Origin: Hydrogenophaga aromaticivorans
Lineage (GTDB): Bacteria; Pseudomonadota; Gammaproteobacteria; Burkholderiales; Burkholderiaceae_C
Length of the DNA stretch: 64,000 nt
Assembly (NCBI RefSeq): GCF_013387465.1
Contig: NZ_VYGV01000016.1
Location: forward strand, 244,872 to 308,871
Direction: 5' to 3'
Of the stretch, positions 1-64,000 are shown piece after piece (position 1 is the stretch's first letter; every line of letters starts with the position of its first letter). The position numbers and the translations under genes are program-made. Under the pieces are notes generated by a model. It was not told the origin of the DNA, did not search any database, and worked only from the letters and a program-made list of their open reading frames with translations.

Positions 1-2
1 GT

Positions 3-86
3 TTCCCGGCCTTGCGCCCGCCGTTGCGCAGCCATGTGCGCGCCATGCCCGACGCGGTTGGGCGCTGGCTGTTGGCGAACATTTGA
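3..86 (+). CDS. C-terminal end of an unidentified protein (cut by window start)
   Basis: An open frame enters from the left edge and stops with TGA at 84-86. Its last 27 residues are arginine/proline-rich and end in RWLLANI. The tail is compatible with a real protein end, because a recognisable gene follows on the same strand after about 140 bases. The fragment is too short to assign a family, and it could be a chance open frame. Confidence 0.35.
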   Translation, partial: FPALRPPLRSHVRAMPDAVGRWLLANI

Positions 87-229
87 TCCACCCCCGCCGC
101 GCGCGACCCCGTCCAGGGGCCGGCACAGGCGGCCCGGCGAAGCCGGTTCCGCGCAGCCCTTGGAATCACTTCCCCTCTGCTGACATTGACTTGTGTCTCG
201 CGTGCCTGAAACGGGTTGTAATCCACGGT

Positions 230-808
230 ATGGATGACATCGTCAAAGCCGCCCTCGCCAAATGGCCCAACGTGCCGCACTGTTACGGCTGGCTGGGGCT
301 CGACGCGCGCGGCAACTGGTACATGCGCGACGACCGCTGCCAGGCGGCTGGCCCGTTTGCGCGGGCCGAGGGCGACGATCGCGTCGCCAGCAAGGGTTCC
401 CTGCTCAAACACGAGAAGCTGATCGAATTCATCCATCGCAACTACGCCGCGGATGAACAAGGTCAATGGTTCTTTCAGAACGGACCGCAGCGGGTGTACG
501 TCGAGCTGGAAAACACGCCCTTCATCTGGCGCGTGCAGCCCGATGGCCGGGTGCGGTCCCACACCGGACCCGATGCCGGCGAGGTGCGGCAGAGCCTGCT
601 GGACGAGCAGGGCCGCCTCTATCTCGTGACCGCGATGGGCCTGGGACTGGTGCACACCAGCGACATGGCGCTGGCGGCCGATGCGGTGGAGTCTGGGCGC
701 TGGGTGCCCGAGCCGGTGCAATGGTCTGCGCTGCCGATCGATCGGGGTTTTGTGCGCAGCCCGCAGCACTTGCAGGTCAGAGAGGCCCAACCGGTCGGCA
801 AGACCTGA
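230..808 (+). CDS. Conserved betaproteobacterial protein of unknown function (DUF2944/2946-like)
   Basis: This is a 192-residue soluble protein without signal peptide or membrane segment. The frame is open further upstream (to 83), but the conserved part begins at MDDIVKAAL, so I chose ATG 230. Characteristic stretches are KWPNVPHCYGWLGLD, RGNWYMRDDR and FFQNGPQRVYVELE. I remember this set from a DUF family common in Burkholderiales, but I am unsure of the DUF number. The gene ends about 25 bases before a strong bidirectional terminator and is followed by a convergent cytochrome gene. No catalytic motif is visible and no function should be assumed. Confidence 0.75.
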   Translation: MDDIVKAALAKWPNVPHCYGWLGLDARGNWYMRDDRCQAAGPFARAEGDDRVASKGSLLKHEKLIEFIHRNYAADEQGQWFFQNGPQRVYVELENTPFIWRVQPDGRVRSHTGPDAGEVRQSLLDEQGRLYLVTAMGLGLVHTSDMALAADAVESGRWVPEPVQWSALPIDRGFVRSPQHLQVREAQPVGKT

Positions 809-831
809 CGCGCGGTCGACAACACACGTAA

Positions 832-858
832 AAAAAGCCGGTCAGCGACCGGCTTTTT
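832..858. terminator. Bidirectional rho-independent terminator
   Basis: A perfect 12-bp stem (832-843 with 847-858, three-base loop) has a GC core flanked by an A-run on one side and a T-run on the other. It can therefore terminate transcription from both converging genes, the conserved protein ending at 808 and the cytochrome ending at 886. Confidence 0.93.
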
Positions 859-885
859 CGTGAAAGGCACAGAGGCCTTCGAGGC

Positions 886-1428
886 TTACTTGACCGCAGC
901 GAGGATGAACTCGACGGCCGACTGGATCTCGGCGTCCGACGCCGTGGAGCCGCCCTTGGGAGGCATGGCGTTTTTACCCTTGATCGCGCTGGCGGTCAGC
1001 GCTTCCAGGCCAAGGCCGATACGCGGGCCCCAGGCGGCCTTGTCGCCGAACTTGGGCGCACCGGCCACACCGGCCGCATGGCAGGCCACGCAAGCCTTGT
1101 TGTAAAGCGCTTCGCCGCTGAGTGCGGCGGTGGGTGCACCAGCGGCCGCACCGTCAGCGGCTGGGGCCGGGGCTGCGCCCGAAGCCGCCATGGCGGCTGC
1201 GATCGTTGCGGCATCACCCAGCACCACGGTGCCCACGCGCTGGATGCGCTGAGCGGTCGCGAGTTCGGGGTCCACCGCGCCGGCGGCCGGCTTGTCGCCG
1301 GAGGTGACGTAGTACACCAGGCCGATGATGATGAAGATCGGGGCGACAAACGAGAAAAACGACGTCCAGAGCAACTGGGCAGGGGTTTTGATCGGGCCGG
1401 TGTGGGAATCGTGCGCGTGGTCGCTCAT
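886..1428 (-). CDS. Cytochrome c5-type c-cytochrome, membrane anchored
   Basis: This is a 180-residue protein. Residues 1-20 are cytoplasmic and His/Asp-rich, and one transmembrane anchor spans about 22-43 (FFSFVAPIFIIIGLVYYV). An Ala/Pro-rich linker leads to a C-terminal class I cytochrome c domain. The haem site is CVACH at residues 113-117, and the distal Met ligand is probably in NAMPPKGG. Such proteins carry electrons in the periplasm to terminal oxidases. I chose the start at 1428 (MSDHAHD) because the 30 residues upstream are Pro/Arg-rich filler. The gene stands alone and converges on the terminator at 832-858. The subfamily is clear, but the exact redox partner is not. Confidence 0.9.
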   Translation of the reverse strand: MSDHAHDSHTGPIKTPAQLLWTSFFSFVAPIFIIIGLVYYVTSGDKPAAGAVDPELATAQRIQRVGTVVLGDAATIAAAMAASGAAPAPAADGAAAGAPTAALSGEALYNKACVACHAAGVAGAPKFGDKAAWGPRIGLGLEALTASAIKGKNAMPPKGGSTASDAEIQSAVEFILAAVK

Positions 1429-1573
1429 GGTGTCCTCAAGAATGGCGGAACGGGGAGCCAGGATGGGTGGGGCAGGCCGTGCCCGGCCAAGCGCCGGACA
1501 GCCCGCGATTATAGCCAAACCCCTCTTGCCGCAGACTTGCAGCTGAGCCCGCCTGATAGAATCGGTCGCTGTT

Positions 1574-1615
1574 GCGGCTGTAGCTCAGTGGATAGAGTAT
1601 TGGCCTCCGAAGCCT
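1574..1615 (+). pseudogene. Truncated duplicate of the tRNA-Arg(CCG) 5' half
   Basis: These 42 bases copy the first 42 bases of the intact tRNA at 1668 with one substitution (T for C in the anticodon stem). They include the D-arm and the CCG anticodon loop. After 1615 the sequence diverges and no T-arm or 3' acceptor strand can form. The substitution breaks one anticodon-stem pair, so the copy is unlikely to be functional. It may have arisen by partial tandem duplication or by recombination at the tRNA locus. Confidence 0.8.
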
Positions 1616-1667
1616 ATGGTCACGGGCCCGGCATGCAACAATTCGACGATTGGTCTCCTTACAGCAT

Positions 1668-1743
1668 GCGGCTGTAGCTCAGTGGATAGAGTATCGGCCT
1701 CCGAAGCCGAGGGTCGTGGGTTCGATCCCCGCCAGCCGCACCA
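1668..1743 (+). tRNA. tRNA-Arg (anticodon CCG), CCA encoded
   Basis: The cloverleaf is complete. The acceptor GCGGCTG at 1668-1674 pairs with CAGCCGC at 1733-1739. The anticodon stem TCGGC/GCCGA frames the loop CTCCGAA, giving anticodon CCG. The T-loop carries TTCGATC, the discriminator is A1740 and CCA is encoded at 1741-1743. It sits beside a partial copy of itself and upstream of IS30 and other mobile sequences, as expected of a tRNA used as an insertion hotspot, although no integrase att repeat is visible here. Confidence 0.97.
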
Positions 1744-1756
1744 AAATCAATGACAT

Positions 1757-1780
1757 ACGTGGGTTTCTTGTGGCCCACGT
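1757..1780 (+). terminator. Hairpin after tRNA-Arg, possible terminator
   Basis: ACGTGGG at 1757-1763 pairs perfectly with CCCACGT at 1774-1780 around a 10-base loop, 14 bases after the tRNA. There is no T-run, so termination is only plausible. I see no gene in 1744-1994. Confidence 0.45.
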
Positions 1781-1994
1781 GACTGTCAAAGTTGTCCCGA
1801 TGACGCAAAAGCCGTGGTGGTACTGGGCCACAGGGCAAATGGACTTGTGGTCACGGCAAGAAGCTCTACATCACCATGGCCCGTCTGTGGCCCATGCGTA
1901 GCCCATGACTTTGATCTGGCAGCATATCTGGGCTGACTATTGACGATAGGCTCATGGCCCAGGATGTTGACCTGACTGACAGGCAACTTTGCAG

Positions 1995-2020
1995 GGCGGA
2001 TTCAACCGGTCGATGCAACA
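1995..2020 (+). repeat. IS30 left inverted repeat (26 bp, perfect)
   Basis: It begins GGCGGATTCAACC and matches the reverse complement of 3198-3223 at all 26 positions. Confidence 0.95.
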
Positions 2021-2055
2021 CACTGAGAACTGCGTGAGCAGATGGAGTGTTGCAG

Positions 2056-3216
2056 ATGAAGTACCGGACACGAAACTACTACACCGACAGCCAGAAGGCT
2101 TTGATGTGGGAGCGCTGGAGAGAAGGGTGGACGCTTCACCAGATAGGCCAACTGTTTGACCGGCCTCACACCTCGATCCAAAACATCTTGGTGAAAACTG
2201 GTGGCATTAGGCCACCGCAGCGATGTCGGTCCGCGACGGCGTTGAGCTTGGTCGAGAGAGAAGAAATATCGCGGGCCGTCGTTGCAGGCGAATCGATTCG
2301 GTCGATCGCTGCACGCCTTGGCCGGGCGCCGTCGACAGTCAGTCGTGAGTTGAAGCGTAATGGTGGCCAAGAGAGTTATCGAGCTGCGCAGGCCGACAGC
2401 GATGCTTGGGGCCGAGCGCTTCGACCCAAGCGTTGCAAGCTCATGGAGAACCGCAGCCTGGCACGCATCGTCGCCGACAAGCTGAGAGTGTTGTGGTCGC
2501 CTGAACAAATCGCGGGCTGGCTAAAGCATACTTATCCGTGCGACGAGAGCCTTCACGTGTCACACGAGACCATCTACCGCAGTCTGTTCATTCAAGCGCG
2601 TGGCGCCTTGAAGAAGGAGCTGTTGGCGCACCTGAGGCGTACCCGCGGGATGCGTCGCTCTCGTCACTACACGCAGAAGACGGCCATTCACGGACAGATC
2701 GTCGATGCGGTTTCGATCAGCGAGCGCCCCTCCTGCGTCGAAGACCGAGCGGTGCCTGGTCATTGGGAAGGGGACTTGGTCTTTGGCAGTGGCAATAGCC
2801 AGATCGCGACATTGGTTGAGCGTCAAACGCGGTACGTGATGCTGGTGAAGCTGGACGGTAAAGACTCGCAGACGGTCATCAACGCGCTCATCAAGAACGC
2901 TCGCAAGCTTCCGCAGGAACTCTACAAGTCACTGACTTGGGATCGAGGCAAGGAGATGGCCGCGCACAAGCAGTTCACGATGGCCACTGACATCCAGGTC
3001 TACTTCTGCGATCCGCAAAGTCCGTGGCAACGCGGAAGCAACGAGAACACGAATGGGCTGCTCAGGCAGTACATGCCCAAGGGCATGGATATCTCGGGTT
3101 TCTCGCAGCTTCAGCTCAACGCGATCGCGAGACAATTGAATGAGAGGCCGCGCAAGACGCTCGGCTTCCATACGCCCGCTGAGATGTTCAGCGAATCTGT
3201 TGCATCGACCGGTTGA
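2056..3216 (+). CDS. IS30-family transposase
   Basis: This 386-residue DDE transposase has the usual family length. The N-terminus carries two helix-turn-helix regions (YTDSQKALMWERWREGW; then IRSIAARLGRAPSTVSRELKRNG, the typical IS30 motif). The catalytic core shows the three acidic residues in HWEGDLVFG, LTWDRGKEM and ENTNGLLRQY. I chose ATG 2056 because GGAG at 2044-2047 lies 8 bases before it; a GTG at 2047 is in frame but overlaps that site. The terminal residues SVASTG are encoded by the right inverted repeat. The frame is intact. Confidence 0.95.
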   Translation: MKYRTRNYYTDSQKALMWERWREGWTLHQIGQLFDRPHTSIQNILVKTGGIRPPQRCRSATALSLVEREEISRAVVAGESIRSIAARLGRAPSTVSRELKRNGGQESYRAAQADSDAWGRALRPKRCKLMENRSLARIVADKLRVLWSPEQIAGWLKHTYPCDESLHVSHETIYRSLFIQARGALKKELLAHLRRTRGMRRSRHYTQKTAIHGQIVDAVSISERPSCVEDRAVPGHWEGDLVFGSGNSQIATLVERQTRYVMLVKLDGKDSQTVINALIKNARKLPQELYKSLTWDRGKEMAAHKQFTMATDIQVYFCDPQSPWQRGSNENTNGLLRQYMPKGMDISGFSQLQLNAIARQLNERPRKTLGFHTPAEMFSESVASTG

Positions 3217-3223
3217 ATCCGCC
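3198..3223 (-). repeat. IS30 right inverted repeat (26 bp, perfect)
   Basis: It is the exact reverse complement of the left end and also encodes the transposase C-terminus and stop codon. Confidence 0.95.
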
Positions 3224-3405
3224 AGCGCGTGCTGACGGTGGGTGCTGCCAGGCGTACTCAGGCTTGCTGGCAAGAAGCGGCTTTTCGGGATGGCGATAGG
3301 CGCGTGCCCGAATGACGGCTGTATGAGGTACTGCGGTCATAGAGCTTCCGCGACCCGGCTGGCGCCGCGCCATCGACCGCTTCAACATGACCCGGACTGG
3401 CGGGG
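3224..3405 (+). repeat. Dispersed repeat D, copy 1 (interrupted by IS30)
   Basis: This stretch aligns clearly with the reverse complement of about 37050-37234. The best-conserved core includes GGCTGTATGAGGTACT and CCCGGCTGGCGCCGC. No credible gene is present; open frames here are short and their similarity to the other copy is at the DNA level. The rest of the gene-free interval, to 3545, shows nothing else I can support. Confidence 0.7.
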
Positions 3406-3545
3406 CATGTCCGAGAAACTGAGGGAGACTGGGGGAAAGCCACACCTCAAGGTGGCGACCATGCGCATGAGCTTGATGCAGTGTGAAGGAAGCCGCCTCC
3501 TGCGCGAGCATTTCAGCGTTGCGGACACATACAGCCTGGGCCTGG

Positions 3546-4259
3546 TCAGGACTGAAAGATAGCTTCGAGGTCGACCTCTTCCGATGCCGGTTCGAGCTTC
3601 AGACTGCGCTCAATGTGCTGCAGATGTTCGAGCATCAACGATTCAGCGAGTGCAACGTCTCGGCGCGCGATGGCGTCAATGATCTCGGAATGCTCGTCAG
3701 CCAAGCAGGTGCTGGATGTCGGTGCGTCGTAGAGCACGATGATCAGGCAGGTCAGTGTCGCCAGTTCTCGCATCTGTCGCGCCAACGCAGTGTTCCCTGC
3801 CTGTTCCGCGATCAGGATATGAAACTCGCCTGAGAGGCGAACGACAGATCGCTTGTCGTCGCGCCGACGAGCATCCTGCTCCAATTCACAATGATGTCGC
3901 AAGCGCGCCACCCGCTCAGGCGATAGATTCTCGATCAGGCGCCGCAGTACAGCCGGCTCGATGAGCCGGCGCGCCTCAAAGACGTGCATAGCCTGTTCGA
4001 TAGTCGGCCTAGCCACATAGGCACCGCGTTGCGGGATGAGTTCGACGATTTGTTCATGCGCCATGCGCGCCAAAACTTCTCGAATTCGCGCCCGGCTTGT
4101 GCCGAAAATTTCCGCCAGCCGCTCCTCAACCAACTTGGTACCGGGGTGCAGGCGGTGTTCGACAATGGCTGTGTAAATCCGCTCGTAGACCTCATCCTGC
4201 GCGTTCTCGCGCTCAAGACGGGCGGCCACCGGGGATTTTTGCGCGCGGGAGGTCGACAT
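3546..4259 (-). CDS. GntR-family transcriptional regulator (FadR/FCD type)
   Basis: This 237-residue regulator has an N-terminal winged helix (about 20-85: LVEERLAEIFGTSRARIREVLARM, then LIPQRGAYVA). A C-terminal all-helical FCD ligand domain follows (about 95-220), with the conserved FHxLIAEQAGN segment and further His residues that usually bind a metal and an organic acid ligand. The start is MSTSRAQ at 4259; an extension to 4358 would run over the palindrome described next. It lies on the same strand as the adjacent racemase-like gene and opposite the hydantoinase operon, so it probably senses an intermediate and controls both. Family assignment is firm; the ligand is unknown. Confidence 0.92.
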   Translation of the reverse strand: MSTSRAQKSPVAARLERENAQDEVYERIYTAIVEHRLHPGTKLVEERLAEIFGTSRARIREVLARMAHEQIVELIPQRGAYVARPTIEQAMHVFEARRLIEPAVLRRLIENLSPERVARLRHHCELEQDARRRDDKRSVVRLSGEFHILIAEQAGNTALARQMRELATLTCLIIVLYDAPTSSTCLADEHSEIIDAIARRDVALAESLMLEHLQHIERSLKLEPASEEVDLEAIFQS

Positions 4260-4296
4260 AGTGCTTGCGATCAATGAGGCTAGTTGGTTTGTCGAA

Positions 4297-4323
4297 ACAA
4301 GACCAATCAAATGTTGGTCTTGT
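4297..4323. promoter_or_regulatory. Perfect 10-bp palindrome, candidate GntR operator
   Basis: ACAAGACCAA at 4297-4306 is mirrored by TTGGTCTTGT at 4314-4323 with a 7-base spacer, 38 bases upstream of the GntR start codon. Position and symmetry fit autoregulation by the dimeric regulator. Binding is inferred. Confidence 0.6.
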
Positions 4324-4382
4324 GGGATTGATTGTAGGCAGTGGCACTTGCCTTTCATTGTCTGTGGTGTGTCGTTGCCAGA

Positions 4383-5108
4383 TCATTGCCAAGTGAAGAG
4401 TTGACCCCAGCCCCGCACGTTGCTTGGGTCGACCCCTATCGCGCGCAGAGCTCCCCAGACGGTCGTGCTGACCGTGTCGAGCAGCGGAATGTCAAATTCC
4501 GCCTCAATCCCGTCAGCAAGCTGGGCGCTATGCAGATTGGTGCAAAAAGTCGTGATCGCCTGGGGCTGACTGGCGGCCACCTCGCCCATGAGGGCCCGTA
4601 AGCGCTCCGGCTCGACAAGTGCGAAATCGTGGTTGACCCGGATGTCCAAATGTCGCTCGGCAACGACCTCAATGCCGCGCGCGGCGTAGTTGTCAATGAT
4701 GCGCTGCTGTACATCGGCGGTGTAGGGGCTCACCAGCGCCAGCCTCCGAATGTTGCGCAACGCCATCAGCTCGTTCAAAGCCAGTACTGCAGTGGTTGCT
4801 GTAATGCCGGTGCGTTCTCGAATTCGCTCGACTAGGCGCTGATCGGCATCGAACCCGAGCCAGCCGGATGAAGTGCCGCTCCAGGCAATGACGTCGACCT
4901 TGGCATCGGCCAGCAATTCAGCTGCAGCCAGGATTTTGCTGTCGTCGAACTGGCCGAGCGCGCGGTCGGACAAGGCTATCTCAGTCACCTTGAAGCGCGA
5001 GAAGTGCGCGCTGCAGTTGGGGACTGCGGCTGCAAGGGCGCTGGTCAAAGGCTCCAGCGCGGTATTGGATGAAGGTGTCAACACACCGATACGAATGGGG
5101 CGGGACAT
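4383..5108 (-). CDS. Asp/Glu racemase superfamily enzyme, arylmalonate decarboxylase/maleate isomerase-like
   Basis: This 241-residue protein has the two-lobed superfamily pattern (IGVLTPSSNTALEP at the start; AWSGTSSGWLG at 75-85; TTFCTNLHSAQ at 187-197). Maleate isomerases and racemases use two cysteines. Here the first position is Gly78 and only Cys189 remains, the same Gly/Cys arrangement as in Bordetella arylmalonate decarboxylase. A decarboxylase or altered isomerase reaction is therefore more likely than racemisation. AGGAG lies just upstream of ATG 5108. It is divergent from the hydantoinase operon across a palindrome-rich region, so the two are probably co-regulated. The substrate is unknown. 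Confidence 0.8.
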   Translation of the reverse strand: MSRPIRIGVLTPSSNTALEPLTSALAAAVPNCSAHFSRFKVTEIALSDRALGQFDDSKILAAAELLADAKVDVIAWSGTSSGWLGFDADQRLVERIRERTGITATTAVLALNELMALRNIRRLALVSPYTADVQQRIIDNYAARGIEVVAERHLDIRVNHDFALVEPERLRALMGEVAASQPQAITTFCTNLHSAQLADGIEAEFDIPLLDTVSTTVWGALRAIGVDPSNVRGWGQLFTWQ

Positions 5109-5185
5109 GAAGGGACTCCTGCAGACGGGTTGAAGGGTTTCGGCACAACGATGGTGCTCAGGACCATCATGGGTGCACCGGAATT

Positions 5186-5262
5186 TATTGTCAACATAGG
5201 TGTAAACACTATGTTCGACATTATAAATGTGAGCAACACTGTCGACATTGAATACGACATTT
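5186..5262. promoter_or_regulatory. Divergent control region with palindromic operators
   Basis: AACATAG (5193-5199) and CTATGTT (5209-5215) form an inverted repeat that extends outward as TGTC / CGACA. A perfect 8-bp palindrome TGTCGACA lies at 5240-5247, and related CGACATT half-sites recur at 5216 and 5255. The cluster is AT-rich compared with its surroundings and lies between the divergent decarboxylase-like and hydantoinase genes. It is the natural site for control by the GntR protein, but no binding has been shown. Confidence 0.55.
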
Positions 5263-5405
5263 ATCGCGCTTGCTGTTGACTTCTGGCTACTTCAGAAGTG
5301 CAGGTGTTGATAGCCACTGAGGAAGCCCAGGATCATGTTGTCGACACCCCTGTTTTTTAGAACGCGCAGTTGGACCAGCCCGTTGATCCGTGACGGAGTC
5401 GTGTC

Positions 5406-6821
5406 ATGAGCGAATTTGATCTCGTGATCCGCCAAGCACGTGTTGCAACGGCCAGTGATTGTTTCGAAGCCGACATTGGCATCCGTGACGGCCGGATCGA
5501 GGCGCTCGGCGCTGCTCTGGCCAAGGGGCGGCAGGAGATCGACGCCGCTGGCCGTGTCGTCACGCCGGGCGGCGTAGACGCGCATTGCCATCTTGATCAG
5601 TCAATGCCGCCGCCGCTTCGCATGGCCGATGACTTCGAAAGCGGCACCCGTTCGGCCGCCTGCGGCGGCACCACAACGGTGATTCCGTTTGCCGCGCAGG
5701 AAAAAGGCCAGTCATTGCGTGCCGCCGTCGATGACTACCATCGCCGCGCCGAGGGCAAGGCACATATCGACTACGCCTTTCACATGATCGTCAGCGATCC
5801 GACGCCGACTGTACTGAACGACGACCTACCGTCGCTGATACGCGCCGGCTACACCTCGTTCAAGGTCTACATGACCTATGACGACTTGAAACTTGATGAT
5901 GGCCAGATCCTGGACGTGCTGTCGGTGGCGCGCGAGGAGGGTGCGATGGCAATGATCCACGCTGAGAACGCTGACTGCATCGAATGGCTCAGCAAGCGCC
6001 TTGAAGCTGCCGGGCGCATCGCGCCCAGGTTCCATGCACATTCGCGGCCGATGCTGGTCGAGCGCGAAGCCACGCACCGCGCCATCGCACTGTCAGAACT
6101 GGTTGATGTGCCGATTCTGGTCGTGCATGTTTCTGGGCGTGAAGCGGTCGAGCAGATCCGCTGGGCACGCGCGCATGGCCTGCAGGTGCATGCCGAAACC
6201 TGTCCGCAGTACCTTTTCCTGACCGCTGAAGACCTGGGCATCGACGACAGCTACAAGGGTGCTCGTTGCGTATGCAGCCCGCCACCGCGCGACAAGGGCA
6301 ACCAGGAAGTGATCTGGAATGGTCTGAACGATGGACTGTTCACGATTTTCTCATCCGACCATGCGCCGTTTCGTTTCGACGACCCCGAGGGCAAGAAGCC
6401 GGGCGGTCAAGAGGTGCCCTTCAGGCATATACCAAACGGTATTCCGGGGCTCGAGACTCGCCTGCCGTTGCTGTATTCAGAAGGTGTGCTCAAAGGTCGC
6501 ATCACCTTGTCGAAGTTTGTCGAGCTGACATCCACCAACCCGGCCAAGGCCTATGGCCTGCACCCCCGCAAGGGCACTATCGCTCCCGGCTCTGACGCCG
6601 ACTTGGTGATGTGGGACGAGGGTGAATTCGAGTTGACAAATGCGCGGTTGCACCACGCAGTCGACTACACCCCATACGAGGGCATGAAGCTGAAGGCCTG
6701 GCCCGGGCTGACGTTGGCTGGCGGCGAAGTTGTCTGGGACGGAAGCAATTTCCATCCACGCGCTGGCCGGGGCCGCTTCCTTAGCTGTGGCACACCCAGT
6801 CTGCGGCCTCAAAGCCGTTGA
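5406..6821 (+). CDS. Hydantoinase / dihydropyrimidinase-type cyclic amidohydrolase
   Basis: This 471-residue TIM-barrel metalloenzyme opens cyclic ureides by hydrolysing the ring amide. The dinuclear metal ligands are all present: His60 and His62 (DAHCHLDQ), carbamylated Lys153 (SFKVYMTYD), His185 (MIHAENAD), His241 (VVHVSGR) and Asp318 (SSDHAPF). Length is normal for D-hydantoinase/dihydropyrimidinase, and allantoinase is a nearby relative. GGAG precedes ATG 5406. It is the first gene of a long operon, followed after 9 bases by a hydantoin-racemase homologue. The natural substrate could be a substituted hydantoin, dihydropyrimidine or allantoin-like ureide. Confidence 0.92.
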   Translation: MSEFDLVIRQARVATASDCFEADIGIRDGRIEALGAALAKGRQEIDAAGRVVTPGGVDAHCHLDQSMPPPLRMADDFESGTRSAACGGTTTVIPFAAQEKGQSLRAAVDDYHRRAEGKAHIDYAFHMIVSDPTPTVLNDDLPSLIRAGYTSFKVYMTYDDLKLDDGQILDVLSVAREEGAMAMIHAENADCIEWLSKRLEAAGRIAPRFHAHSRPMLVEREATHRAIALSELVDVPILVVHVSGREAVEQIRWARAHGLQVHAETCPQYLFLTAEDLGIDDSYKGARCVCSPPPRDKGNQEVIWNGLNDGLFTIFSSDHAPFRFDDPEGKKPGGQEVPFRHIPNGIPGLETRLPLLYSEGVLKGRITLSKFVELTSTNPAKAYGLHPRKGTIAPGSDADLVMWDEGEFELTNARLHHAVDYTPYEGMKLKAWPGLTLAGGEVVWDGSNFHPRAGRGRFLSCGTPSLRPQSR

Positions 6822-6830
6822 GGTCGTACG

Positions 6831-7583
6831 ATGAACATCCTCCTGATCAACCCCAACACCTCGGACAGCGTGTCCGATCTGATCCGTGCCGAGGCCGAGC
6901 GCAGTGCGGCACAGGGCACCCAAATCGAGGTCATCACAGCGCCGTTTGGCGTCGCCTACATCGAAACCCGTTTCGAAGCGCTGATTGGGGCATATGCAGC
7001 GGCTGAGGTCGCTGCGAAGCATCACGAGCGCTTCGACGCGGTGATCGTTGCGGCCTTCGGCGATCCTGGCCTGGCTGGCCTGCGCGAAGCGCTGCCTTGT
7101 CCAGTGACTGGCCTGACCGAGGCGGCATTGGCGAGCGCCAGCCTGCTCGGCCAACGCTTTTCGATCGTCGCCATCTCCCAACGCATCCGCGCCTGGTACC
7201 GCGAGACGGTGCAGCACATCGGTCTCGATGGCCGGCTGGCCAGTATTCGAGGCTTGGATGAGCCCTTGGCCGACATCGGCAACGTGCAAGGAAACCAGGG
7301 CGAACGCCTGATCGCATTGGCCGAACGGTGTGTCGACGAAGACGGAGCTGATGTGATCGTCCTGGCCGGTGCCCCCCTGGCCGGACTGGCGCGCTGCTTG
7401 CGCGGTCGCTTACCGGTGCCGGTGGTTGACGGGGTGTCGAGCGCCGTGCGCCATGTCGAATCACTGATCGCGCTGCAGCCTGGGAAGGCGGTGCGTGGCA
7501 GCTTCGCACCTCCCCCCGTCAAAGCCAATCAGGGACTTAGCCCTGCCCTTGAACGACTGCTTGCCAGCCGTCGCCATGTCTGA
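6831..7583 (+). CDS. Hydantoin/allantoin racemase homologue lacking both catalytic cysteines
   Basis: This 250-residue protein opens with the family signature MNILLINPNTSDSV and keeps the FGDPGL motif. In active hydantoin racemases a Cys sits just before that motif (usually ACFSDPGL) and a second in GCAG. Here the equivalents are Ala75 (VAAFGDPGL) and Gly180 (VLAGAPLAG). The three Cys present (90, 167, 189) are elsewhere. The protein may therefore be a non-racemising enzyme, a binding protein or an inactive remnant, although the frame is intact and its place between hydantoinase and transporter genes suggests it is in use. Confidence 0.85.
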   Translation: MNILLINPNTSDSVSDLIRAEAERSAAQGTQIEVITAPFGVAYIETRFEALIGAYAAAEVAAKHHERFDAVIVAAFGDPGLAGLREALPCPVTGLTEAALASASLLGQRFSIVAISQRIRAWYRETVQHIGLDGRLASIRGLDEPLADIGNVQGNQGERLIALAERCVDEDGADVIVLAGAPLAGLARCLRGRLPVPVVDGVSSAVRHVESLIALQPGKAVRGSFAPPPVKANQGLSPALERLLASRRHV

Positions 7584-7608
7584 ACCTCAATTCATACCAG
7601 GAGATCCC

Positions 7609-8613
7609 ATGAAAAACTCATCACTCACCAGTTTGCTGAAGCCACTGACGCTGGCTACGCTCCTGCTTGTTTCTGCGCCATCCCAAGCGCAGCAAAAGCT
7701 CCAGATCGCGGGCAACTTCGCCACCGAACATCCGAGCAGCGTCGCCGTCGAAAAAGTGTTCAAAGCGGAGATTGCGAAGCGCACGAACAACGAATTGCAG
7801 GTTGACGTGTTCCCCGCCATGCAGCTCGGCGGCGCGAAGGAAAACGTCGATGCAGTGCGCTCCGGCACGTTGGCGTTGACCTGGGTTGGCGCAGCCTACA
7901 TGTCGCGCATCGTCCCTGAACTTGAAGCCGTGGCATTGCCCTTCGTGTTCCCGAATCGCGAAGTCGCGCTGCGCGTCATTGACGGCGTCGTTGGAGATGT
8001 AATCGAGAAAAAGCTGCAGGACAAGGGATTCACGTCGCTCGGCTGGATGGAACTTGGCATGCGCCATATCACCAACAGCCGTGGCCCGATCTCGAGCGTC
8101 GCTGATCTGAAGGGGCTCAAGCTGCGCCTGCAGCCGAGCGAGACGCACTTGTCGTCGTTCCGTGCGCTTGGCTCCAATCCTGTGTCGATGGACGTCAAGG
8201 AGCTGTACTCGGCACTCGAGCAACACGTCGTGGATGCGCAGGAAAATCCCTACACGGTGATCTCGGCGTCGCGTTACGGCGAGGTGCAGAAGCACCTATC
8301 CAATTCCGGCCATTTCTTCGACTTCATCGCTGTCATTGGCAGCAAGAAGGCTCTCGATCAGCTCAAGCCTGAACACCAGAAAGCGGTGCGCGAAGCGATG
8401 ACGGCGACGATCGCGTACCAACGCAAGCTGGCCATCGAAACAGAGAGCAAAGCTCTGGGCGAGCTGAAGAAGACGATGACCTACACCGAAATTTCGCCAG
8501 CCATGCGCGAGGAAATGCGCAAGCTGACGGCGCCCGTGATCGACGAGGTTGTCAAGAAGCGTGCTGGCGCAGCGCTGGTCGACCAGGTCCTGTCCGAAGT
8601 TGCCAAAAAGTAA
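7609..8613 (+). CDS. TRAP transporter solute-binding protein (DctP family), system 1
   Basis: This 334-residue periplasmic receptor has a Sec signal peptide (about residues 1-24, ending SQAQ) followed by the DctP fold. Family features include LQVDVFPAMQLGG near the N-terminus and the central segment LKGLKLRLQPSETHLSSFRALGSNPVSM, whose Arg in KLRLQ corresponds to the residue that usually binds a ligand carboxylate. Its own DctQ and DctM follow, forming a complete system. It presumably delivers the substrate of the hydantoinase pathway or a carboxylated product. SD GGAG lies before ATG 7609. Confidence 0.93.
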   Translation: MKNSSLTSLLKPLTLATLLLVSAPSQAQQKLQIAGNFATEHPSSVAVEKVFKAEIAKRTNNELQVDVFPAMQLGGAKENVDAVRSGTLALTWVGAAYMSRIVPELEAVALPFVFPNREVALRVIDGVVGDVIEKKLQDKGFTSLGWMELGMRHITNSRGPISSVADLKGLKLRLQPSETHLSSFRALGSNPVSMDVKELYSALEQHVVDAQENPYTVISASRYGEVQKHLSNSGHFFDFIAVIGSKKALDQLKPEHQKAVREAMTATIAYQRKLAIETESKALGELKKTMTYTEISPAMREEMRKLTAPVIDEVVKKRAGAALVDQVLSEVAKK

Positions 8614-8639
8614 CTGTCAGACACCACACGGAGGTCCAC

Positions 8640-9167
8640 GTGAGCCACCCTGTCCTTCCCGTCGTTTATGACACCCAATCGTGGCCGGGACGCACCCTGC
8701 ATGCGCTCGATAGATTCGTGCTGTTATTGCTCTTGCTGGCTGTCACAGTGATGGTTGGCGTGGTCTCGGCGCAGGTCGCCTTGCGCTACGGCTTCAACAG
8801 GTCCTTCGACTGGGCCGACGAGGTGTCGCGTCTGGCCTTCGTGTGGAGCATTTTCTTGGCCATACCGCTCGGTGTGCGCCAAGGCGCGCACATTGGTATC
8901 GATATCGTCGTCGCCAAGATGCCATCGCAGGTACAGATGGTCTTGAGGCGCGGCGGCGCTTGGCTCTGCGCCGTGATGATGCTGGTCATCGCTTGGGCTG
9001 CGCTGGGTGTGGCGACCGAGCAGTGGGACGAGTTCATGTCCGTGCTTGACTGGAGCGTTGGCTGGTTCATCGTGCCAGTTGGCGTCGGTGCAATGCTGTC
9101 AGCGTTGCATTTGATCCGCATCGCGATCCAGGGGCCGTCGACGTTTTTCGCCGGGGGTGCCAAATGA
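8640..9167 (+). CDS. TRAP transporter small membrane subunit (DctQ), system 1
   Basis: This 175-residue protein has four hydrophobic segments (about 22-46, 58-76, 103-125 and 143-165). It carries the DctQ motif RYGFNRSFDWADEVSRLAF after the first of them. The start is GTG 8640 with GGAGG close upstream. The stop overlaps the start of the following DctM gene by 4 bases (ATGA), so the two are translationally coupled. DctQ pairs with DctM in the inner membrane to make the sodium-driven permease. Confidence 0.92.
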   Translation: MSHPVLPVVYDTQSWPGRTLHALDRFVLLLLLLAVTVMVGVVSAQVALRYGFNRSFDWADEVSRLAFVWSIFLAIPLGVRQGAHIGIDIVVAKMPSQVQMVLRRGGAWLCAVMMLVIAWAALGVATEQWDEFMSVLDWSVGWFIVPVGVGAMLSALHLIRIAIQGPSTFFAGGAK

Positions 9168-10444
9168 GCGCCGCCATCGTCCTCGGCTTCATGCTGCTGG
9201 CCTGCCTGGGCCTGCCGATTGCGTTTGCGATGGGTGTCGCCGCGATGGTCGCACTGTGGGTCACCGGTGTTGACTTCTCGATGGTGCCGCAGCGAATGAT
9301 GCATGCGGTGAATTCCTTTCCCCTGATGTCAATTCCGTTCTTCATGCTCGCCGGTGAGTTGATGATCAAGGCCGGCATCGTCGAGCGACTGATCTCTCTG
9401 GCCAATTCGGTGGTCGGCCGGGTACGAGGCGGCATGGCGCATGTAACGATGCTGTCCGGTGCCGGGTTGGCCACCGTGTCGGGTGCGGCGGTTTCCGACG
9501 CCAGCGCCTTGTCAGCCATCCTCGTTCCTTCGTTGTCAAAGATCTATGACCGGCCGTTCGCAGCCGCAATTGTGGCCGCAGCCGCCAACCTTGGGCCGAT
9601 CCTGCCGCCGTCGGGTGCGATGATCGTCTACGCCTTCATGGCCGGCTCGTCGGTCTCTGTTGGCGGCTTGTTCATGGCCGGCGTCGTGCCCGGCATCATC
9701 ATCTGCGGCGGCTTCATGCTGTTGTGCTCGTGGATTGCTGGTCGACGTGGGTGGGCTGTCACAGGAGACCCCTTCAGCGTCAAGAACGTGCTGGTCGAAC
9801 TGCGCCGGTCATTGGTCGTGCTGCTGATGCCGGTGATCGTGATCGGCGGCATCGTTGGCGGCGCCTTCACGGCCACCGAAGGTGCAGCGATCGCTGTCGT
9901 CTATTCGTTGGCGATCGGCTTCCTGATCACGCGCAAGCTTTCTCTGAGTGACTTGCCTGGCATCGTCGTCCGCGCCGGAATCACATCCGCCGTGGTCGGT
10001 GCGCTGATCGCTTTCGCGTCGATCATCACGTACCTGATGACTGTCGACCTGTTACCACAGCAGTTGTCGGTTTTCCTGCGGGCGATGACCACCGACCCAC
10101 TTGTCTTCATGGGATTGGTGGCGGTGATCCTGTTCATCGTTGGCATGTTCCTGGAGTCGAACGCGGCTTACATCATGCTCGTGCCGCTCCTGCACCCGAT
10201 CGCGCTTCAATACGGTATTGACCCGCTGCACTTCGGCTTTGTCTTCGTGCTCAACCTCGTCATCGGCATGCTCACGCCCCCGGTCGGCGTCGTGCTCTTC
10301 GTCGTCAGTGGCGTCACCCAAGTGCCCATGCGAGAGCTCGTCAAAAGCGCATGGCCCTTCATCACGCTGATGTATGCCGTTCTGGCCCTGTGTATCTTTT
10401 TCCCCGCCATCGTCACGACCCTGCCGCGAGCGTTGGGTTACTGA
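9164..10444 (+). CDS. TRAP transporter large permease subunit (DctM), system 1
   Basis: This 426-residue, very hydrophobic protein has about 12 membrane segments, the usual length for DctM. Conserved parts include FPLMSIPFFMLAGELM, the SGAGLATVSGAAVSDASAL re-entrant region, ANLGPILPPSG, and NLVIGMLTPPVGVVLF near the C-terminus. It forms the ion-coupled transport path with the preceding DctQ. Forty-seven bases separate it from a second, different solute-binding protein. Confidence 0.94.
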   Translation: MSAAIVLGFMLLACLGLPIAFAMGVAAMVALWVTGVDFSMVPQRMMHAVNSFPLMSIPFFMLAGELMIKAGIVERLISLANSVVGRVRGGMAHVTMLSGAGLATVSGAAVSDASALSAILVPSLSKIYDRPFAAAIVAAAANLGPILPPSGAMIVYAFMAGSSVSVGGLFMAGVVPGIIICGGFMLLCSWIAGRRGWAVTGDPFSVKNVLVELRRSLVVLLMPVIVIGGIVGGAFTATEGAAIAVVYSLAIGFLITRKLSLSDLPGIVVRAGITSAVVGALIAFASIITYLMTVDLLPQQLSVFLRAMTTDPLVFMGLVAVILFIVGMFLESNAAYIMLVPLLHPIALQYGIDPLHFGFVFVLNLVIGMLTPPVGVVLFVVSGVTQVPMRELVKSAWPFITLMYAVLALCIFFPAIVTTLPRALGY

Positions 10445-10491
10445 TCTGTCCTGGTTTCCGTTCGCCTCATCATCCACCTCAGGAGACTTTC

Positions 10492-11547
10492 ATGTCGCTC
10501 AAGCACCATCTGACAACCATCGCTGCGGCGCTCGCGCTGTCCCTCGGCCTTTCCTCCGGCGCACAAGCCCAGGACCGCGTCGCCCTCAAGGTTGTCGGCC
10601 AGCCCGCGGCCACCGGTTTGATCCAGAAGAACAAAGAAAAGCCCTTCTTCGACGACTTTGCCAAGCGCACTGGCCTGCCGTTCGACGCCGACTACAAGTC
10701 GATCGACTCGCTCGGCATCAAGGACACTGAACAGTTGCGTGTGATGAAGGCCGGCCTGTTCGACATCGTGTCGCTGCGCGTGTCGCAGAACTCCCGCGAC
10801 GAGCCAACGCTGCTCGGCATGGACCTGGTTGGCGCCGCGCCTGACTATGCGACCGCTCGCAAGGTGTACGAGTCCTACAGCGATGCGCTCGACCAGCGAC
10901 TGCAGAAGCAGTTTCAGGTCAAGCTACTCGGAATCTGGCCCTTTGGCCCGCAGATCCTGTTCTGCAAGAAACCGATTGCCAAGCTCGCCGATATGGCCGG
11001 CATGAAGGTACGCGTCTACGATCAAAACCTGGCCAAATTCATTGAATCGGTTGGTGGTACGCCGGTGCCGCTGTCTTTCACCGAAGTGCACCAATCGTTG
11101 TCGCTGGGTGTGGTCGATTGCGCAATCACCGGCCCCAGTTCGGCCAACTCATCGAACTGGCCCGAAGTGACAACGCACCAGTACGCGCTTGGCTTCCAGA
11201 TGGCCATGAACGGCTATGCAATGTCGATGAAGTCGTGGAATCGCTTGAGCCCTGATCAGAAATCGAAGATGCAAGCGGCGTTCAATACGCTGGTTGACGA
11301 CATCTGGGCCTATTCGCAGGAGCTGACGCAGGACGCCATCAACTGCAACGCCGGAAAAGATCCCTGCACCACGGGCAAGAAGTTCAAACTGGTCAACGTA
11401 CCTGTCACCGACGCCGACAAGGAAACGGTGCGCAAGGCGGTGGCCTCGATCTCGCTTCCTACCTGGGCTGAAATCTGCGACAAGTCCAATCCTGGCTGCT
11501 CCGCCGCCTGGAAGAAGACCGTCGGTAAAGCCATCGGCGTTCAGTGA
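10492..11547 (+). CDS. TRAP transporter solute-binding protein (DctP family), system 2
   Basis: This 351-residue protein has a clear signal peptide (residues 1-25, cut after GAQAQ) and the DctP fold (MKAGLFDIVSLRVS; LADMAGMKVRVYDQNLAKF; SLSLGVVDCAITGPSS). It is only distantly similar to the first receptor at 7609. The C-terminal part carries four cysteines in two short segments (CNAGKDPC and CDKSNPGC), which may form periplasmic disulfides and are not typical of the family. SD AGGAG precedes ATG 10492. Together with the next two genes it makes a second complete TRAP system in the same operon. Confidence 0.92.
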   Translation: MSLKHHLTTIAAALALSLGLSSGAQAQDRVALKVVGQPAATGLIQKNKEKPFFDDFAKRTGLPFDADYKSIDSLGIKDTEQLRVMKAGLFDIVSLRVSQNSRDEPTLLGMDLVGAAPDYATARKVYESYSDALDQRLQKQFQVKLLGIWPFGPQILFCKKPIAKLADMAGMKVRVYDQNLAKFIESVGGTPVPLSFTEVHQSLSLGVVDCAITGPSSANSSNWPEVTTHQYALGFQMAMNGYAMSMKSWNRLSPDQKSKMQAAFNTLVDDIWAYSQELTQDAINCNAGKDPCTTGKKFKLVNVPVTDADKETVRKAVASISLPTWAEICDKSNPGCSAAWKKTVGKAIGVQ

Positions 11548-11617
11548 CCTGATCCACCCCGCTCGTGCGGCGCGCACCTCGCGTCGCCCGCCCTGTACTT
11601 CGAACCAGGATCCCATC

Positions 11618-12229
11618 ATGAAAGACGCCATCGAACGCTGGCTGGGCACACTATTCGGTTTCATCTTCGTCGCCTTGTCATGCATGGTGGCGGTCGAGAC
11701 GCTGGCCCGAAAGATCTTCAACTTTTCGTTGCAAGGTGCCGATGAACTCGGCGGATACACCTTGGCGCTAGGGGCAACAATTGCCTTCAGCCTGGCTCTG
11801 ATGGGACGCACGCACATCCGCGTCGATGTGTTCCACGACCGCCTGCCGTCATGGCTGCAAACTGGGCTCAACTGGTTGTCTGTGGTCTGTCTGGCCGCCT
11901 TCGCAGGGCTATTGGCCTATCTCGCATGGTTCGTCGTCCAGGACACGCAGGCATACCAGAGCGTGTCGCAGACGCCTTGGGCCACACCGCTTCAGTATCC
12001 GCAATCGGCCTGGCTCGTCGGGCTGATCATGTTCGCCTTGGTGTCGGTCGGCTTCGCCCTGCGTGCCACCTGGCTGCTGGTGCGCGGTGACTTCAGGGTC
12101 CTGAATCTCGAGTTCGGTCCACGCACCACCAAGGACGAGGTCGACGAAGAATTGCATGACCTCAAGGCACGTTCAAGCAGCGAGACCATGTCACCAAGCG
12201 CTCTTGTCTCTACCGGAGCGCAAAAATGA
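11618..12229 (+). CDS. TRAP transporter small membrane subunit (DctQ), system 2
   Basis: This 203-residue protein has four membrane segments and the DctQ motif FNFSLQGADELGGYTLALG. It is longer than the first DctQ because of a charged cytoplasmic tail of about 40 residues rich in Glu/Asp/Ser (TKDEVDEELHDLKARSSSE). Its stop overlaps the DctM start by 4 bases. Start ATG 11618 is preceded by an AGGA site. Confidence 0.9.
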   Translation: MKDAIERWLGTLFGFIFVALSCMVAVETLARKIFNFSLQGADELGGYTLALGATIAFSLALMGRTHIRVDVFHDRLPSWLQTGLNWLSVVCLAAFAGLLAYLAWFVVQDTQAYQSVSQTPWATPLQYPQSAWLVGLIMFALVSVGFALRATWLLVRGDFRVLNLEFGPRTTKDEVDEELHDLKARSSSETMSPSALVSTGAQK

Positions 12230-13518
12230 ATGTTTCCTACATCCTGATTGCATTCGCAGCCATGCTGGGCATGATGCTGCTCGGCTTGCCGATCGCCGTG
12301 GCCATGGCCGCGATCGGCATCGTCGGGGGTCTGTTCGCCTATGGCGTGCCGTTCATCGATTCGATCGCGCCAGTCGTCTGGGGTGTCCATAACGACAACC
12401 TTTTGACAGCGATTCCGCTGTTCGTGCTGATGGGCGAGTTGCTGCTTCGTTCGGGCATCGCCGACAGAATGTTCGGCGCGCTTGCTGCCTGGCTCGGACG
12501 ACTGCCTGGCGGCTTGCTGCACACCAACGTCGGTTGCAGCGCGCTGTTTGCTGCGACGTCAGGCTCTTCGGTAGCCACGGCCGCCACGATCGGCACAGTG
12601 GCGCTGCCGTCGCTGTACAAGCGCGGCTACCGCATGGACATGTCGCTCGGGTCCATCGCCGCCGGCGGCACGCTCGGCATCCTGATACCCCCCTCTGTCA
12701 ACATGATCATCTATGGCTCGTTGACCGATACCTCGATCAGCAAGCTGTTTGTCGCCGGCATCATTCCTGGCCTGCTGCTGGCAGGGGCGTTCATGGGCTT
12801 CATCCTGTTGCATGCTTTGTACACCGGCAAGGCAGTGCGCGAGGAAAAGGTTCCCCTGGCGACGCGAATGCACCTGTTGAAGGACCTTGTGCCGCCCGGA
12901 GTGGTGTTCTTCATTGTGATGGGCAGCCTGTACAGCGGCTTGGCAACCACCACCGAATCGGCAGCGCTGGGAGTGATCGCGTCACTGCTGTTTGCCTGGA
13001 AGAGCCGAAAACTGACATGGCCGCTGCTGCAGCATTGCTTCGTGCAAACCGCCAAGACCACCGGCATGATCCTGCTGATCATCACCGCCGCGTTCATTCT
13101 CAACTTGGCGATCAGCCTGACCGGTGTGGCAGAAGCGATGACCGCCTGGGTCACCTCCTTCGGGCTCACTGCGACACAGTTGTTGCTGGTGCTGATTACT
13201 TTCTACCTGTTGCTCGGCATGTTCATGGACGTGCTGTCAATGATGGTGGCAACGATACCCATCACTTTCCCCATCGTCACCGCGATGGGTATCGATCCGG
13301 TTTGGTACGGCATCTTCATCGTGCTGATGTGCGAACTCGGCATGATCACGCCGCCCGTTGGAATGAACCTGTTTGTCGTGCATGGCATCCGGCCCGACAA
13401 GGGCGGTATCCATGACGCCATCGTCGGCGCGCTGCCATATGCCTTGATCATGATCGCCTTCACGATCTTGCTGATGCTCGTGCCAGGCATTGCGACCTGG
13501 TTGCCGGGAAAGATGTGA
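12226..13518 (+). CDS. TRAP transporter large permease subunit (DctM), system 2
   Basis: This 430-residue polytopic permease has the DctM signatures LLTAIPLFVLMGELLLRSG, GSSVATAATIGTVALPSL, GTLGILIPPSVNMIIYG and MCELGMITPPVGMNLFV. The amidase gene begins inside its stop codon (TGATG), which implies coupled translation with the enzymes that follow. Confidence 0.94.
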   Translation: MNVSYILIAFAAMLGMMLLGLPIAVAMAAIGIVGGLFAYGVPFIDSIAPVVWGVHNDNLLTAIPLFVLMGELLLRSGIADRMFGALAAWLGRLPGGLLHTNVGCSALFAATSGSSVATAATIGTVALPSLYKRGYRMDMSLGSIAAGGTLGILIPPSVNMIIYGSLTDTSISKLFVAGIIPGLLLAGAFMGFILLHALYTGKAVREEKVPLATRMHLLKDLVPPGVVFFIVMGSLYSGLATTTESAALGVIASLLFAWKSRKLTWPLLQHCFVQTAKTTGMILLIITAAFILNLAISLTGVAEAMTAWVTSFGLTATQLLLVLITFYLLLGMFMDVLSMMVATIPITFPIVTAMGIDPVWYGIFIVLMCELGMITPPVGMNLFVVHGIRPDKGGIHDAIVGALPYALIMIAFTILLMLVPGIATWLPGKM

Positions 13519-14936
13519 TGAACGCTAAAGATGAAAGCGCGCTGTGGCGTCTGTCGGCCAGCGATTTGCAGCATTGCTATCGCGCTGGCACTCTGGACCC
13601 AGTCACCGTTACGCAGGCGGTCCTGGATCGCATGGACGCGGTGAACAGTCGCCTGAATGCCGTCATCGCGCGGCGCGACTCGCGTGTGCTGGATGAGGCG
13701 AGGGCCTCCGCGAAGCGGTTTGCCAACGGGCAGGCGCTGTCTGCACTCGACGGCATCCCGGTAACAGTGAAAGACAGCCTACTGACGGTCGATCAGCCGA
13801 CGAGCTGGGGAACGAAGGCACTGCGTGAGCATCAGCCCGGACACGACGAGTTCTCCGTTGGCCGCGCACGCTCGGGCGGCGCTTTGATTGTTGGCAAAAC
13901 CAATGTGCCGGAGTTCGCACTCGAAGGCTACACCGACAACCCGTTGTTCGGCACCACTGGTAATCCCTGGTCACTGTCATTGACTCCAGGCGGTTCGAGC
14001 GGTGGTGCAGTTGCTGCCCTGGCCGCTGGCATCGCTCCACTGGCCATCGGACAAGACGGCGGTGGGTCGATCCGCCGACCGGCGTCACATGCCGGTGTGG
14101 TCGGTCTGAAGCCGTCGTTGAGTGCATGGCCTCGTCAGCATGTGCTACCCAGTCTGCTGCTTGACTTCGAAGTCATCGGACCCTTGGCCCGTACTGTGGC
14201 CGACGCGCGGCTGCTGTTTGATGCCTTGCGCGGGCCGGACCCGGTCGATCGATCATCGTTGACGGCCGCGCAGGCTGCGCAGGCATATCCGCGTTCGAAG
14301 GCGCCGAAGCGCCTCATCTACGTCGAGCGTTTCGGCAGCGCGCCGCTGGACCCACAGATTGCGCGCAGTGCACAGCAAGCCGCCCACGTTTTCGCCGATC
14401 TGGGTCACCATGTTGAAGCCCGTGCGTTGCCACTGGACCTGGACTTTTTCGTTGAGGCATGGCCCCAGATCGGACAGATCGGACTGGCGCGCATGTTCGA
14501 GGCGCACCCCGACTGGGCCGAACAGGCCTCGGTCAAATATCGCGACATGGCAGACGCGGGCCGGCGCCTGCCAGCGTCGCGCCTGTGGCAGATCATCGAC
14601 CACGTGACACAGCTGAGGCGCTCCTGTGCCGCTCTTTTTGAAGGCGTTGATGGCATCTTGATGCCGTCCGCAGCAGCCTTGCCCTGGCCCGCAAAGGAGG
14701 CCTTTCCGCCTCGCATCGACGGACAGGATGTCGGCCCGCGGGGTCACGCGATCTATACCGGCTGGGTCAATGCGGCCGGCCTGCCCGGACTGGCGATGCC
14801 TGCTGAGCCGTCGTCCGAAGGACTGCCGATCGGCGTCCAGTTGATTGGCGCTTACGGCAGTGACGACACCCTGCTCGATCTGGGTGAAACCTATGAAGCC
14901 GCAGCTCCCTGGGCCCACCGCTGGCCCGACCTGTGA
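13518..14936 (+). CDS. Amidase (amidase signature family)
   Basis: This 472-residue hydrolase has the Ser-cisSer-Lys catalytic set: Lys in IPVTVKDSLL, and the two serines in TPGGSSGGAVAALAAG and QDGGGSIRRPAS. Family members cleave linear amides, carbamoyl compounds or ureides. In this operon it could remove the carbamoyl group or hydrolyse the open-chain amide produced by the hydantoinase, since no N-carbamoyl amidohydrolase of the usual metal or nitrilase type is present. I prefer ATG 13518 over the in-frame GTG 13515. The C-terminal part (ASVKYRDMADAGRRLPA) matches amidases of the AtzF/6-aminohexanoate-like group only loosely. Confidence 0.88.
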   Translation: MNAKDESALWRLSASDLQHCYRAGTLDPVTVTQAVLDRMDAVNSRLNAVIARRDSRVLDEARASAKRFANGQALSALDGIPVTVKDSLLTVDQPTSWGTKALREHQPGHDEFSVGRARSGGALIVGKTNVPEFALEGYTDNPLFGTTGNPWSLSLTPGGSSGGAVAALAAGIAPLAIGQDGGGSIRRPASHAGVVGLKPSLSAWPRQHVLPSLLLDFEVIGPLARTVADARLLFDALRGPDPVDRSSLTAAQAAQAYPRSKAPKRLIYVERFGSAPLDPQIARSAQQAAHVFADLGHHVEARALPLDLDFFVEAWPQIGQIGLARMFEAHPDWAEQASVKYRDMADAGRRLPASRLWQIIDHVTQLRRSCAALFEGVDGILMPSAAALPWPAKEAFPPRIDGQDVGPRGHAIYTGWVNAAGLPGLAMPAEPSSEGLPIGVQLIGAYGSDDTLLDLGETYEAAAPWAHRWPDL

Positions 14937-15706
14937 TGAAAGACCATATGAACATCATAGAAACGACAACAGGTCTGCTGGAGCGCGCGCGGCACAACCA
15001 CGAACCAGTGGCGGCAGGCACGTCGTTCGTGCCGGACGCATTGTCTGCGTACGCCGTCCAGGAGGCTGTTGCCGCCCGTTTCGGCTGGTACGGTGATGCG
15101 CCTGCGTGCTACTGGAAATCGGGCGGACCTTCGCGTGAGGCCGTGCTCACCCATGCGCCACTACCGCCCGATGGGGTCTGGTCGAGCCCAGCCGAAGCAG
15201 GAAAATGGCCGTTCCAGATGCGTGGCATCGAAGCCGAGATCGCCTTGAGACTGGCCTGTGATGTGACACCACTCATGGCCAGAGAACTCGACCTCAACCA
15301 GGCAGAAAAGCTCGTCGACGCGATGTGTGTATCGATCGAGATCGTCGACTCGCGGTGGATCGAAGGCTTGAACGCACCTGCGCTGGCAAAGCTCGCGGAT
15401 CTGCAGTCGCATGGAGCGTTGGTGCTCGGTGAATGGACTCCGTTCCAGCCCCAAGACTGGGGGCAACAGTCCTGCCTGGTGCAGATTGGCGGCCAGCCCC
15501 TCGTTGAGCGGCGCGGCACCCATCCGATGAACGATCCCCTGTTCGTGCTGCCAGCCTGGCTGCGCCATGCGACACGGCAAGGTCGGCTTACTCCAGCGGG
15601 GACCGTCGTCACGACCGGTACCTGGGTCGGCATCCTGAGTGCGGCCGCGGGCGACCACGTCCACGTCTCATTCGAAGGCATTGGCCAAGCGTCGGTGCAA
15701 TTCTAA
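14936..15706 (+). CDS. 2-keto-4-pentenoate hydratase-type protein (FAH-like fold)
   Basis: This 256-residue protein resembles MhpD-type hydratases and fumarylpyruvate hydrolases. Acidic residues typical of the metal site occur in MRGIEAEIALRL (Glu-x-Glu) and SIEIVDSRW. The family hydrates or decarboxylates short 2-keto acids with a divalent metal. In this operon it may process the carbon skeleton left after nitrogen removal. The start ATG 14936 overlaps the amidase stop (GTGATG); ATG 14948 is an alternative. Substrate unknown. Confidence 0.78.
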   Translation: MKDHMNIIETTTGLLERARHNHEPVAAGTSFVPDALSAYAVQEAVAARFGWYGDAPACYWKSGGPSREAVLTHAPLPPDGVWSSPAEAGKWPFQMRGIEAEIALRLACDVTPLMARELDLNQAEKLVDAMCVSIEIVDSRWIEGLNAPALAKLADLQSHGALVLGEWTPFQPQDWGQQSCLVQIGGQPLVERRGTHPMNDPLFVLPAWLRHATRQGRLTPAGTVVTTGTWVGILSAAAGDHVHVSFEGIGQASVQF

Positions 15707-15727
15707 TTTTCATTGCCTCCATACATC

Positions 15728-16978
15728 ATGATCCTCCTCGACAAACACCCTTCTGGTCGTCACTTCCTGCAAATCCCTGGTCCCAGCCCAGTGCCAGACC
15801 GCATCCTGCGTGCAATCAGTCTGCCAACCATCGACCACCGCGGCCCCGAGTTCGGGGCCCTTGGCTTGAAAGTGATTGCCGGCCTTCAACAAGTATTTCG
15901 AACTCGGCACCCGGTGTGCATTTACCCGGCGTCGGGCACCGGTGCCTGGGAAGCCGCTCTCGTCAACGTCATGAGCCCTGGAGACAAGGTGCTGATGTTC
16001 GAGACCGGACATTTCGCAACGCTTTGGAACAAGATGGCGCTGCGCCTTGGCCTCGATCCGGAATTCTTGGCCCTGCCCGGTTACGACGAGGCCACCGGCC
16101 TGCCCAACAGTTGGCGCCATGGCGTGCAGGCCGACCAGATCGAACAGCGCCTGCGCGAGGACAGCGATCACCGGATCAAGGCCGTGTGCGTGGTGCACAA
16201 CGAGACCTCTACCGGAGTGACCTCCGACATCGCTGCGGTACGCCGCGCAATCGACGCCGCAGGGCATCCGGCGCTGCTGATGGTCGACACCATCTCGGGC
16301 CTGGCCAGCGCCGATTACCGCCACGATGAATGGGGCGTCGATGTCACGATCAGCGGTTCGCAAAAGGGCTTGATGATGCCTCCGGGCATCAGCTTCAACG
16401 CCTTGTCGCCAAAGGCGATCGAGGCCAGCAAGTCTGCACGTCTTCCGAAGGCCTTCTGGGCCTGGGATGAGATCATTGAGATGAACCGGACCGGTTACTG
16501 GCCCTACACGCCAAACACCAACCTGCTCTATGGACTCAGCGAGGCGCTGGACATGCTGCTTGGGCAGGGACTACCGGCAGTCTTCGCGCGCCATCAGCGT
16601 TGGGCGACTGGCGTGCGAGCTGCGGTGAATGCCTGGGGTTTGCCGATCCAATGTGCCGACCCAAACGTCTATTCACCGGTACTGACCGGGGTGATCACAC
16701 CACCGGGCGTTGACGCCGATGCGTTGCGCCGCTTGATTCATGATCGATTCGACCTCTCGCTCGGTGCCGGTCTGGGCAAACTGAAGGGACGCATGTTCCG
16801 AATTGGGCACCTCGGGGATTGCAACGACCTGACCTTGATGGGTGCCCTGTCCGGTGTCGAGATGGGTTTGAAGCTGGCAGGCGTACCGCTGGCTGGCAGC
16901 GGTGTGGCGGCTGCCATGGCGCAGTTCGCAGGGGAGCCATCGGTGCCGGATGTGCTGAAAAGCCACAACAATCGATGA
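15728..16978 (+). CDS. Class V aminotransferase, serine/alanine/ureidoglycine-glyoxylate type
   Basis: This 416-residue PLP enzyme has the Schiff-base lysine at Lys213 (SGSQKGLMMPPG) and the PLP-binding Asp187 (LLMVDTISG). It has the family hallmarks FLQIPGPSPVP at the N-terminus, VVHNETSTG, and YWPYTPNTNLLYGL, close to plant and methylotroph serine-glyoxylate aminotransferases. A ureidoglycine-glyoxylate aminotransferase (PucG-like) role is possible because an OHCU decarboxylase follows. ATG 15728 lacks a strong ribosome-binding site, and a TTG at 15713 is in frame. Its stop overlaps the next start (ATGA). Confidence 0.87.
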   Translation: MILLDKHPSGRHFLQIPGPSPVPDRILRAISLPTIDHRGPEFGALGLKVIAGLQQVFRTRHPVCIYPASGTGAWEAALVNVMSPGDKVLMFETGHFATLWNKMALRLGLDPEFLALPGYDEATGLPNSWRHGVQADQIEQRLREDSDHRIKAVCVVHNETSTGVTSDIAAVRRAIDAAGHPALLMVDTISGLASADYRHDEWGVDVTISGSQKGLMMPPGISFNALSPKAIEASKSARLPKAFWAWDEIIEMNRTGYWPYTPNTNLLYGLSEALDMLLGQGLPAVFARHQRWATGVRAAVNAWGLPIQCADPNVYSPVLTGVITPPGVDADALRRLIHDRFDLSLGAGLGKLKGRMFRIGHLGDCNDLTLMGALSGVEMGLKLAGVPLAGSGVAAAMAQFAGEPSVPDVLKSHNNR

Positions 16979-17514
16979 ATGGGGTGCCTGTGCTGAGTGC
17001 CCCGTTGACTCTTGATACCTTGAATGCCATGGACCGCAGTGCGTTCGTCGACGCACTGGGTGAGACCTTCGAACACGCGCCCTGGGTCGCCGAGTCGGCG
17101 TGGCTCGAACGACCTTTCGCGAGTGCTGAGGCGCTACACGCGGCCATGATCGGGGTGGTGCGCCGATCACCACAGACGACGCAAATCGCTTTCCTGTGCG
17201 GACATCCCGAGCTGGCCGGGCGCGAGGCGCAAGCCAGATCGTTGACGAACGATTCGCAGCACGAGCAAGCCAGCGCGGGCCTGGGTTCAATGACGCAGGA
17301 GGAAATGGCGCGCATGGCGCACCTGAATGGCATATACCGTGATCGACACGGCATACCCTTCATCATCGCCGCGTTGCGCCATACGAAGGCGCAGATTTTC
17401 GACGAAATGCAGCGCCGCATTGATCGCGATACGGCCGATGAGTTCGTCGAGGCCATGACGCAGATCGCCCATATCACCCGCCTGCGTGTGCGAGCACTCC
17501 TGTCCGTCAATTGA
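16975..17514 (+). CDS. uraD: 2-oxo-4-hydroxy-4-carboxy-5-ureidoimidazoline (OHCU) decarboxylase family
   Basis: This 179-residue, all-helical protein carries the UraD signature with the catalytic His77 in FLCGHPELAG, and the later Glu/Arg-containing segment MAHLNGIYRDRHGIPFI. UraD turns OHCU into S-allantoin in uric acid breakdown. Here it ends a hydantoinase operon that has no urate oxidase or hydroxyisourate hydrolase in view, so it may serve a different ureide decarboxylation. Length and motifs are normal for the family. Its ATG overlaps the aminotransferase stop. Confidence 0.87.
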   Translation: MNGVPVLSAPLTLDTLNAMDRSAFVDALGETFEHAPWVAESAWLERPFASAEALHAAMIGVVRRSPQTTQIAFLCGHPELAGREAQARSLTNDSQHEQASAGLGSMTQEEMARMAHLNGIYRDRHGIPFIIAALRHTKAQIFDEMQRRIDRDTADEFVEAMTQIAHITRLRVRALLSVN

Positions 17515-17528
17515 TCGAGTGCGTATGC

Positions 17529-17558
17529 CGGAGCTCGACACTCCCGTTTCGAGCTCCG
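17529..17558 (+). terminator. Hairpin after the catabolic operon, likely terminator
   Basis: CGGAGCTCG at 17529-17537 pairs perfectly with CGAGCTCCG at 17550-17558 (12-base loop), 15 bases after the last gene of the operon. There is no downstream T-run, so it may only stabilise the message end. From here to the repeat at 17918 I see nothing that I can call. Confidence 0.5.
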
Positions 17559-17917
17559 CTCCGCGATATTTGATAAGCGTTGACTATGCGCGCGCGGCCA
17601 GGAGAATTTGATGCGTGTCGATGTCAGTTGAACATAGCCGGATCAGTATGAATGTGGTCACCGATGTAAAACTGCGCCATTTACCGATGTACCTTTGAAC
17701 CATCCATGAGGGACAAGCTTGCCGGAAAGACGAGACCTTCGGCATGAAAAAAATGGCCTATTACAGGTGGTACATAGCCCATGCCTCTTGGGTCCCGAGC
17801 GACAGCGGTCACAAGCGAAAGTCCGCTGTTGCCAGGCCCTGATTTACGGCAGTGTTTAACGATCAGCCTGTTCCTGAATGGACCAGTAGCTCGGTAAGAT
17901 GCGCGTAAAAGGCTTCC

Positions 17918-18103
17918 CTGGGTCGGGCACCGTCGCTTACCTCGGTCGCGAGGAGTCGTTCTTAATGCGCGACCAGGCTGGCATGTATTGAGAGGCCGGT
18001 GACGGAAGTGCAGCGGTCGTTCGACCCCTCCATCCTCGAAAGACAGGTGACCGCTGCGGCCTACATTCAAGCGTTTCAGGTCACCGGCAGCAGCCAGCCT
18101 CAA
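17918..18103 (-). repeat. Dispersed repeat ABC, copy A
   Basis: Read on the minus strand, this aligns over its whole length with the copies at 30331-30513 and 37263-37448. Shared pieces include GGTCACCTGTC, GGTCGAACGACCGC, CATGCCAGCCTGGTCGCGC and CCTCGCGACCGAGG. The copies differ at many positions without keeping a reading frame, so this is a DNA or RNA repeat and not a gene family. The rest of the 17559-18327 interval contains no supported gene. Confidence 0.8.
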
Positions 18104-18327
18104 GTCGACTTTGCAGCGACTTCTTGCGTTCATCCGGTTTCCCATCATGGTCCGCTTTTCGGATGGGAGCGGGCATACAGACGCCTCGTTGCTGCGACTG
18201 ACGCCGGAGGTCAAACTGGACCCAACTGTAAGATTGCTCTGAAGCATCCAAATGCAAACCAGCCAATGCGGAAGTTCAGGGCCAAAGCAGAGAGCCCAAT
18301 ATCTGCGGGGCTCAAGGGAGGAGATCA

Positions 18328-19427
18328 GTGCCGAAGCAACTCACGCTTCTACTCGACACAAACGTCCTGATTCCGTTACAGGACTCGTATGCCGTGCTAG
18401 GTGACAACCTAGCAAACTTCCATCGGCTAGCGCTTGTCGGCGGTCACAAGCTGGTCTATCACCCAGCAAGCATCGAAGACTTCGAAAGGGACACCGACCT
18501 AGGCCGGCGCGCCAGGAATTTGGAGCACGTCCGCCGGTACCCGGCTCTGGAGCGTCCCGCCAAATGCCCCTGGAACACGCCGGCAACGAGCCCAAACGAC
18601 GCCTGCGACAACGAAATTCTGTACGCCCTTGAGTGCGACGCAGCACATGCGCTCGTCACGGAAGATAAGGGGCTTCTGACAAAGGCTCGAGCACGCGGTC
18701 TGGGTCACCGAACCTACAACATCCAAACGGCCGAAGATTGGCTGCGGCGGCTGCATCAGCCGTTCGACGTCTCGCTGCCAAACATCGACGATCAGCCGCT
18801 GCACAGCCTGACACCAGAGCTGACAGGAGCGTTCTTTGACAGCCTGCGCGATGGCTACGACGGATTCGACGAATGGTTCCGCAGGAAGGCCAGGGAGAAC
18901 AGAAAAGCCTGGGTCTACCGGGATGAGACCGACGTGCTTGGCGCGATTTGCGTCTACGACGTTCAGAGCAATGAGCTAGTCACCAATGAGGGAAAGCTCC
19001 TAGACGGCAAGGCGCTGAAGCTCTGCACGTTCAAGGTCGGCCAGAGCGTGAGAGGGCGCAAGATTGGCGAACTCTTCCTGAAGGCAGCCTTCCGCTACGC
19101 AACCGAGAACGCCTGCGAGCACATCTTCACCCACGCAGACGTAGATAAACACGCCTACTTGGTGAACCTCCTTGTCGATTTCGGCTTCGAGGACATCGGC
19201 CCTTATGGAAAGGACAGGGTCTTAGTGAAGCAGCACCCTCTCAACGCTCCAGATTCGGCAGGACTCCCCGCACTCGAATATGTCCGACGCTTCTACCCCC
19301 ACTATCAGGCAGAACATCAAATCCAGAAGTTCCTAGTACCAATCAAGCATGAGTTCCATCAGATACTTTTCCCTGACTATCAGGCGCTTCAATCCCAGCT
19401 CTTTGCACCCAGAGGAAGCGTGGGCAA
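18328..19427 (+). pseudogene. PIN-GNAT-PUA-like gene, 5' part (interrupted by IS256)
   Basis: GTG 18328 follows GGAGG. The first about 140 residues are a PIN ribonuclease domain: Asp10 in LLLDTNVLIPL, Glu/Asp in SIEDFERD, NDACDNEIL, and LVTEDKGLLTKAR. Residues about 155-330 form a GNAT acetyltransferase domain (WVYRDETDVLGAICVY; KVGQSVRGRKIGELFLKAA; FTHADVDKHAYLVNLLVDFGF). The reading frame is cut after residue 366 by an IS256 element. The 8-bp target copy GTGGGCAA occurs at 19420-19427 and again at 20760-20767, and joining the flanks restores one frame of 490 codons ending at 21140. As it stands the protein lacks its C-terminal domain and gains about 24 element-encoded residues. Confidence 0.88.
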
Positions 19428-20759
19428 GAGGGTGTGCAGAATTTTGTGTAAACGGACAATCCACCGCAGGCGAGAGCCTGCTTGTCCGCAAACACAATGA
19501 CAACCAAGAAGCACGAAGTACCGCAAGAACTGCTGGCCAGCCTGCTGGCCGACTACAAGAAGCCTGAAGACCTGATTGGCGAGAACGGCCTGCTCAAGCA
19601 GCTGACCAAACTGCTGGTGGAGAAGGCGCTGGACGCCGAACTGACCGAACACCTCGGTCACGAACGCCACGAGGCCGTGGCCAATGCCAGCGGTAACACC
19701 CGCAACGGCAAGAGCAAGAAGACCCTCAAGGGCGAGTTCGGCGAGCTTCCCATCGAAGTGCCACGCGACCGCCACGGAAGCTTCGAGCCCCAGCTCATCC
19801 CCAAGCACCAGACCCGCTGGAACGGCTTCGACGACAAAATCATCTCCCTGTACGCCCGCGGCATGACGGTGCGCGAGATTCAGAGCCACCTGCAGGAGAT
19901 GTACGGCGCCGAGGTCTCGCCCAGCCTGATTTCATCGGTGACGGACGCCGTCAGCGAAGAGGTCAAGGTCTGGCAGGCCCGCCCGCTGGACGCCATCTAT
20001 CCCATCGTCTACCTGGACTGCATCCACGTGAAGGTGCGCGAGGGCGCGGTGCGGGTCAAGGCGGTGTACCTGGCCATCGGCATCAACATGAATGGCGAGA
20101 AGGAGGTGCTGGGCCTGTGGCTGGCGCAGACCGAGGGTGCCAAGTTCTGGCTGCAGGTGGTCACCGAGCTGCGCAACCGGGGCGTACAGGACATCTTCAT
20201 CGCGTGCGTTGACGGGCTCAAGGGCTTCCCCGATGCCATCGAGGCGGTGTTCCCCAAGGCTGTGGTTCAGCTGTGCATCGTGCACATGGTGCGCCACAGC
20301 CTGAACTACGTCTCATGGAAGCGCAGAAAAGATGTTGCGGCGGACCTGCGCCACATCTACCAGGCCGCCACCGCCGAAGAGGCCGAGCTGCGCCTGGGCG
20401 AGTTCGAAGCTAAGTGGGACTCGGACTACCTGCCCATTGGCCAGTCCTGGCGCAGGAACTGGAGCCGGCTGACGCCGTTCTTTGACTACCCGGCGGAAAT
20501 CCGAAAGGTCATCTACACGACCAACGCCATCGAGTCGGTGAACATGGGTCTGAGGAAGCTGAGCAAGAACCGGGGCTCGTTCCCCAGCGACGAGGCGCTG
20601 ACCAAGCTGTTCTACCTGGCCCTGCGCAACATCAGCCAGAAGTGGACCATGCCCATCCGCGATTGGAAGGCTGCGCTGACCCGCTTTACCATTCAGTTCG
20701 GAGACCGCATCTCCGTCAACTGAAGTCCGAACCGTTTACACAAAAATTCGGACACGCCC
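19428..20759 (+). mobile_element. IS256-family insertion sequence, complete
   Basis: The 1,332-bp element is flanked by 8-bp direct repeats GTGGGCAA (19420-19427 and 20760-20767), the size expected of IS256. The ends form imperfect inverted repeats of about 25-30 bp: the left starts GAGGGTGTGCAGAATTTTGTG, and the right, read inward, starts GGGCGTGTCCGAATTTTTGTG. Identical target copies and an intact transposase suggest a recent insertion. Confidence 0.95.
19497..20723 (+). CDS. IS256-family transposase
   Basis: This 408-residue mutator-type DDE transposase is of normal length. The acidic triad is in YLDCIHVKVR, ACVDGLKGFPDAIE and YTTNAIESVNMGLRK, with the conserved CIVHMVRHSL between the last two. 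N-terminal residues include the LTEHLGHERHE and TRNGKSKKTLKGEFG segments typical of the family. I chose ATG 19497; an in-frame TTG lies at 19482. The gene occupies nearly the whole element and reads in the same direction as the gene it interrupts. Confidence 0.96.
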   Translation: MTTKKHEVPQELLASLLADYKKPEDLIGENGLLKQLTKLLVEKALDAELTEHLGHERHEAVANASGNTRNGKSKKTLKGEFGELPIEVPRDRHGSFEPQLIPKHQTRWNGFDDKIISLYARGMTVREIQSHLQEMYGAEVSPSLISSVTDAVSEEVKVWQARPLDAIYPIVYLDCIHVKVREGAVRVKAVYLAIGINMNGEKEVLGLWLAQTEGAKFWLQVVTELRNRGVQDIFIACVDGLKGFPDAIEAVFPKAVVQLCIVHMVRHSLNYVSWKRRKDVAADLRHIYQAATAEEAELRLGEFEAKWDSDYLPIGQSWRRNWSRLTPFFDYPAEIRKVIYTTNAIESVNMGLRKLSKNRGSFPSDEALTKLFYLALRNISQKWTMPIRDWKAALTRFTIQFGDRISVN

Positions 20760-20767
20760 GTGGGCAA

Positions 20768-21140
20768 TGCCATCAAGCTGGCCTACCTTTGCCATGCGGC
20801 ATCTAAACAGATCAAACCGGGCGACGTGCTGCTGTTCTACAGGTCAGAGGATGAGCAGTCGGTCACCTCGCTCGGTGTCGTGGACCAGTTCGCTGTGCTT
20901 AGCGACGCGGCTAGCATCGCCGCCATGGTCAGCAGACGCACCGTTTACAGCATCAAAGAGATTGAAAAAATGGCCACTCGGCCAACGAAAGTCATCCTCT
21001 TCAGGCTCGTAAAGCATTTCCCAGCACCGGCATCCCTAAAGCGCCTTCTCGATGACGGGGTGGTCGCTGGCAACATTCAATCTATCACCAAGATTTCCGA
21101 TGAAGCGTTTTCAAGAGTGCTTGCGACCGCAGGGGCCTAG
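20768..21140 (+). pseudogene. PIN-GNAT-PUA-like gene, 3' part (after IS256)
   Basis: This is the continuation of the frame broken at 19427. Translation across the restored target site gives VGNAIKLAYLCHAASK and then KPGDVLLFYRSEDE, the typical start of a PUA-like (EVE/ASCH) RNA-binding fold, ending LATAGA at TAG 21138. The fragment has about 124 codons after the duplicated site. It could be expressed alone only from GTG 20760 if readthrough from the element occurs. Four bases separate its stop from the ASCH gene start. Confidence 0.85.
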
Positions 21141-21144
21141 AGCC

Positions 21145-21567
21145 GTGCTGCTTTCCGTCAAGCCAAGGTTTGCCGAGCAGATCCTCGATGGGACCAAGAC
21201 AGTGGAGTTTCGTCGGTCATGGGCTGTCGAGCCCGTTGGCCTGGCCGTCGTCTATTCCAGTTCTCCAGTCCAGCGACTCGTTGGCATCGTGGGAATCGAA
21301 GGAGCGGTTATCGCGTCACCTGCGTCCGTCTGGACGAAATGCCGCGCGCGCGGTCCGGGTCTAGAACGCAAGGAACTGATGGAGTATTTCGCAGGCAAGG
21401 CCCAAGCCTTCGGAGTCTTGCTGGGAAGTCTGACCCTTCCGGAGAAGCCGATTCGGCCAAAGTCTCTGTTCAGGGGGTTCCGCCCGCCGCAGTCCTTTCG
21501 CTACTTGACTACAACCGAACTGCGTCTCATCGGCAAGCACTTCGGCCTGGTCGAGGAACCCGAATGA
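21145..21567 (+). CDS. ASCH-domain protein (PUA-like fold)
   Basis: This 140-residue protein opens with the ASCH signature LLSVKPRFAEQILDGTKTVEFRRSW, followed by VVYSSSPVQRLVGIVGI. ASCH domains belong to the PUA-like superfamily and are thought to bind RNA or modified nucleotides. I chose GTG 21145, four bases after the upstream stop; ATG 21103 is possible but overlaps the previous gene. It is the second gene of a tightly packed set with the PIN-GNAT-PUA gene and the kinase-like gene, whose start overlaps its stop. Confidence 0.85.
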   Translation: MLLSVKPRFAEQILDGTKTVEFRRSWAVEPVGLAVVYSSSPVQRLVGIVGIEGAVIASPASVWTKCRARGPGLERKELMEYFAGKAQAFGVLLGSLTLPEKPIRPKSLFRGFRPPQSFRYLTTTELRLIGKHFGLVEEPE

Positions 21568-22109
21568 CCATCTTCGTCGCAGGAGTCCATGGCGCGGGAA
21601 AGACCTTTGCCACCAAACCAGCCTGTGAGAAGCTAGGGCTGATGCATGCCACGGCCAGCCAACTCATCAAACAAGAGCGCGGACAGGCCACTTGGGACGG
21701 CGCGAAGTTGGTTTCGGACGTGGACCAGAACCAGGCAGCGCTCATCTCGGCCGCAAGGCGCATCCGAGAGAGCGGTGCGACGCTCGTCTTAGACGGCCAC
21801 TTCGTGCTCCGACGAGCACCAGGCACCCATGAAAGGCTGCCTGTCGACGTGTTCCGGGAACTGAAGTGCTCGTCCGTCTTATTGATCCGCAGTCCGGTGC
21901 AGGTCCTGCTTGAGCGTCTACATGCAAGGCAGGACATGAGCTGGACTGAGTCAGAACTATCCGAGTTCAGCATGGCCGAGGACACTCACAGTGCTGAGGT
22001 CGCCGAGGTATTGGGTCTTGACTTAGAAATTCTCGATTCGCCGAGCGCCCAGGAGGTGGAGATCTGGTTGGATCGGCTCTCGAAAAGCGCGAGCGCCTCT
22101 CGCCAATAG
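21564..22109 (+). CDS. Small P-loop NTPase / nucleotide or polynucleotide kinase-like protein
   Basis: This 181-residue protein starts directly with a Walker A motif (MTIFVAGVHGAGKT). It contains a Walker-B-like strand (LVLDGHFVLRR) and a lid-like segment with Arg residues (ERLHARQDMSWTESE), the layout of the adenylate-kinase/AAA_18 group. Such proteins phosphorylate nucleotides or nucleic acid ends. Its start overlaps the ASCH stop (ATGA), and 22 bases later the HNH gene follows with an AAGGAG site. The substrate cannot be read from sequence. Confidence 0.83.
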   Translation: MTIFVAGVHGAGKTFATKPACEKLGLMHATASQLIKQERGQATWDGAKLVSDVDQNQAALISAARRIRESGATLVLDGHFVLRRAPGTHERLPVDVFRELKCSSVLLIRSPVQVLLERLHARQDMSWTESELSEFSMAEDTHSAEVAEVLGLDLEILDSPSAQEVEIWLDRLSKSASASRQ

Positions 22110-22131
22110 CCGAGCGTCGAAGGAGAAAAAA

Positions 22132-22911
22132 ATGCGTTGCCTCTTCTGCAAAGCCGACTCGTCGACCTCACGGTCCAGGGAGCACATCGTGCCCGAGTCC
22201 TTCGGAAATACCGAGCACGTTCTGGAGCCTGGCGTTGTCTGCGATGGGTGCAACAACTACCTGGCGCGCGAGGTCGAGAAGCCGATTCTTGACTCCCTGT
22301 ACTTCAAGGAACGCCGTTTCAACGCTGTCGTTGCAAACAAGCGAGGACGCTTCATCCCGTTAGATGGTTTTCATCTGCAGTCAGGCAAGCGCATCCAGGC
22401 AAACGCGGACACCGGCGAGGGCATCAGCATCGGCGCCCATCCAGATACTGACGAGGCGCGTCTCATTGAGAGGCTGTTGAGCCAGCCTCGAGGAACGTTG
22501 ATATTCCCGATGGCAACACCTCCAGAGGAACGCGCCCTTGCTTGTTTCATCGGAAAAGTTGGCCTCGAGGCACTGGCGTCTCGGGTCATACAAGCTGGCA
22601 TGTCGCATGAGGAACTGGTCGACAAGCCAGCTCTTGACGAGCTTAGAAACTTCGTCCGCCGTGGAAGCGGACCGCTTCAATGGTCCGTCGGCCGACGGCA
22701 GTTGTACCCACCGGCAAAGGTCTTCTCAGATGGCGACGAGCACTACGAGCTTCTCCATGAATACGAGCTGCTTCTGAGGCCAATCGATGTGGCCAACGAC
22801 CTCTATGCCTGCTACATATCTCTAGTGCTCTTTGGTGAAGAATTTTCCCTCAACATGGGCGGACCCGGACTCGATGGCTTTGAGACGTGGCGAGCAGGGG
22901 CTGAAGTCTGA
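22132..22911 (+). CDS. HNH endonuclease-domain protein
   Basis: This 259-residue protein has an N-terminal HNH-type zinc module: CLFC at 3-6, the catalytic-type REHIVPESFG at about 17-26, and CDGCNNYLA at about 38-46. The remaining about 210 residues are a less conserved domain with no motif I recognise. HNH_5-type proteins occur both as free nucleases and as effectors in defence modules. It is the last gene of the PIN-GNAT/ASCH/kinase set and is likely co-transcribed with it. Confidence 0.85.
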   Translation: MRCLFCKADSSTSRSREHIVPESFGNTEHVLEPGVVCDGCNNYLAREVEKPILDSLYFKERRFNAVVANKRGRFIPLDGFHLQSGKRIQANADTGEGISIGAHPDTDEARLIERLLSQPRGTLIFPMATPPEERALACFIGKVGLEALASRVIQAGMSHEELVDKPALDELRNFVRRGSGPLQWSVGRRQLYPPAKVFSDGDEHYELLHEYELLLRPIDVANDLYACYISLVLFGEEFSLNMGGPGLDGFETWRAGAEV

Positions 22912-23115
22912 CTGGTAAAGCATTGCGTGACCGCTCTTTGAGCACGCAATCCATGTGCGCCAATGACCGCAATCGGTAGAAGCTGCCGATAGGCAGACAG
23001 GCCACGAACGGTGGCATTCAGCCTCGAGTGCCCTTTCAAGTTCATAAGCTTTGCAGCGTTATCGCCATCCGAGCAAGCGCTGAACGAAAGCTCAGCGTCA
23101 AAAACCGCCGTTTAC

Positions 23116-23328
23116 TCAGGAGTTGTTGTCTTCAACGTACTCGAAGAGTTCGTTGATGGGAATTTGAAAGTACTTGCACAGCGCGTCGACGGCATCCAGT
23201 TCGATGCGGTTGGCAGTCTCCTGATAGAGCAGCGTTATCGTGTTGCGATGCAGCCCGGTGTCTCTGGCGACATCACTGATCTTGAGCTTTCGCTCTCCCA
23301 TCAGGCGGGACAGGTGGCACTTGATCAC
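23116..23328 (-). CDS. XRE/Cro-type small DNA-binding repressor
   Basis: This 70-residue protein is one helix-turn-helix domain (LKISDVARDTGLHRNTITLLYQ), with a C-terminal helix and the acidic end ELFEYVEDNNS. It is divergent from a small excisionase-like gene and an integrase. The intervening 150 bases hold three copies of an ATCAGGAT-type site, so it probably represses both directions as a phage or integrative-element regulator. The preceding gap (22912-23115) holds no gene I can support. Confidence 0.88.
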   Translation of the reverse strand: MIKCHLSRLMGERKLKISDVARDTGLHRNTITLLYQETANRIELDAVDALCKYFQIPINELFEYVEDNNS

Positions 23329-23349
23329 GACACTCTCCGTGTAGAAATA

Positions 23350-23453
23350 TCACTCAGGATGACAAAAAGTCCTTGACAGTGGCATATTGGTGCCCATAAT
23401 GTCATTCAGGATGAAAAAAAAGCTTTATGCATGGCTTTTTTCAATCCTGATTG
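23350..23453. promoter_or_regulatory. Control region of the integrase module: promoter, operators and leader hairpin
   Basis: A rightward promoter TTGACA (23373-23378), 16 bases, CATAAT (23395-23400) is flanked by TCACTCAGGATGA (23350) and GTCATTCAGGATGA (23401), with a third, inverted TCAATCCTGATTG at 23441-23453. Between the second and third sites AAAAAAGC (23416-23423) can pair with GCTTTTTT (23434-23441), giving a T-tailed hairpin inside the leader. This arrangement suggests XRE repression combined with early termination. Confidence 0.65.
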
Positions 23454-23478
23454 TCCCACCATCGTCAAGGAGTGAGAA

Positions 23479-23718
23479 GTGAGCACCTGTACCTATCTGA
23501 CGACAGATGAACTGTCGTCCCGCATCAAGTACGACAGCCGGACCATACGGGACCGACTCAAAGACAGTGTGTTGCTCGAAGGACGGCATTACATCCGGCC
23601 CTTCGGCGGCCGCAAGACGCTCTACATTTGGGAGCATATCGAGTCCGACATGGCGCAGCACTCTGCGGTGAGCAGCGACGCCATTCCTCTGGCCAATGGA
23701 GGAGTTCTCCATGGGTAG
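23479..23718 (+). CDS. Small excisionase-like DNA-binding protein
   Basis: This 79-residue protein starts at GTG 23479 with AAGGAG upstream. The N-terminal half has a winged-helix-like pattern (YLTTDELSSRIKYDSRTIRDRL) and GRHYIRPFGGRKTLY, as in recombination directionality factors and AlpA/Xis-like proteins. It ends 8 bases past the start of the integrase gene (23711-23718), a classical arrangement. Function is inferred from size, fold pattern and context. Confidence 0.72.
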   Translation: MSTCTYLTTDELSSRIKYDSRTIRDRLKDSVLLEGRHYIRPFGGRKTLYIWEHIESDMAQHSAVSSDAIPLANGGVLHG

Positions 23719-24973
23719 CATTCGTCGTCATGAGAGCAAAGGGACGCTCTTCATGGATTTTCGGTTTGCAGGTCAACGGCTGCGCGAATACACCTCGCTT
23801 GCCGACACCCCCACCAACCGCAAGCGCCTGCTCAAGGCCTTGGATCGCATCGAGGCGGACATTGCGCTGGGCGCCTTCGACTACCAAAAGACCTTCGGCA
23901 AGCCGCTGCCGGCCAAGTCGGACGAGGCGGGGGCTGAGGAAGAGCAGGTAGGAAGCGAAGCGCTGGCACCCAAGCCCGCGACTCCACTGTTCAAGGACTT
24001 CGCCGAGACGTGGTTCAAAGAGGCGGAAGTGAGCTGGCGCCGCAGCTACTCCATCACTCAGCGGGGTGCACTGGACAAGTACCTGATCCCGTTCTTCGGA
24101 GAAAAAGAGGTCGGCCAGATCACCAAAGCAGACACACTGGCCTTTCGGGCTTCACTCGCCAAAGTTCCCGTCCGAAAGTCCAGCAAAACCTTGTCCAACC
24201 GACGCGTCAACTCCGTGATGAAGCCATTGCGACAGATCCTCAATGAAGCGGCCGACCGGTTCGAGTTTACGTCCGCCTTCCGCAACATCAAGCCGCTGAA
24301 GATCAAGCGCAGCGACGTCATGCCGTTCACGCTCGATGAGGTGCAGCGCATCCTGACCACGGCCAGGGCCGACTACCGCAACTACTTCACCGTGCGCTTC
24401 TTCACCGGGATGAGAACGGGGGAGGTGCATGGCCTGAAATGGAAGTACATCGACTTCGAGCGTCGCCTGATCCTGGTGCGCGAGTCCATCGTGCTCAACG
24501 AGGAAGACGATCTCAAGACCGATGGCAGCATGCGCGACATCCAGATGACCGAGATGGTGTTCGAGGCGCTGCAGTCGCAGTTCCGTGCCACCGGTTCGCT
24601 CTCGGAATTCGTGTTCTGCACCCGTGGTGGCAAGCCGATCAACAACCAGAACTTCCTCAACCGGGTCTGGGCCCCGCTGCTGCGCCACCTGGAGCTCCAA
24701 CACCGGCGGGCCTACCAGATGCGGCACACGGCGGCGACCTTGTGGCTGGCCAGTGGTGAAGCCCCCGAATGGATTGCCCGCCAGCTAGGCCACACCAGCA
24801 CCGAAATGCTGTTCCGGGTCTACAGCCGATACGTGCCCAACCTGACCCGGCGCGATGGCTCGGCCATGGAGCGCCTGCTCAAGCAGCACATCTCCCTGGC
24901 GCCCGTGACCGGTGCGATCACGCCGATCCACCTGGCGATTGAAGGACCGCCCAGCGAGCTGCCGGCCACCTAG
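23711..24973 (+). CDS. Tyrosine recombinase / phage-type integrase
   Basis: This 420-residue integrase has an N-terminal arm-binding domain (SIRRHESKGTLFMDFRFAG), a core-binding SAM-like domain (about 95-190), and a C-terminal catalytic domain. The catalytic residues are Arg in FTGMRTGEVHGLKW, YQMRHTAATLWL (the usual His of HxxR is Tyr, a known variant), LGHTS and the nucleophile Tyr in YSRYVPN. ATG 23711 follows GGAGG, which makes it preferable to ATG 23696. It likely mobilises the following cargo, but I could not identify paired attachment repeats. Confidence 0.93.
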   Translation: MGSIRRHESKGTLFMDFRFAGQRLREYTSLADTPTNRKRLLKALDRIEADIALGAFDYQKTFGKPLPAKSDEAGAEEEQVGSEALAPKPATPLFKDFAETWFKEAEVSWRRSYSITQRGALDKYLIPFFGEKEVGQITKADTLAFRASLAKVPVRKSSKTLSNRRVNSVMKPLRQILNEAADRFEFTSAFRNIKPLKIKRSDVMPFTLDEVQRILTTARADYRNYFTVRFFTGMRTGEVHGLKWKYIDFERRLILVRESIVLNEEDDLKTDGSMRDIQMTEMVFEALQSQFRATGSLSEFVFCTRGGKPINNQNFLNRVWAPLLRHLELQHRRAYQMRHTAATLWLASGEAPEWIARQLGHTSTEMLFRVYSRYVPNLTRRDGSAMERLLKQHISLAPVTGAITPIHLAIEGPPSELPAT

Positions 24974-25008
24974 ACCACCTCCCTGGAACGAACAGCCAAA
25001 CGCCCAAC

Positions 25009-25036
25009 GAGCAGGGCAGGGCGAAGCCTTGCCTGA
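25009..25036 (+). repeat. 28-bp hairpin repeat, copy 1
   Basis: GGCAGGGC and GCCTTGCC form an 8-bp stem (one G-T pair) around GAA. The same 28 bases recur at 28476-28503 with a single change that falls in the loop. It lies between the integrase and the first cargo gene. Confidence 0.7.
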
Positions 25037-25098
25037 AGCCTGCCCATGGACCCATTCATTCACCCAATCACCTGTCATCTCAGAAAGCGAGCAATTAC

Positions 25099-25920
25099 AT
25101 GACCTCCAAACCACGTTCATCCAGAACCACCGGCTCCACGGTGCCCCGGCGCCTGCTCAAGCCAGCCGCCCGGAAGAAACCGAACAAGCAGCCGGCCAAC
25201 CCCGGTCGCCGGTTCAGGAAGGCCATGCAGCCGACAACCCCGGCGATCCCCGCACGGCGCACGGGCAGCGACACCGTGCAACGCCACCACCTGCTGGCAC
25301 AGGGCTTCCTCTACCTCGATCCGGCATACACCGACGGCTTCAGCCCCGATGTGATGGACACCTTCTGGGGCGAGGTGAACCGATACGCCTGGACCATCTG
25401 CCTGCAAGCACCGCACGATGTCTTTGATCTGGTGATCGCGCCCTCGGATCTCCTGCACAGCCTGCGGGTCGGCCAGCCCTCTGCGGACCCGAGCCCACGA
25501 CCTGCCGTGGATGTCGAGAGCGCGCCGGCACCAGACGTTGTGCAGCCCGACGCCGACGCCCAGCCAGACCCCGGGCCGCACCCCATCGTGAGCTTTTCGG
25601 GGCTGGATGGCATCGTGCTGCTGCCGGTGCACGAGGGGCTGTGGATCCTGCTGCACGGGCTGAACCCAGACGTCAACGACGCGTTGCGCGCCCTCGCTGG
25701 ACAGATGGCCACGCCCGACGTCGTGGGCAGTCTGTTGCCACAGTGGATGGAGCTCAGCTGGACCGATTCGAACTGGCCGGGTTCACCACCGGGTGAATGC
25801 ATGGCGAGCAACGACAACTGCTTCATCAGCCTGCTGGCCCGCCCCGACCAGCAGGCCACGCCCCTCGATGTGCGCCAGCGCTTCTTCGTCTGGATGGTCC
25901 GCACCCAGCCGAACGGCTGA
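25099..25920 (+). CDS. Hypothetical cargo protein with basic N-terminus
   Basis: This 273-residue protein is not recognised. Residues 1-60 are strongly basic and Pro/Thr-rich (suggesting nucleic-acid contact or disorder). A middle region is Asp/Pro/Ala-rich (DVVQPDADAQPDPGP). The C-terminal part looks folded (ILLHGLNPDVNDALRALAGQM; SWTDSNWPG; RFFVWMVRTQ). It has no signal peptide or membrane segment. It is the first cargo gene after the integrase and is followed by a family shared with 29086-29808. Confidence 0.6.
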   Translation: MTSKPRSSRTTGSTVPRRLLKPAARKKPNKQPANPGRRFRKAMQPTTPAIPARRTGSDTVQRHHLLAQGFLYLDPAYTDGFSPDVMDTFWGEVNRYAWTICLQAPHDVFDLVIAPSDLLHSLRVGQPSADPSPRPAVDVESAPAPDVVQPDADAQPDPGPHPIVSFSGLDGIVLLPVHEGLWILLHGLNPDVNDALRALAGQMATPDVVGSLLPQWMELSWTDSNWPGSPPGECMASNDNCFISLLARPDQQATPLDVRQRFFVWMVRTQPNG

Positions 25921-25981
25921 CCGCGACCACCTTTCCCCTCATCTACGTTCGCCGACCGATTCCCTTTCCAGAAAGAAACCG

Positions 25982-26758
25982 ATGAACACACCCACCGACG
26001 ACACCCCACAACCCGAACCCCGTCCGCGCAAAGGAACGGGAGGGGGAAAAGAATCCGGCAAGGCCGCGCAGACCGCCTGGGAGCAGGCCCACTGGAACCA
26101 CAGCCGCGTGCCCAGCGCCAGCGAACTGATGGCCATGGGCGCGCTGTTCCAGGGCCTGACGCCCCACCGCATGAAGCAGCGCCAACTGGCGATTCTGCGC
26201 GAACACGTGCTGCAGTACCGCATCCGTTGCGGGCATCTCGAGATCGACCGCTTCATGGAGTCGATCTTCGAGACCGACTTCAACCTGGAGTGTTACTTCA
26301 AGGTGCACGAAGCCCGCACCAGTCCTTTCCTCCATCCCTTGAGCCGGGGATTGGGCAAGGTCACGCCCTTCGAGCTCGCCAGCCAGCTGGCCTGGCAGTG
26401 CTCGATCGCGCCCGGCGTGCAGCTGGACGAAGCGCCAGTCATGCACGCCGCCGGGTTCTTCCACGCCTGTGGGCATTTCTGGTGCGCACACCCGCTGGAA
26501 GTGGCCAAACGCGGAACGCCTCAGGTCAGCCTCAGCGAAGTCCGGCAGGCCCGGCGCCGGATGTTGCGAGTCGACCTGGATTTCCTGATCCGGCAGGTGC
26601 CCAAGGAGGGCCGCCTGCTCCGGTCGCTGCTGCTGGGCGCCGAGGCGGGCGACGGAGTCGATATCGAGCAGCACGCCCGTTTGTTGACCGTGCTCCACCT
26701 GTGGGGCGAGCGCATCACCTTCCCGTGGTGGACGCTGGTCAACGGCTTGAAGAACTGA
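25982..26758 (+). CDS. Hypothetical cargo protein, paralogue of 29086-29808
   Basis: This 258-residue protein has a disordered, Pro/Lys/Gly-rich first 35 residues followed by a helical domain. The segments LEIDRFMESIFETDFNLECYF and HAAGFFHACGHFWCAHPLEV align with LERFVQRVFADDLMVECYF and YAASLIYSCGLFHCLHPWVV of the gene at 29086. Shared Cys and His residues could bind metal. The His/Cys motif faintly recalls the HHxH region of MOBH relaxases, but the lengths and flanking motifs do not fit, so I assign no function. Start ATG 25982. Confidence 0.65.
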   Translation: MNTPTDDTPQPEPRPRKGTGGGKESGKAAQTAWEQAHWNHSRVPSASELMAMGALFQGLTPHRMKQRQLAILREHVLQYRIRCGHLEIDRFMESIFETDFNLECYFKVHEARTSPFLHPLSRGLGKVTPFELASQLAWQCSIAPGVQLDEAPVMHAAGFFHACGHFWCAHPLEVAKRGTPQVSLSEVRQARRRMLRVDLDFLIRQVPKEGRLLRSLLLGAEAGDGVDIEQHARLLTVLHLWGERITFPWWTLVNGLKN

Positions 26759-26777
26759 CCCCCACGACCGGAAGGAC

Positions 26778-27155
26778 ATGAACATGAATGCGAACAACCC
26801 ACTCACACAGGAAGCAGGCCGCAAGCGCTTCCGAGATCTGGCTGTGCTGACGGTTCTGACCGGCACAGGCATGTATCGGACATGTCAGGATGCCCTTGCC
26901 AGGGATACCGCGGTCGAGGCCAGCGAACCGTCGGACACCTTGAATGTGATGCGCATGGCCTGCTTTGCTGTTCTGCTTCAGCTGCCAGAGATCACCGTTC
27001 TCCCCAACCCGATCAACCAAGGCCATGCCGGCACCCTGGTGGTGCCTTTGGGTGAGGGGCAGATCCTGAAGCTTCCCGCCAGCGCCAGGCGCTACATCGG
27101 TGTGTTTCACCGGAGCCTCTGTGCCAAAACGATCTCGCGCACGTCAAAGGAGTGA
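26778..27155 (+). CDS. Hypothetical small cargo protein
   Basis: This 125-residue protein follows the previous gene by 19 bases with GGA upstream of ATG. It has a predicted helical N-terminal half (RFRDLAVLTVLTGTGMYRTCQDAL) and a beta-rich C-terminal half (AGTLVVPLGEGQILKLPASARRY). No family is recognised. The next gene starts 5 bases after its stop, so it belongs to the same transcript. Confidence 0.55.
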   Translation: MNMNANNPLTQEAGRKRFRDLAVLTVLTGTGMYRTCQDALARDTAVEASEPSDTLNVMRMACFAVLLQLPEITVLPNPINQGHAGTLVVPLGEGQILKLPASARRYIGVFHRSLCAKTISRTSKE

Positions 27156-27160
27156 ACGCC

Positions 27161-28138
27161 ATGTACAAACTGATGCCCCAGTCGCGCATGAGCTGGCACT
27201 ACGAGGAAGCGCAGCTGCCCAGCTGCGAACGCGGTTCGCGCCGCGCACCGGATAGAAGGCCGGTGCGCACGACCCGTCCGACGCCGTGTTACGTCTACCT
27301 GCTCGTGCACCGCCTCTCGCCGCGCTTCAAGATCGGTGTGAGCGTGGACCCGCAGGTGCGTGCACGCGGCCTGCCCGACGCCGAGCACATCGCGGAAGAG
27401 AGTTCGCTCAAGGCCCTGTTCTCGGACCGCCGGCGTGCGATGGAGATCGAGAAGAGCCTGCACAAGCTGCTGAGCGGTTTCCGGCTCCACATCCACGGTG
27501 AGGGGCCTGAGCGCTGGGATGGTGGCACCGAATGGTTTTCGATAGATGGCCTGAGCCACGCGGTCAACCTGCTGTCACAGACACCGCTGGGTGATGAGCA
27601 GACCACGCTGGTGACGCTCACTACGCTTGCCGACGAGAGCTACACAAGGGGGCAGCGCCGGCTCTGTCACCGCGAAGCCCAGACCCGGCGCTGGTTCGAA
27701 GCGACGCACGCCAATCTGCGGCAGATGAACGAGATCGTGAAGGCCCTGCGCAAGCTCAACGACAACCTGGACATCGTCCTGCAGTCCGCACAGACAGCTC
27801 AGCCTACCCCACCGGACGTTGTCAAAGGTGGAGAGGCCGACGCCCTGGACGAACCCCAGGCGGCCCAACCGGAGGTGGTCTACCTCTACGGGCTGGGTGA
27901 CCTGTGGGAGAGCGAGATGCTGTCCAGCCGATTTCAGATGAGCGACTCGGCGTTCTGGATGTTCAGGACCGGGCGCTTGCGCCAGCACGGAGAGCAGCGT
28001 TCCTGGCTCACCCGCATCCACTTCGATCCCGATTCCCGTGGCACCCTGGCGCTGTGGGTGGAGGACCGCAATGTGCTCAGAGCACTGCCCGGCGGGCCAC
28101 GCATGCTCGCCCTCTGGGATGGGCTGTGGGAGGGTTGA
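27161..28138 (+). CDS. GIY-YIG/T5orf172-like nuclease-domain protein
   Basis: This 325-residue protein is preceded by AAAGGAG with ATG 27161 (GTG 27152 is also in frame). Residues about 40-125 show the GIY-YIG fold pattern: CYVYLLVHR, then FKIGVSVDPQVRARGL, and later EIEKSLHKLLSGFRLH and GGTEWFSIDG, as in T5orf172/MUG113-type domains. The C-terminal half contains a helical linker (NEIVKALRKLNDNLDIVLQ) and an uncharacterised domain ending WDGLWEG. Such domains cleave DNA in mobile elements. The catalytic Glu is plausibly in AMEIEKSLH. Confidence 0.75.
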   Translation: MYKLMPQSRMSWHYEEAQLPSCERGSRRAPDRRPVRTTRPTPCYVYLLVHRLSPRFKIGVSVDPQVRARGLPDAEHIAEESSLKALFSDRRRAMEIEKSLHKLLSGFRLHIHGEGPERWDGGTEWFSIDGLSHAVNLLSQTPLGDEQTTLVTLTTLADESYTRGQRRLCHREAQTRRWFEATHANLRQMNEIVKALRKLNDNLDIVLQSAQTAQPTPPDVVKGGEADALDEPQAAQPEVVYLYGLGDLWESEMLSSRFQMSDSAFWMFRTGRLRQHGEQRSWLTRIHFDPDSRGTLALWVEDRNVLRALPGGPRMLALWDGLWEG

Positions 28139-28155
28139 CCGGAGGCATCAACAAG

Positions 28156-28217
28156 GGTGAGGGGGCTCTCGGCCCATCCAGCCCAAGGCCTGAACGAGGG
28201 CCTTGGGTCCCCTCACC
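28156..28217 (+). ncRNA. Nested hairpin, candidate structured RNA or strong terminator
   Basis: An inner perfect 9-bp stem (CCCAAGGCC 28182-28190 with GGCCTTGGG 28199-28207) sits inside an outer perfect 9-bp stem (GGTGAGGGG 28156-28164 with CCCCTCACC 28209-28217). It starts 18 bases after the GIY-YIG gene. There is no T-tract, so structured RNA or message-end protection are alternatives to termination. The rest of 28218-28583 shows only the hairpin repeat at 28476 and no convincing gene. Confidence 0.45.
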
Positions 28218-28475
28218 AACCACCGTGAAAGATGGCAGGTTTCGATGACACCGAGTGCCACAGGTTCTTCCTGTGTCAAGACCAAAGGGGCGCCAAACAG
28301 CCGACCAAAACCACCGGGCGAATGCCTTGACATGGCGGAAAAGCATGAGATTTTGGTGGTGATGAAAAAAGCAACCACCTCCGACGACAGCTCGCGCCCT
28401 CCCTAGCGCGGGTGACTTCGACCTGCTGAGGCAGGAGACCCCATTTCTCAACCACCGAAGTACCAAAAACCCAAG

Positions 28476-28503
28476 GAGCAGGGCAGGGCGGAGCCTTGCC
28501 TGA
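28476..28503 (+). repeat. 28-bp hairpin repeat, copy 2
   Basis: It matches 25009-25036 except for one base in the three-base loop (GGA instead of GAA). It lies in the gene-free stretch before the next cargo gene. Confidence 0.7.
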
Positions 28504-28583
28504 TCACACCGAAGAACGCCTCACTCACCACCTCGCTGTGGGTATTGCCAGGCGATCTTTTCAACAACACGAACGAAACCCGC

Positions 28584-29027
28584 ATGAACCGCAAGACCAA
28601 CCAAAACCCCAAGACCGTTGCAGCCGTGAAACCCCAAGGCAAGGCCTCAACCCAAGCTGCTGCTAAAGCCAGGGCAACGACGAAAAAAGCCAGCCCGCGC
28701 AAGACGAAGCGGGCCGATGCGCCTCGGCGCCAAGCCCAGGAACGCCCGGCCTGTGTGAGCCGCACGGTGCAACTGCACCAGTGCAACGGCATCTGCGTGA
28801 TCTTTCTCGATGCCAGTCCGGTGATCGCCGGCGATCCGCAATTCAAGGATCGATTTCGGGATGCGTTGCGCACCACAAACATCCGCCTGTGCTTCAGCAC
28901 GGAAACCGACGCATACGACTTTGAACTCACGCCGTTTTACCTCGAGGGTCCCGACGCAGAGGAGGGCGGCGAGGGGCAGGCGCACGTTGAGGCGGACGAG
29001 GGCGGAGAAGGGGCTGCTGCACGTTGA
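28584..29027 (+). CDS. Hypothetical cargo protein with Lys/Ala-rich N-terminus
   Basis: This 147-residue protein has a first about 55 residues that are a Lys/Ala/Arg-rich, probably disordered, nucleic-acid-binding-like tail. A small domain (CVSRTVQLHQCNGICVIFLDAS; RFRDALRTTNIRLCFSTETDAYDFELTPFYL) is followed by an acidic Glu/Gly-rich end. No family is recognised. It is followed by the second member of the paralogous pair. Confidence 0.55.
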   Translation: MNRKTNQNPKTVAAVKPQGKASTQAAAKARATTKKASPRKTKRADAPRRQAQERPACVSRTVQLHQCNGICVIFLDASPVIAGDPQFKDRFRDALRTTNIRLCFSTETDAYDFELTPFYLEGPDAEEGGEGQAHVEADEGGEGAAAR

Positions 29028-29085
29028 CGTTTCTTCATCACTCGACCCACAGCCATAGCCCGTTTTCACGCTCAAGGAATCCAGC

Positions 29086-29808
29086 ATGCAAAACCCATCC
29101 GCACCCTTTCAGCCTCGCCCACAATTCCACCCGCGGCGTCTCAGCCCATATGTCGAAAGACGCCGTGACATGGCCAAGCTGGCCAACATGTCAGCCCCGC
29201 TGCAGCCGAACATCGCTCGCTTCCCTAGCGGGACCGAGCCGCTGCGATTGCATCCCTTTTGCGTCGAGCCAATGCGAGAAAACCTGCATATCCGGCGCAA
29301 GCACATGGATGACCCGGTGCTCGAACGTTTTGTCCAGCGGGTCTTTGCAGACGACCTGATGGTGGAGTGCTACTTCCAGCCCCGGGCGCTCCATGCCAGA
29401 TCCTTGCCTTCGGAACAACGGAGCCTGGAGCAGTTGCCGCTGGACGCTGCGTTGCGCGCGGCACTGCGGGCTTTCTACATGGACATCGTGACCCAACCCC
29501 ATGAACGGCAGCTGGCATATGCCGCATCACTGATCTATTCTTGCGGGCTGTTTCATTGCCTACATCCGTGGGTGGTCAAGACCACGGGTCTGAACGATGT
29601 GGCATTCAACCGGGCCGACGGCGTTCGCGGTCATCTGCTGGAGTGGCCATTGCATCAGCTGCGCGTGGAAAACGCCGCCATGGGCGATACCTTGGGCGAG
29701 GTGTTCGATCAGGGCATCAACGAAGACATCGACCCCGAACAAGTGAGCCGCATAGGCACGGCCGTCTGGCTGGCCAATCGGCGGGTGGCCGAACTGTGGA
29801 CCGCCTGA
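29086..29808 (+). CDS. Hypothetical cargo protein, paralogue of 25982-26758
   Basis: This 240-residue protein is homologous over its central 100 residues to the gene at 25982 (VLERFVQRVFADDLMVECYF; AASLIYSCGLFHCLHPWVV). It lacks the disordered N-terminus of its partner and has a longer helical C-terminus (MGDTLGEVFDQGINEDIDPEQVSRI). Two related but diverged genes in one element suggest a duplicated function with two partners. No known family can be named. Confidence 0.65.
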   Translation: MQNPSAPFQPRPQFHPRRLSPYVERRRDMAKLANMSAPLQPNIARFPSGTEPLRLHPFCVEPMRENLHIRRKHMDDPVLERFVQRVFADDLMVECYFQPRALHARSLPSEQRSLEQLPLDAALRAALRAFYMDIVTQPHERQLAYAASLIYSCGLFHCLHPWVVKTTGLNDVAFNRADGVRGHLLEWPLHQLRVENAAMGDTLGEVFDQGINEDIDPEQVSRIGTAVWLANRRVAELWTA

Positions 29809-29934
29809 AAAGTGGAGAGCCGCCATTGCGCCGAGCAGGTCTTGGCTGCTGCGCCACACCGCCAAACCTGATAGACCCACAAAAGCGTCCTGCGGGCAAG
29901 GCACGCGTGCCGTCATTGCTCGAAGGGCTCGCCC

Positions 29935-30183
29935 ATGACAAACACACCCTCTGAACCACCATCACCCATCCAGGTCATGCATTTGCCCAACATCAAGCCA
30001 CTCACAAGAAGTCGGCAGCGCGACGGGTGCTCGGAGACCGGTCCGTTGGATCGTCGGTCGCGTCGGCAATTGAACGCCTTGCAGAAGAAGCTAGAGAGCA
30101 ACTCAGAGTACTTGGTGCGTCTCTTTCAACTGCTGCTCGTTTTGGTGACCGTCCAGATCGCGGTTTGGGTGTTGGGCATATAG
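29935..30183 (+). CDS. Small tail-anchored membrane protein
   Basis: This 82-residue protein has a polar, Arg-rich N-terminal half, a short coiled-coil-like helix (RQLNALQKKLESNSEYLVRLF) and a C-terminal hydrophobic segment (LLLVLVTVQIAVWVLGI). The hydrophobic end predicts insertion with the C-terminus in or across the membrane. It has no known relatives that I recognise. The gene could be real because of these features and its start near TGACAAACAC, but coding evidence is modest. Confidence 0.45.
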   Translation: MTNTPSEPPSPIQVMHLPNIKPLTRSRQRDGCSETGPLDRRSRRQLNALQKKLESNSEYLVRLFQLLLVLVTVQIAVWVLGI

Positions 30184-30330
30184 CGAGAACAGCAGCTCAA
30201 GTCGGCAGAGCCGATTGCCAACATGCCAAGAAAACCTTCGGGTCTGGGTGTAGCGACGGTTCCGTGATCGAAGGGCACCTGGACCCCTGTTGGTAAGTGC
30301 CTGGCCTCACAGTCGCAACCAAGGTCGGGA

Positions 30331-30513
30331 CAAGGCTGGTTGCTGCCTGTGACGTTGCACGCCTGAATGTCGGCAGCCGAGGTCACCTGTCATTCAAGGA
30401 CGGAAGGGTCAACCGACCGCAGCACAACCGTCACCGGTCACTCCACACAGGCCAGCCTGTTCGCGCTTCGAGAACGACTTCTCGCGACTGAGGTGAGCGG
30501 CTGTGCCCGGCCC
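30331..30513 (+). repeat. Dispersed repeat ABC, copy B
   Basis: It aligns with the copies at 17918 (minus) and 37263. Near-identical blocks with copy C include GCACGCCTGAATGTCGGCAG, CCGAGGTCACCTGTC and ACCGCAGCACAACCGTCACC. It fills most of the gene-free interval 30184-30523, which holds nothing else that I can support. Confidence 0.8.
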
Positions 30514-30523
30514 TTTGTCCTCG

Positions 30524-31093
30524 TCAAGCGAACCGCCCACGGAGGAGCTTGCCCGTGCCGCCCTTCAACTCGCTACGGTCGATGAGCTTGCTTCGGAACT
30601 GGAAGTCCCGATCAATGCGGACGATCAGTAGCTGCTCAAAGTTGCCCTGGCTTTTGACCAATACGATGTCGCTGGCCTTCTCGGGCGAGATGGTCTTCAC
30701 CTCAACAAGCTTGCCGTCAATCGTTCCGTCTGACCCGGGCGCGTGAGTCACATGGCGGCGAAGCCCAAACTTGATCTCCGCGTAGATTTCTCCGAGTTCG
30801 CCCCAGACCTGCAGGTATCGGCCAGTGTTCGCGAAATGGCGTTCCGCACAGTCAACCAAATCTCGGAAGACTTCCACCTGTTCAAGGATGCTGAACGGAA
30901 AACCATCCCTCTTTCCGGCAGGCGCGATTGAGTTGGCATCCTCCTCTGGCTCGCCGTTGAGCTGCTTTTCAGCCCACTCTCTGTCGATGTACTTCCACTC
31001 CCAGGGTGCTACGCCGGTGGCCGCAGCATCAGCAATGTCCTCGGCGCTGTAGCCACGGTCGTGCATCTCATACAGAAATTCCCAATCGCTCAC
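30524..31093 (-). CDS. Restriction-endonuclease-fold protein (PD-(D/E)XK-like)
   Basis: This 189-residue protein starts at GTG 31093 with AGGAGG just upstream. The C-terminal about 110 residues contain a nuclease-like pattern: Glu in GELGEIYAEIKFGL, Asp in GSDGTIDGKLVEVKTISP (D-x9-ExK arrangement), then a strand LLIVRIDRDFQFR. The N-terminal part has a helical SHOCT-like or HTH segment (LYEMHDRGYSAEDIADAAATG). It is divergent from a HEPN-like gene and lies at the left edge of a defence-like block. Cutting of DNA is inferred from the motif only. Confidence 0.65.
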   Translation of the reverse strand: MSDWEFLYEMHDRGYSAEDIADAAATGVAPWEWKYIDREWAEKQLNGEPEEDANSIAPAGKRDGFPFSILEQVEVFRDLVDCAERHFANTGRYLQVWGELGEIYAEIKFGLRRHVTHAPGSDGTIDGKLVEVKTISPEKASDIVLVKSQGNFEQLLIVRIDRDFQFRSKLIDRSELKGGTGKLLRGRFA

Positions 31094-31223
31094 AATACCC
31101 TCCTCAGCTGTTACCTCACAATTATTGACCGCTACGCGACCATTGGACGTGTGCCGTGCAGCAATGACTGGGCGCCGTAACGGCAGTTCTGAAGCAGCCA
31201 TTCTGTTTTCTTGTTTGTCCCAC

Positions 31224-31841
31224 ATGATGGAACCCATGGACGCCGCCGATCTCTTCAAGTCCAAACCATCATCGCTGCTGCACTCGATTGCTGAGCACTT
31301 TCAGAACGATAGCCGCGACTTTGCGACCCGCTTCGATGTGCTTTGGGAGAACGGAAGTCTGCTGCACAAGATGGGACGCACAAAGTCATTTGTTGACCTC
31401 CTAATGTCAGTGGAGTGCGTACTCAAGGCTCACGCACTTTTAAGCCAGAGTGACAAACCGGTGGAAGAGGCTTACCTAGCCGTGCGACGATCGGGTCACG
31501 ACCTGAGAATGCTGGTCGGTCTAGCCAACTACACGCCCGACCGCACAGCCTACGAAAGGCTTGCGGACAGCGTTGCTGATCTTCAAGTACACCTCCGATA
31601 TTCATTCGAGGCCTACGAAGCCTTCTTCCCGGCCTGGACTGGCCGCAACGACGCGGAGATGAACTACACCGCCACGATCTCCAACAATCCGTGGGTCCTA
31701 TCAATCAGAGCTGACGTGCAAACTCTCATCGACGCCTCACAACCTGAGTTCACCGGGTTCATTGGTGACGACATTGAGACTATCTTGAAGGGCGAGGCCG
31801 AGATGCGCCAGTTTTACGACGAAATCATCAAGAGACGTTGA
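31224..31841 (+). CDS. HEPN-like helical protein
   Basis: This 205-residue protein, start ATG 31224 (31227 and 31236 also possible), is all-helical by composition. The segment LLMSVECVLKAHALL followed by EEAYLAVRRSGHDLRML resembles HEPN domains, in which an Arg and a His a few residues apart form the RNase or AMPylase-partner site. The classical RX4-6H spacing is not exact, so this is tentative. It is divergent from the nuclease-fold gene and followed by repeat E1. Confidence 0.5.
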   Translation: MMEPMDAADLFKSKPSSLLHSIAEHFQNDSRDFATRFDVLWENGSLLHKMGRTKSFVDLLMSVECVLKAHALLSQSDKPVEEAYLAVRRSGHDLRMLVGLANYTPDRTAYERLADSVADLQVHLRYSFEAYEAFFPAWTGRNDAEMNYTATISNNPWVLSIRADVQTLIDASQPEFTGFIGDDIETILKGEAEMRQFYDEIIKRR

Positions 31842-31954
31842 TGGGCACCGACCCAATCTACCGCGCTACCGGTTTTGACGGAAATCCGACTCCCCACAAT
31901 ATGGGCGGCGCCTCTTACCCGAGCAGACGTACAGCTCAGCACATTCAAAGTCCG

Positions 31955-32080
31955 ATCCTGGCCGGGACTGCGAGTTCGCGGTCAAGCTCGGCAACGGTCC
32001 TTGGCCACGTACCAGATCGAAGGACCATTGTCGACAACCAAGACCATCGCGAGCCAACCCAATACGGATGCTGGAAACAG
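31955..32080 (+). repeat. Repeat E, copy 1 (hairpin element after a gene)
   Basis: It shares TCCTGGCCGGGACTG, GAGTTCGC and the hairpin GGTCCTT (31996-32002)/AAGGACC (32020-32026) with copies at about 33200 and 34257 on the other strand. It follows the HEPN-like gene in the same orientation, with the gene 3' end about 115 bases away. No gene is evident elsewhere in 31842-32177. Confidence 0.68.
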
Positions 32081-32177
32081 GGTTGCACCGTGAGCCTAGC
32101 TCAACTTCGAAGCCTGGCTGAAGGCCTAGACACCGGAAGGACGTGCCCCATTGCCATAGAACGCGCTCAGGGCCGCA

Positions 32178-33143
32178 CTATTCCCACGCCACGTATTCAA
32201 GCGAGATGACACCCTGCGGAGTGCAGAGCCTGAACGCGTCGGGGCGTTCAATCGAGACTCCGAACGCACTGCCCAGCTGCAGCAGCGTGCCGGGCGCCGG
32301 GCGCGTGTAAGGAACGGGCGGCCACACCGGGCAGGCTTGCGCACGCACGAGCGCGGGCCAAAGGTGCGAAACGAAAGAAATCTCAGCGCCGTCATAGGAG
32401 GCAGACAAGAGTCCCACTAAGTAGCCCCGGCTGTCGAAGACCGGGCCACCGCTCGTTCCGCCAGGTACAGCGCATTCGATAGCGAGGCAAGGTCCCGGAA
32501 GGCGGCGGTCGCGCCCGTTGGGGTAGCGGTCGATGACGCGACCGAGCTGGCATTGCGGGGCCATCTCGATGCGCATACTGCTTGCTATTGCTTCGGTGCC
32601 GTCGCCCGCAGCTGAGAGGCCCGTCACAGTGAGCACATCGTCCAGCACGGGCATGCGGGTGGTGAGACTCGCGGTCATAAAGCGTCGGTCTGCGGGGTAG
32701 CTTGAGGTCAGCGCCATCGATAAGACGGCAAGGTCACTGTCCGGCACAAGCGCCATGCGAAGCACAGTCCACAGCAGCATGCCGCCGTCGGGCAGCGGCG
32801 CCTGCACGACGAGCGTCGCCTCGTCGCGTTGGAGCTTGCCGTAGAAGTCATGCTCATGGAGAACGTGCGCCGCGCACAGCGCAAGGCCAGGCCCAACCAT
32901 CACGCCAGAGCCGTAAGTGTGGTGCCCGTCGCGGTCGCGAAAGCTCAGCGCGAGCAAGATTCCGTTTTGCGCACCCACGCGCATGTAGTCGCCGTTCGAG
33001 CCTTCGAAAAGCAAGCGCTGCGCGACGAAGGTGATCGGCTCGGCGGGCGCAAGCTCCTGCTCGGGGTCAAGCTGCGCAACGGTCGTGGCGTAATCTATTT
33101 CCTTTGATGCTTGTTGCTTCGTCATAGATGGACTAATACCCAT
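32178..33143 (-). CDS. Trypsin-like serine protease
   Basis: This 321-residue protein has no signal peptide or membrane segment, so it is probably cytoplasmic. The chymotrypsin-fold triad is complete: His in LALCAAHVLHEHD, Asp in LVPDSDLAVLSM and Ser in VPGGTSGGPVFDSRG. The C-terminal about 60 residues after the protease fold (CPVWPPVPYTRPAPGTLLQL) are uncharacterised. Cytoplasmic trypsin-like proteases are common effectors or processing parts in defence modules, which fits the setting next to HEPN, SEC-C and AAA genes. ATG 33143 has no clear ribosome-binding site; ATG 33125 is an alternative. Confidence 0.85.
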   Translation of the reverse strand: MGISPSMTKQQASKEIDYATTVAQLDPEQELAPAEPITFVAQRLLFEGSNGDYMRVGAQNGILLALSFRDRDGHHTYGSGVMVGPGLALCAAHVLHEHDFYGKLQRDEATLVVQAPLPDGGMLLWTVLRMALVPDSDLAVLSMALTSSYPADRRFMTASLTTRMPVLDDVLTVTGLSAAGDGTEAIASSMRIEMAPQCQLGRVIDRYPNGRDRRLPGPCLAIECAVPGGTSGGPVFDSRGYLVGLLSASYDGAEISFVSHLWPALVRAQACPVWPPVPYTRPAPGTLLQLGSAFGVSIERPDAFRLCTPQGVISLEYVAWE

Positions 33144-33199
33144 TGAGGAGCCAGACCGTGACCATGAAGATTCCGCGAATTCTGCGGTGCTGGCCGGAT

Positions 33200-33310
33200 C
33201 CTCCTATTCGCGGATGGCAGGGGAAGCAGCCGCTGGTCTGTGATGCGGTCGAGGCCCGGAGACCGCTGACGGGGTGCGCTGCGAACTCACAGACCCGGCC
33301 AGGAACGAAC
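33200..33310 (-). repeat. Repeat E, copy 2
   Basis: On the minus strand it reads TTCCTGGCCGGGTCTGTGAG followed by TTCGCAGC, then a shorter hairpin CGGTC/GACCG (33246-33265), matching copies 1 and 3 in order. It lies downstream of the HEPN/zinc-ribbon gene on that gene's strand. Confidence 0.6.
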
Positions 33311-33434
33311 GTCGCTCAGCTGATGGAGCAGTCCTTCAACATTTACAAAAAGGGAGATCTGGAGGACGCGGCACATTCATCATCCCATCAATAGAAGAGC
33401 TACGCCACAGTTGCTGACTGGAATGGCGCCAGAT

Positions 33435-34091
33435 TTAGGCGGGTACGTCATCATCGAAGTTGTTCCAATGCCCGCAAAGTTCGCACGCGCCTCCGGTAAG
33501 CGGAACCGTGTCGTTTTCGCAGAACTCGCACTCTGCGACAAGGAGTCCGTTAGTTTCCATTTTTTTTCGAATTCGAACACCGTGATTTCGCGAGAATTCA
33601 GTTAGTTCACCAATAAGCATCTGCCATGTGTCGTCGCGCTTGAACTCATACGCCAAGTCGCGCCCTAGGTGTTCGAGTGCAAAGGCGAGGCAAAAGCTCA
33701 ATGCGCTCCCGATAATTAAATCCGCTTCGCCTTTCGTTGTCTGCCATTCAAAATGCTCGATGGCATTGCGCGTATTGCGAAGTGAGCGTAGAAGACGTTC
33801 GTCCTCGATCGAGATCGGAACACCCGAAATCTTTCTAAGTCGGCTTATAGCTTTATCTACCGTCACAGTTCTCGCATCAATATTTGGAAACTTATCTACG
33901 TCTTCCCAAATAAGTGCTTGATTCGTTCGACTCAGTCGCTCCTTCAGGAGCAATTCGGAAGCGTGTGCAACGCCGAGAATTGCCTGCTTGAGGCGAGACG
34001 TATCCGCCGATATTTCCCTCCATGCAAGCAACTCTATGGCACGGCTCAATGAGTCTTGCGCATTGTCGAGCATGGTTAGGCGAATGTTCAT
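33435..34091 (-). CDS. HEPN-like protein with C-terminal zinc ribbon
   Basis: This 218-residue protein starts at MNIRLTM; longer frames with GTG or ATG starts reach 34208. The N-terminal about 140 residues are helical and contain RNTRNAIEHFEW, which has the HEPN-type RNxxxxH arrangement. The C-terminus carries a zinc ribbon CEFCEND and CELCGHW (CxxC-x13-CxxC). HEPN domains often act as RNases in toxin and abortive-infection systems, and a zinc ribbon could bind nucleic acid. The gene is AT-richer than the surrounding chromosome, suggesting acquisition. Confidence 0.7.
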   Translation of the reverse strand: MNIRLTMLDNAQDSLSRAIELLAWREISADTSRLKQAILGVAHASELLLKERLSRTNQALIWEDVDKFPNIDARTVTVDKAISRLRKISGVPISIEDERLLRSLRNTRNAIEHFEWQTTKGEADLIIGSALSFCLAFALEHLGRDLAYEFKRDDTWQMLIGELTEFSRNHGVRIRKKMETNGLLVAECEFCENDTVPLTGGACELCGHWNNFDDDVPA

Positions 34092-34256
34092 GAGCGTTTC
34101 CCAGGACTTAAAACGTGTATCTCGCAAACCTTGCGAGATTAGTGACGATGTGTCAACCAACATCATTTCGAAGCATGTGCTGAAGGTGGACGCGGGTGGA
34201 ATAGCCACCCCATTGGCTTCGATATTGTTAGGGCACTAAAGGGCTGCTTTGCATGC

Positions 34257-34400
34257 AGTGGCTCTATGACTTGTTCAGGATCGGCTCGCGATGTCCATGT
34301 TCGTCGACACCGGTCCTTCGATCCTGTGCATTACCAAGGACCGCTGTCTGGCTTAGCCGTAAACTGGCAGTCCCGACCATAAATCGCCGTTGGTGTGTCG
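34257..34400 (-). repeat. Repeat E, copy 3
   Basis: On the minus strand it reads GGTCGGGACTG, then CGGTCCTT/AAGGACCG (positions 34311-34318 and 34336-34343), then GTGTCGAC and ATCGCGAGCC, all shared in order with copy 1. It lies just downstream of the SEC-C gene on that gene's strand. Confidence 0.68.
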
Positions 34401-34445
34401 GCGAGCATTCGTTTAACGCTCACTGCGAACTGCGTCAAACATGAT

Positions 34446-35093
34446 TTAACGCTCGACCAACATGGATTCCATTGCGCTGCGGTGACATTTTCTAAATTTT
34501 TTGCCACTACCACAAAGGCATTTTGTCGTATGGTCACTTGTAGCAAGAATGACCATGAGGATGGTCCACTGCTTTTCCTTTGCAAGACGCTGAAGTTCAT
34601 ATGCATCTTGCCCGCCAATAATAATTTCTTGTGTAGACACTGGGTATTTGACTTTTATTGATCGCTCAAGAGATTCAATTTCAATCAATCTCTTTACTTC
34701 TGGCCTTGTTGATATTGCAACCTGGGTGGTTGGCATGCGAGACATTTTTTCACTAAAGTCAAAAGTCAAACTGGGATCAGGAAGAAAAAGCAGTTTCGTA
34801 TCTCCATATTTTGATGGTGTGATGCACTTAAGCTTACCGTCAACACGGACGACTGCGTGCCCAATGCAATCCAAAAGCACATTCTCCCAGATGGCGATCT
34901 CCCAACCTAGAACCATTTCTCCTGGATTGCTCAGGAGATAGTTTTTGACGTTGAATACGCATTTGTTTATCAACGCATCATGCTCTTGAGCGCGTTCGAC
35001 AAAGATTGGAATGCCACTTGGTACGAGCTGCGTACAGCCTTTCACGATCGCTGGAGTGATGCGATCTGGAGTCTTGGTTGGGCTGATATTCAT
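34446..35093 (-). CDS. SEC-C motif protein, partner of AAA ATPase
   Basis: This 215-residue protein ends in a SEC-C zinc motif (CLCGSGKKFRKCH), a small metal-binding tail also found at the end of SecA and in many nuclease-associated proteins. The preceding domain (FNVKNYLLSNPGEMVLGWEIAIWENVLL; CIGHAVVRVDGKLKCITP) is not one I can name. I prefer the ATG at 35093. A GTG at 35219 overlapping the ATPase stop (GTGA) would add 42 residues and is a real alternative. Base composition is AT-rich, like the ATPase upstream. Confidence 0.7.
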   Translation of the reverse strand: MNISPTKTPDRITPAIVKGCTQLVPSGIPIFVERAQEHDALINKCVFNVKNYLLSNPGEMVLGWEIAIWENVLLDCIGHAVVRVDGKLKCITPSKYGDTKLLFLPDPSLTFDFSEKMSRMPTTQVAISTRPEVKRLIEIESLERSIKVKYPVSTQEIIIGGQDAYELQRLAKEKQWTILMVILATSDHTTKCLCGSGKKFRKCHRSAMESMLVER

Positions 35094-35215
35094 CGCTGCC
35101 TCAGAGTGGTGTTTGCAATCAATGTTTATAATTTGACCTGACGAATTTAGGGGATGCGCCAAAGAGAGGTGGCGAGTCCCTTGGGGCGATAGGCTGGATG
35201 CCGCCGCACCACTGA

Positions 35216-36733
35216 TCACTCCTGAATAAATGCCCTCATGGCCTGAATGGAATCGACAAGCTCCTGTGCCGTAAAGCGAGCGTTGTGTGCATTTTCGGGA
35301 TGATGAATTTGGTGTCTAATATAATCAGTTAGCACAACTTGGCATTGTTCCGTTGAATTGTCTCTGCGTAGCTTGGTATAAGTTCTAAGTGGTTTGCCAT
35401 TCCTGTATTCATTCAGGATGCCTTCCGCCTCTACATATCCGTAAAGTTCATTGTGATATTCGTATGTCGCCTCACCGAATGCAGCGAAATTGACTTCATT
35501 CAGACTAGGGTATGGGAGCTCACTTTGCTGCACGCGGCACATTCTATTATTAGCATCTCCTGTGACAAGGAGAATATTATCGAAATTTAGTCGCTTCACG
35601 ATTTCAGGGCTATGGGTTGTGAGAATCACCTGTGTATTCGCTGCAGCTGATAGTGATATGAGCGCGTCCGTGAGTCCACGTTGGTGCTCTGGATGTTGAG
35701 AGGTTTCCGGCTCTTCAATTGCGTAGACGATAGTTTGAAGGTTTGACTCGTTTAGCCTTCTCTCAGCCTCTGCGCGGAAAAAGCTAATCAGGACCAGACG
35801 TTTAACGCCGCTACCCCTTTTATTGATTGGAATATCTTCATCTCCAGAAATTGAGACGCTCTTAAAGACATCTGCCCACTTAAGACTAGCTGGCTCTGGA
35901 ATCTGCGGATCAAGAGATTTTGCAATGGCTGGGTTCAATTCCTGCAGTTTTGCCAGAGTTCTTTCCGCTACATTTTCAAGCCGAGCTTTAACTGTTTCAG
36001 CAATAGCAGCAAGATTGGCCTGAATCGTGGGATCGTTAAGAATCTCCTTGACAGCAATCTTCATCGGATCCTGCACCTCATCATCAGAGTCGGTATTTTT
36101 CCTGTCCGACTGAAATAGGGTGTAAAGCGGCATGTAAGACTTTAATTGCTCCCAGATGTTTTTGCTATCAATTTTGGAGATTTCGATCTCGTAGCTCTGC
36201 AATTGAAGGTTGGTCTGTCCTTGCCAAATAGCCCGTCTCAGCTCAGCACTTTTAGTTTTGTCTTGGCAATCCAGTCCTTGGTCATCGAGAATCTTTCTGA
36301 GATCCTGAATCTTCTTTGTCAGTAGATCATTGCACTCTGGATTTATGGGGTGGTTCGCCCTTATGAATACCTTTTCCTTGCCGGCCCCAGGATATCGTTT
36401 AATAATTTGTAGCGTGCTATCGACTGACAGAAGAAACTCATCTGCAAGGGTTGTCTCATTCGTGGCATCAATGAGGATTTTCTGTGGAAGGTCTGTGAAT
36501 TCGACCTCAATCTCAATGCAGTCTTCTCCGTTCGAAAGACACGTCTTGTTTATGTCATCCTTGTCAAGCTTGATGCATCCTTTTCCTTCGTTAAAGAAGA
36601 TGTCTAATGCTTCAAGTATCGTTGACTTCCCAATATCGTTCCGACCCACCAGAACACACAGGTTTTCTATTTCTACACGTACCGGTTCTTTGTATCCACG
36701 AAAGCGGTTCACCCCTATAGATTTAATTTTCAT
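35216..36733 (-). CDS. OLD/AAA_15-type ATPase of a defence-like pair
   Basis: This 505-residue protein has an N-terminal Walker A (LVGRNDIGKSTILEALDIFF), a long coiled or helical middle (about 150-300), the ABC-like signature region NKRGSGVKRLVLISFF, Walker B with following Glu (IVYAIEEPETSQHPEHQ) and the switch His in VILTTHSPEIV. The C-terminal about 100 residues (RHQIHHPENAHNARFT) do not show a TOPRIM nuclease. The operon partner is a SEC-C protein. This ATPase group is common in phage-defence systems where a separate effector acts. Codon use is markedly AT-rich. Confidence 0.85.
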   Translation of the reverse strand: MKIKSIGVNRFRGYKEPVRVEIENLCVLVGRNDIGKSTILEALDIFFNEGKGCIKLDKDDINKTCLSNGEDCIEIEVEFTDLPQKILIDATNETTLADEFLLSVDSTLQIIKRYPGAGKEKVFIRANHPINPECNDLLTKKIQDLRKILDDQGLDCQDKTKSAELRRAIWQGQTNLQLQSYEIEISKIDSKNIWEQLKSYMPLYTLFQSDRKNTDSDDEVQDPMKIAVKEILNDPTIQANLAAIAETVKARLENVAERTLAKLQELNPAIAKSLDPQIPEPASLKWADVFKSVSISGDEDIPINKRGSGVKRLVLISFFRAEAERRLNESNLQTIVYAIEEPETSQHPEHQRGLTDALISLSAAANTQVILTTHSPEIVKRLNFDNILLVTGDANNRMCRVQQSELPYPSLNEVNFAAFGEATYEYHNELYGYVEAEGILNEYRNGKPLRTYTKLRRDNSTEQCQVVLTDYIRHQIHHPENAHNARFTAQELVDSIQAMRAFIQE

Positions 36734-37049
36734 TATTTCCTCGCCTATACCTTAATTTAGTTTATACCGCCAAAATGTGTGCATGCCAAAATTACGGCCG
36801 TTTGGCAAAATTGCATTGACATTTCAGAAGCGCGTTTAAAATCAACTGGGTGGCCTAATCTGGCGGATAGATGAAACGTTACCTAGTTCATCAAAGTTAA
36901 CCAAGCGTCGAGAAGCATGAGCGAGATGGCCCGTCGGACCCGCAAGCTGATTTTCAGTCTACTCGGGCAACCACATTCGATGCATCAGAAGTTGCCAACC
37001 ACTGCAACGGGGATGGCGGCGATGCCTTGTCAGGTGCCCGCTCAGGGTC
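36734..37049. other. Gene-free AT-rich upstream region of the ATPase operon
   Basis: The first about 170 bases are distinctly AT-rich compared with the chromosome and probably hold the leftward promoter of the ATPase operon (for example TATAAACT read on the minus strand near 36760). From about 36900 composition returns to high GC, marking the edge of the acquired block. I find no gene here. Confidence 0.5.
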
Positions 37050-37234
37050 GGTACCACCAGTCCAGGTGAGGGGGAGGCAGTCGGTGGTGCGGCGCCAGCC
37101 GGGGCGCGAAGTCCTACGACCGAAGTACCTCATACAGCCGCCATTCATGCCGTCGCCTGTCGCAGGGCACATCGACTGCTTGCTACCGATGAGCGTGAGT
37201 ACACCCGGCGCTGACGACAGGCTCCAAACGCTGC
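37050..37234 (-). repeat. Dispersed repeat D, copy 2
   Basis: The reverse complement aligns with 3224-3405, including ATGGCGGCTGTATGAGGTAC and CCCCGGCTGGCGCCGC. It is continuous with repeat C, suggesting that D and ABC are two parts of one longer repeat unit. Confidence 0.7.
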
Positions 37235-37262
37235 AAGGCCGCATTTGGGATTCGAAGGTCGC

Positions 37263-37448
37263 TTGAGGCTGGGTGCTGTCGGTGACCTTGCACGCCTGAA
37301 TGTCGGCAGCCGAGGTCACCTGTCCTTCAAGGACGGAAGGGTCGAACGACCGCAGCACAACCGTCACCTGCCTCTCAACACATGCCAGCCTGGTCGCGCT
37401 TCGCGAATGCCTCCTCGCGCCCGAGGTGAGTGGCTGTGCTGGACCCAG
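37263..37448 (+). repeat. Dispersed repeat ABC, copy C
   Basis: This is the best-preserved copy, matching copy B in long blocks and copy A throughout. It contains the small hairpin GTCCTTCAAGGAC. It lies at the right boundary of the accessory region, 200 bases before arsS. Confidence 0.8.
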
Positions 37449-37580
37449 TGCGGGCACGTGGCGGATTTCAGAGCGAATGACCGGTCCAAATTGGAACTTG
37501 AACCTTCGCCGCGAACGTTTTGGAACCCGTCCAACAAAGTGGGTCAACTCCAACTCCAGTGGAAATATTTTTTGAGATGC

Positions 37581-37608
37581 TGTAAGGAGATAGCCACGCT
37601 GGACGACT
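37581..37608 (+). promoter_or_regulatory. ECF-type promoter motif upstream of arsS
   Basis: TGTAAGG (37581-37587), 16 bases, CGACT (37604-37608), 37 bases before the arsS start codon. It is identical in both boxes to motifs before the VTT oxidoreductase and hbdH genes (same spacing), and before bufA and the second ECF sigma gene (one base shorter). Confidence 0.75.
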
Positions 37609-37645
37609 GAGAAACATTTCGCTGATCAACTCGTTCACCCGCCTT

Positions 37646-38692
37646 ATGCACGACACCCTGCCGCTGCTCACCGCCACCGACTTCCCCGCCATCAGGCGCC
37701 GCGCTCTGAATACGTTGCAAGTCAACCTCGGTTACCGCTGCAACCAGTCCTGCCTGCATTGCCACGTCAATGCCGGCCCCAACCGCACCGAGATGATGGA
37801 GGCGGACACGGTGGACATGGTGATCGAGGTGCTGCAGGCGCGGGGCATCAGCACGCTGGACCTCACCGGCGGCGCGCCGGAGCTCAGTGCCCACTTCAGG
37901 CGCCTGGTGGTGGCGGCCCGAGCCCTCGGTGTCGAGGTGATTGACCGCTGCAACCTGACCATCCTCAGCGAGCCTGGCCAAGACGGTCTGGCCGCCTTTC
38001 TGGCCGAGCAAGGCGTTCAAGTGGTGGCTTCCATGCCGTGTTATTCCCCGGCCAACGTCGACCGCCAGCGGGGCGATGGCGTGTTCGACCTCAGCATCAC
38101 CGGGCTGCAGCAGCTCAACGCACTGGGTTACGGCGCCGAGGGCAGCGGCCTCACGCTGAACCTCGTCTACAACCCACAGGGTCCGTCATTGCCACCACCC
38201 CAGGGCGCGCTGGAAGCCGACTACAAGCGTGAACTGTTGCAGCACTTCGGCATCCGCTTCAACCACCTTTTTGCGCTGACCAACATGCCGGTGCAGCGTT
38301 TCGGCAGCACCCTGGTGTCCAAGGGCACATTCGCCAGCTACATGCAACTGCTGCGCCAGGCGTTCCAGGCCGACAACCTGGAGACCGTGATGTGCCGCTC
38401 CATGATCAGCGTGGACTGGCAGGGCGATCTCTACGACTGCGATTTCAACCAGATGCTGGGGTTGCCGGCCCGCCTGGGCAAGGCCTACCGTCCGCACTTG
38501 CGGGACCTGCTGAAGGCCAACCCGGAAGGCGAATCCATCCGGATCGCCGACCACTGCTACGGTTGCACCGCAGGCCAGGGCAGCAGTTGCGGTGGCGCGC
38601 TGGAGTCGGCCGGCATTGCCACCGCGACCGTTTCTGTTCGTGCCGTGCACAACGGCCTCGCCCAACCCGTTTCATCTGGAGACCACCCATGA
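37646..38692 (+). CDS. arsS: Arsenosugar biosynthesis radical SAM protein ArsS
   Basis: This 348-residue enzyme has the radical SAM cluster CNQSCLHCH (CxxxCxxC) near residue 32 and the SAM-binding LDLTGGAPEL. A cysteine-rich C-terminal auxiliary region (DCDFNQMLG; HCYGCTAGQGSSCGG) identifies the DUF3641/ArsS family. ArsS is linked to attaching the 5'-deoxyadenosyl group to methylated arsenic on the way to arsenosugars. No arsM methyltransferase is present in the window. It is the first gene of a seamless operon, with overlapping stops and starts, preceded by an ECF-type promoter motif. Confidence 0.92.
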   Translation: MHDTLPLLTATDFPAIRRRALNTLQVNLGYRCNQSCLHCHVNAGPNRTEMMEADTVDMVIEVLQARGISTLDLTGGAPELSAHFRRLVVAARALGVEVIDRCNLTILSEPGQDGLAAFLAEQGVQVVASMPCYSPANVDRQRGDGVFDLSITGLQQLNALGYGAEGSGLTLNLVYNPQGPSLPPPQGALEADYKRELLQHFGIRFNHLFALTNMPVQRFGSTLVSKGTFASYMQLLRQAFQADNLETVMCRSMISVDWQGDLYDCDFNQMLGLPARLGKAYRPHLRDLLKANPEGESIRIADHCYGCTAGQGSSCGGALESAGIATATVSVRAVHNGLAQPVSSGDHP

Positions 38693-39555
38693 CCGTGTTT
38701 ACCCGCTGGCTTGCCGGCCTGTTCCTGCTGCTCGCAGCGCTTTCCGCACAGGCGCAAATCACGCCGTTGAAATTCGGTGTTGGCCTGTTTCAGCCCGATC
38801 GGGAACGCAACGATGCCACCTACCGGCCGCTGGCTCAGCACCTGTCCCAGCGGCTGGGCCGACCGGTGGAGCTGCGCACGGTCGACAGTTGGGAAGGATT
38901 GGCCAAGTCGCTGGCCAACGGCGAGACCGATCTGGCCCTGATGGGCCCCTGGGGTTATGTGCTGGCCAACCAGGCTGCCGATGCCCAGGTGGTCTCGACC
39001 ATCCTGTACGAAGGCAAGCCCGAGTACTTCGCCATGATCATCACCCACCCGGACTCCGGCATTCAGTCGGTGGCCGACCTCAAAGGCCGGACCTTCGCCT
39101 TTGGCGACAAGGGCTCCACCTCCGGCTACCTGATTCCGCTGCACTTCTTCATGAAGCAAGGCATCGATCCCGCGAAGCATTTTTCTCGCGTGCTGCACAC
39201 CAAGCACCAGGCGATCCAGACCCAGGTCACCGCCGGGCAGATCGACGCCGGCGCCGACTACAACCGCAACCGCGACGCCATGATCGCGCAAGGCCTGATC
39301 AAGGCCGAGCGCTCGAAGATCATCTGGCAGTCAGACCCGTTGCCCAACGACGCCTTCGCGGTCAGCGAGGCGCTCTACAAGGACAAGGCCTTCGTGGCGC
39401 GCCTGCAAGCCGCACTGGCCGAGGTGGGCCCCTTGCTCAAGACGCAGCCGAATTTGCTGCCGCCAAATTACACCGGCTTCATCCACAGCGACAACCGGGC
39501 CTACAAGCCGATCCGTGACGCGGGCCTGGCCACCGGCATCCTGCAACCCAAGTGA
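38689..39555 (+). CDS. Phosphate/phosphonate-type ABC transporter substrate-binding protein
   Basis: This 288-residue PhnD/PtxB-like periplasmic protein has a signal peptide (1-23, cut after LSAQAQ). It shows PhnD-type segments LKFGVGLFQPDRERNDATYRPL, DLALMGPWGYVLAN and KGRTFAFGDKGSTSGYLIP. In arsenosugar clusters this family may bind an arsenic analogue of phosphonate or phosphate, which is an inference from context. It overlaps the arsS stop and the permease start by 4 bases on each side. Confidence 0.9.
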   Translation: MTVFTRWLAGLFLLLAALSAQAQITPLKFGVGLFQPDRERNDATYRPLAQHLSQRLGRPVELRTVDSWEGLAKSLANGETDLALMGPWGYVLANQAADAQVVSTILYEGKPEYFAMIITHPDSGIQSVADLKGRTFAFGDKGSTSGYLIPLHFFMKQGIDPAKHFSRVLHTKHQAIQTQVTAGQIDAGADYNRNRDAMIAQGLIKAERSKIIWQSDPLPNDAFAVSEALYKDKAFVARLQAALAEVGPLLKTQPNLLPPNYTGFIHSDNRAYKPIRDAGLATGILQPK

Positions 39556-40448
39556 GTGCGCTACAGGTCCACCCAGCGATCTGGCCATGGCGGTGGTCGG
39601 GCCGGGCACGCTTTGCGCTGCTGGTGCTGGCCTATGCACTGCTGGTCGCGGTGTGCCTGGGCAGTCTCTGGGCGGCGGGCGAGCTGTCGATGGGCCGCAA
39701 CCCCGTGGCCAACCTGATCAAGTCGATCGGCGAGTTCGCTTACCCGAGTTTTCTCGATGTGTGGTTCGGGTCTGAACGGTTGGAATACCGCAGCGATGAT
39801 GGCTCCCTGCTGCGTGTGGAGAACCGCCGCGTGGTGGAGGCCGATTTTCTGGCGGCGCTGGGGCGAGCGACCTGGGTCACGTTCCAGATCGCCACCCTGG
39901 GTTCGTTGCTGGGCGCCGTGCTGGCCTTGCCATTGGGCCTGTTGAGTGCGCGCAACCTGGGTGCGCCGCGCTGGCTGGCCTGGGCAAGCAAAGGCCTGCT
40001 CGACGTGCTGCGCGCGATCCACACCCTGGTGTTCGGTCTGGTGCTGGTCGGCATCGTCGGCCTGGGCCCGACCGCCGGCATCCTGGCGATTGCGCTGCAT
40101 TCCATGGGCACCTATGGCAAGTTGTACGCCGAGTCGGTGGAGTCGCTGGACATGGGCGCCATCCATGCCGTGCAGGCCACTGGGGCATCGCGCACCCAGG
40201 TCTTCTTCAACGCCGTGTGGCCCGCCGTGCTGCCCCAGTTCGTGTCGAACCACCTCTACATCTGGGAGTTCAACATCCGCGACTCGACCATCCTCGGCCT
40301 GATTGGCGCCGGTGGCCTGGGCCTGCTGATCTCCGAGGCCGTGAGCCTGTTCCAGTGGAGCCGCCTGGCCACCATCTTGCTGGTCGTCATTGCCCTGGTG
40401 GTGGTGTTCGACACCTTGTCGCGGCGTATCCGTCAGGCGTTGCTGTGA
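39552..40448 (+). CDS. ABC transporter permease, PhnE/PtxC family
   Basis: This 298-residue permease has about six membrane segments. The EAA-type coupling motif is in YAESVESLDMGAIHAVQATGASRTQVFFNAVWP. The N-terminal part has a conserved periplasmic loop found in PhnE-type permeases (FAYPSFLDVWFG). It works as a dimer with the following ATPase. The overlap with the ATPase start (GTGA) implies coupled translation. Confidence 0.9.
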   Translation: MSALQVHPAIWPWRWSGRARFALLVLAYALLVAVCLGSLWAAGELSMGRNPVANLIKSIGEFAYPSFLDVWFGSERLEYRSDDGSLLRVENRRVVEADFLAALGRATWVTFQIATLGSLLGAVLALPLGLLSARNLGAPRWLAWASKGLLDVLRAIHTLVFGLVLVGIVGLGPTAGILAIALHSMGTYGKLYAESVESLDMGAIHAVQATGASRTQVFFNAVWPAVLPQFVSNHLYIWEFNIRDSTILGLIGAGGLGLLISEAVSLFQWSRLATILLVVIALVVVFDTLSRRIRQALL

Positions 40449-41302
40449 CACCCGACATGCACGCCATCGATATCCGCGATCTGGCCGTGAAGGCCGGCGC
40501 GCGAACCTTGCTGCGGCTGGACGAACTTTGCATCACTGCGGGCGAGCGGGTGGCCATCGTTGGACACAACGGCGCAGGCAAGTCGACCCTGCTGCGGGTG
40601 ATCGGCGGCCTGCTGACCCCCACCGAAGGCACGGTCCATGTGCTGGGACGCGACCTGCAACAGCCGGTGCCCGATCTCGCGCTGCGCGTCTGGCGAAGCC
40701 AGGTCGGCCAGGTCATGCAGGGCCTGCACATGGTGGCCCGGCTGAGCGCACGAGAGAACGTGCTGATCGGCGCCCTGGGGCGCCTGAGCGGCTGGCGAAG
40801 CTGGAGCCGCCTGTACCCGGCTGCGCTGGTGGCCGAGGCCGACGAGGCGCTTGCCCTAGTCGGCCTACAGGGAAAGGGCGACATCCGCACCGACCGGCTC
40901 TCCGGCGGCGAGCGGCAGAAGCTCAGCATCGCGCGCCTGTACCTGCAGCGCCCGCGCCTGATCCTGGCCGACGAGCCCACCGCCAACCTGGACCCGGCCG
41001 CCGCCGCCGATGCCTGCCAGTGGCTGGGCAGCGTCGCCCGGGGCGCGACGCAAATCACCGTGGTGCACCAGCCCGCGCTGCTGCCCCTGCTGGCCGACCG
41101 GGTGATCGGCCTGCGCGAGGGCGCGCTGGTGTTCGATCTGCCCACCGCCGACGTTGATTCAGCTCGACTGGATGCGCTCTACGAACCGGGTGCACAGGGC
41201 AACCGACCGACCCTGGACGTTTTCTCTCGCCTTTCGTCGTCGGCGCCACCGGCCACGACACGTCGCCCGTCCGTAGGCACCGCGGCCTGCCAGCCAGGCT
41301 GA
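40445..41302 (+). CDS. ABC transporter ATP-binding protein, PhnC/PtxA family
   Basis: This 285-residue ATPase has Walker A GHNGAGKST, signature LSGGERQKLSIARLYLQ, Walker B LILADEPTANLD and the switch His in VVHQPALLPLL. The start is GTG 40445 (overlapping the permease stop) or ATG 40457. The last about 45 residues after the nucleotide-binding domain are Ser/Pro/Thr-rich and unusual. It completes an importer with the two preceding genes. Confidence 0.9.
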   Translation: MTPDMHAIDIRDLAVKAGARTLLRLDELCITAGERVAIVGHNGAGKSTLLRVIGGLLTPTEGTVHVLGRDLQQPVPDLALRVWRSQVGQVMQGLHMVARLSARENVLIGALGRLSGWRSWSRLYPAALVAEADEALALVGLQGKGDIRTDRLSGGERQKLSIARLYLQRPRLILADEPTANLDPAAAADACQWLGSVARGATQITVVHQPALLPLLADRVIGLREGALVFDLPTADVDSARLDALYEPGAQGNRPTLDVFSRLSSSAPPATTRRPSVGTAACQPG

Positions 41303-41317
41303 CCAAGGAAACCAATC

Positions 41318-42340
41318 ATGACTCTGGAAGTTCTTCTCCCAACCGCCAAGGCCGCCTCAACGACCCATGACCCGACGGCTGCGGTCGCCGGCAGAAGCTG
41401 CCCGCTGCACTACCGCTATGCGCCATCGGTGTTCGCCAGCGAGGCGCCGGAGCGTTTGTCCGGGCTCGATGTGCTCTACGTCGTGGGCGGCCTTTACGGC
41501 AACGAGGCCGCGCTGAAGCGCGTGGTCGAGCTGTTTGAGCGGGAACGTGGGCGCGCTCGCATGGTCTTCAACGGCGACTTCCACTGGTTCGACGCCGAGC
41601 CCGCCATGTTCGCCCGCATCCAGCAGACGGTGTTGCGCTTCGATGCTTTGCGGGGCAATGTGGAAACAGAACTGGCCGACGAGAGCCGTGACGGCGATGC
41701 GGGCTGCGGTTGCGCTTACCCCGACTGGGTGGGGGACCTGGTGGTTGAACGGTCCAACCGCATCCACAAGACACTGCGAAGTTGCGTGACGCCCGAACAG
41801 CGGCACGAACTGCGGGCCTTGCCGATGTGGCTGCGCGCTGATGTCGGCCCGTTGCGCCTGGGTCTGGTGCATGGCGACGCGCAGTCACTGGCCGGCTGGG
41901 GCTTTGCCCAGGAGCACCTGCGCGATGCCCGGCACCGCGAGCAGGTCGGGCGCTGGTTCGACGAGGCCGGCGTGCATGCCTTCGCCAGCACCCACACCTG
42001 CCTGCCTATTTTTCAGCGCCTGCCTTCCGGGCCGCAAGCCCAGGCACGCTGGGTGTTCAACAACGGTGCCACCGGCATGCCCAACTTTCAGGGTGATGCG
42101 GCGGGCCTGATCACGAGAATCGCGCGCACGCCGTTCACGGGTGCCGAGCGGCGGCTCGGCGTGGTCGAGTGTGGGGTTCACATCGACGCCATCGCCATCG
42201 AGACCGACACCACCGCCTGGCAGACACAGTTTCAGCAACTGTGGCCCGAGGGCAGCGATGCCCACGCCTCGTACTTCAACCGCATCCAGCACGGCCCGGC
42301 CTACCAGCCGCAGGACGCCGTGCGTCAAGAGGAGAACTGA
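41318..42340 (+). CDS. Calcineurin-like metallophosphoesterase of the arsenosugar cluster
   Basis: This 340-residue protein belongs to the metallophosphoesterase superfamily. Metal-site motifs are modified but recognisable: VVGGLYGNEAAL (in place of GDxHG), FNGDFHWFD (GDxxD-like), GNVETELAD (GNH region), LVHGDAQSLAGWGF and STHTCLPIFQR. An internal CGCAYPDWVGD segment is notable. It may dephosphorylate a sugar intermediate in the pathway. It lies 15 bases after the ABC ATPase and 3 bases before the phosphorylase, in one operon. Confidence 0.83.
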   Translation: MTLEVLLPTAKAASTTHDPTAAVAGRSCPLHYRYAPSVFASEAPERLSGLDVLYVVGGLYGNEAALKRVVELFERERGRARMVFNGDFHWFDAEPAMFARIQQTVLRFDALRGNVETELADESRDGDAGCGCAYPDWVGDLVVERSNRIHKTLRSCVTPEQRHELRALPMWLRADVGPLRLGLVHGDAQSLAGWGFAQEHLRDARHREQVGRWFDEAGVHAFASTHTCLPIFQRLPSGPQAQARWVFNNGATGMPNFQGDAAGLITRIARTPFTGAERRLGVVECGVHIDAIAIETDTTAWQTQFQQLWPEGSDAHASYFNRIQHGPAYQPQDAVRQEEN

Positions 42341-42343
42341 ACC

Positions 42344-43189
42344 ATGCTCGCCATCATCGGAGGCACCGGCCTCTACGAACTCGACGGCCTCGACATCCAT
42401 GAACGCCAGGGCGGCGACACGCCGTTCGGAACGCCATCGGGTGAGGTCTTGCGCGGCACGCTGCATGGTCAAGAGCTGCTGTTTCTGGCTCGCCATGGGG
42501 CAGGGCACCGGTTGCTGCCGCACGAGGTGAACTACCGCGCCAACGTGTATGCGCTCAAGCGTGCCGGTGCCACCATGATGCTGGGCTTCTCGGCCGTGGG
42601 CAGCCTGGCCATGGAAGTCGCACCCGGCGACCTCGCCATGCCGGAGCAATACATTGACTGGACACGGGGCGCGCGCGAGCGCACCTTCTTCGGTGGCGGT
42701 GTTGCGGCGCATGTCTCCACCGCCAAGCCGGTGAGCGGTGCGCTGGTCGACTCGGTTGTGGTGGCCGCTGAACGGGCCGGGCTGTCGGTGCACCGGGGTC
42801 TGACCTACGCCTGTGTGGACGGTCCTCGCCTGGGCACGCAGGCCGAGAGCCATCTGCTGCGCCAGATGGGTTGCCACCTGGTGGGCATGACCAACGCACC
42901 CGAGGTGTTTCTGGCGCGTGAAGCCCAGATGGCCTATGCCACCGTGGGGCTGGTCACCGATTACGACTGCTGGCTCGACGACCCCACGCAACACGTCAGC
43001 GTGTCCGCCGTGTTCGAGCTCTACGGCCAGAGCCTGGCCAAAGCCCGGCGCCTGCTGGACGCGCTGTTGTCGGGCGCGCTGCCGGTGCCTGAGACGTCCA
43101 TCCGCACAGCGCTCACAGGGGCGCTGCTCACACCCGACGAAGCGATGTCCGAGGCCCAGAGAACATGGGTTTCCCAACTGCGGGCGTGA
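42344..43189 (+). CDS. MTA/purine nucleoside phosphorylase family
   Basis: This 281-residue phosphorylase has the family segments IIGGTGLYELDG, ARHGAGHRLLPHEVNYRANVYALK, and CVDGPRLGTQAESHLLRQMG followed by TDYDCWLDD. MTAP-type enzymes cleave methylthioadenosine or purine nucleosides with phosphate. In arsenosugar clusters the enzyme would remove adenine from the 5'-deoxy-5'-arsenoadenosine made by ArsS, allowing replacement by a sugar aglycone. That role is inferred from context. It is the last gene of the rightward operon and converges with the glycosyltransferase at 43203. Confidence 0.88.
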   Translation: MLAIIGGTGLYELDGLDIHERQGGDTPFGTPSGEVLRGTLHGQELLFLARHGAGHRLLPHEVNYRANVYALKRAGATMMLGFSAVGSLAMEVAPGDLAMPEQYIDWTRGARERTFFGGGVAAHVSTAKPVSGALVDSVVVAAERAGLSVHRGLTYACVDGPRLGTQAESHLLRQMGCHLVGMTNAPEVFLAREAQMAYATVGLVTDYDCWLDDPTQHVSVSAVFELYGQSLAKARRLLDALLSGALPVPETSIRTALTGALLTPDEAMSEAQRTWVSQLRA

Positions 43190-43202
43190 TGCGGTCTTGA
43201 AA

Positions 43203-43880
43203 TCACTTCTGACCGCCAGACTCGGTCTGCAAGGCCAGCCCTTGCTGCAGAGGCGCCTCGGCGGCTGCCAGCCAACCCGCTGGTAGCCTGCTCAGGTCGT
43301 CGGGCTCATCCATGTCGTGCAGCGTGGGCAAAGTGACCAGGCGCCAGCCCAGCAGAGCGATCCGGGACTGCGTCGCCTGCGCCACGCTGGACGTGCTCCA
43401 GGCAATGTCCTGGAACAGGCTGGCATCGAAGCGGTTCAGCGCCAGCAAAACATAACCACCGTCAAAGGCCGGCACGAGGGCGGCATCGTTGGTGCGCAGG
43501 CCGTCCGCCGCCGCTCGAATCCGCTCGGCGGAAAGTTCCGGGCAATCGGTCCCCATCAACAGCACCGGGCGGCCCGCATCCAGCACGCGCCGTGCAGCGC
43601 GCGCCATGCGCTCACCCAAGTCGCCCTGTCCCTGATCGCTCAGGCTCAGCGCCGCGTGCTGTGGCAACAGCCCCGACCACGTGGGGTCTTGAGGTGCCGG
43701 CGTGACGCACACCTCCACGGTGCCCACCCCGCAGGCCAGCGCCTGTTCCACCGCATGTTTCAACATCGAGGCGGCGAGGCGGGCGGCGCCCGTGGCACCC
43801 AATGCCGGAATCAGTCTCGTCTTGGCAAGACCTGCGACGGGGGCTTTGGCGAAGACGATGATGTGGGCAGTGTTGACCAT
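43203..43880 (-). CDS. Arsenosugar-cluster glycosyltransferase A-type (DUF2064/TIGR04282)
   Basis: This 225-residue protein has a GT-A-like nucleotide-sugar fold. The N-terminal IIVFAKAPVAGLAKTRLIPALG is the hallmark of this family, and LLMGTDCPELSAERIRAA and VPAFDGGYVLLAL give the metal/nucleotide site. It follows the second glycosyltransferase by 7 bases on the same strand and converges on the arsS operon. It probably activates or transfers a sugar in arsenosugar assembly. Confidence 0.88.
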   Translation of the reverse strand: MVNTAHIIVFAKAPVAGLAKTRLIPALGATGAARLAASMLKHAVEQALACGVGTVEVCVTPAPQDPTWSGLLPQHAALSLSDQGQGDLGERMARAARRVLDAGRPVLLMGTDCPELSAERIRAAADGLRTNDAALVPAFDGGYVLLALNRFDASLFQDIAWSTSSVAQATQSRIALLGWRLVTLPTLHDMDEPDDLSRLPAGWLAAAEAPLQQGLALQTESGGQK

Positions 43881-43887
43881 GTTTTTT

Positions 43888-44562
43888 CTACTGGTACAGC
43901 CGTGCCAGCTGGTCGGCCGGCGTACCGCGCCAGTAGGCCCAGCGCAGGCGCCACATCAGCAGCACGGTGCGCCAGACACCCCGGCTTTCCCAACGGCGTC
44001 CCGAGGTGAGCACTGGGTCGCTGATGCACGCAGGGCGCGAACGCCTCAGCAGGCGGGACGACAGTTCGATGTCTTCCATCAGTGGCTGGTCCGGAAAACC
44101 ACCCACGGCGTCAAACGCCTCGCGGGTGACAAAGATCGCCTGGTCGCCGGTGGCGATGCCTGTCCAGCGGGATCGCAGGTTCATCAGCCTGGCCACCACA
44201 CGCAACAGGGGGTGGCTCCCGTCGATCACCACGTCGAAACGCCCCCAGGGGGCACTGGACTTCTGCATCACCCGGTGGATGGTGATGAGGGCGCCTTCGG
44301 GCAACAGGGTGTCGGCATGCAGGAACAGCAGCACATCGCCCGATGCGTGCGCAGCACCCAGGTTCATCTGCCGGGCGCGCCCCCGTGGCGACGACAGCAC
44401 CCGCAAGCCCGCCCGCACCGCCAGGTCGGCACTGCCGTCGTCGCTGCCGCCGTCCACGATCAGCACATCGTTGCCCAGGCGCGCCAGCGCAGAGAGCCGC
44501 GCCAGCAGGCGAGGCATCTCCTGGGCCTCGTTGAGCATGGGAACGACGATGGAAAAGCGCAT
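43888..44562 (-). CDS. Family 2 glycosyltransferase of arsenosugar clusters (TIGR04283)
   Basis: This 224-residue GT2 enzyme has SIVVPMLNEAQEMPRLL at the start, the DxD-type LIVDGGSDDGSADLA, LLFLHADTLLPEGAL and the acceptor-site region GGFPDQPLMEDIELSSRL. It is a single domain without membrane segments. It is co-directional with the DEP protein (17 bases) and the other glycosyltransferase (7 bases), so all three may share the promoter before the VTT oxidoreductase. Confidence 0.88.
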   Translation of the reverse strand: MRFSIVVPMLNEAQEMPRLLARLSALARLGNDVLIVDGGSDDGSADLAVRAGLRVLSSPRGRARQMNLGAAHASGDVLLFLHADTLLPEGALITIHRVMQKSSAPWGRFDVVIDGSHPLLRVVARLMNLRSRWTGIATGDQAIFVTREAFDAVGGFPDQPLMEDIELSSRLLRRSRPACISDPVLTSGRRWESRGVWRTVLLMWRLRWAYWRGTPADQLARLYQ

Positions 44563-44579
44563 CGGGGCGTGAGACCGGT

Positions 44580-45626
44580 TCAGGGCAGGTTGTCGGTGAA
44601 ACGGTAGAAGAAGTTGCCATCAATGAAACCATGTTCACCGACGACGTGTTCAAAGAAACCAAACTGCATGAGGCGGTGCAGGATCAACTGGCTCTCATGG
44701 CGTGTGATGTTGCGCTTGGCGCACAGCACGTCCACCGCCTCTTGGCCGATCCAGCAGCTCGGGTAGTCCTTGCCGAGGTAGCTGCGGTCCACCACCACCA
44801 GCCGGTCGCGCAGGGTCTGCAAGACCAGGCCAAGGTTGACGTTGGGCAACTGGGCCGGCGCGCGCAGGCGGAAGAACAGGGCCTCGTCGGCGAACACCTG
44901 TTCGTGCGCCACGTGGTACAGCAGGCCCAACGACTGCAGAGCCTGCCCGACCTCGACCGCCTGCGGACTGTCCAGCCGGAAATGCGAGCGTATCCATTGC
45001 ACCGCTTCTGAGGCGAGGAAGCAGGCGGGGTATTTCTTGAGGTGGTAGCTGCGGTCGCGGATGTCGAGCTTGAACTGCAGCAGGTCCGCCAGCGCTTCGG
45101 CGTCCAGTCCGGTGCGGGCGCGGATGAGCGCGCGGGGCGACAGGCTGGATGGTGCTGTGGGGACGGCACGCAGGTAGCGGTCAAGCTCGTCGGCGGCCAG
45201 CGCAGGCAAACCCACGTTGGACGCGACCCGGTCCAACGCCTGTCGCAAGGGCGATGTCGGCCCGCGGTCAACAAACGAGGCGATCAGGTCGGCAAAGCCC
45301 AGCGACTGCACCCAGGTGCGGTCAGCCGGGCTGACGTGGCCGGCTGCCAGCCGGGTCAGCAGCGTGCGCGCCCTGAGCGCCTGCGGCCAGGTCTTGAGGA
45401 TGCGATCGAACCGATGGGTGACCCTGGGCAGGGCGTTCGACACATCCAGGAACACCAGCGCGTGCGGGTCCAGGGCCAGGCGTTCCAGCTGTTCGGAGAG
45501 CGCAGCGCCTGGCGGCGGCAGGTTCACCGGGATGCATTGCAGGGCCAGCAGGCCGGCGCGCAGGGCGTCGCGGTCGGGGCCGTCGGGCAGTTGCAGGTAA
45601 ACCTGCGGGGCGGGTGTCTTGGCCAT
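44580..45626 (-). CDS. Two-DEP-domain protein
   Basis: This 348-residue protein has an N-terminal about 150 residues resembling a degenerate response-regulator or Rossmann fold (VYLQLPDGPDRDALRAGLLAL; LVFLDVSNALP). Two DEP domains follow (about 165-250: LDIRDRSYHLKKYPACFLASEAVQWI; about 260-345: LVVVDRSYLGKDYPSCWIGQEAVDVL). DEP domains commonly mediate membrane association and signalling. It lies 13 bases downstream of the membrane oxidoreductase, suggesting functional partnership. Confidence 0.85.
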   Translation of the reverse strand: MAKTPAPQVYLQLPDGPDRDALRAGLLALQCIPVNLPPPGAALSEQLERLALDPHALVFLDVSNALPRVTHRFDRILKTWPQALRARTLLTRLAAGHVSPADRTWVQSLGFADLIASFVDRGPTSPLRQALDRVASNVGLPALAADELDRYLRAVPTAPSSLSPRALIRARTGLDAEALADLLQFKLDIRDRSYHLKKYPACFLASEAVQWIRSHFRLDSPQAVEVGQALQSLGLLYHVAHEQVFADEALFFRLRAPAQLPNVNLGLVLQTLRDRLVVVDRSYLGKDYPSCWIGQEAVDVLCAKRNITRHESQLILHRLMQFGFFEHVVGEHGFIDGNFFYRFTDNLP

Positions 45627-45639
45627 GGTGGTTTCTCCT

Positions 45640-47790
45640 TCAGCCTCGGCGCCAGGCGTGGTAACGGCCCAACCAGGCGAGTACGCGCTGGGGTGCGTGG
45701 GCGCGCTTCCACTCGCCGGCCGCGTACTTGTTGGCCTCGGCCAGCGTGGGGTAGGTGTGGATGGTGCCCAGGATCTTGTTCAGGCCGAGGCCGTGTTTCA
45801 TCGCCAGCACGAACTCGGCCAGCAGGTCACCCGCGTGTTCGCCCAAGATGGTCACGCCCAGGATACGGTCCTTGCCCGGCACGGTCAGCACCTTGACGAA
45901 GCCGTGCGCGGAGCCGTCGGCGATGGCGCGGTCCAGGTCGTCGATGCCGTACTTGGTGACCTCGTAGGGGATGTTCTTTTCCTTGGCGTCCTGTTCGTTC
46001 AGGCCCACGCGCGCCACCTCGGGTTCGATGAAGGTCGCCCAGGGGATGACCGAATAGTCGACCTTGAATTTCTTGAAGCTGCCGAAGAGGGCGTTGACGG
46101 CCGCGTACCAGGCCTGGTGCCCGGCGGTGTGGGTGAACTGGAACGGCCCGGCCACGTCGCCCGCGGCAAAGATGTTGGGGTACAGCGTTTCGAGGTATTC
46201 GTTGACCACCACCGTGCGCTGCGTGGGGATGCCCAGTTCTTCCAGCCCGTAGCCTTGCAGCCGCGCCACGCGGCCGACCGCGCAGAGCAGCGCGTCGAAC
46301 TCGATGCGCTTTTCCTGGCCCTGGTGTTCCACCACGATGAACTTGCGGTCCCCCTCGCGCTCGCAACGCAGCGCCTTGTGCGCCGTGAGCACGGCCACAC
46401 CGTCGCGCTGCAACGAGTCGCGGGCGAGGTCGGACACCTCCTGGTCTTCCCGGATCATGATGCGCGGCGCCATCTCCACCTGGGTGACCTGTGAGCCCAG
46501 GCGCGCAAAGCTCTGCGCCAGCTCACAACCAATCGGACCACCGCCCAGCACCACCAGGCGCGCCGGAGGCGCGTCCATCTGGGCGAATTCGTCCCACAGG
46601 GTGTCGCTGGTGACGTAGCCCACGTCGTCCAGTCCGGGCAGCGGTGGCACGAAGGGGCGGGCACCGGCGGCGATGACGATGCTGCGCGTGGTCAGGCGCT
46701 GGGTGCCCCCGTCGTTGAGGGTGACTTCGACCGTCCAGGGATCGACGATGCGGGCGCGCCCTTGCAGCACTTCAACCCCCAGCCCGGTGTAGCGCTCCAC
46801 GCTGTCGTGGTGCGCGATCTCGCTGATGACCTGGTGCACACGGGCCATCACCTGCCGAAAGCTGAAGGCGGGTGTTGCGGCCTCCAGGCCGTAGTGATCG
46901 GCCCGGCGCATCTGGGTCGCGAGCTTGGCCGACTTGATCAGTGCCTTACTGGGCACGCAGCCGAAGTTCAGACAGTCGCCGCCCATCTTGTGCGCTTCGA
47001 TCAACGTGACCTTGGCCTTGACCGCCGCAGCGATGTAGGAGGTGACCAGGCCCGCCGCGCCGGCCCCGATGACCACTAGGTTGCGGTCGAAGGTTTTGGG
47101 CCGCTGCCAGCGGGCGTAAACACGCCGGCGTTGCAGGAAACCGAGGGCGGCTTTGGCGATCATGGGAAAGACTCCGAGCAGGACAAAGGACATCAGCACG
47201 CCGGGCGACAGGATGCCCGAGAGGCTGGAGAGCTGGGCCAGCTGGGTGCCGGCGTTGACGTAGACCAGGGTGCCCGCGAGCATGCCCAGCTGGCTGACCC
47301 AGTAGTAGGTGTCGGTGCGGATGGGTGTCAGCCCCATGAGCAGGTTGACCAGGAAGAAGGGGAACACCGGGATCAGGCGCAGGGTGAACAGGTACAACGC
47401 GCCGTCCTTGGTCATGCCATCGTTGATGGCCTTGAGCCGGTCGCCAAAGCGCGCCTGTACGCTGTCGCGCAGCAAATACCGCGAGGCCAGAAACGCCAGC
47501 GTGGCGCCCAGGCTGGAGGCGAACGAGACGATCAGCGTGCCGCCCGCCAGACCGAACAGAGCGCCGGCCGCCAGGGTGAGGATGACCGCGCCGGGCAGGG
47601 ACAGGGCGGTGGCCAGCACGTACAGACTGAAAAACCCGAGCGCCGTGGCGATGGGGGATGCCTGACGCAGGGCTTCGAAGTCGACCAGACGATCCTGCAC
47701 GGCGGCGAGGGTCAGGTACCGGTCCAGCCCGAGCCCAAAATAGGCGACCACCAGCAACACGACGGTGGCAAGGATCAGTGTTCTTTTCAT
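45640..47790 (-). CDS. Fusion of VTT (DedA-like) membrane domain with FAD/NAD disulfide oxidoreductase
   Basis: This 716-residue protein has a first about 230 residues that form a VTT/SNARE-associated membrane domain with several transmembrane helices (GFFSLYVLATALSLPGAVIL; FTLRLIPVFPFFLVNLLMG). The rest is a class I flavin disulfide reductase: FAD motif VIGAGAAGLVTSYIAA, redox pair in GGDCLNFGCVPSK, NAD motif VVLGGGPIGCELAQSFARLG and the dimerisation-domain HTYPTLAEA. It resembles mercuric reductase but lacks the N-terminal metal-binding domain and the C-terminal Cys pair, so Hg(II) reduction is doubtful. I chose the start at MKRTLIL because the ECF-type promoter lies inside the longer open frame. 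Confidence 0.9.
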   Translation of the reverse strand: MKRTLILATVVLLVVAYFGLGLDRYLTLAAVQDRLVDFEALRQASPIATALGFFSLYVLATALSLPGAVILTLAAGALFGLAGGTLIVSFASSLGATLAFLASRYLLRDSVQARFGDRLKAINDGMTKDGALYLFTLRLIPVFPFFLVNLLMGLTPIRTDTYYWVSQLGMLAGTLVYVNAGTQLAQLSSLSGILSPGVLMSFVLLGVFPMIAKAALGFLQRRRVYARWQRPKTFDRNLVVIGAGAAGLVTSYIAAAVKAKVTLIEAHKMGGDCLNFGCVPSKALIKSAKLATQMRRADHYGLEAATPAFSFRQVMARVHQVISEIAHHDSVERYTGLGVEVLQGRARIVDPWTVEVTLNDGGTQRLTTRSIVIAAGARPFVPPLPGLDDVGYVTSDTLWDEFAQMDAPPARLVVLGGGPIGCELAQSFARLGSQVTQVEMAPRIMIREDQEVSDLARDSLQRDGVAVLTAHKALRCEREGDRKFIVVEHQGQEKRIEFDALLCAVGRVARLQGYGLEELGIPTQRTVVVNEYLETLYPNIFAAGDVAGPFQFTHTAGHQAWYAAVNALFGSFKKFKVDYSVIPWATFIEPEVARVGLNEQDAKEKNIPYEVTKYGIDDLDRAIADGSAHGFVKVLTVPGKDRILGVTILGEHAGDLLAEFVLAMKHGLGLNKILGTIHTYPTLAEANKYAAGEWKRAHAPQRVLAWLGRYHAWRRG

Positions 47791-47850
47791 GAAGGGGTGA
47801 GGTTCCTGGTGGGCGGATGCGGGCAACGATCCGCTGCCGGGTTGAACCTC

Positions 47851-47878
47851 AGTCGTCGCCAGTGCGTCGGTCCTTACA
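47851..47878 (-). promoter_or_regulatory. ECF-type promoter motif upstream of the VTT oxidoreductase
   Basis: On the minus strand TGTAAGG (47878-47872), 16 bases, CGACT (47855-47851), about 60 bases before the ATG at 47790. Both boxes match those before arsS exactly. Confidence 0.75.
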
Positions 47879-48029
47879 GTTGCTTGCAAACGGTGGGGGT
47901 TGCGACGGTGGGTCATGGGCTGAGCACCACCGGTTCCAGCGCCGCCCAGCAGGACGGCGATGAGAAAACACATGCGCAGATGCTAGGCGGGCATCGCCGA
48001 CGTAGGGCGCTTTTGGTGGTTGCTCACGA

Positions 48030-48248
48030 TCAACCGCAACCACATGGACTGCTTCCGACTTGCATGGGAGGGCAAGGGGCAGAGCCATAGGAACAAAAAA
48101 CGCAGCAATCTCCGGGTAGGGGTTTGAGCACGGTGTGGCACTGTTCGCATTCGTAAAACCAAACGCACGCATCGGTGGGCATGGTTTCTGTTTTGCGGTG
48201 CCCGCAATGGGGGCAGCTGAGTGTGGAGATCAGATTGACCGTGCTCAC
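48030..48248 (-). CDS. GDCCVxC-domain heavy-metal-associated protein
   Basis: This 72-residue cysteine-rich protein has a CPHCG zinc-type knuckle near residue 12, CEQCHTVL, the diagnostic GDCCVFCSYG, and a terminal CGCG. Twelve cysteines in 72 residues point to metal or thiol chemistry. Relatives occur beside mercury transport genes, and some carry selenocysteine in the GDCC motif. Its start overlaps the merP stop, placing it third in a merT-merP operon. Confidence 0.87.
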   Translation of the reverse strand: MSTVNLISTLSCPHCGHRKTETMPTDACVWFYECEQCHTVLKPLPGDCCVFCSYGSAPCPPMQVGSSPCGCG

Positions 48249-48529
48249 GGTTGGCGCTCCGCCACGGTGGAGGGGTAACCCGCTTCCGCGGTGGCGCGCA
48301 TCAGGGCATCGACATGGGTCCGTGCGTTGTCAAATGTGACCAGCGCTTCTCTTCGCTCGAAGTTCACTTGAGCCTGGCTGACACCGGCCACCTGTAGCAA
48401 GGCTTTCTTGATGGTGATGGGGCAGACGGGGCAGTCCATGGTCGGCACGGACAGCTTGACAGTTTGAGGGGCGGCCAGCGCAGAGCCCGTTAACAGGACC
48501 AGGGCCAGAGACAGCCAGATTTTTTTCAT
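48245..48529 (-). CDS. merP: Periplasmic mercury-binding protein MerP
   Basis: This 94-residue protein has a signal peptide (1-20, ending ALAA) and one heavy-metal-associated domain with the binding pair Cys33/Cys36 in PTMDCPVCPITI. MerP captures Hg(II) in the periplasm and hands it to MerT. It follows merT by 10 bases. Confidence 0.94.
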   Translation of the reverse strand: MKKIWLSLALVLLTGSALAAPQTVKLSVPTMDCPVCPITIKKALLQVAGVSQAQVNFERREALVTFDNARTHVDALMRATAEAGYPSTVAERQP

Positions 48530-48539
48530 GATGTGCCTT

Positions 48540-48911
48540 TCAGTAAAACCAGTGGGCGATGAATGGAAACACCAGAGCCACGGCGATCAGGGCCACTGCC
48601 AATCCAAATAGCCATTGATAGGCGCGCTTGACCGGTGGCAACGCACAAATCTGGCCCGGTTCGCAGACTTGGGTGGGACGCCAGATGCGACGCCAGGCCA
48701 GCACAAGTGCAAGCACCGCCGCACCGAGGAACACGGGTTGCAAGGGGCCCAGTTGACTCAAATGGCCGATCCAGGCACCGGAAAGACCCAGGGAGATCAA
48801 CAGCAGAGGACCCAGGCAGCAGGCGGACGCGAGCAGGGCCGCCAACCCGCCCGTCAACAGGGCCCACAGGCCGGTTTTTTGAATGGGATCGCTGGGTTGC
48901 TGGGTGTTCAT
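48540..48911 (-). CDS. merT: Mercuric transport protein MerT
   Basis: This 123-residue inner-membrane protein has three membrane segments. The Hg-binding vicinal pair Cys31/Cys32 is in the first ([13 protein letters not shown]), and a second pair is in the cytoplasmic loop ([11 protein letters not shown]). The start ATG at 48911 lies only about 7 bases from the -10 region of the mer promoter, so the message may be leaderless or nearly so. Confidence 0.94.
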
Positions 48912-48917
48912 GGATTA

Positions 48918-48948
48918 AGCTTAAAACCGTACCTGAGTACGGAGTCAA
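48918..48948 (-). promoter_or_regulatory. MerR-controlled merT promoter/operator
   Basis: The perfect dyad CCGTAC-CTGA-GTACGG (48927-48942) is the classical MerR binding site. On the minus strand TTGACT (48948-48943) and TAAGCT (48923-48918) are separated by 19 bases, the over-long spacing that MerR corrects by DNA twisting when Hg(II) binds. Confidence 0.92.
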
Positions 48949-48953
48949 GCACC

Positions 48954-49352
48954 ATGTCCAACATTTTCACCATCGGAGCCCTGGCGGAAGCCGCCGGGGT
49001 GAATCTGGAAACCATCCGCTTCTACCAGCGCCGGGGACTACTGCCCGAGCCCGCCAGACCCCAAGGCGGCATTCGCCGCTATGGCGACCCCGACTTGGCG
49101 CGGGTACGGTTCATCAAGTCGGCACAGCGCCTGGGTTTCAGCCTGGACGAGGTGGCCGAGCTGCTGAAGCTGGAAGACGGCTCGCATTGCGGTCAGGCTC
49201 GCGCGCAAGGGGAACGGAAACTGGCCGATGTGCGCGCCCGGCTGGCGGACCTGCAGCGCATCGAACAGGTCCTGGCCGATCTGGTGGCGCGGTGTGGCTC
49301 GCAGCGTGGGCGGGTGCGTTGTCCGCTGATCGCGTCGCTTCACGAAGGGTGA
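48954..49352 (+). CDS. merR: Mercury-responsive regulator MerR
   Basis: This 132-residue regulator has an N-terminal MerR winged helix ([26 protein letters not shown]). The three Hg ligands are in SHCGQAR, VARCGSQ and RVRCPLI. It is divergent from merT across the operator at 48918-48948 and should repress, then activate, the merTP operon. It converges on the gene ending at 49366. Confidence 0.94.
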
Positions 49353-49365
49353 ACTTCTGCCCGCG

Positions 49366-50163
49366 TCAGGCGACGCCGAATGCTGCACGCTCTGGCTCAG
49401 ATTTGTTGTCTGTCCATTGGAGGCTGTGAAAGTCAAAACCCTGCGCCAGCGTCGGTTTGACCACCGCGAAATACGGAGACACATCGAAGTCGCGCGGGGC
49501 AAACAGGCTGTGGTGGCGCAGCTGCAGGATTTCGTCGACGCAGGCGGGGCAGTCCGGGCTGTCGCGGCTGGTGGTCGTGATCAGCGGCAGGATGGGGTAG
49601 TGGATCGACTGGAAGGCCTGTGCGATCAGGGTCGAGCAGATGGCTCGGGTCGGGTCGCCGCTGCCCAGGGACAGCATGCGCCGCCGCCAGCGCAGTGGCA
49701 CGGGCGGCGTGGGGAACAGGTAGCGCGCCAGGTCCCACACGTTGCGCAGGTCGTACTGGTGGCCCAGGCGCGCCACCGCATAACCCACCACCCGATGGAT
49801 GTCCTCATCCGCTAGGCCTACTGGACGGCAGATGCGTGTGTGGTACCCCTCGAACAGCTCTGCTTCCACACTGCGCACACCGTCCGACACGTCGGCCTCC
49901 ACGAAGCAGTGCCCGGGCGGGGCGCCGGTTCTGCGCAGCGCTTCGGCCCCCACGTACAGGGCCGCGTGCGACCAGGTGGACTGGGTGAGGTACTTGATAG
50001 CGGTGCTGAAACGGCTATGCCCCTCCACCAGCAGCACATCGCCTGGCTGCAGGGTCGCCAGCAGCCGGGCGGCCCGGGTGGGCGGCGCGCTGCCGTGCTG
50101 GTGCACCTCGGTGGAGAGGTAGCGGGCCAGCTGCGAGCCGAACCAGCCAGACACCGTGCCCAT
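49366..50163 (-). CDS. YiiX/YebB-like permuted NlpC/P60 hydrolase
   Basis: This 265-residue protein is of the circularly permuted papain-like group. The His comes first (STWSHAALYVG) and the catalytic Cys later (TRAICSTLIAQAFQ). It has no clear signal peptide. Such enzymes cleave peptide or acyl-amide bonds in cell-wall peptides or lipids. It is the last gene on the bufferin operon strand, 24 bases from the DoxX gene, though a link to bufferin chemistry is only positional. Confidence 0.83.
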   Translation of the reverse strand: MGTVSGWFGSQLARYLSTEVHQHGSAPPTRAARLLATLQPGDVLLVEGHSRFSTAIKYLTQSTWSHAALYVGAEALRRTGAPPGHCFVEADVSDGVRSVEAELFEGYHTRICRPVGLADEDIHRVVGYAVARLGHQYDLRNVWDLARYLFPTPPVPLRWRRRMLSLGSGDPTRAICSTLIAQAFQSIHYPILPLITTTSRDSPDCPACVDEILQLRHHSLFAPRDFDVSPYFAVVKPTLAQGFDFHSLQWTDNKSEPERAAFGVA

Positions 50164-50187
50164 GATCGGCTCCTGCCCGGACGTGGC

Positions 50188-50718
50188 TCAGCGGGCGTGG
50201 CGGCTGGCGATCCAGGCGTCGATCGACAGCTTGCCCGGGCCGTGTGCCATGAGGTAGAGCAGCACGGCGGCCCAGGTGCCGTGGGTGGCGTAGGCGTCGG
50301 GGTAGACGAAGAGCTGGATCACCAGCGTCATGCCCAGCAGACCGAGGGCCGAGAGGCGGGTGGCCAGGCCGAGCAGGATGAAGAGGGGCAGGATGTGTTC
50401 GCCCAGCGCGGCCAGGGTGGCACCCTGCTCGGGAGACAGGAGGGGCAACTGGTATTCCTCCTTGAACAGGAACACCGCGTTGTCGGAGAGGCGGGGCCAG
50501 CCCAGCGTGAACTCGCCGCTGACGATGTCGATGGCCAGGCCTTCGATCTTGGTCTGGCCCGATTTCCAGAACACGGCGGCGATCGAGAAGCGAGCCGCGA
50601 AGGCGAGCAGCGTGTTGGGCAAATGGTCCATCGCGCGGTGCACGCTTTGAAGCAGCGCGGTCAGGCGCGCCATCAGGCCGCCGGTTTCGGCGCCTTGGGT
50701 CGAGGTGATGGTGTTCAT
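50188..50718 (-). CDS. DoxX-family membrane protein of the bufferin operon
   Basis: This 176-residue protein has four membrane segments and the DoxX pattern (RFSIAAVFWKSGQTKIEG; LGEHILPLFILLGLATRLSALGLLGM; GTWAAVLLYLMAHGPGKLSID). DoxX proteins commonly accompany DUF2282/DUF692/DUF2063 operons. The start at 50718 has a GGAGAC site upstream. Confidence 0.88.
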   Translation of the reverse strand: MNTITSTQGAETGGLMARLTALLQSVHRAMDHLPNTLLAFAARFSIAAVFWKSGQTKIEGLAIDIVSGEFTLGWPRLSDNAVFLFKEEYQLPLLSPEQGATLAALGEHILPLFILLGLATRLSALGLLGMTLVIQLFVYPDAYATHGTWAAVLLYLMAHGPGKLSIDAWIASRHAR

Positions 50719-50771
50719 GGTGGTCTCCTGGGTTGTTGTGGGCCAAAGCGGGCGTGGGTGTCGGTGCCGTT

Positions 50772-51542
50772 TCAATGCGGGTGTCGGGCGCCGATCAGTA
50801 GCCCGTGGCGGATCAGCACGGCCATGGCCTGCGAAGGATCGAAGGCGGGGTCGGCGCTGAGGGCCTGATCGATGGCGGACCCGAACGCAACGTTGTCCAG
50901 CAGGCTGGCGGTCAGGGCCGTCAGGCCGTCATCGGCCTGCAGCACCATAACGTCCAGGCCGTTGCGAAAAATCAGGGCCGATTCGGACCGTGCCACATCG
51001 ACGTCTTCGATGGCGATGCCGCTTCCAGGCTGGTGGGCCGCCCAGAGCGACACCACCGCATGCGGCGAACGCAGCAGTTGCAGGCTGGGATGCGGTTGCC
51101 AGCGCACCTGGGGCAGGCGCTCGGCATCGGCCAGCAGGGCGGCGATGGTGGCGGGTTCCACAGCCGATGCATCGGCCGCATGCAGGGCTTGCAGGCGTTG
51201 CCATTCCAGCTGCGCCACATCGGCCAGGTAGGGCAGGCCAGCGGCCGGCGGAAACTGGGCGATGAAGCCGGGCAGCGCCAGCCCATGATGGGCGAGCACG
51301 CGGGTGCGGGGCGGGTGGGCACGCACAAAGACCTGGGCCATGGCGCGGAAGAATTCTTCTCCCACCAGTTGTTGCGTCACCGGAAATGTCTGGGCCAGCG
51401 CGTCCACCAGCGAGACCATCACGTTGTTGCGGTGGACGGCCAGGCGTTTCGCGGGATCGCTGTGGTTCCAGGTGCTGAGGCCCTGGGGAATGGCTTGAGA
51501 AGGGTCCAGCAGGGCCTGGGCCCAGGTGTGTTGCGCGCTCAT
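50772..51542 (-). CDS. bufC: DUF2063 protein, bufferin maturation partner (BufC/HvfC-like)
   Basis: This 256-residue protein has an N-terminal DUF2063 helical domain ([49 protein letters not shown]). It is the substrate-recognition partner of DUF692 iron oxidases in several peptide-modifying systems. Its start overlaps the DUF692 stop by 4 bases, as expected of a complex. Confidence 0.9.
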
Positions 51543-52516
51543 GCTCTGGCCTCTTGCGTGGGGGCATAGCGGGTCTTCGTCCGGGGGCACGGCTTGGCGT
51601 GGCTGGCGGTGGGGGCGATGGCCGACAGGTGCATTTCAGCCAGGCGGGCTTCCTGCCGCAGCACCTCGAAAGCCGGGAGATCGTTGTCGCGCTCGATCAG
51701 GGTGGGCAGTGGCCCGGTGATGGCCAGCGCGGTGTCGTACAACGCCCAGACCGCTTCGGCCACCGGCGCGCCGTGGGTGTCGATCAACAGGCGGTCACCG
51801 GCGGCGTCGAGGTCTTCTGCGAACCCCGCGAGGTGGATTTCACCGGCGGCGTGGCAGGGGAGTTCGCAAAGGCTGCGCATCGGGTCACGGCCGTGGTTGA
51901 CGGCAGAGACGTAGACGTTGTTGACATCCAGCAGCAGACCGCAGCCGGTGCGCTGGACCACCTCGCGCAGGAAGTCGCCCTCGCTCCAGGTCGAGCTGAT
52001 GAACTCGACATAGGTGGACGGGTTCTCCAGAAGCAGCGGGCGCCCGAGGCGGTTCTGCACCTGGTCGATGTGCTTGCACACACGTTGCAGCGTGGGCAGG
52101 TTGTAGGGCAGGGGCAGCAGGTCGTTGAAGAAGACGCCACCGTGGCTGGACCAGGCCAGGTGTTCGGAGAACACGGCCGGCTGGTAGCGCTGCACCAGGC
52201 AGGCGACGGCTTCCAGGTGGACGGTATCGAGCGGCTCCTCGCCCCCGATGGACAGGCCCACGCCGTGGATGCTCAGCGCGTAGTTTTCGCGGATGCGGGT
52301 GAGGTGGTGCAGCATCGGTCCACCGGCGACGAGGTAGTTTTCTGCATGCACCTCGAAGAAGCCCACATCGGGCTGGCGCTCGTGGATGTGGGCGAAATGT
52401 TCGGGTTTGAGGCCCAGCCCAGCCCGATGCGGCAGCGGCCAGCTGTCGGGTGGGCTGTGGCGGGTGAGCGTGACCGGCGCAACGCAGGCAGAGGTCGATG
52501 CTGGATTCGGGTTCAT
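51539..52516 (-). CDS. bufB: DUF692 multinuclear iron oxidase (BufB/MbnB-like)
   Basis: This 325-residue TIM-barrel enzyme has candidate iron ligands in [56 protein letters not shown] and DTHGAP. DUF692 enzymes oxidise cysteines of a precursor peptide to heterocycles, using mixed-valence iron and oxygen. The precursor gene lies directly upstream (45 bases). The C-terminal tail ([14 protein letters not shown]) is basic. Confidence 0.93.
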
Positions 52517-52561
52517 CGCAAGGTCTCCTTTGCCGGCTGTACTTCGGTCGCGCTCAGGGGG

Positions 52562-52882
52562 TCAGGCTTTTTCCTTGAATGCCGCGAGCTGGCCGAACCC
52601 GCTGGGCGACTTGGGCGATGCGGTCTTCTCGCAGCTGCCCTTGGGCACCAGCGACCAGGCGTTGCCCTGGTAATCCACCTTGGAGGTGCCGGCGCAGGTG
52701 GTGCCGGGACCGGCGGCGCAATCGTTCTTGCCCTTGAGCGCGACGCCGAAGCACTTTTCTTTGTCGGCGCTCTGGGCGGCGGCCGGGCTGGCGGCCAGCG
52801 TGAGGGCGGCGCCCATGGCGAGGGCCAGGGCTGCGCCGGTGGCGATCTGTGCGGCGTTGCGGCGGGTGATGGTATTGCTCAT
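52562..52882 (-). CDS. bufA1: Bufferin precursor peptide (DUF2282), secreted
   Basis: This 106-residue precursor has a long signal peptide (1-36, ending PAAAQ) and four cysteines at 44, 55, 63 and 84, in [27 protein letters not shown] and KGSCEK. This is the pattern of bufferin-1, in which some cysteines become copper-binding thio-oxazole groups. The peptide is thought to buffer copper in the periplasm. An ECF-type promoter motif lies 72 bases upstream. Identification rests on the family and the bufB/bufC neighbours. Confidence 0.92.
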
Positions 52883-52954
52883 GGTGATCTCCTGAAAGTG
52901 AACGGGGGTTGAGGGCTCAAGGTGCTCGCCGACATGGTGGGCTTGCAGGGATGT

Positions 52955-52981
52955 AGTCGCCGCCTTTCCGCGATCCTTACA
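52955..52981 (-). promoter_or_regulatory. ECF-type promoter motif upstream of bufA1
   Basis: On the minus strand TGTAAGG (52981-52975), 15 bases, CGACT (52959-52955). It implies sigma-factor control of the bufferin operon. Confidence 0.72.
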
Positions 52982-53050
52982 CCACATGGCGCAAGTTTTC
53001 GGCAGGCGCTGGCGAGCGATGAGGTCGGGCCATGTGGGTGGTCTGTTCGG

Positions 53051-53078
53051 TGTAATGATTGGCTTGTGCGCAGCGACC
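53051..53078 (+). promoter_or_regulatory. Variant ECF-type promoter motif upstream of nrtS-ECF sigma genes
   Basis: TGTAATG (53051-53057), 16 bases, CGACC (53074-53078). It differs by one base in each box from the common motif and lies 162 bases before the first gene, suggesting weaker autoregulation. No gene is credible in 52983-53240. Confidence 0.55.
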
Positions 53079-53240
53079 AAGCCTGTCAACACACATGGAG
53101 TGCGGGTATGGGATTGAAGCTGGTCCGGTGGGCGCCGCTGCGCGCTGCGCCCGTGCGCCCCGCTGTCTGCGCGAGAATCGCGGCCAGCGATCCGGCGTCT
53201 GCGTGCGACGTTGTGACGCCCCTCTCATTCGGAGCAGTTG

Positions 53241-53465
53241 ATGCAGACTTTTTTTGGCACGGTGTTTTCCAGGCCCATCGTGGTGGGCGCTTTGCGTGTG
53301 TCGTTCGTCGTGGGCTGCGTGCTCAATCTGATCAACCAGGGCGAGGCGTTCTTCTCCGGCGGGCCCATTGCCTGGGGCCACGTGCTGCTGAACTTCCTGG
53401 TGCCGTATGCCGTGTCCAGCTACAGCGCGGCACGCAATCAGTTGTCGAACAGGACCACACCATGA
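53241..53465 (+). CDS. NrtS-like small membrane protein
   Basis: This 74-residue protein has two membrane segments (VVGALRVSFVVGCVLNLIN; WGHVLLNFLVPYAVSSYS) and the NQGEAFF loop. It matches the family named nitrate/nitrite transporter NrtS, whose role is little tested. GGAG precedes ATG 53241. Its stop overlaps the ECF sigma start. Confidence 0.8.
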   Translation: MQTFFGTVFSRPIVVGALRVSFVVGCVLNLINQGEAFFSGGPIAWGHVLLNFLVPYAVSSYSAARNQLSNRTTP

Positions 53466-54100
53466 GCGCCGGCAAGACCATGCCCACGGGTTCGCAGGAC
53501 GTTGCTTCTCACGCACAGGAGGTCGATCCGGCCGAGCTGAGCGCTCTGCGGGGCAAGATGGTCAAGTTCGCGTCCCTGCAGCTGGGAGACCCGCAACTGG
53601 CCGAAGACGCAGTGCAGGAAGCCCTGATGGGGGCCTTCAGGAACACGGCAGCCTACGCCGGCAAGGCCAGCCTCAAGACCTGGGTCTTCGCCATCCTGAA
53701 AAACAAGATCACCGACATCCTGCGGCTGCGCCAGCGTCAGCGCCTGGTCTCGATCCATCAACCAACGGGCGATGCCGACGAGGAGGCCGATCTCTCCGAA
53801 CTGTTCAACGGCCGAGGCATGTGGGAATCCGACGAACGCCCCGCGACCTGGGGCAACCCGACCGAGACCTTGCATGACAAACAGTTCTGGAAGGTGTTCG
53901 AGCTGTGTCTGGAAGGACTTCCAGGCCAGCAAGCCAAGGTGTTCATGATGCGTGAATACGTGGGCCTGGATGCGCGCGAAGTCTGCAGCGAGGTGGGCAT
54001 CACCTCGACCAACCTCAACGTGATGCTGCACCGGGCGCGCTTGCGCTTGCGCGAGTGTCTGGAAGACCGCTGGTTTGCACGGGGAGGTGCATCATGTTGA
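53462..54100 (+). CDS. ECF RNA polymerase sigma factor (first of two)
   Basis: This 212-residue sigma factor has region 2 (DAVQEALMGAFRNTAAYAGKASLKTWVFAILKNKITDILR) and region 4 with its helix-turn-helix (REYVGLDAREVCSEVGITSTNLNVMLHRARLRL). It overlaps the following anti-sigma gene. It belongs to the ECF group regulated by small zinc-finger anti-sigma proteins. Either this factor or the one at 56428 probably reads the TGTAAGG/CGACT promoters. Confidence 0.92.
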   Translation: MSAGKTMPTGSQDVASHAQEVDPAELSALRGKMVKFASLQLGDPQLAEDAVQEALMGAFRNTAAYAGKASLKTWVFAILKNKITDILRLRQRQRLVSIHQPTGDADEEADLSELFNGRGMWESDERPATWGNPTETLHDKQFWKVFELCLEGLPGQQAKVFMMREYVGLDAREVCSEVGITSTNLNVMLHRARLRLRECLEDRWFARGGASC

Positions 54101-54330
54101 ACTGCCGTGAAGTGACCCGCCTGGTGTCCGAGTCGCAGGAGCGAAAACTGTCGGTTGTCGAGAAGATGTCGCTCAACCTGCACCTGATGATGTGCGACGG
54201 CTGCAAGAACTTCAGCCTGCAGGTGCCGTTTCTGCGCAAGGCCATGAAGGCCTATTCCGAGCGCCTGGACGATGTGATCGAAGACCACGGCGCAGCGCCC
54301 CCCCCGGACAAGGAAGGCAAGGACACATGA
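54094..54330 (+). CDS. Zinc-finger anti-sigma factor (zf-HC2/ChrR-like)
   Basis: This 78-residue protein has the zinc-binding anti-sigma motif HLMMCDGCKNF (HxxxCxxC) after an N-terminal CREVTRLVSESQERKLS. It has no membrane segment, so it is a soluble thiol sensor. Loss of zinc on oxidation or metal binding would release the sigma factor. It overlaps the genes on both sides. Confidence 0.9.
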   Translation: MLNCREVTRLVSESQERKLSVVEKMSLNLHLMMCDGCKNFSLQVPFLRKAMKAYSERLDDVIEDHGAAPPPDKEGKDT

Positions 54331-54902
54331 GCTTCTTCAAATCGCTGCCCGAGGATGCGGGCGTGCGCCATATCCTGACGCTCAACCCCCAGGCCGGGCG
54401 TGCACTGGTCGAGTTCCACACCGCCGCGCTGCGTAACGAGGGGCCGCTGGAGCCGCGGCACAAGGAACTGATTGCGGCCTACGTCTCCGGGCTCAACGCC
54501 TGCCAGTACTGTTTTGGCGTGCACGCCGAGACCGCCAAGGCGTTCGGGCTGGAGGCCGGCACGCTGGAGCGCCTGCTGGCGGACATCGACAGCGCCGACG
54601 TGGACGAGCGGCTCAAGCCGCTGCTGCGCTACGCGCGCAAGCTCACGCTGGAGCCCTCGCGCATGACCGAAGCTGATGCGCAGGCGGTGTTTGCTGCCGG
54701 CTGGAGCGAAGCAGCCCTGCACGAGGCCGTGCTCACGGTGTGCCTGTTCAACTTCATGAACCGGTTGCTTGAGGGGCATGGCGTGAAAGGCAATCCGGGC
54801 GTGTTTTCTGCGCGGGGTCAGGCCTTGCGTGATGAGGGCTACGAACCCTTGCTGGCGTTTCTGGACGCAGCGGCTGCGCCACCCTCCGCCCATCGCGTTT
54901 GA
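54327..54902 (+). CDS. Peroxidase-related AhpD-like protein
   Basis: This 191-residue carboxymuconolactone-decarboxylase-fold protein has the redox motif NACQYCFGVH (CxxC followed by His), as in alkylhydroperoxidase AhpD. It is co-transcribed with the sigma/anti-sigma pair, which points to a role in peroxide or thiol stress. Confidence 0.88.
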   Translation: MSFFKSLPEDAGVRHILTLNPQAGRALVEFHTAALRNEGPLEPRHKELIAAYVSGLNACQYCFGVHAETAKAFGLEAGTLERLLADIDSADVDERLKPLLRYARKLTLEPSRMTEADAQAVFAAGWSEAALHEAVLTVCLFNFMNRLLEGHGVKGNPGVFSARGQALRDEGYEPLLAFLDAAAAPPSAHRV

Positions 54903-54981
54903 CCGTTTCCTGTGTGTTGGCGGTTCCGTCGGCGCGGACTTTCAAGACGGCTTCGCGACCCACTCCGTGGCCGCGCGGGCG

Positions 54982-55242
54982 TCAAAGGGCATTCAGCAAG
55001 TCGTCCAGCTTGCCGCCCTTGTCCAGCGAGAGCAGGTCGTCGAATCCGCCCACATGGACGGGGCCTATGAAGATCTGTGGGACCGTGCGGCGCCCGGTCA
55101 GCTGGATCATTTTTTCCAGCATGCCGGGTTCCTGATCCACGTCAATCTTATGCCACTGCGTGACGCCTTTTCGGCGCAAAAGGCTTTCCGCTGCGCTGCA
55201 GTAGCCGCAGCCTTGGGCGCTGTACAGGGTGATGGAGACCAT
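54982..55242 (-). CDS. Glutaredoxin (GrxC type)
   Basis: This 86-residue glutaredoxin has the active-site CGYC (SAQGCGYCSAAESLL), the cis-Pro motif TVPQIFIG and HVGGFDDL. It reduces disulfides with glutathione in the cytoplasm. The start at 55242 follows GGAA. It is divergent from an AraC regulator across a palindrome. Confidence 0.92.
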   Translation of the reverse strand: MVSITLYSAQGCGYCSAAESLLRRKGVTQWHKIDVDQEPGMLEKMIQLTGRRTVPQIFIGPVHVGGFDDLLSLDKGGKLDDLLNAL

Positions 55243-55285
55243 GGCGAGTTCCTTTCGGTGTTGGGTTGGATGTCCCAATGTATCG

Positions 55286-55301
55286 ATCGTGTTGACACGA
55301 T
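55286..55301. promoter_or_regulatory. Palindrome between glutaredoxin and AraC genes
   Basis: ATCGTGT-TG-ACACGAT is a perfect 7-bp dyad, and GTATCGAT elements recur at 55280 and 55334. This is a possible binding site for the divergent AraC-type regulator. Confidence 0.5.
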
Positions 55302-55347
55302 GGGTGTTTAATCGTTCTGATTCATTGACCTAACGTATCGATTCTTC

Positions 55348-56184
55348 ATGGACCCACTGGCCAACCTGCTCAACAGCTTTTCCCTGCATGCGGGTGTCTT
55401 CTACACCGGCAACATCTGTGGCATTCACGACTTCGAGCGGGACACCCAGCGGGGACACCTGCACCTGATTCGCAGCGGCGATGTGCAGGTGCGGGGTGTG
55501 ACACGGCGGCGGTTTGCGGTGACCGAGCCCACGCTGATGTTTCTGCCGCGGCCCGACCAGCACCGCCTGGTGGCCGATGAAGGGGCCGGTGCCGACGTGG
55601 TGTGCGCCACGGTGCAATTCGGTGGCTCCGGTATCAACCCCATCACCGCTTCTTTGCCCGACTTGGTCATGGTGCCCTTGAGCCAGCTGCCCGGGGTGGA
55701 TGCTTTGCTGGACCTGATGTTCGATGAGGCGTTTCACGAACAGCCGGGTCGCCAGGGGGTGCTGGACCGGCTGTGCGAGGTGCTCATGGTCCGGCTGCTG
55801 CGCCACTGCATGGCCCAGGGGCTGACGCAGGGCGGCACGTTGGCGGGTCTTGCGGATGCACGTTTGGGGCCGGTGCTCGCGGCCATTCACGAGTCACCGC
55901 AACTGGAATGGGATCTGCTTGGCATGGCACAACTGGCCGGGATGTCGCGCGCCCGGTTTGCGGTGCGCTTCCGCGAAGTGACCGGCGCAACGCCGGGCGA
56001 CTACCTGGCGGGCTGGCGGATACAGACGGCTCAGCGGCTGCTGACGCGGGGCGAAGCGATCAAGCAAGTGGCGCAGGCGGTCGGGTATGGCAGCGCGAGC
56101 GCCTTGTCGCGCGCCTTCGTGCGCAAGCTGGGCGTGGCGCCGGGGGAGTGGGTCGCTCAGCAGGAACCTCGGCACGCTGACTGA
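55348..56184 (+). CDS. AraC-family transcriptional regulator (cupin_6 sensor)
   Basis: This 278-residue protein has an N-terminal cupin sensor domain (HAGVFYTGNICGIHDF; GHLHLIRSGDVQVRG; LMFLPRPDQHRLV) and a C-terminal double helix-turn-helix (MAQLAGMSRARFAVRFREVTG; IKQVAQAVGYGSASALSRAFVRKLG). Relatives respond to oxidants or small organics and often control an adjacent redox gene, here the glutaredoxin. Confidence 0.92.
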   Translation: MDPLANLLNSFSLHAGVFYTGNICGIHDFERDTQRGHLHLIRSGDVQVRGVTRRRFAVTEPTLMFLPRPDQHRLVADEGAGADVVCATVQFGGSGINPITASLPDLVMVPLSQLPGVDALLDLMFDEAFHEQPGRQGVLDRLCEVLMVRLLRHCMAQGLTQGGTLAGLADARLGPVLAAIHESPQLEWDLLGMAQLAGMSRARFAVRFREVTGATPGDYLAGWRIQTAQRLLTRGEAIKQVAQAVGYGSASALSRAFVRKLGVAPGEWVAQQEPRHAD

Positions 56185-56200
56185 CGACGGGAGAATGGGC

Positions 56201-56431
56201 TCAACGCTCGCCCGGACTGCGCGGGTCAGGTTCTTCATCCAGATCCAGATCGAGCGCACCGAGCTGAGGCACCAGTTCGTGCAGCTTGGCCATTTGTTTC
56301 TCGACTTCCTGACAATCGCCGCACATCGTGAGGTGGATGCGCAGCCGCATCTGATCGGTCAGGTCCAGTGGTTCATCCAGTGCCTGGGACATGAGTTCAG
56401 CGGCCCGCTCACAGGAATGAAAGAGGTTCAT
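56201..56431 (-). CDS. Zinc-finger anti-sigma factor (second pair)
   Basis: This 76-residue protein has the motif RIHLTMCGDCQEVEKQM (HxxxCxxC) and an N-terminal CERAAELMSQALDEPL. The acidic end has DLDLDEEPD. Its ATG overlaps the sigma gene stop. It is similar in design to the anti-sigma at 54094. Confidence 0.9.
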   Translation of the reverse strand: MNLFHSCERAAELMSQALDEPLDLTDQMRLRIHLTMCGDCQEVEKQMAKLHELVPQLGALDLDLDEEPDPRSPGER

Positions 56432-57039
56432 GCGGCGCTCCGGACGGTGTGGCCATGTGAGGTCATGCATTGGCGCAGGCCCATGCGGGCGCGGTGCAGC
56501 ACCATGCGGCAGTTGTCGGCGGTGAGGCCCAGCCGTTCGCAGATTTCAGATGTCTCGAACCCCAGCCACTCGCGCATCATGAACACACGACCGGTCTGTG
56601 CCGGTAGATGGCGCAAGCAGGCTTCCAGGGTCGACATGATCTGGCGCTGCGCTTCGCGACCTTCCGGCTGTTGCCAGGCGGGCACAGGCTCCAGGTAGCT
56701 GCCCTGTTCGTTGAAGAGTCCTTCGGTGGGGTCACCTTCGTCTTCGTCGGTGGCGTTGTAAACCCGCCGCCGCTGGTGGGGCGAACGGTACCAGTCGGCG
56801 ATCTTGTTCTTCAGGATGGCGGTGGCCCAGGTGGTGAGTGAGGCTTCGCCGCGGTGGGCTTGCGGGCTCTCCAGCACGCTCATCAGGGTTTCCTGCGCCA
56901 GGTCTTCGGCGAGTGCAGGCTCGTGCACCACCATGCGGGCGTGGCGAATCAAGCGCTGTCGCAAAGGTGTCCACGGATCTTTGACAGGGGTCGAATCGGT
57001 GGTCGGGATCGACGGGAGGGTGTCAGTCAAGGGCTTCAT
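56428..57039 (-). CDS. ECF RNA polymerase sigma factor (second)
   Basis: This 203-residue factor has region 2 (EDLAQETLMSVLESPQAHRGEASLTTWATAILKNKIADWYR) and region 4 (REWLGFETSEICERLGLTADNCRMVLHRARMGL). It is related to the sigma factor at 53462. It has an exact TGTAAGG/CGACT motif 62 bases upstream, which makes it the best candidate for an autoregulated factor that also drives the other copies of the motif. Confidence 0.92.
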   Translation of the reverse strand: MKPLTDTLPSIPTTDSTPVKDPWTPLRQRLIRHARMVVHEPALAEDLAQETLMSVLESPQAHRGEASLTTWATAILKNKIADWYRSPHQRRRVYNATDEDEGDPTEGLFNEQGSYLEPVPAWQQPEGREAQRQIMSTLEACLRHLPAQTGRVFMMREWLGFETSEICERLGLTADNCRMVLHRARMGLRQCMTSHGHTVRSAA

Positions 57040-57100
57040 GGGTCGGGCCTTCGATGTTGGGGTGTGTCGGCGATCGGTACAGCGCAGGGCTGTAGGACAC

Positions 57101-57127
57101 AGTCGTTCGAAGTGCTCAGGCCTTACA
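57101..57127 (-). promoter_or_regulatory. ECF-type promoter motif upstream of the second ECF sigma gene
   Basis: On the minus strand TGTAAGG (57127-57121), 15 bases, CGACT (57105-57101). Confidence 0.75.
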
Positions 57128-57257
57128 GGGAACACCGCCGGGCGAAGGCGTTTCCCGACCAGCGGAACGGGCCACCCGCCGGCCCCACCGGCCGGACCAA
57201 CCCCGGATCGGCGAGGCCACGAAGAGGGCACGGGCCACGGTTCACACGCTGTTCCCA

Positions 57258-57584
57258 TCAGAGTTGGCCGGGGGTGTAGTCGCCAGGGCTGCGATCGCCA
57301 TGAACGGGCAGTTGACCGGCTTTGCTCAGAGCCAGTACTTCGTCACGCACTTGACGACGTGTCAGCACCGACACCGAAGGGGACGTGGTGTGCTTCGAGG
57401 CGTGTTCGCCGTAAGCGATGGTGTTGTTGGCCTGGGCTTCGCGCAACTCTGCGACGACCTGTGCACGCGTCAGGCTGGGGCCGCTGCTGGCCACGTTGTG
57501 ACCCCAGGTTTCGCCATTGCCGGATTCGGCCAAAGCGGCAACGGAGGTGATGGCCAGGAGGCCTGCAACGATGAGGGTTTTCAT
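57258..57584 (-). CDS. DUF4148 secreted protein
   Basis: This 108-residue protein has a signal peptide (1-19, ending ALAE) and the DUF4148 core SLTRAQVVAELREAQANN, with a second copy-like segment LTRRQVRDEVLALSKAG. Such small periplasmic proteins are abundant in Burkholderiales and of unknown role. A variant ECF-type motif lies upstream. Confidence 0.87.
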   Translation of the reverse strand: MKTLIVAGLLAITSVAALAESGNGETWGHNVASSGPSLTRAQVVAELREAQANNTIAYGEHASKHTTSPSVSVLTRRQVRDEVLALSKAGQLPVHGDRSPGDYTPGQL

Positions 57585-57637
57585 GATGTTTCCTTTCGGG
57601 TTTGCGACGCTGCGATCTGCAGTGCCGTCATGACCTT

Positions 57638-57665
57638 GGTCGCAACAGCCTGAAAAAACGTGACA
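57638..57665 (-). promoter_or_regulatory. Possible variant ECF-type promoter upstream of the DUF4148 gene
   Basis: On the minus strand TGTCACG (57665-57659), 16 bases, CGACC (57642-57638), about 53 bases before the start codon. Two or more mismatches to the common motif make this tentative. Confidence 0.35.
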
Positions 57666-57853
57666 GGTTTTTTTTGCGTTGGAACTTGCGACAGCGAGCC
57701 ACCCTCGCGGCAGGAGAACGATGGGTGACAAAGCCGAGACGTTCGGTGAATCGCGACCCTTGGTGCGCCCATAGCATGAGTGCCACGCCCCGCCGAACAG
57801 GTCCGAAGCGACCGATGGCGGCCGGTTTCAGTTCACTCACAGGAGCCCATCGC

Positions 57854-58423
57854 ATGTCAGCAACCCCCTACATCCAGCAACTTCAACCCGTGGTCCATGC
57901 AGACGCCCAGGGCGCGCAGAAAGAAATCCTCGACACCGCGCTCAAGCAGGTGGGTTTCATTCCCAACATGTATGCCAACATGGTCAACGCCCCAGCCGTG
58001 CTGAGCACCTACCTGCACGGCTACGGGCTGTTCCGCAAGGAATCGGGCCTCACACCAGCCGAGCAGGAGGTGGTGTTCCTGGCGGTCAGCCGCACCAATG
58101 GCTGCACCTACTGCACAGCGGCGCACAGCATGATCGCGGACAAGATGTCGGGCGTGCCGGCACCGGTGCTGCAGGCCATCCGCGGTCACCAGCCCATTCC
58201 CGACGCGAAGCTGGCGGCGCTTTTTGAGGTCACCACCGAAATGGTCAAGAGCCTGGGCCAGCCCAGTCCTGCGGCCGTCAAGGCGTTTCTCGACGCGGGC
58301 TACCAGGAGCGCGACCTGCTCTACATCGTGCTGGCGGTGTCGGTGAAGGTGCTCAGCAACTACTCCAACCACGCGTTCGGCACCACGGTGGACGAGCGTT
58401 TCGCGGCCTACAAGGTCGATTGA
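57854..58423 (+). CDS. Carboxymuconolactone decarboxylase/AhpD-family protein
   Basis: This 189-residue protein has the redox motif GCTYCTAAHS (CxxC plus His) and the family start VGFIPNMYANMVNAP. It is a different branch from the AhpD-like protein at 54327. Peroxidase or disulfide reductase activity is likely. ATG 57854 has AGGAG upstream, and a small hypothetical gene follows by 13 bases. Confidence 0.88.
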   Translation: MSATPYIQQLQPVVHADAQGAQKEILDTALKQVGFIPNMYANMVNAPAVLSTYLHGYGLFRKESGLTPAEQEVVFLAVSRTNGCTYCTAAHSMIADKMSGVPAPVLQAIRGHQPIPDAKLAALFEVTTEMVKSLGQPSPAAVKAFLDAGYQERDLLYIVLAVSVKVLSNYSNHAFGTTVDERFAAYKVD

Positions 58424-58436
58424 GAGCCGTGAACCC

Positions 58437-58745
58437 ATGACCCCCACCTTTGTTCCAGAAACGTTCGAGCGGGTCATGGGTTGCACCGCCGCCGAATTGC
58501 TGGCCTGGCTGCCCCGTGCACTGCCCGATGCCCAGCTCCAGACCGACGAGGCCGGACAGCGCAACGTGGCAACCTGGCCGCAGGGGCGCATGGAGCTGAG
58601 CTGGCAGCCCTTGCCGCCGCGTCGCATCGCGCTGCTGGAGATTCCGCAGCTGGCGGTGCGTTTCACCTACGTCGATCTGAGCGATGCAGAACGTTATCGC
58701 ATTCAGAGGTGCTTTGATCTGCAGACGCATCGGGGTGGTGGCTGA
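58437..58745 (+). CDS. Small conserved-type hypothetical protein
   Basis: This 102-residue soluble protein (VMGCTAAELLAWLPRALPD; RMELSWQPLPPRRIALLEIPQL; YVDLSDAERYRIQRCFDL) lies 13 bases after the AhpD-like gene and 30 bases before a HAD gene. No family name can be given. Position and composition support a real gene. Confidence 0.65.
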   Translation: MTPTFVPETFERVMGCTAAELLAWLPRALPDAQLQTDEAGQRNVATWPQGRMELSWQPLPPRRIALLEIPQLAVRFTYVDLSDAERYRIQRCFDLQTHRGGG

Positions 58746-58775
58746 GGCCGATCACCCGCATCAGGAGACCACAGC

Positions 58776-59471
58776 ATGGATATCCAGGCGCTGGCATTTG
58801 ACACAGGCGGCACGGTGCTCGACTGGCACACCGGTCTCGTCGAGGCGTTCACGCAAGTGGGTCATCGGCACGGCCTGTCGCGCGACTGGCACTTGGTGAC
58901 CAACGACTACCGCCGCGCTGCGATGAAAGCCATCGTCGGGCAGGTGCGACCCGCCTTCAACATGGACGACGTGCACCGCACGGAACTCGATGGCGTGCTG
59001 GCGCATCACGGTCTCCAGGCATTCACCGCGCAGGACCGCTGGCAGATCCACCGGTCCTGGTACGGGCTGGACACCTGGCCCGACTTTCCAGCAGCGCTCA
59101 ACCGCTTGAAGAGCCGGTACCCGGTGGTCTCGTTCACCATGTTGCCGCTGGCCATGGTGGTGGCTGTCTCGCGCCGCAACGACATCGACTGGGATGCCGT
59201 GATTTCCTGCGAGATGATCGGCGTGTACAAGCCGCAGCCCGAGGCGTACGCGCAGGTCGCCACCTGGCTGGGGCTGGAGCCGACGCAGATCCTGATGGTG
59301 GCTTGCCACAATTTCGACCTGAATGCCGCGCGCGCCAGCGGCTACCGGACCGCCTTTGTGCGGCGGCCTTTGGAGTGGGGGCCATCAGGGCCACCCGATC
59401 CAGATCCACATCCGGATTGCAGCTTCGTGGTGGACGACTTCACCTCGTTGGCGGAGAAGCTGGGCGCGTGA
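58776..59471 (+). CDS. HAD-superfamily hydrolase, haloacid dehalogenase type II-like
   Basis: This 231-residue protein has nucleophile Asp8 in LAFDTGGTVLDWH, motif III Lys in IGVYKPQPEAYAQ and motif IV-like MVACHNFDLNAARASGYRTAFV. Motif II, usually SNG in dehalogenases, is SFTMLP. The overall shape is that of L-2-haloacid dehalogenase-type HADs, but phosphatase activity is also possible. It has no halide-specific context. Confidence 0.87.
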   Translation: MDIQALAFDTGGTVLDWHTGLVEAFTQVGHRHGLSRDWHLVTNDYRRAAMKAIVGQVRPAFNMDDVHRTELDGVLAHHGLQAFTAQDRWQIHRSWYGLDTWPDFPAALNRLKSRYPVVSFTMLPLAMVVAVSRRNDIDWDAVISCEMIGVYKPQPEAYAQVATWLGLEPTQILMVACHNFDLNAARASGYRTAFVRRPLEWGPSGPPDPDPHPDCSFVVDDFTSLAEKLGA

Positions 59472-59526
59472 TGCCCTTCGCCTGGGGCGTTCTGTCAACA
59501 CCGATCGTGTCCCTGCAAGGAACCCC

Positions 59527-59811
59527 ATGAAAGCCGTCTGGAACCACGCTGTCATTGCGCAGAGCGATGACATCGTCGAGTACGAAGGCGTCAGCTACTT
59601 TCCCGTCGGCTCACTCGTCGCAGCGCATGTGCGACCCAGTGCGAAGAACACCGTGTGTCCCTATAAAGGCATGGCCAGCTACTACGACATCGTGGTGGAT
59701 GGGCAGGTCAACAAGGACGCGGTCTGGACCTACACCCATCCGACGGCCCGCGCGTCCGCTATTCGAGATCGGGTCGCTTTCTGGCGCGGCGTGACGCTGG
59801 TGTCCGACTGA
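59527..59811 (+). CDS. DUF427 protein
   Basis: This 94-residue protein is a single DUF427 domain (VWNHAVIAQSDDIVEYEGVSYFP; NTVCPYKGMASYYDI; WTYTHPTARASAIRDRVAFW). The conserved CPYKG is the family signature. Function is unknown. It follows the HAD gene by 55 bases. Confidence 0.88.
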   Translation: MKAVWNHAVIAQSDDIVEYEGVSYFPVGSLVAAHVRPSAKNTVCPYKGMASYYDIVVDGQVNKDAVWTYTHPTARASAIRDRVAFWRGVTLVSD

Positions 59812-59843
59812 TCGTCGTCCGTCTGCCGGTGGGGGTCGGGGGG

Positions 59844-59871
59844 TGTAAGGATGCAAGGCGCGGCAGCGACT
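59844..59871 (+). promoter_or_regulatory. ECF-type promoter motif upstream of hbdH
   Basis: TGTAAGG (59844-59850), 16 bases, CGACT (59867-59871), 49 bases before the start codon. The boxes match those of arsS exactly. Confidence 0.72.
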
Positions 59872-59920
59872 GAGGCACACAAGCCATGTGGCTTGCGTCC
59901 GTTTCAGGCAGAAAGCGCAC

Positions 59921-60721
59921 ATGGCCCTCTCATCCGTCCACCGCGGCACAAAGACCGCACTCATCACTGGCTCCACCAGCGGCATCGGCCTGGGCATCGC
60001 CACCGCCCTGGCCGCAGCGGGACACGACGTGGTGCTCAACGGTTTTGGCGAGACTGCAGCCATCGAACAATTGCGCGCCGAGCTGTCTCAGCTGCACGGC
60101 GTGAACGTGCGCTACAGCGGTGCCGATCTGTCCGATCCGGTCGCCACCGAGGCCATGATGGAAGAAGCCATCGGTGCCTGCGGCGCCATCGACATCCTGG
60201 TGAACAACGCCGGCATTCAGCACGTGGCGCCGGTGGACGAGTTTCCGGTGGAAAAATGGAACGCGATCATCGCGATCAACCTGTCGGCCGCGTTCCACAC
60301 CACGCGGCTGGCCTTGCCCGGCATGAAGGCCAGAGGCTGGGGCCGGGTGCTCAACGTGGCCTCGGCCCACGCATTGGTGGCGTCGCCGTTCAAGTCCGCT
60401 TACGTCGCGGCCAAACACGGCATCGCCGGGTTCACCAAGTCGGTGGCGCTGGAAGTGGCCACCCAGGGCATCACCGCCAACGCGCTGTGTCCGGGCTATG
60501 TGTGGACGCCGCTGGTGGAAAAGCAGATTCCCGACACGGCCAGGGCGCGCGGATTGACCGAGCAACAGGTGATCGACGATGTGCTGCTGCACGCGCAGCC
60601 CACCAAGCAGTTCGTCACCATCGAGCAGGTCGCAGCGTTTGCGGCCTTCCTGTGTTCCAACGCCGGCGCCAGCATCACCGGAGCGGTGATGCCCATCGAC
60701 GGTGGCTGGACGGCGCAATAA
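59921..60721 (+). CDS. 3-hydroxybutyrate dehydrogenase (SDR)
   Basis: This 266-residue short-chain dehydrogenase has the NAD motif TGSTSGIGLGIA, NNAG (VNNAGIQHVAP), the catalytic Ser in NVASAHALVAS and the YxxxK in SAYVAAKHG. The sequence LCPGYVWTPLVEKQIPD is typical of bacterial hydroxybutyrate dehydrogenases, which turn 3-hydroxybutyrate into acetoacetate during polyhydroxybutyrate use. It is followed after 16 bases by a patatin, as in other Burkholderiales. Confidence 0.92.
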   Translation: MALSSVHRGTKTALITGSTSGIGLGIATALAAAGHDVVLNGFGETAAIEQLRAELSQLHGVNVRYSGADLSDPVATEAMMEEAIGACGAIDILVNNAGIQHVAPVDEFPVEKWNAIIAINLSAAFHTTRLALPGMKARGWGRVLNVASAHALVASPFKSAYVAAKHGIAGFTKSVALEVATQGITANALCPGYVWTPLVEKQIPDTARARGLTEQQVIDDVLLHAQPTKQFVTIEQVAAFAAFLCSNAGASITGAVMPIDGGWTAQ

Positions 60722-60737
60722 CGGAAGGCGGTTCGAC

Positions 60738-61943
60738 ATGGCCACACGCGCAAGCACACCATCCACAAACACCCGCGCAGCCGCCAAAGCGGTTGCCAAC
60801 AAGGCGGCACGGTCCCCGGCGGACGCGCCGAATCCGAACTGTCCACCCCAGCAGACCGTGATGGTCATGCAGGGCGGTGGCGCCGTGGGGGCGTTTCATC
60901 TCGGTGTCTACCAGGCCCTGCACGAAGGCGGCAAGGAGCCAGACTGGGTCATCGGCACGTCCATCGGCGCGATCAACGCGGCGCTGATCGCCGGCAACCA
61001 TCCCCAGCACCGGCTGGCGCGGCTGCGGGCCTTCTGGGAACGCATGCAGTCCCGGCGGGCCAGCCACAGTGCCTTTGCGCTGTGGCCCTCGCTGGCCGGG
61101 ATGGCGCAGTGGCAACACAACCTGGGTGTGGTGGGGCAGGGCATCCCCGATTTCTTCAAGCCGAATCTGCCGGCCTGGTTCAATCCGCGACAGGTAGTGG
61201 GCATAGAGCGAGCCGCGTACTACGACACGCAACCGCTTCGCGACACACTGGACGAGCTGGTGGACTTTGACGTCCTTGCGCGTTCGCCCATGCGCATCAC
61301 GGTGGGCGCTGTCAATGCGCGCACCGGTCAGATGCGGTATTTCGACAGCCGGCACGAGCGTCTCAACTTGGATCACATCATGGCCTCGGGTGCGCTGGCG
61401 CCGGCCTTCGGCGCGGTGCGCATCGACGGCGATCCGTACTGGGATGGCGGGCTGTACTCGAACACGCCGATCGAGGTGGTGCTGGACGACAAGCCGCGCT
61501 GCGACTCGCTGATCTTTGCCTGCCGGCTGTGGGAGCCGCACGGCGACGAACCGCAAAGCCTTTGGGACGTGCAGGGCCGCCTGAAGGACATCCAGTTCGC
61601 CAGCCGGGCCGAATCGCACATCGAACGCCAGCGGCAGCTGCACCGGCTGCGCCACATCATCCGCGACCTGGCCCGACAGGTGCCCGACAGCGCCCATGCC
61701 CGCGAGCTGGGTGCCTGGGGTTGCAACACCGTGATGCACGTCGTCAGCCTGATGGCGCCGCACCTGCCCGGCGAAGACCAGACCAAGGACATCGACTTCA
61801 CGCCCCGCGGTGTGCACCTGCGTACGGACGCCGGGTTGAAGTTGGGGCGCCAGGCGCTGGCGGAGAAGTTGTGGGAGGCGCCGCACGACCCGCTGGAAGG
61901 CGTTTGCGTGCACCGGGTTCACCTGGACCCAGCGGCTGCATAG
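60738..61943 (+). CDS. Patatin-like phospholipase (DUF3734 type)
   Basis: This 401-residue lipase has the oxyanion loop MQGGGAVGAFHLGVYQAL, nucleophile Ser in GTSIGAIN and catalytic Asp in WDGGLYSNTP. The first about 40 residues are Ala/Lys/Thr-rich, like phasin tails (AAAKAVANKAARSPAD), which may target polymer granules. The C-terminal DUF3734 region is present. It may hydrolyse polyhydroxybutyrate or lipids, feeding the dehydrogenase beside it. Confidence 0.9.
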   Translation: MATRASTPSTNTRAAAKAVANKAARSPADAPNPNCPPQQTVMVMQGGGAVGAFHLGVYQALHEGGKEPDWVIGTSIGAINAALIAGNHPQHRLARLRAFWERMQSRRASHSAFALWPSLAGMAQWQHNLGVVGQGIPDFFKPNLPAWFNPRQVVGIERAAYYDTQPLRDTLDELVDFDVLARSPMRITVGAVNARTGQMRYFDSRHERLNLDHIMASGALAPAFGAVRIDGDPYWDGGLYSNTPIEVVLDDKPRCDSLIFACRLWEPHGDEPQSLWDVQGRLKDIQFASRAESHIERQRQLHRLRHIIRDLARQVPDSAHARELGAWGCNTVMHVVSLMAPHLPGEDQTKDIDFTPRGVHLRTDAGLKLGRQALAEKLWEAPHDPLEGVCVHRVHLDPAAA

Positions 61944-61978
61944 CCAGCGGGCACCGCGGTTGATGTGTCATGGGTGCC

Positions 61979-62006
61979 TGTAAGAGAAGCCCACCTTCGC
62001 GCGACT
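61979..62006 (+). promoter_or_regulatory. ECF-type promoter motif upstream of the thioredoxin/CcdA operon
   Basis: TGTAAGA (61979-61985), 16 bases, CGACT (62002-62006), 36 bases before the thioredoxin start. One mismatch in the first box. Confidence 0.68.
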
Positions 62007-62042
62007 CAGTACATCACCCCGGTTCCCACTCAAGGAGTCATC

Positions 62043-62423
62043 ATGGTTCTTCGCCGTGCCTTTTTTGCTTCTGTTCTGTTGCTCGCCAGCGCCGCCTCGC
62101 ACGCGCTGGACATCAAACCCTTCTCCGCTGCGCTGCTGGCACAGGCACAGGCCAGCGACCAGCCGGTCGCGCTGCATTTCCATGCCGACTGGTGTCCGAC
62201 CTGCCGCGCGCAGGAAAAGGTCTTGCAGTCCCTCAAGAGCGAGCCGGGTCTGGACCTGACGGTGCTGGTTGTCAACTACGACACCGAGAAGGAGCTCAAG
62301 AAGCTGTTCAATGTGCGTGCCCAGTCCACCTTCGTGGTGCTGCGCGGGCAGCAGGAGTGGGCGCGCCTGGTGGGTGACACCGATCCCGCAGCCATCCGCA
62401 CTGCGTTCAAGTCCGCGCTCTGA
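62043..62423 (+). CDS. Periplasmic thioredoxin-like protein
   Basis: This 126-residue protein has a signal peptide (1-22, ending SHALD) and the thioredoxin fold with active site WCPTC (FHADWCPTCRAQEKVL) and STFVVLRG. It is probably reduced by the CcdA-like membrane protein encoded 13 bases downstream and acts on periplasmic disulfides. Confidence 0.9.
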   Translation: MVLRRAFFASVLLLASAASHALDIKPFSAALLAQAQASDQPVALHFHADWCPTCRAQEKVLQSLKSEPGLDLTVLVVNYDTEKELKKLFNVRAQSTFVVLRGQQEWARLVGDTDPAAIRTAFKSAL

Positions 62424-62436
62424 GCGGGGCGAGCGC

Positions 62437-63171
62437 ATGTCGGCTCTGGTATCGCTTCCACAACTGGGTTTCAGCCTGGCCGCTGGCGGCCTGACGACGC
62501 TCTCGCCCTGCGTCTTTCCTATGCTCCCCCTGGTGGTCGGTGGTGCGCTGCAGGGCAACCGCCTGGGGCCGGTGGCCATGGGCCTGGGCATGATCGCCTC
62601 GTTTGCCGGCATCGGCATGCTGCTCGGTGCGCTCGGGCCGGCGCTGGGGATTGACGGTGACTCGGTGCGCATCGCGGGCGCGGCCATGTTGATCGCCTTT
62701 GCGGTGGTGATGCTGGTGCCAGCGCTGGGCGAGCGCTTCACGCGCTGGATGTTGCCGCTGGCCAATTCGGCCCATGCCGCCTCGTCGGGGATTCAGGGCG
62801 GTTCGCTCACTGGCGCTTTTCTGCTCGGTGGTGTGCTGGGTCTGGTCTGGAGCCCCTGCTCGGGCCCCTTGCTCGGCTCGGCACTCACGCTTGTGGCGAG
62901 TGAAGGCGGTCTGGCGCGGGGCGGGCTGATCCTGGGTGTCTTCGGTTTGGGAGCCGCCATTCCCCTCGTGGCCGTGGCTTACGCCTCGCGCAGCGGCTTC
63001 AACCGCGTGCGCGACTGGGTGATGGCCCGCATCGAACGCTTGCGCCATGCCTTCGCCGTTCTGTTGGGTCTGCTGGGTGTGGCCATCCTGATGGGGTGGG
63101 ACAAACGCCTCGAAGCTTTGTTCGTCCGGTGGATGCCCGACGCCTGGGTCAATCTCACGGTGGGCATCTGA
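62437..63171 (+). CDS. CcdA/DsbD-like membrane thiol transporter
   Basis: This 244-residue protein has six membrane segments and paired cysteines in LSPCVFPMLPL and WSPCSGPLLG, the two Pro-flanked Cys of the DsbD/CcdA central domain. It carries electrons from cytoplasmic thioredoxin to periplasmic partners, here most likely the preceding thioredoxin. GAGCG precedes ATG 62437. Confidence 0.9.
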   Translation: MSALVSLPQLGFSLAAGGLTTLSPCVFPMLPLVVGGALQGNRLGPVAMGLGMIASFAGIGMLLGALGPALGIDGDSVRIAGAAMLIAFAVVMLVPALGERFTRWMLPLANSAHAASSGIQGGSLTGAFLLGGVLGLVWSPCSGPLLGSALTLVASEGGLARGGLILGVFGLGAAIPLVAVAYASRSGFNRVRDWVMARIERLRHAFAVLLGLLGVAILMGWDKRLEALFVRWMPDAWVNLTVGI

Positions 63172-63227
63172 CCGTTTCATCCACCACGGGTTCTACAGCG
63201 AGCCATCCCTATCAAGGAGACATTCCC

Positions 63228-64000
63228 ATGCAAGCCATGTTCAAGACCCTTCCGCTGGTCGGCGCTTCGGCGCTGCTGCTGGCCGCGTGCGGCAGCGTCG
63301 AACCGCAGAAGCCGCTGGCGCTGCCCACGGCGCCGGCTCCGGTGTCGTACGACGGGCATGTGGCTGGCGAAGCAACCGACTACGTTTTCGTGCTGGTGCC
63401 TGACAGCAATCCGGCCACGCCAGGTCTGGCGATGAAGGCGGGCGAGTCGCTGCACCTGGCGCTGTCTCCGGCGTTCAAACGCAATGCTTCGGTGCCCATC
63501 GTCTCCGACCGCGACACCAACCTGGTGCTGACCAAGGGCTGGCCGCAGGGTGCCGTGCCGCTGGCCGGGCAGTACCGCATCGACTTCGTCGAGAAGGACC
63601 ATGCCATCACCGTCACCGCGCTCAAGGACATCGCGGCCGCCGGCGGCAACGCGCCGGGCATCAAGGTGATGCATGTGAGGGGTCGCAGCTTCACCAACCC
63701 TGCGACCGGTGGCTATCCGGTGACGGTGACACGCCGATCCGCCGGTGGACAGGTTCAGGCGGTGTGGCAAGGCGGCATGCGGGTGCAGGAGGAGATGCTG
63801 GAGACCCGGCTGGTGCCGACCAACTTTCACGTGCCACCGGGCGCAAACACCGACTACCAGACGGTGGCGACCGGTCAGGTCGCACCCATGCACCTGGGCT
63901 TGCTGCTTTGGGGGGCCGACGGCGCACCGCTCAACGGTGTTGGCGTGGCCCCGCGCGACATCAACCGCTTCCCGCGCTACACCGGCGGCTTGCTTGTGCA
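63228..64000 (+). CDS. Lipoprotein of unknown function (cut by window end)
   Basis: An open frame from ATG 63228 (AAGGAG upstream) continues past the window end, at least 257 codons. It begins with a lipoprotein signal peptide ending in the lipobox LLLAACGS (residues 16-23). The mature part is rich in beta-strand-like stretches (YVFVLVPDSNPATPG; GQYRIDFVEKDHAITV; GIKVMHVRGRSF). No family is recognised. It lies 57 bases after the CcdA gene and may share its transcript, so it could take part in envelope stress. Confidence 0.75.
   Translation, partial: MQAMFKTLPLVGASALLLAACGSVEPQKPLALPTAPAPVSYDGHVAGEATDYVFVLVPDSNPATPGLAMKAGESLHLALSPAFKRNASVPIVSDRDTNLVLTKGWPQGAVPLAGQYRIDFVEKDHAITVTALKDIAAAGGNAPGIKVMHVRGRSFTNPATGGYPVTVTRRSAGGQVQAVWQGGMRVQEEMLETRLVPTNFHVPPGANTDYQTVATGQVAPMHLGLLLWGADGAPLNGVGVAPRDINRFPRYTGGLLV

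Follow-up and report, generated by a model that had tools for sequence, protein, structure and literature searches.

A putative ECF sigma factor promoter motif is shared by arsenosugar, bufferin, thiol and hydroxybutyrate genes in Hydrogenophaga aromaticivorans

To our knowledge, neither the purpose of bacterial arsenosugar synthesis nor the trigger of its genes is settled. A 64,000-nt stretch of the Hydrogenophaga aromaticivorans genome (hereafter the window) raises this question through a two-box motif, TGTAAGG-N15/16-CGACT, that stands before arsS as well as before copper-peptide and redox genes. A sequence-only reading of the window had proposed that one stress sigma factor of the extracytoplasmic function (ECF) class serves all these sites.

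The motif precedes arsenosugar, bufferin and redox genes

We found five exact sites in the window, each where the sequence-only reading had placed it, and none in 100 dinucleotide shuffles. Between the last base of the −10 box and the start codon lie 36–72 nt, in line with the 36–75 bases proposed earlier. The first site (37581–37608, + strand) lies 37 nt 5′ of arsS (37646–38692, +), which encodes the arsenosugar-biosynthesis radical SAM protein (TIGR04167, 459 bits, cut-off 300), and it recurs before arsS in other genera. On the same strand follow genes for a PhnD-like substrate-binding protein, an ABC permease and an ABC ATPase (38683–41302; PF12974, PF00528, PF00005; TIGR01098), a 340-aa protein that matches no Pfam or NCBIfam model and is found near arsS in many relatives (41318–42340), and an MTA/purine nucleoside phosphorylase homologue (42344–43189; PF01048; TIGR01694 MTAP at 272 bits, just below the cut-off of 274.85). 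The second exact site (47851–47878, −), kept in genome G348, stands 60 nt 5′ of an operon headed by a VTT domain fused to a mercuric-reductase-like FAD oxidoreductase (45640–47790, −, start at 47790; PF09335, PF07992, PF02852). Further along this strand lie genes for a DEP-domain protein (44580–45626; PF00610) and for the arsenosugar glycosyltransferases TIGR04283 (43888–44562; 281 bits, cut-off 182) and TIGR04282 (DUF2064; 43203–43880; 199 bits, cut-off 134). With ArsS, TIGR04282 and TIGR04283 all over their cut-offs, we classified the region as an arsenosugar cluster. In this genome the ArsM arsenite methyltransferase model NF008823 found nothing over its cut-off, its best match being partial and scoring 65 bits; among 29 other ArsS genomes, some of them incomplete, one exceeded the cut-off, nine scored 163–247 bits and 19 fell below 80 bits.

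The third exact site (52955–52981, −) is located 72 nt 5′ of a bufferin operon comprising, all on the − strand, the bufferin precursor (DUF2282; 52562–52882; PF10048), the MNIO bufferin maturase BufB (51539–52516; NF050167, 375 bits, cut-off 310), a DUF2063 (BufC/HvfC-like) protein (50772–51590; PF09836) and a DoxX protein (50188–50775; PF07681). Its box footprint is present in six genomes of the genus, our own included. Divergent from it, a variant site of the form TGTAATG...CGACC (53051–53078, +), reading TGTAATGATT...CGACC and thus carrying two mismatches, precedes genes for an NrtS-like small protein (53241–53465, +; NF038050), the sigma factor ECF1, anti-sigma 1 and a peroxidase-related CMD/AhpD protein (54327–54902, +; TIGR01926) whose gene overlaps the end of that for anti-sigma 1. 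As both of its boxes form conserved islands in the same six genomes, the variant promoter is probably real; across these genomes TGTAA and CGACTACA are kept and the spacer varies. A second proposed variant, before a DUF4148 gene near 57638 (TGTCACG/CGACC), has three mismatches by reading of the sequence and was rejected.

The fourth exact site (57101–57127, −) lies 61 nt 5′ of the gene for the sigma factor ECF2, a candidate case of auto-regulation, and also precedes ECF2 in G348. The fifth (59844–59871, +; also in G348 and G304) is 49 nt 5′ of the 3-hydroxybutyrate dehydrogenase gene hbdH (59921–60721, +; TIGR01963, 370 bits, cut-off 307), to whose operon a patatin-like phospholipase gene (60702–61943, +; PF01734, PF12536) probably belongs. 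As anticipated, a site with one mismatch (TGTAAGA; 61979–62006, +; also in G348) stands 36 nt 5′ of a thioredoxin-like gene (trx; 62043–62423, +; PF00085), which is followed by an open frame for a CcdA/DsbD transmembrane protein (62269–63171, +; PF02683; start not fixed).

Position and conservation distinguish the motif from background

A search with fixed patterns yielded seven exact sites in the 5.63-Mb genome, namely the five of the window and two more, upstream of msrB and of a second bufferin operon. Relaxed sites stand before msrP-, egtD- and second VTT-flavoreductase-like genes, which gives ~12–13 candidate promoters of this motif. Three further relaxed matches were excluded as promoters: one inside ECF3 (L027), one antisense inside a gene (L034) and one antisense at a two-gene junction (L256). 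Sites with two mismatches were rarer than those of a reversed control pattern (63 + 81 versus 189 + 195 at N15; 59 + 56 versus 144 + 147 at N16) and were therefore discarded as evidence. Relaxed matches in six congeners were likewise fewer than in the reversed control (51 versus 115). Only near-exact or conserved sites carry meaning, and loose matches behave as noise.

Exact sites numbered 45 across the genus, compared with 42 for the reversed pattern. Since this raw count shows no clear excess, position and conservation or orthology carry the case. The proposed regulon presupposed that the motif is not equally common inside genes, and this is what we found: among the 35 exact sites examined, 16 lay upstream, 7 inside a gene and 11 elsewhere, with 1 unplaced, while among 30 reversed-pattern sites the numbers were 1, 24, 4 and 1. 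For the two sets (upstream 16 versus 1; inside 7 versus 24) the Fisher p is 1.2e-4 with a crude gene classifier, which scored several clear upstream sites (e.g. at bufferin genes) as "other" or "inside". No clear downstream gene was assigned at 6 of 28 congener loci (L113, L114, L118, L120, L122, L128), and at some the start-codon script picked a different in-frame start. Of all exact sites, 23 fall in the six genomes with an ECF1 orthologue and 22 in the other 54, although three of the six hold only one each and congeners are non-independent samples.

Paired sigma and anti-sigma factors resemble known redox systems

Both ECF1 (53462–54100, +; 232 bits) and ECF2 (56428–57039, −; 177 bits) match TIGR02943 (cut-off 162), and with ECF3 the genome holds three paralogues of this kind. 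Directly downstream of its sigma gene, each of the first two is accompanied by a small zf-HC2/ZAS (zinc) anti-sigma: anti-sigma 1 (54094–54330, +; NF052368, 77 bits, cut-off 50) with C4, H30, C34 and C37, and anti-sigma 2 (56201–56434, −; PF13490) with the same spacing, C-x25-H-x3-C-x2-C.

This geometry is that of MseR, the ZAS anti-sigma of Neisseria (Cys4/His30/Cys34/Cys37; PMC2893595). The boxes of Neisseria meningitidis sigmaE, −35 GTMAGBWTT and −10 CGTCTAAH with 12–13 nt between them, correspond to GTMAGB-N15/16-CGTCT (PMC2893595), so that GTAAGG-N15/16-CGACT here shares the layout GTAAGG-N15/16-CG(A/T)C with the −10 box one base off consensus. The TIGR02943 assignment covers ECF1–3, and Neisseria sigmaE is likened to them by promoter and anti-sigma. 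Its reported targets are msrA/msrB and the sigmaE operon, which includes a DoxX-like gene; a promoter search there gave only these two transcripts (PMC2893595). By sequence, candidate promoters here precede msrB, an msrP-like gene and the two bufferin operons with their DoxX genes, as well as ECF2 and, as a conserved variant, nrtS-ECF1 (candidate auto-regulation). Unlike in Neisseria, they also include those of the arsenosugar cluster, an egtD-like gene, VTT-flavoreductases and hbdH, alongside three sigmas. Haemophilus influenzae RpoE2/HrsE, which has a ZAS anti-sigma and acts under hypochlorite, controls msrAB, a DoxX/DUF2063/UPF0276 operon and the periplasmic reductase MtsZ (PMC7907618); its DoxX/DUF2063/UPF0276 operon matches the bufferin operon here, and the accessible portion of its description contains neither a promoter consensus nor arsenosugar genes. 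In Cupriavidus metallidurans, the copper- and gold-induced gigPABT-rpoQ-rsqA locus pairs a bufferin-type operon with a divergent ECF sigma/anti-sigma pair (PMC10304878), as does the nrtS-ECF1 side of our bufferin operon. According to the text available for that locus, the gig promoter was not identified, RsqA is predicted to be membrane-bound, RpoQ dependence was not shown, and gig expression under metal treatment went up, not down, when rpoQ was deleted (PMC10304878), a result that counts against the reading proposed below.

The motif and sigma/anti-sigma pairs recur at arsS loci

We analyzed 105 non-redundant arsS upstream regions from 110 loci, leaving out two in which our script did not find the ArsS signature (L172, L221) and three redundant loci. 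In an unbiased dyad search this motif ranked top, with the top dyads in 21 of 105 regions compared with a best count of 5–7 in 20 shuffles. The strict form GTAAG-N16/17-CG(A/T)C occurs in 42 regions (shuffled mean 0.07) and is absent from 63; in 29 of the 42 it lies 120–137 nt before the Cys motif. Some relatives carry the Neisseria-type CGTCTAA itself (L090, L098, L104, L162). A TIGR02943-clade sigma is encoded within 10 kb of arsS at 16 of 80 named loci (17 genes), a count from which three sigmas of another clade in the tree (L169, L186, L218) were removed (previously 20 genes at 19 loci), and at 11 of the 80 a sigma/anti-sigma pair lies within 2 kb upstream. All 20 arsS-neighbouring anti-sigma frames, including the three of the other clade, have a Cys 26 residues before the His of H-x3-C-x2-C. 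The strict motif precedes arsS at 6 of the 16 sigma-neighboured loci; the other 10 include the six loci named for gammaproteobacterial groups, and L172, counted here although the script missed its ArsS signature. These loci and the 63 regions without the strict motif count against the reading proposed below. At three further loci (L100, L148, L149) arsS has the exact SigF-type promoter GTAACC-N16-CGAA instead, 131–135 nt ahead of the Cys motif (0.025 expected). The two sigma types known to control bufferins thus both appear to be wired to arsS. Among the matches listed in open-licence PMC articles, we found neither arsenosugar genes paired with an ECF sigma nor the motif letters together with "ECF sigma"; what is new here is the recurrence of the motif and of sigma/anti-sigma pairs at arsS loci across bacteria.

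Which regulator reads the sites

The sequence-only reading had likened the sites to SigF-type promoters. Caulobacter sigmaF indeed has a GTAA/CGA layout and a very similar target set, comprising two DUF2282/DUF692/DUF2063 operons and a YedY gene (PMC3511200), a 2025 MNIO survey places sigma factors and NrsF in Buf1 clusters (PMC12452194), and the three SigF-type arsS promoters above point the same way. Its boxes, however, are GTAACC-N16-CGAA, while those here fit the Neisseria consensus, and both window anti-sigmas are ZAS proteins. Because a whole-genome search for NrsF (DUF1109, PF06532) found nothing while its Caulobacter control was positive, we reject SigF identity for this genome and regard such a reader as scarcely credible; the closest known kind is sigmaE/MseR–RpoE2/HrsE, with its zinc anti-sigma. 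That the motif instead binds an unrelated repressor or activator, or is a chance family in GC-rich DNA, would agree with the noise-like loose matches, but the fixed 15/16 spacing around a free spacer, the position, the divergent copies before a sigma operon, the identity of layout with the published sigmaE consensus and the recurrence before arsS in many genera make this very improbable.

A more serious contender is that the motif is real but mainly belongs to ECF3, with ECF1 and ECF2 serving other targets and the window sites being cross-read or inherited. ECF3-like matches (42–49% to ECF1) occur in 46 of 60 genus genomes, our own included, exact sites upstream of msrB and of a catalase-like gene also occur in congeners that have, at E ≤ 1e-30, no match but an ECF3-like one, and in G324 an exact site adjoins ECF3. 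Against this, genomes with ECF1 hold a disproportionate share of the exact sites, the motif also stands before the operons of ECF1 and ECF2 themselves, and the arsS-adjacent sigmas L156, L160 and L164 group with ECF1 rather than ECF3 (support 97/90), so we consider the ECF3 reading unlikely. The remaining arsS-adjacent sigmas are poorly resolved relative to the three paralogues, some being nearer ECF3. Since its nearest relatives outside the genus are arsS-adjacent, in a tree whose outside-genus sigmas are all of that type, ECF1 may tentatively be taken as the sigma most likely to read the promoters of arsS, of the bufferin genes and of its own operon, with ECF2 and ECF3 probably overlapping in targets. 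With three paralogues, the reader of each site is uncertain. A shared ECF-type promoter linking arsenosugar, bufferin, thiol and hydroxybutyrate genes is supported; the proposal of a single stress sigma stays conjectural.

Proposed mechanism and implications

Taken together, the motif is very probably the −35/−10 promoter of TIGR02943-kind ECF sigmas held by small zinc-thiolate anti-sigmas of the sigmaE/MseR–RpoE2/HrsE kind. From the boxes, spacing, positions, conservation, neighbouring genes and anti-sigma geometry read in the DNA, we infer the sigma–promoter pairing, the signal and the induction itself. The cysteine-bound zinc of the anti-sigma would be displaced or oxidised by thiol-reactive agents such as oxidants, Cu(I) or As(III), and the sigma factor, once free, would start transcription a few bases after CGACT. 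Besides the genes of the sigma itself, the predicted regulon would take in the two convergent arsenosugar operons, the two bufferin (copper-peptide) operons, msrB and msrP, whose products repair oxidised methionine, the thioredoxin/CcdA genes and hbdH-patatin, together with an egtD-like gene and two genes for VTT-flavoreductases.

That the motif also stands before arsS in many other bacteria suggests redox and metal stress as the signal that governs the pathway. A bolder reading, which we offer as a possibility only, is that the ArsS pathway in these proteobacteria is primarily an output of thiol-oxidation and soft-metal stress, wired by lineage to a sigmaE/MseR-like or SigF-like (L100, L148, L149) sigma, and not a detoxification route that senses arsenic. 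The compound it makes, be it an arsenosugar or something related and adenosyl-derived that forms with no recognisable ArsM, might then serve envelope redox or copper defence, alongside bufferins, ergothioneine-type thiols and the Msr enzymes, and arsenite may trigger the switch via the anti-sigma cysteines. The three SigF-type arsS promoters strengthen this reading. Taken one promoter at a time, the motif predicts that copper-binding peptides, VTT-flavoreductases, thiols and the repair of methionine sulfoxide share one regulon, and it provides a candidate promoter for gig-like loci, for which the accessible part of the C. metallidurans work identified none (PMC10304878). The recurrence at arsS of a promoter of redox type, and of sigma/anti-sigma pairs nearby, would offer a testable answer to what switches arsenosugar genes on, and it may hint at why arsenosugars are made.

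Promoter motif in the window and the genome

All five exact copies of the two-box motif TGTAAGG-N15/16-CGACT that the sequence-only reading had placed in the window (37581–37608, 47878–47851, 52981–52955, 57127–57101 and 59844–59871) were recovered at those coordinates, with none in 100 shuffles, and the site at 61979–62006 carries the motif with one mismatch. Their position before genes was confirmed as well: they lie 36–72 nt ahead of start codons, and the genes downstream are, respectively, arsS, a VTT/mercuric-reductase-like gene, the bufferin precursor, the sigma gene ECF2 (56428..57039, minus strand), hbdH and a thioredoxin-like gene (trx). A variant proposed beside a DUF4148 gene found no support as a motif site.

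The 5.63-Mb genome contains seven exact sites, these five and two outside the window. One (C21:795374) precedes a second bufferin operon with DUF2282, MNIO, DUF2063 and DoxX homologues (C21:792.6–795.4 kb; positions 1643–4400 of extracted locus L142), and the other (C22:476273) lies 28 nt ahead of an msrB gene. With the relaxed pattern KGTAAGR-N15/16-CGACY we counted 16 sites and, with that pattern reversed, 8; the 16 include sites upstream of a second VTT-flavoreductase (by 24 nt), an MsrP/YedY-like molybdopterin protein (23 nt), an EgtD-like methyltransferase (50 nt) and a DUF1223 gene, and one beside a third sigma gene. Three loci were left out as promoters, being inside ECF3 (L027), antisense in a gene (L034) or antisense at a gene junction (L256). 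Looser patterns were set aside as noise, since with two mismatches the reversed control outnumbers the motif in this genome. Between the VTT-oxidoreductase and bufferin operons lie the mercury-transport genes merP and merT (48245–48911), which have no motif site of their own. Directly after its promoter motif, the hbdH leader contains a perfect short hairpin (59880–59895; CAAGCCATGTGGCTTG), unchanged in congener G348 and altered at one position in G304.

Position and conservation of the sites in the genus

Among 60 congeneric genomes, 19 contain the exact pattern (45 sites) and 31 the reversed one (42 sites), so site number alone is uninformative here; position, in turn, differs from the control. 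The possibility that the motif is equally common inside genes was checked across the genus, using the 35 of 45 motif sites and 30 of 42 reversed sites with loci and a crude gene classifier: 16/35 motif sites were upstream of genes and 7/35 within them, compared with 1/30 and 24/30 for the reversed pattern (Fisher p 1.2e-4 for the upstream excess). When 28 congener loci were viewed singly, the exact site stood ahead of msrB in 10, of a catalase-like gene in 5, and once each of a VTT-flavoreductase, hbdH, ECF2, bufferin, EgtD-like, TlpA-like and SelD-like gene, the downstream gene being ambiguous in the other 6; of these names, single examples were confirmed by Pfam and the others assigned by sequence likeness, for the EgtD-like gene solely to the copy in our genome. 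Relaxed sites in six congeners, whose total of 51 is below that of the reversed control (115), lie ahead of genes reading as msrP (G302, G336), egtD (G312, G348), the second VTT gene (G343, G312, G336, G348) and DUF1223 (G302). The motif recurs at the matching trx, hbdH, ECF2, bufferin and VTT-operon genes in G348, and at hbdH, bufferin and a VTT gene in G304.

In the divergent region between the bufferin and nrtS-ECF1 operons, TGTAA and CGACTACA are kept in six genomes of the genus while the background changes, and on the opposite strand, before nrtS-ECF1, the same six keep TGTAA(T/C)GA and a CGAC box. Because of this conservation, the variant at 53051 probably serves as a genuine promoter for the ECF1 operon. 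The bufferin leader (52915–52950, minus strand) also holds a TGCAAGCCCA...GGCGAGCA-like sequence kept in six genomes of the genus amid variable surroundings, which may be an RNA element or the site of a second regulator.

The motif and sigma genes near arsS in other genera

Of 299 genomes in the window's family, 39 encode an ArsS that scores above its cut-off, and the best named matches of the window's ArsS are from Burkholderiales, e.g. Rubrivivax. A site with up to two mismatches was found within 380 nt upstream in 21 of the 30 family loci retrieved (the window's own included). Among 80 named arsS loci, 28 have a site with up to two mismatches, compared with 2.0% in shuffles. An unbiased search of 105 non-redundant arsS upstreams, covering all 5-mer-gap-4-mer pairs with gaps of 15–19, ranked TGTAA-N17-CGAC and GTAAG-N16-CGAC highest (21 upstreams each; the best in 20 shuffles reached 5–7); the 70% redundancy cut leaves shared ancestry in this set, and the spacers nevertheless vary freely. 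The strict form GTAAG-N16/17-CG(A/T)C occurs in sense in 42/105 upstreams (expected 0.07) and antisense in 6, was not found in 63, and in 29 of the 42 lies 120–137 nt ahead of the radical-SAM cysteines. By source, it is present in 20/30 family and 23/78 named loci. Three of these 23 are titled Marinobacterium, Thalassolituus and Competibacteraceae, which are gammaproteobacterial; the rest of the 23 are, by their titles, mostly betaproteobacterial.

Sigma genes also cluster with arsS: 20 lie within 10 kb of it, in 19/80 loci, and 17 genes in 16 loci remain once three that the tree places in another clade are removed. Three such genes in the 5.63-Mb genome correspond to an expectation of about 0.7 for the 1.36 Mb of sequence in the loci, a rough figure as thresholds differ. 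The sigma gene is within 2 kb upstream of arsS in 11/80 loci, on the same strand in nine and divergent in two. The strict motif directly precedes arsS in only 6 of the 16 sigma-bearing loci; in the others, arsS may be read from farther upstream. Sigma, anti-sigma, arsS and bufferin-operon genes occur together in L161 and L224, an MsrA-like frame, read from sequence, separates the sigma pair from arsS in L160, and all 20 anti-sigma frames near arsS carry C-x25-H-x3-C-x2-C. Two gammaproteobacterial loci (L186, L218) have an other-clade sigma with a zinc-thiolate (ZAS) anti-sigma, divergent from arsS at 196–288 nt, possibly a further sigma link. A 340-aa protein without Pfam or NCBIfam match (41318–42340) is near arsS in many relatives.

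Identity of the sigma system

The proposal that one sigma factor serves all sites was not supported, as the genome has three paralogues. An ECF3-like gene is present in 46/60 genomes of the genus. In the tree, ECF1 (53462..54100, plus strand) clusters at 97/90 with the sigmas that neighbour arsS in a Hydrogenophilales bacterium, Pseudogulbenkiania and Caldimonas; the remaining arsS-adjacent sigmas fall elsewhere, partly with weak support, some nearer ECF2 or ECF3. The six of 60 genomes with an ECF1 orthologue hold 23 of the 45 exact sites, although three of the six hold one each and congeners are non-independent. In genomes without ECF1, the ECF3-like gene presumably accounts for the sites. 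ECF3 itself (L028; C3:47.6–48.2 kb) was recognized as a third TIGR02943-like sigma from its 44% identity to ECF1 and its place in the tree rather than from an NCBIfam scan. ECF2 has its own exact site, and the sigmas likely overlap. In G343, a gene reading like a bufferin precursor, with the motif, lies about 0.7 kb from the ECF3 copy.

The Neisseria sigmaE consensus (PMC2893595) has GTMAGBWTT and CGTCTAAH 12–13 nt apart; the layout agrees with ours because GTMAGB and CGTC are then separated by 15–16 nt. Anti-sigma 1 (54094..54330, plus strand) has Cys4, His30, Cys34 and Cys37, the published MseR positions. The neisserial regulon contains msrA/msrB as well as an operon that includes a DoxX-like gene (PMC2893595), and that of Haemophilus msrAB and a matching DoxX/DUF2063/UPF0276 operon (PMC7907618); from their families, we infer that both operons are bufferin-type. 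Caulobacter SigF, to which the motif had originally been likened, has targets in common but uses a DUF1109 anti-sigma (NrsF) and GTAACC/CGAA boxes (PMC3511200), and a profile search of our whole genome found no NrsF. Consensus layout, cysteine positions, the kinds of candidate target genes and the missing NrsF together indicate a system of sigmaE/MseR type with a predicted enlarged regulon, which replaces the SigF label for this genome.

The Caulobacter sigmaF consensus is itself matched ahead of some arsS genes: exact GTAACC-N16-CGAA occurs in 3 of 108 upstreams (L100, L148, L149; 0.025 expected in shuffles), 131–135 nt before the cysteines, the place of the sigmaE-type motif in other species. 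If real, these sites would place arsS under each of the two sigma types known to govern bufferin-type operons.

Implications for the arsenosugar cluster

Comparative sequence analysis thus leaves the proposed shared regulon of the window genes well supported. A zinc-thiolate anti-sigma released on thiol attack would give the same response to oxidants, soft metals and metalloids, and arsenic, copper and methionine-repair genes may share one type of promoter for that reason. The name of the arsenosugar cluster is supported by profile matches of ArsS and both glycosyltransferases (TIGR04282 and TIGR04283), and its nucleoside phosphorylase homologue could remove adenine. Since NF008823, the one model tried, finds no ArsM in our genome and scores below 80 bits in 19 of 29 other ArsS genomes, a bolder reading is that the ArsS pathway may serve redox or metal defence, or take methylated arsenic from outside.
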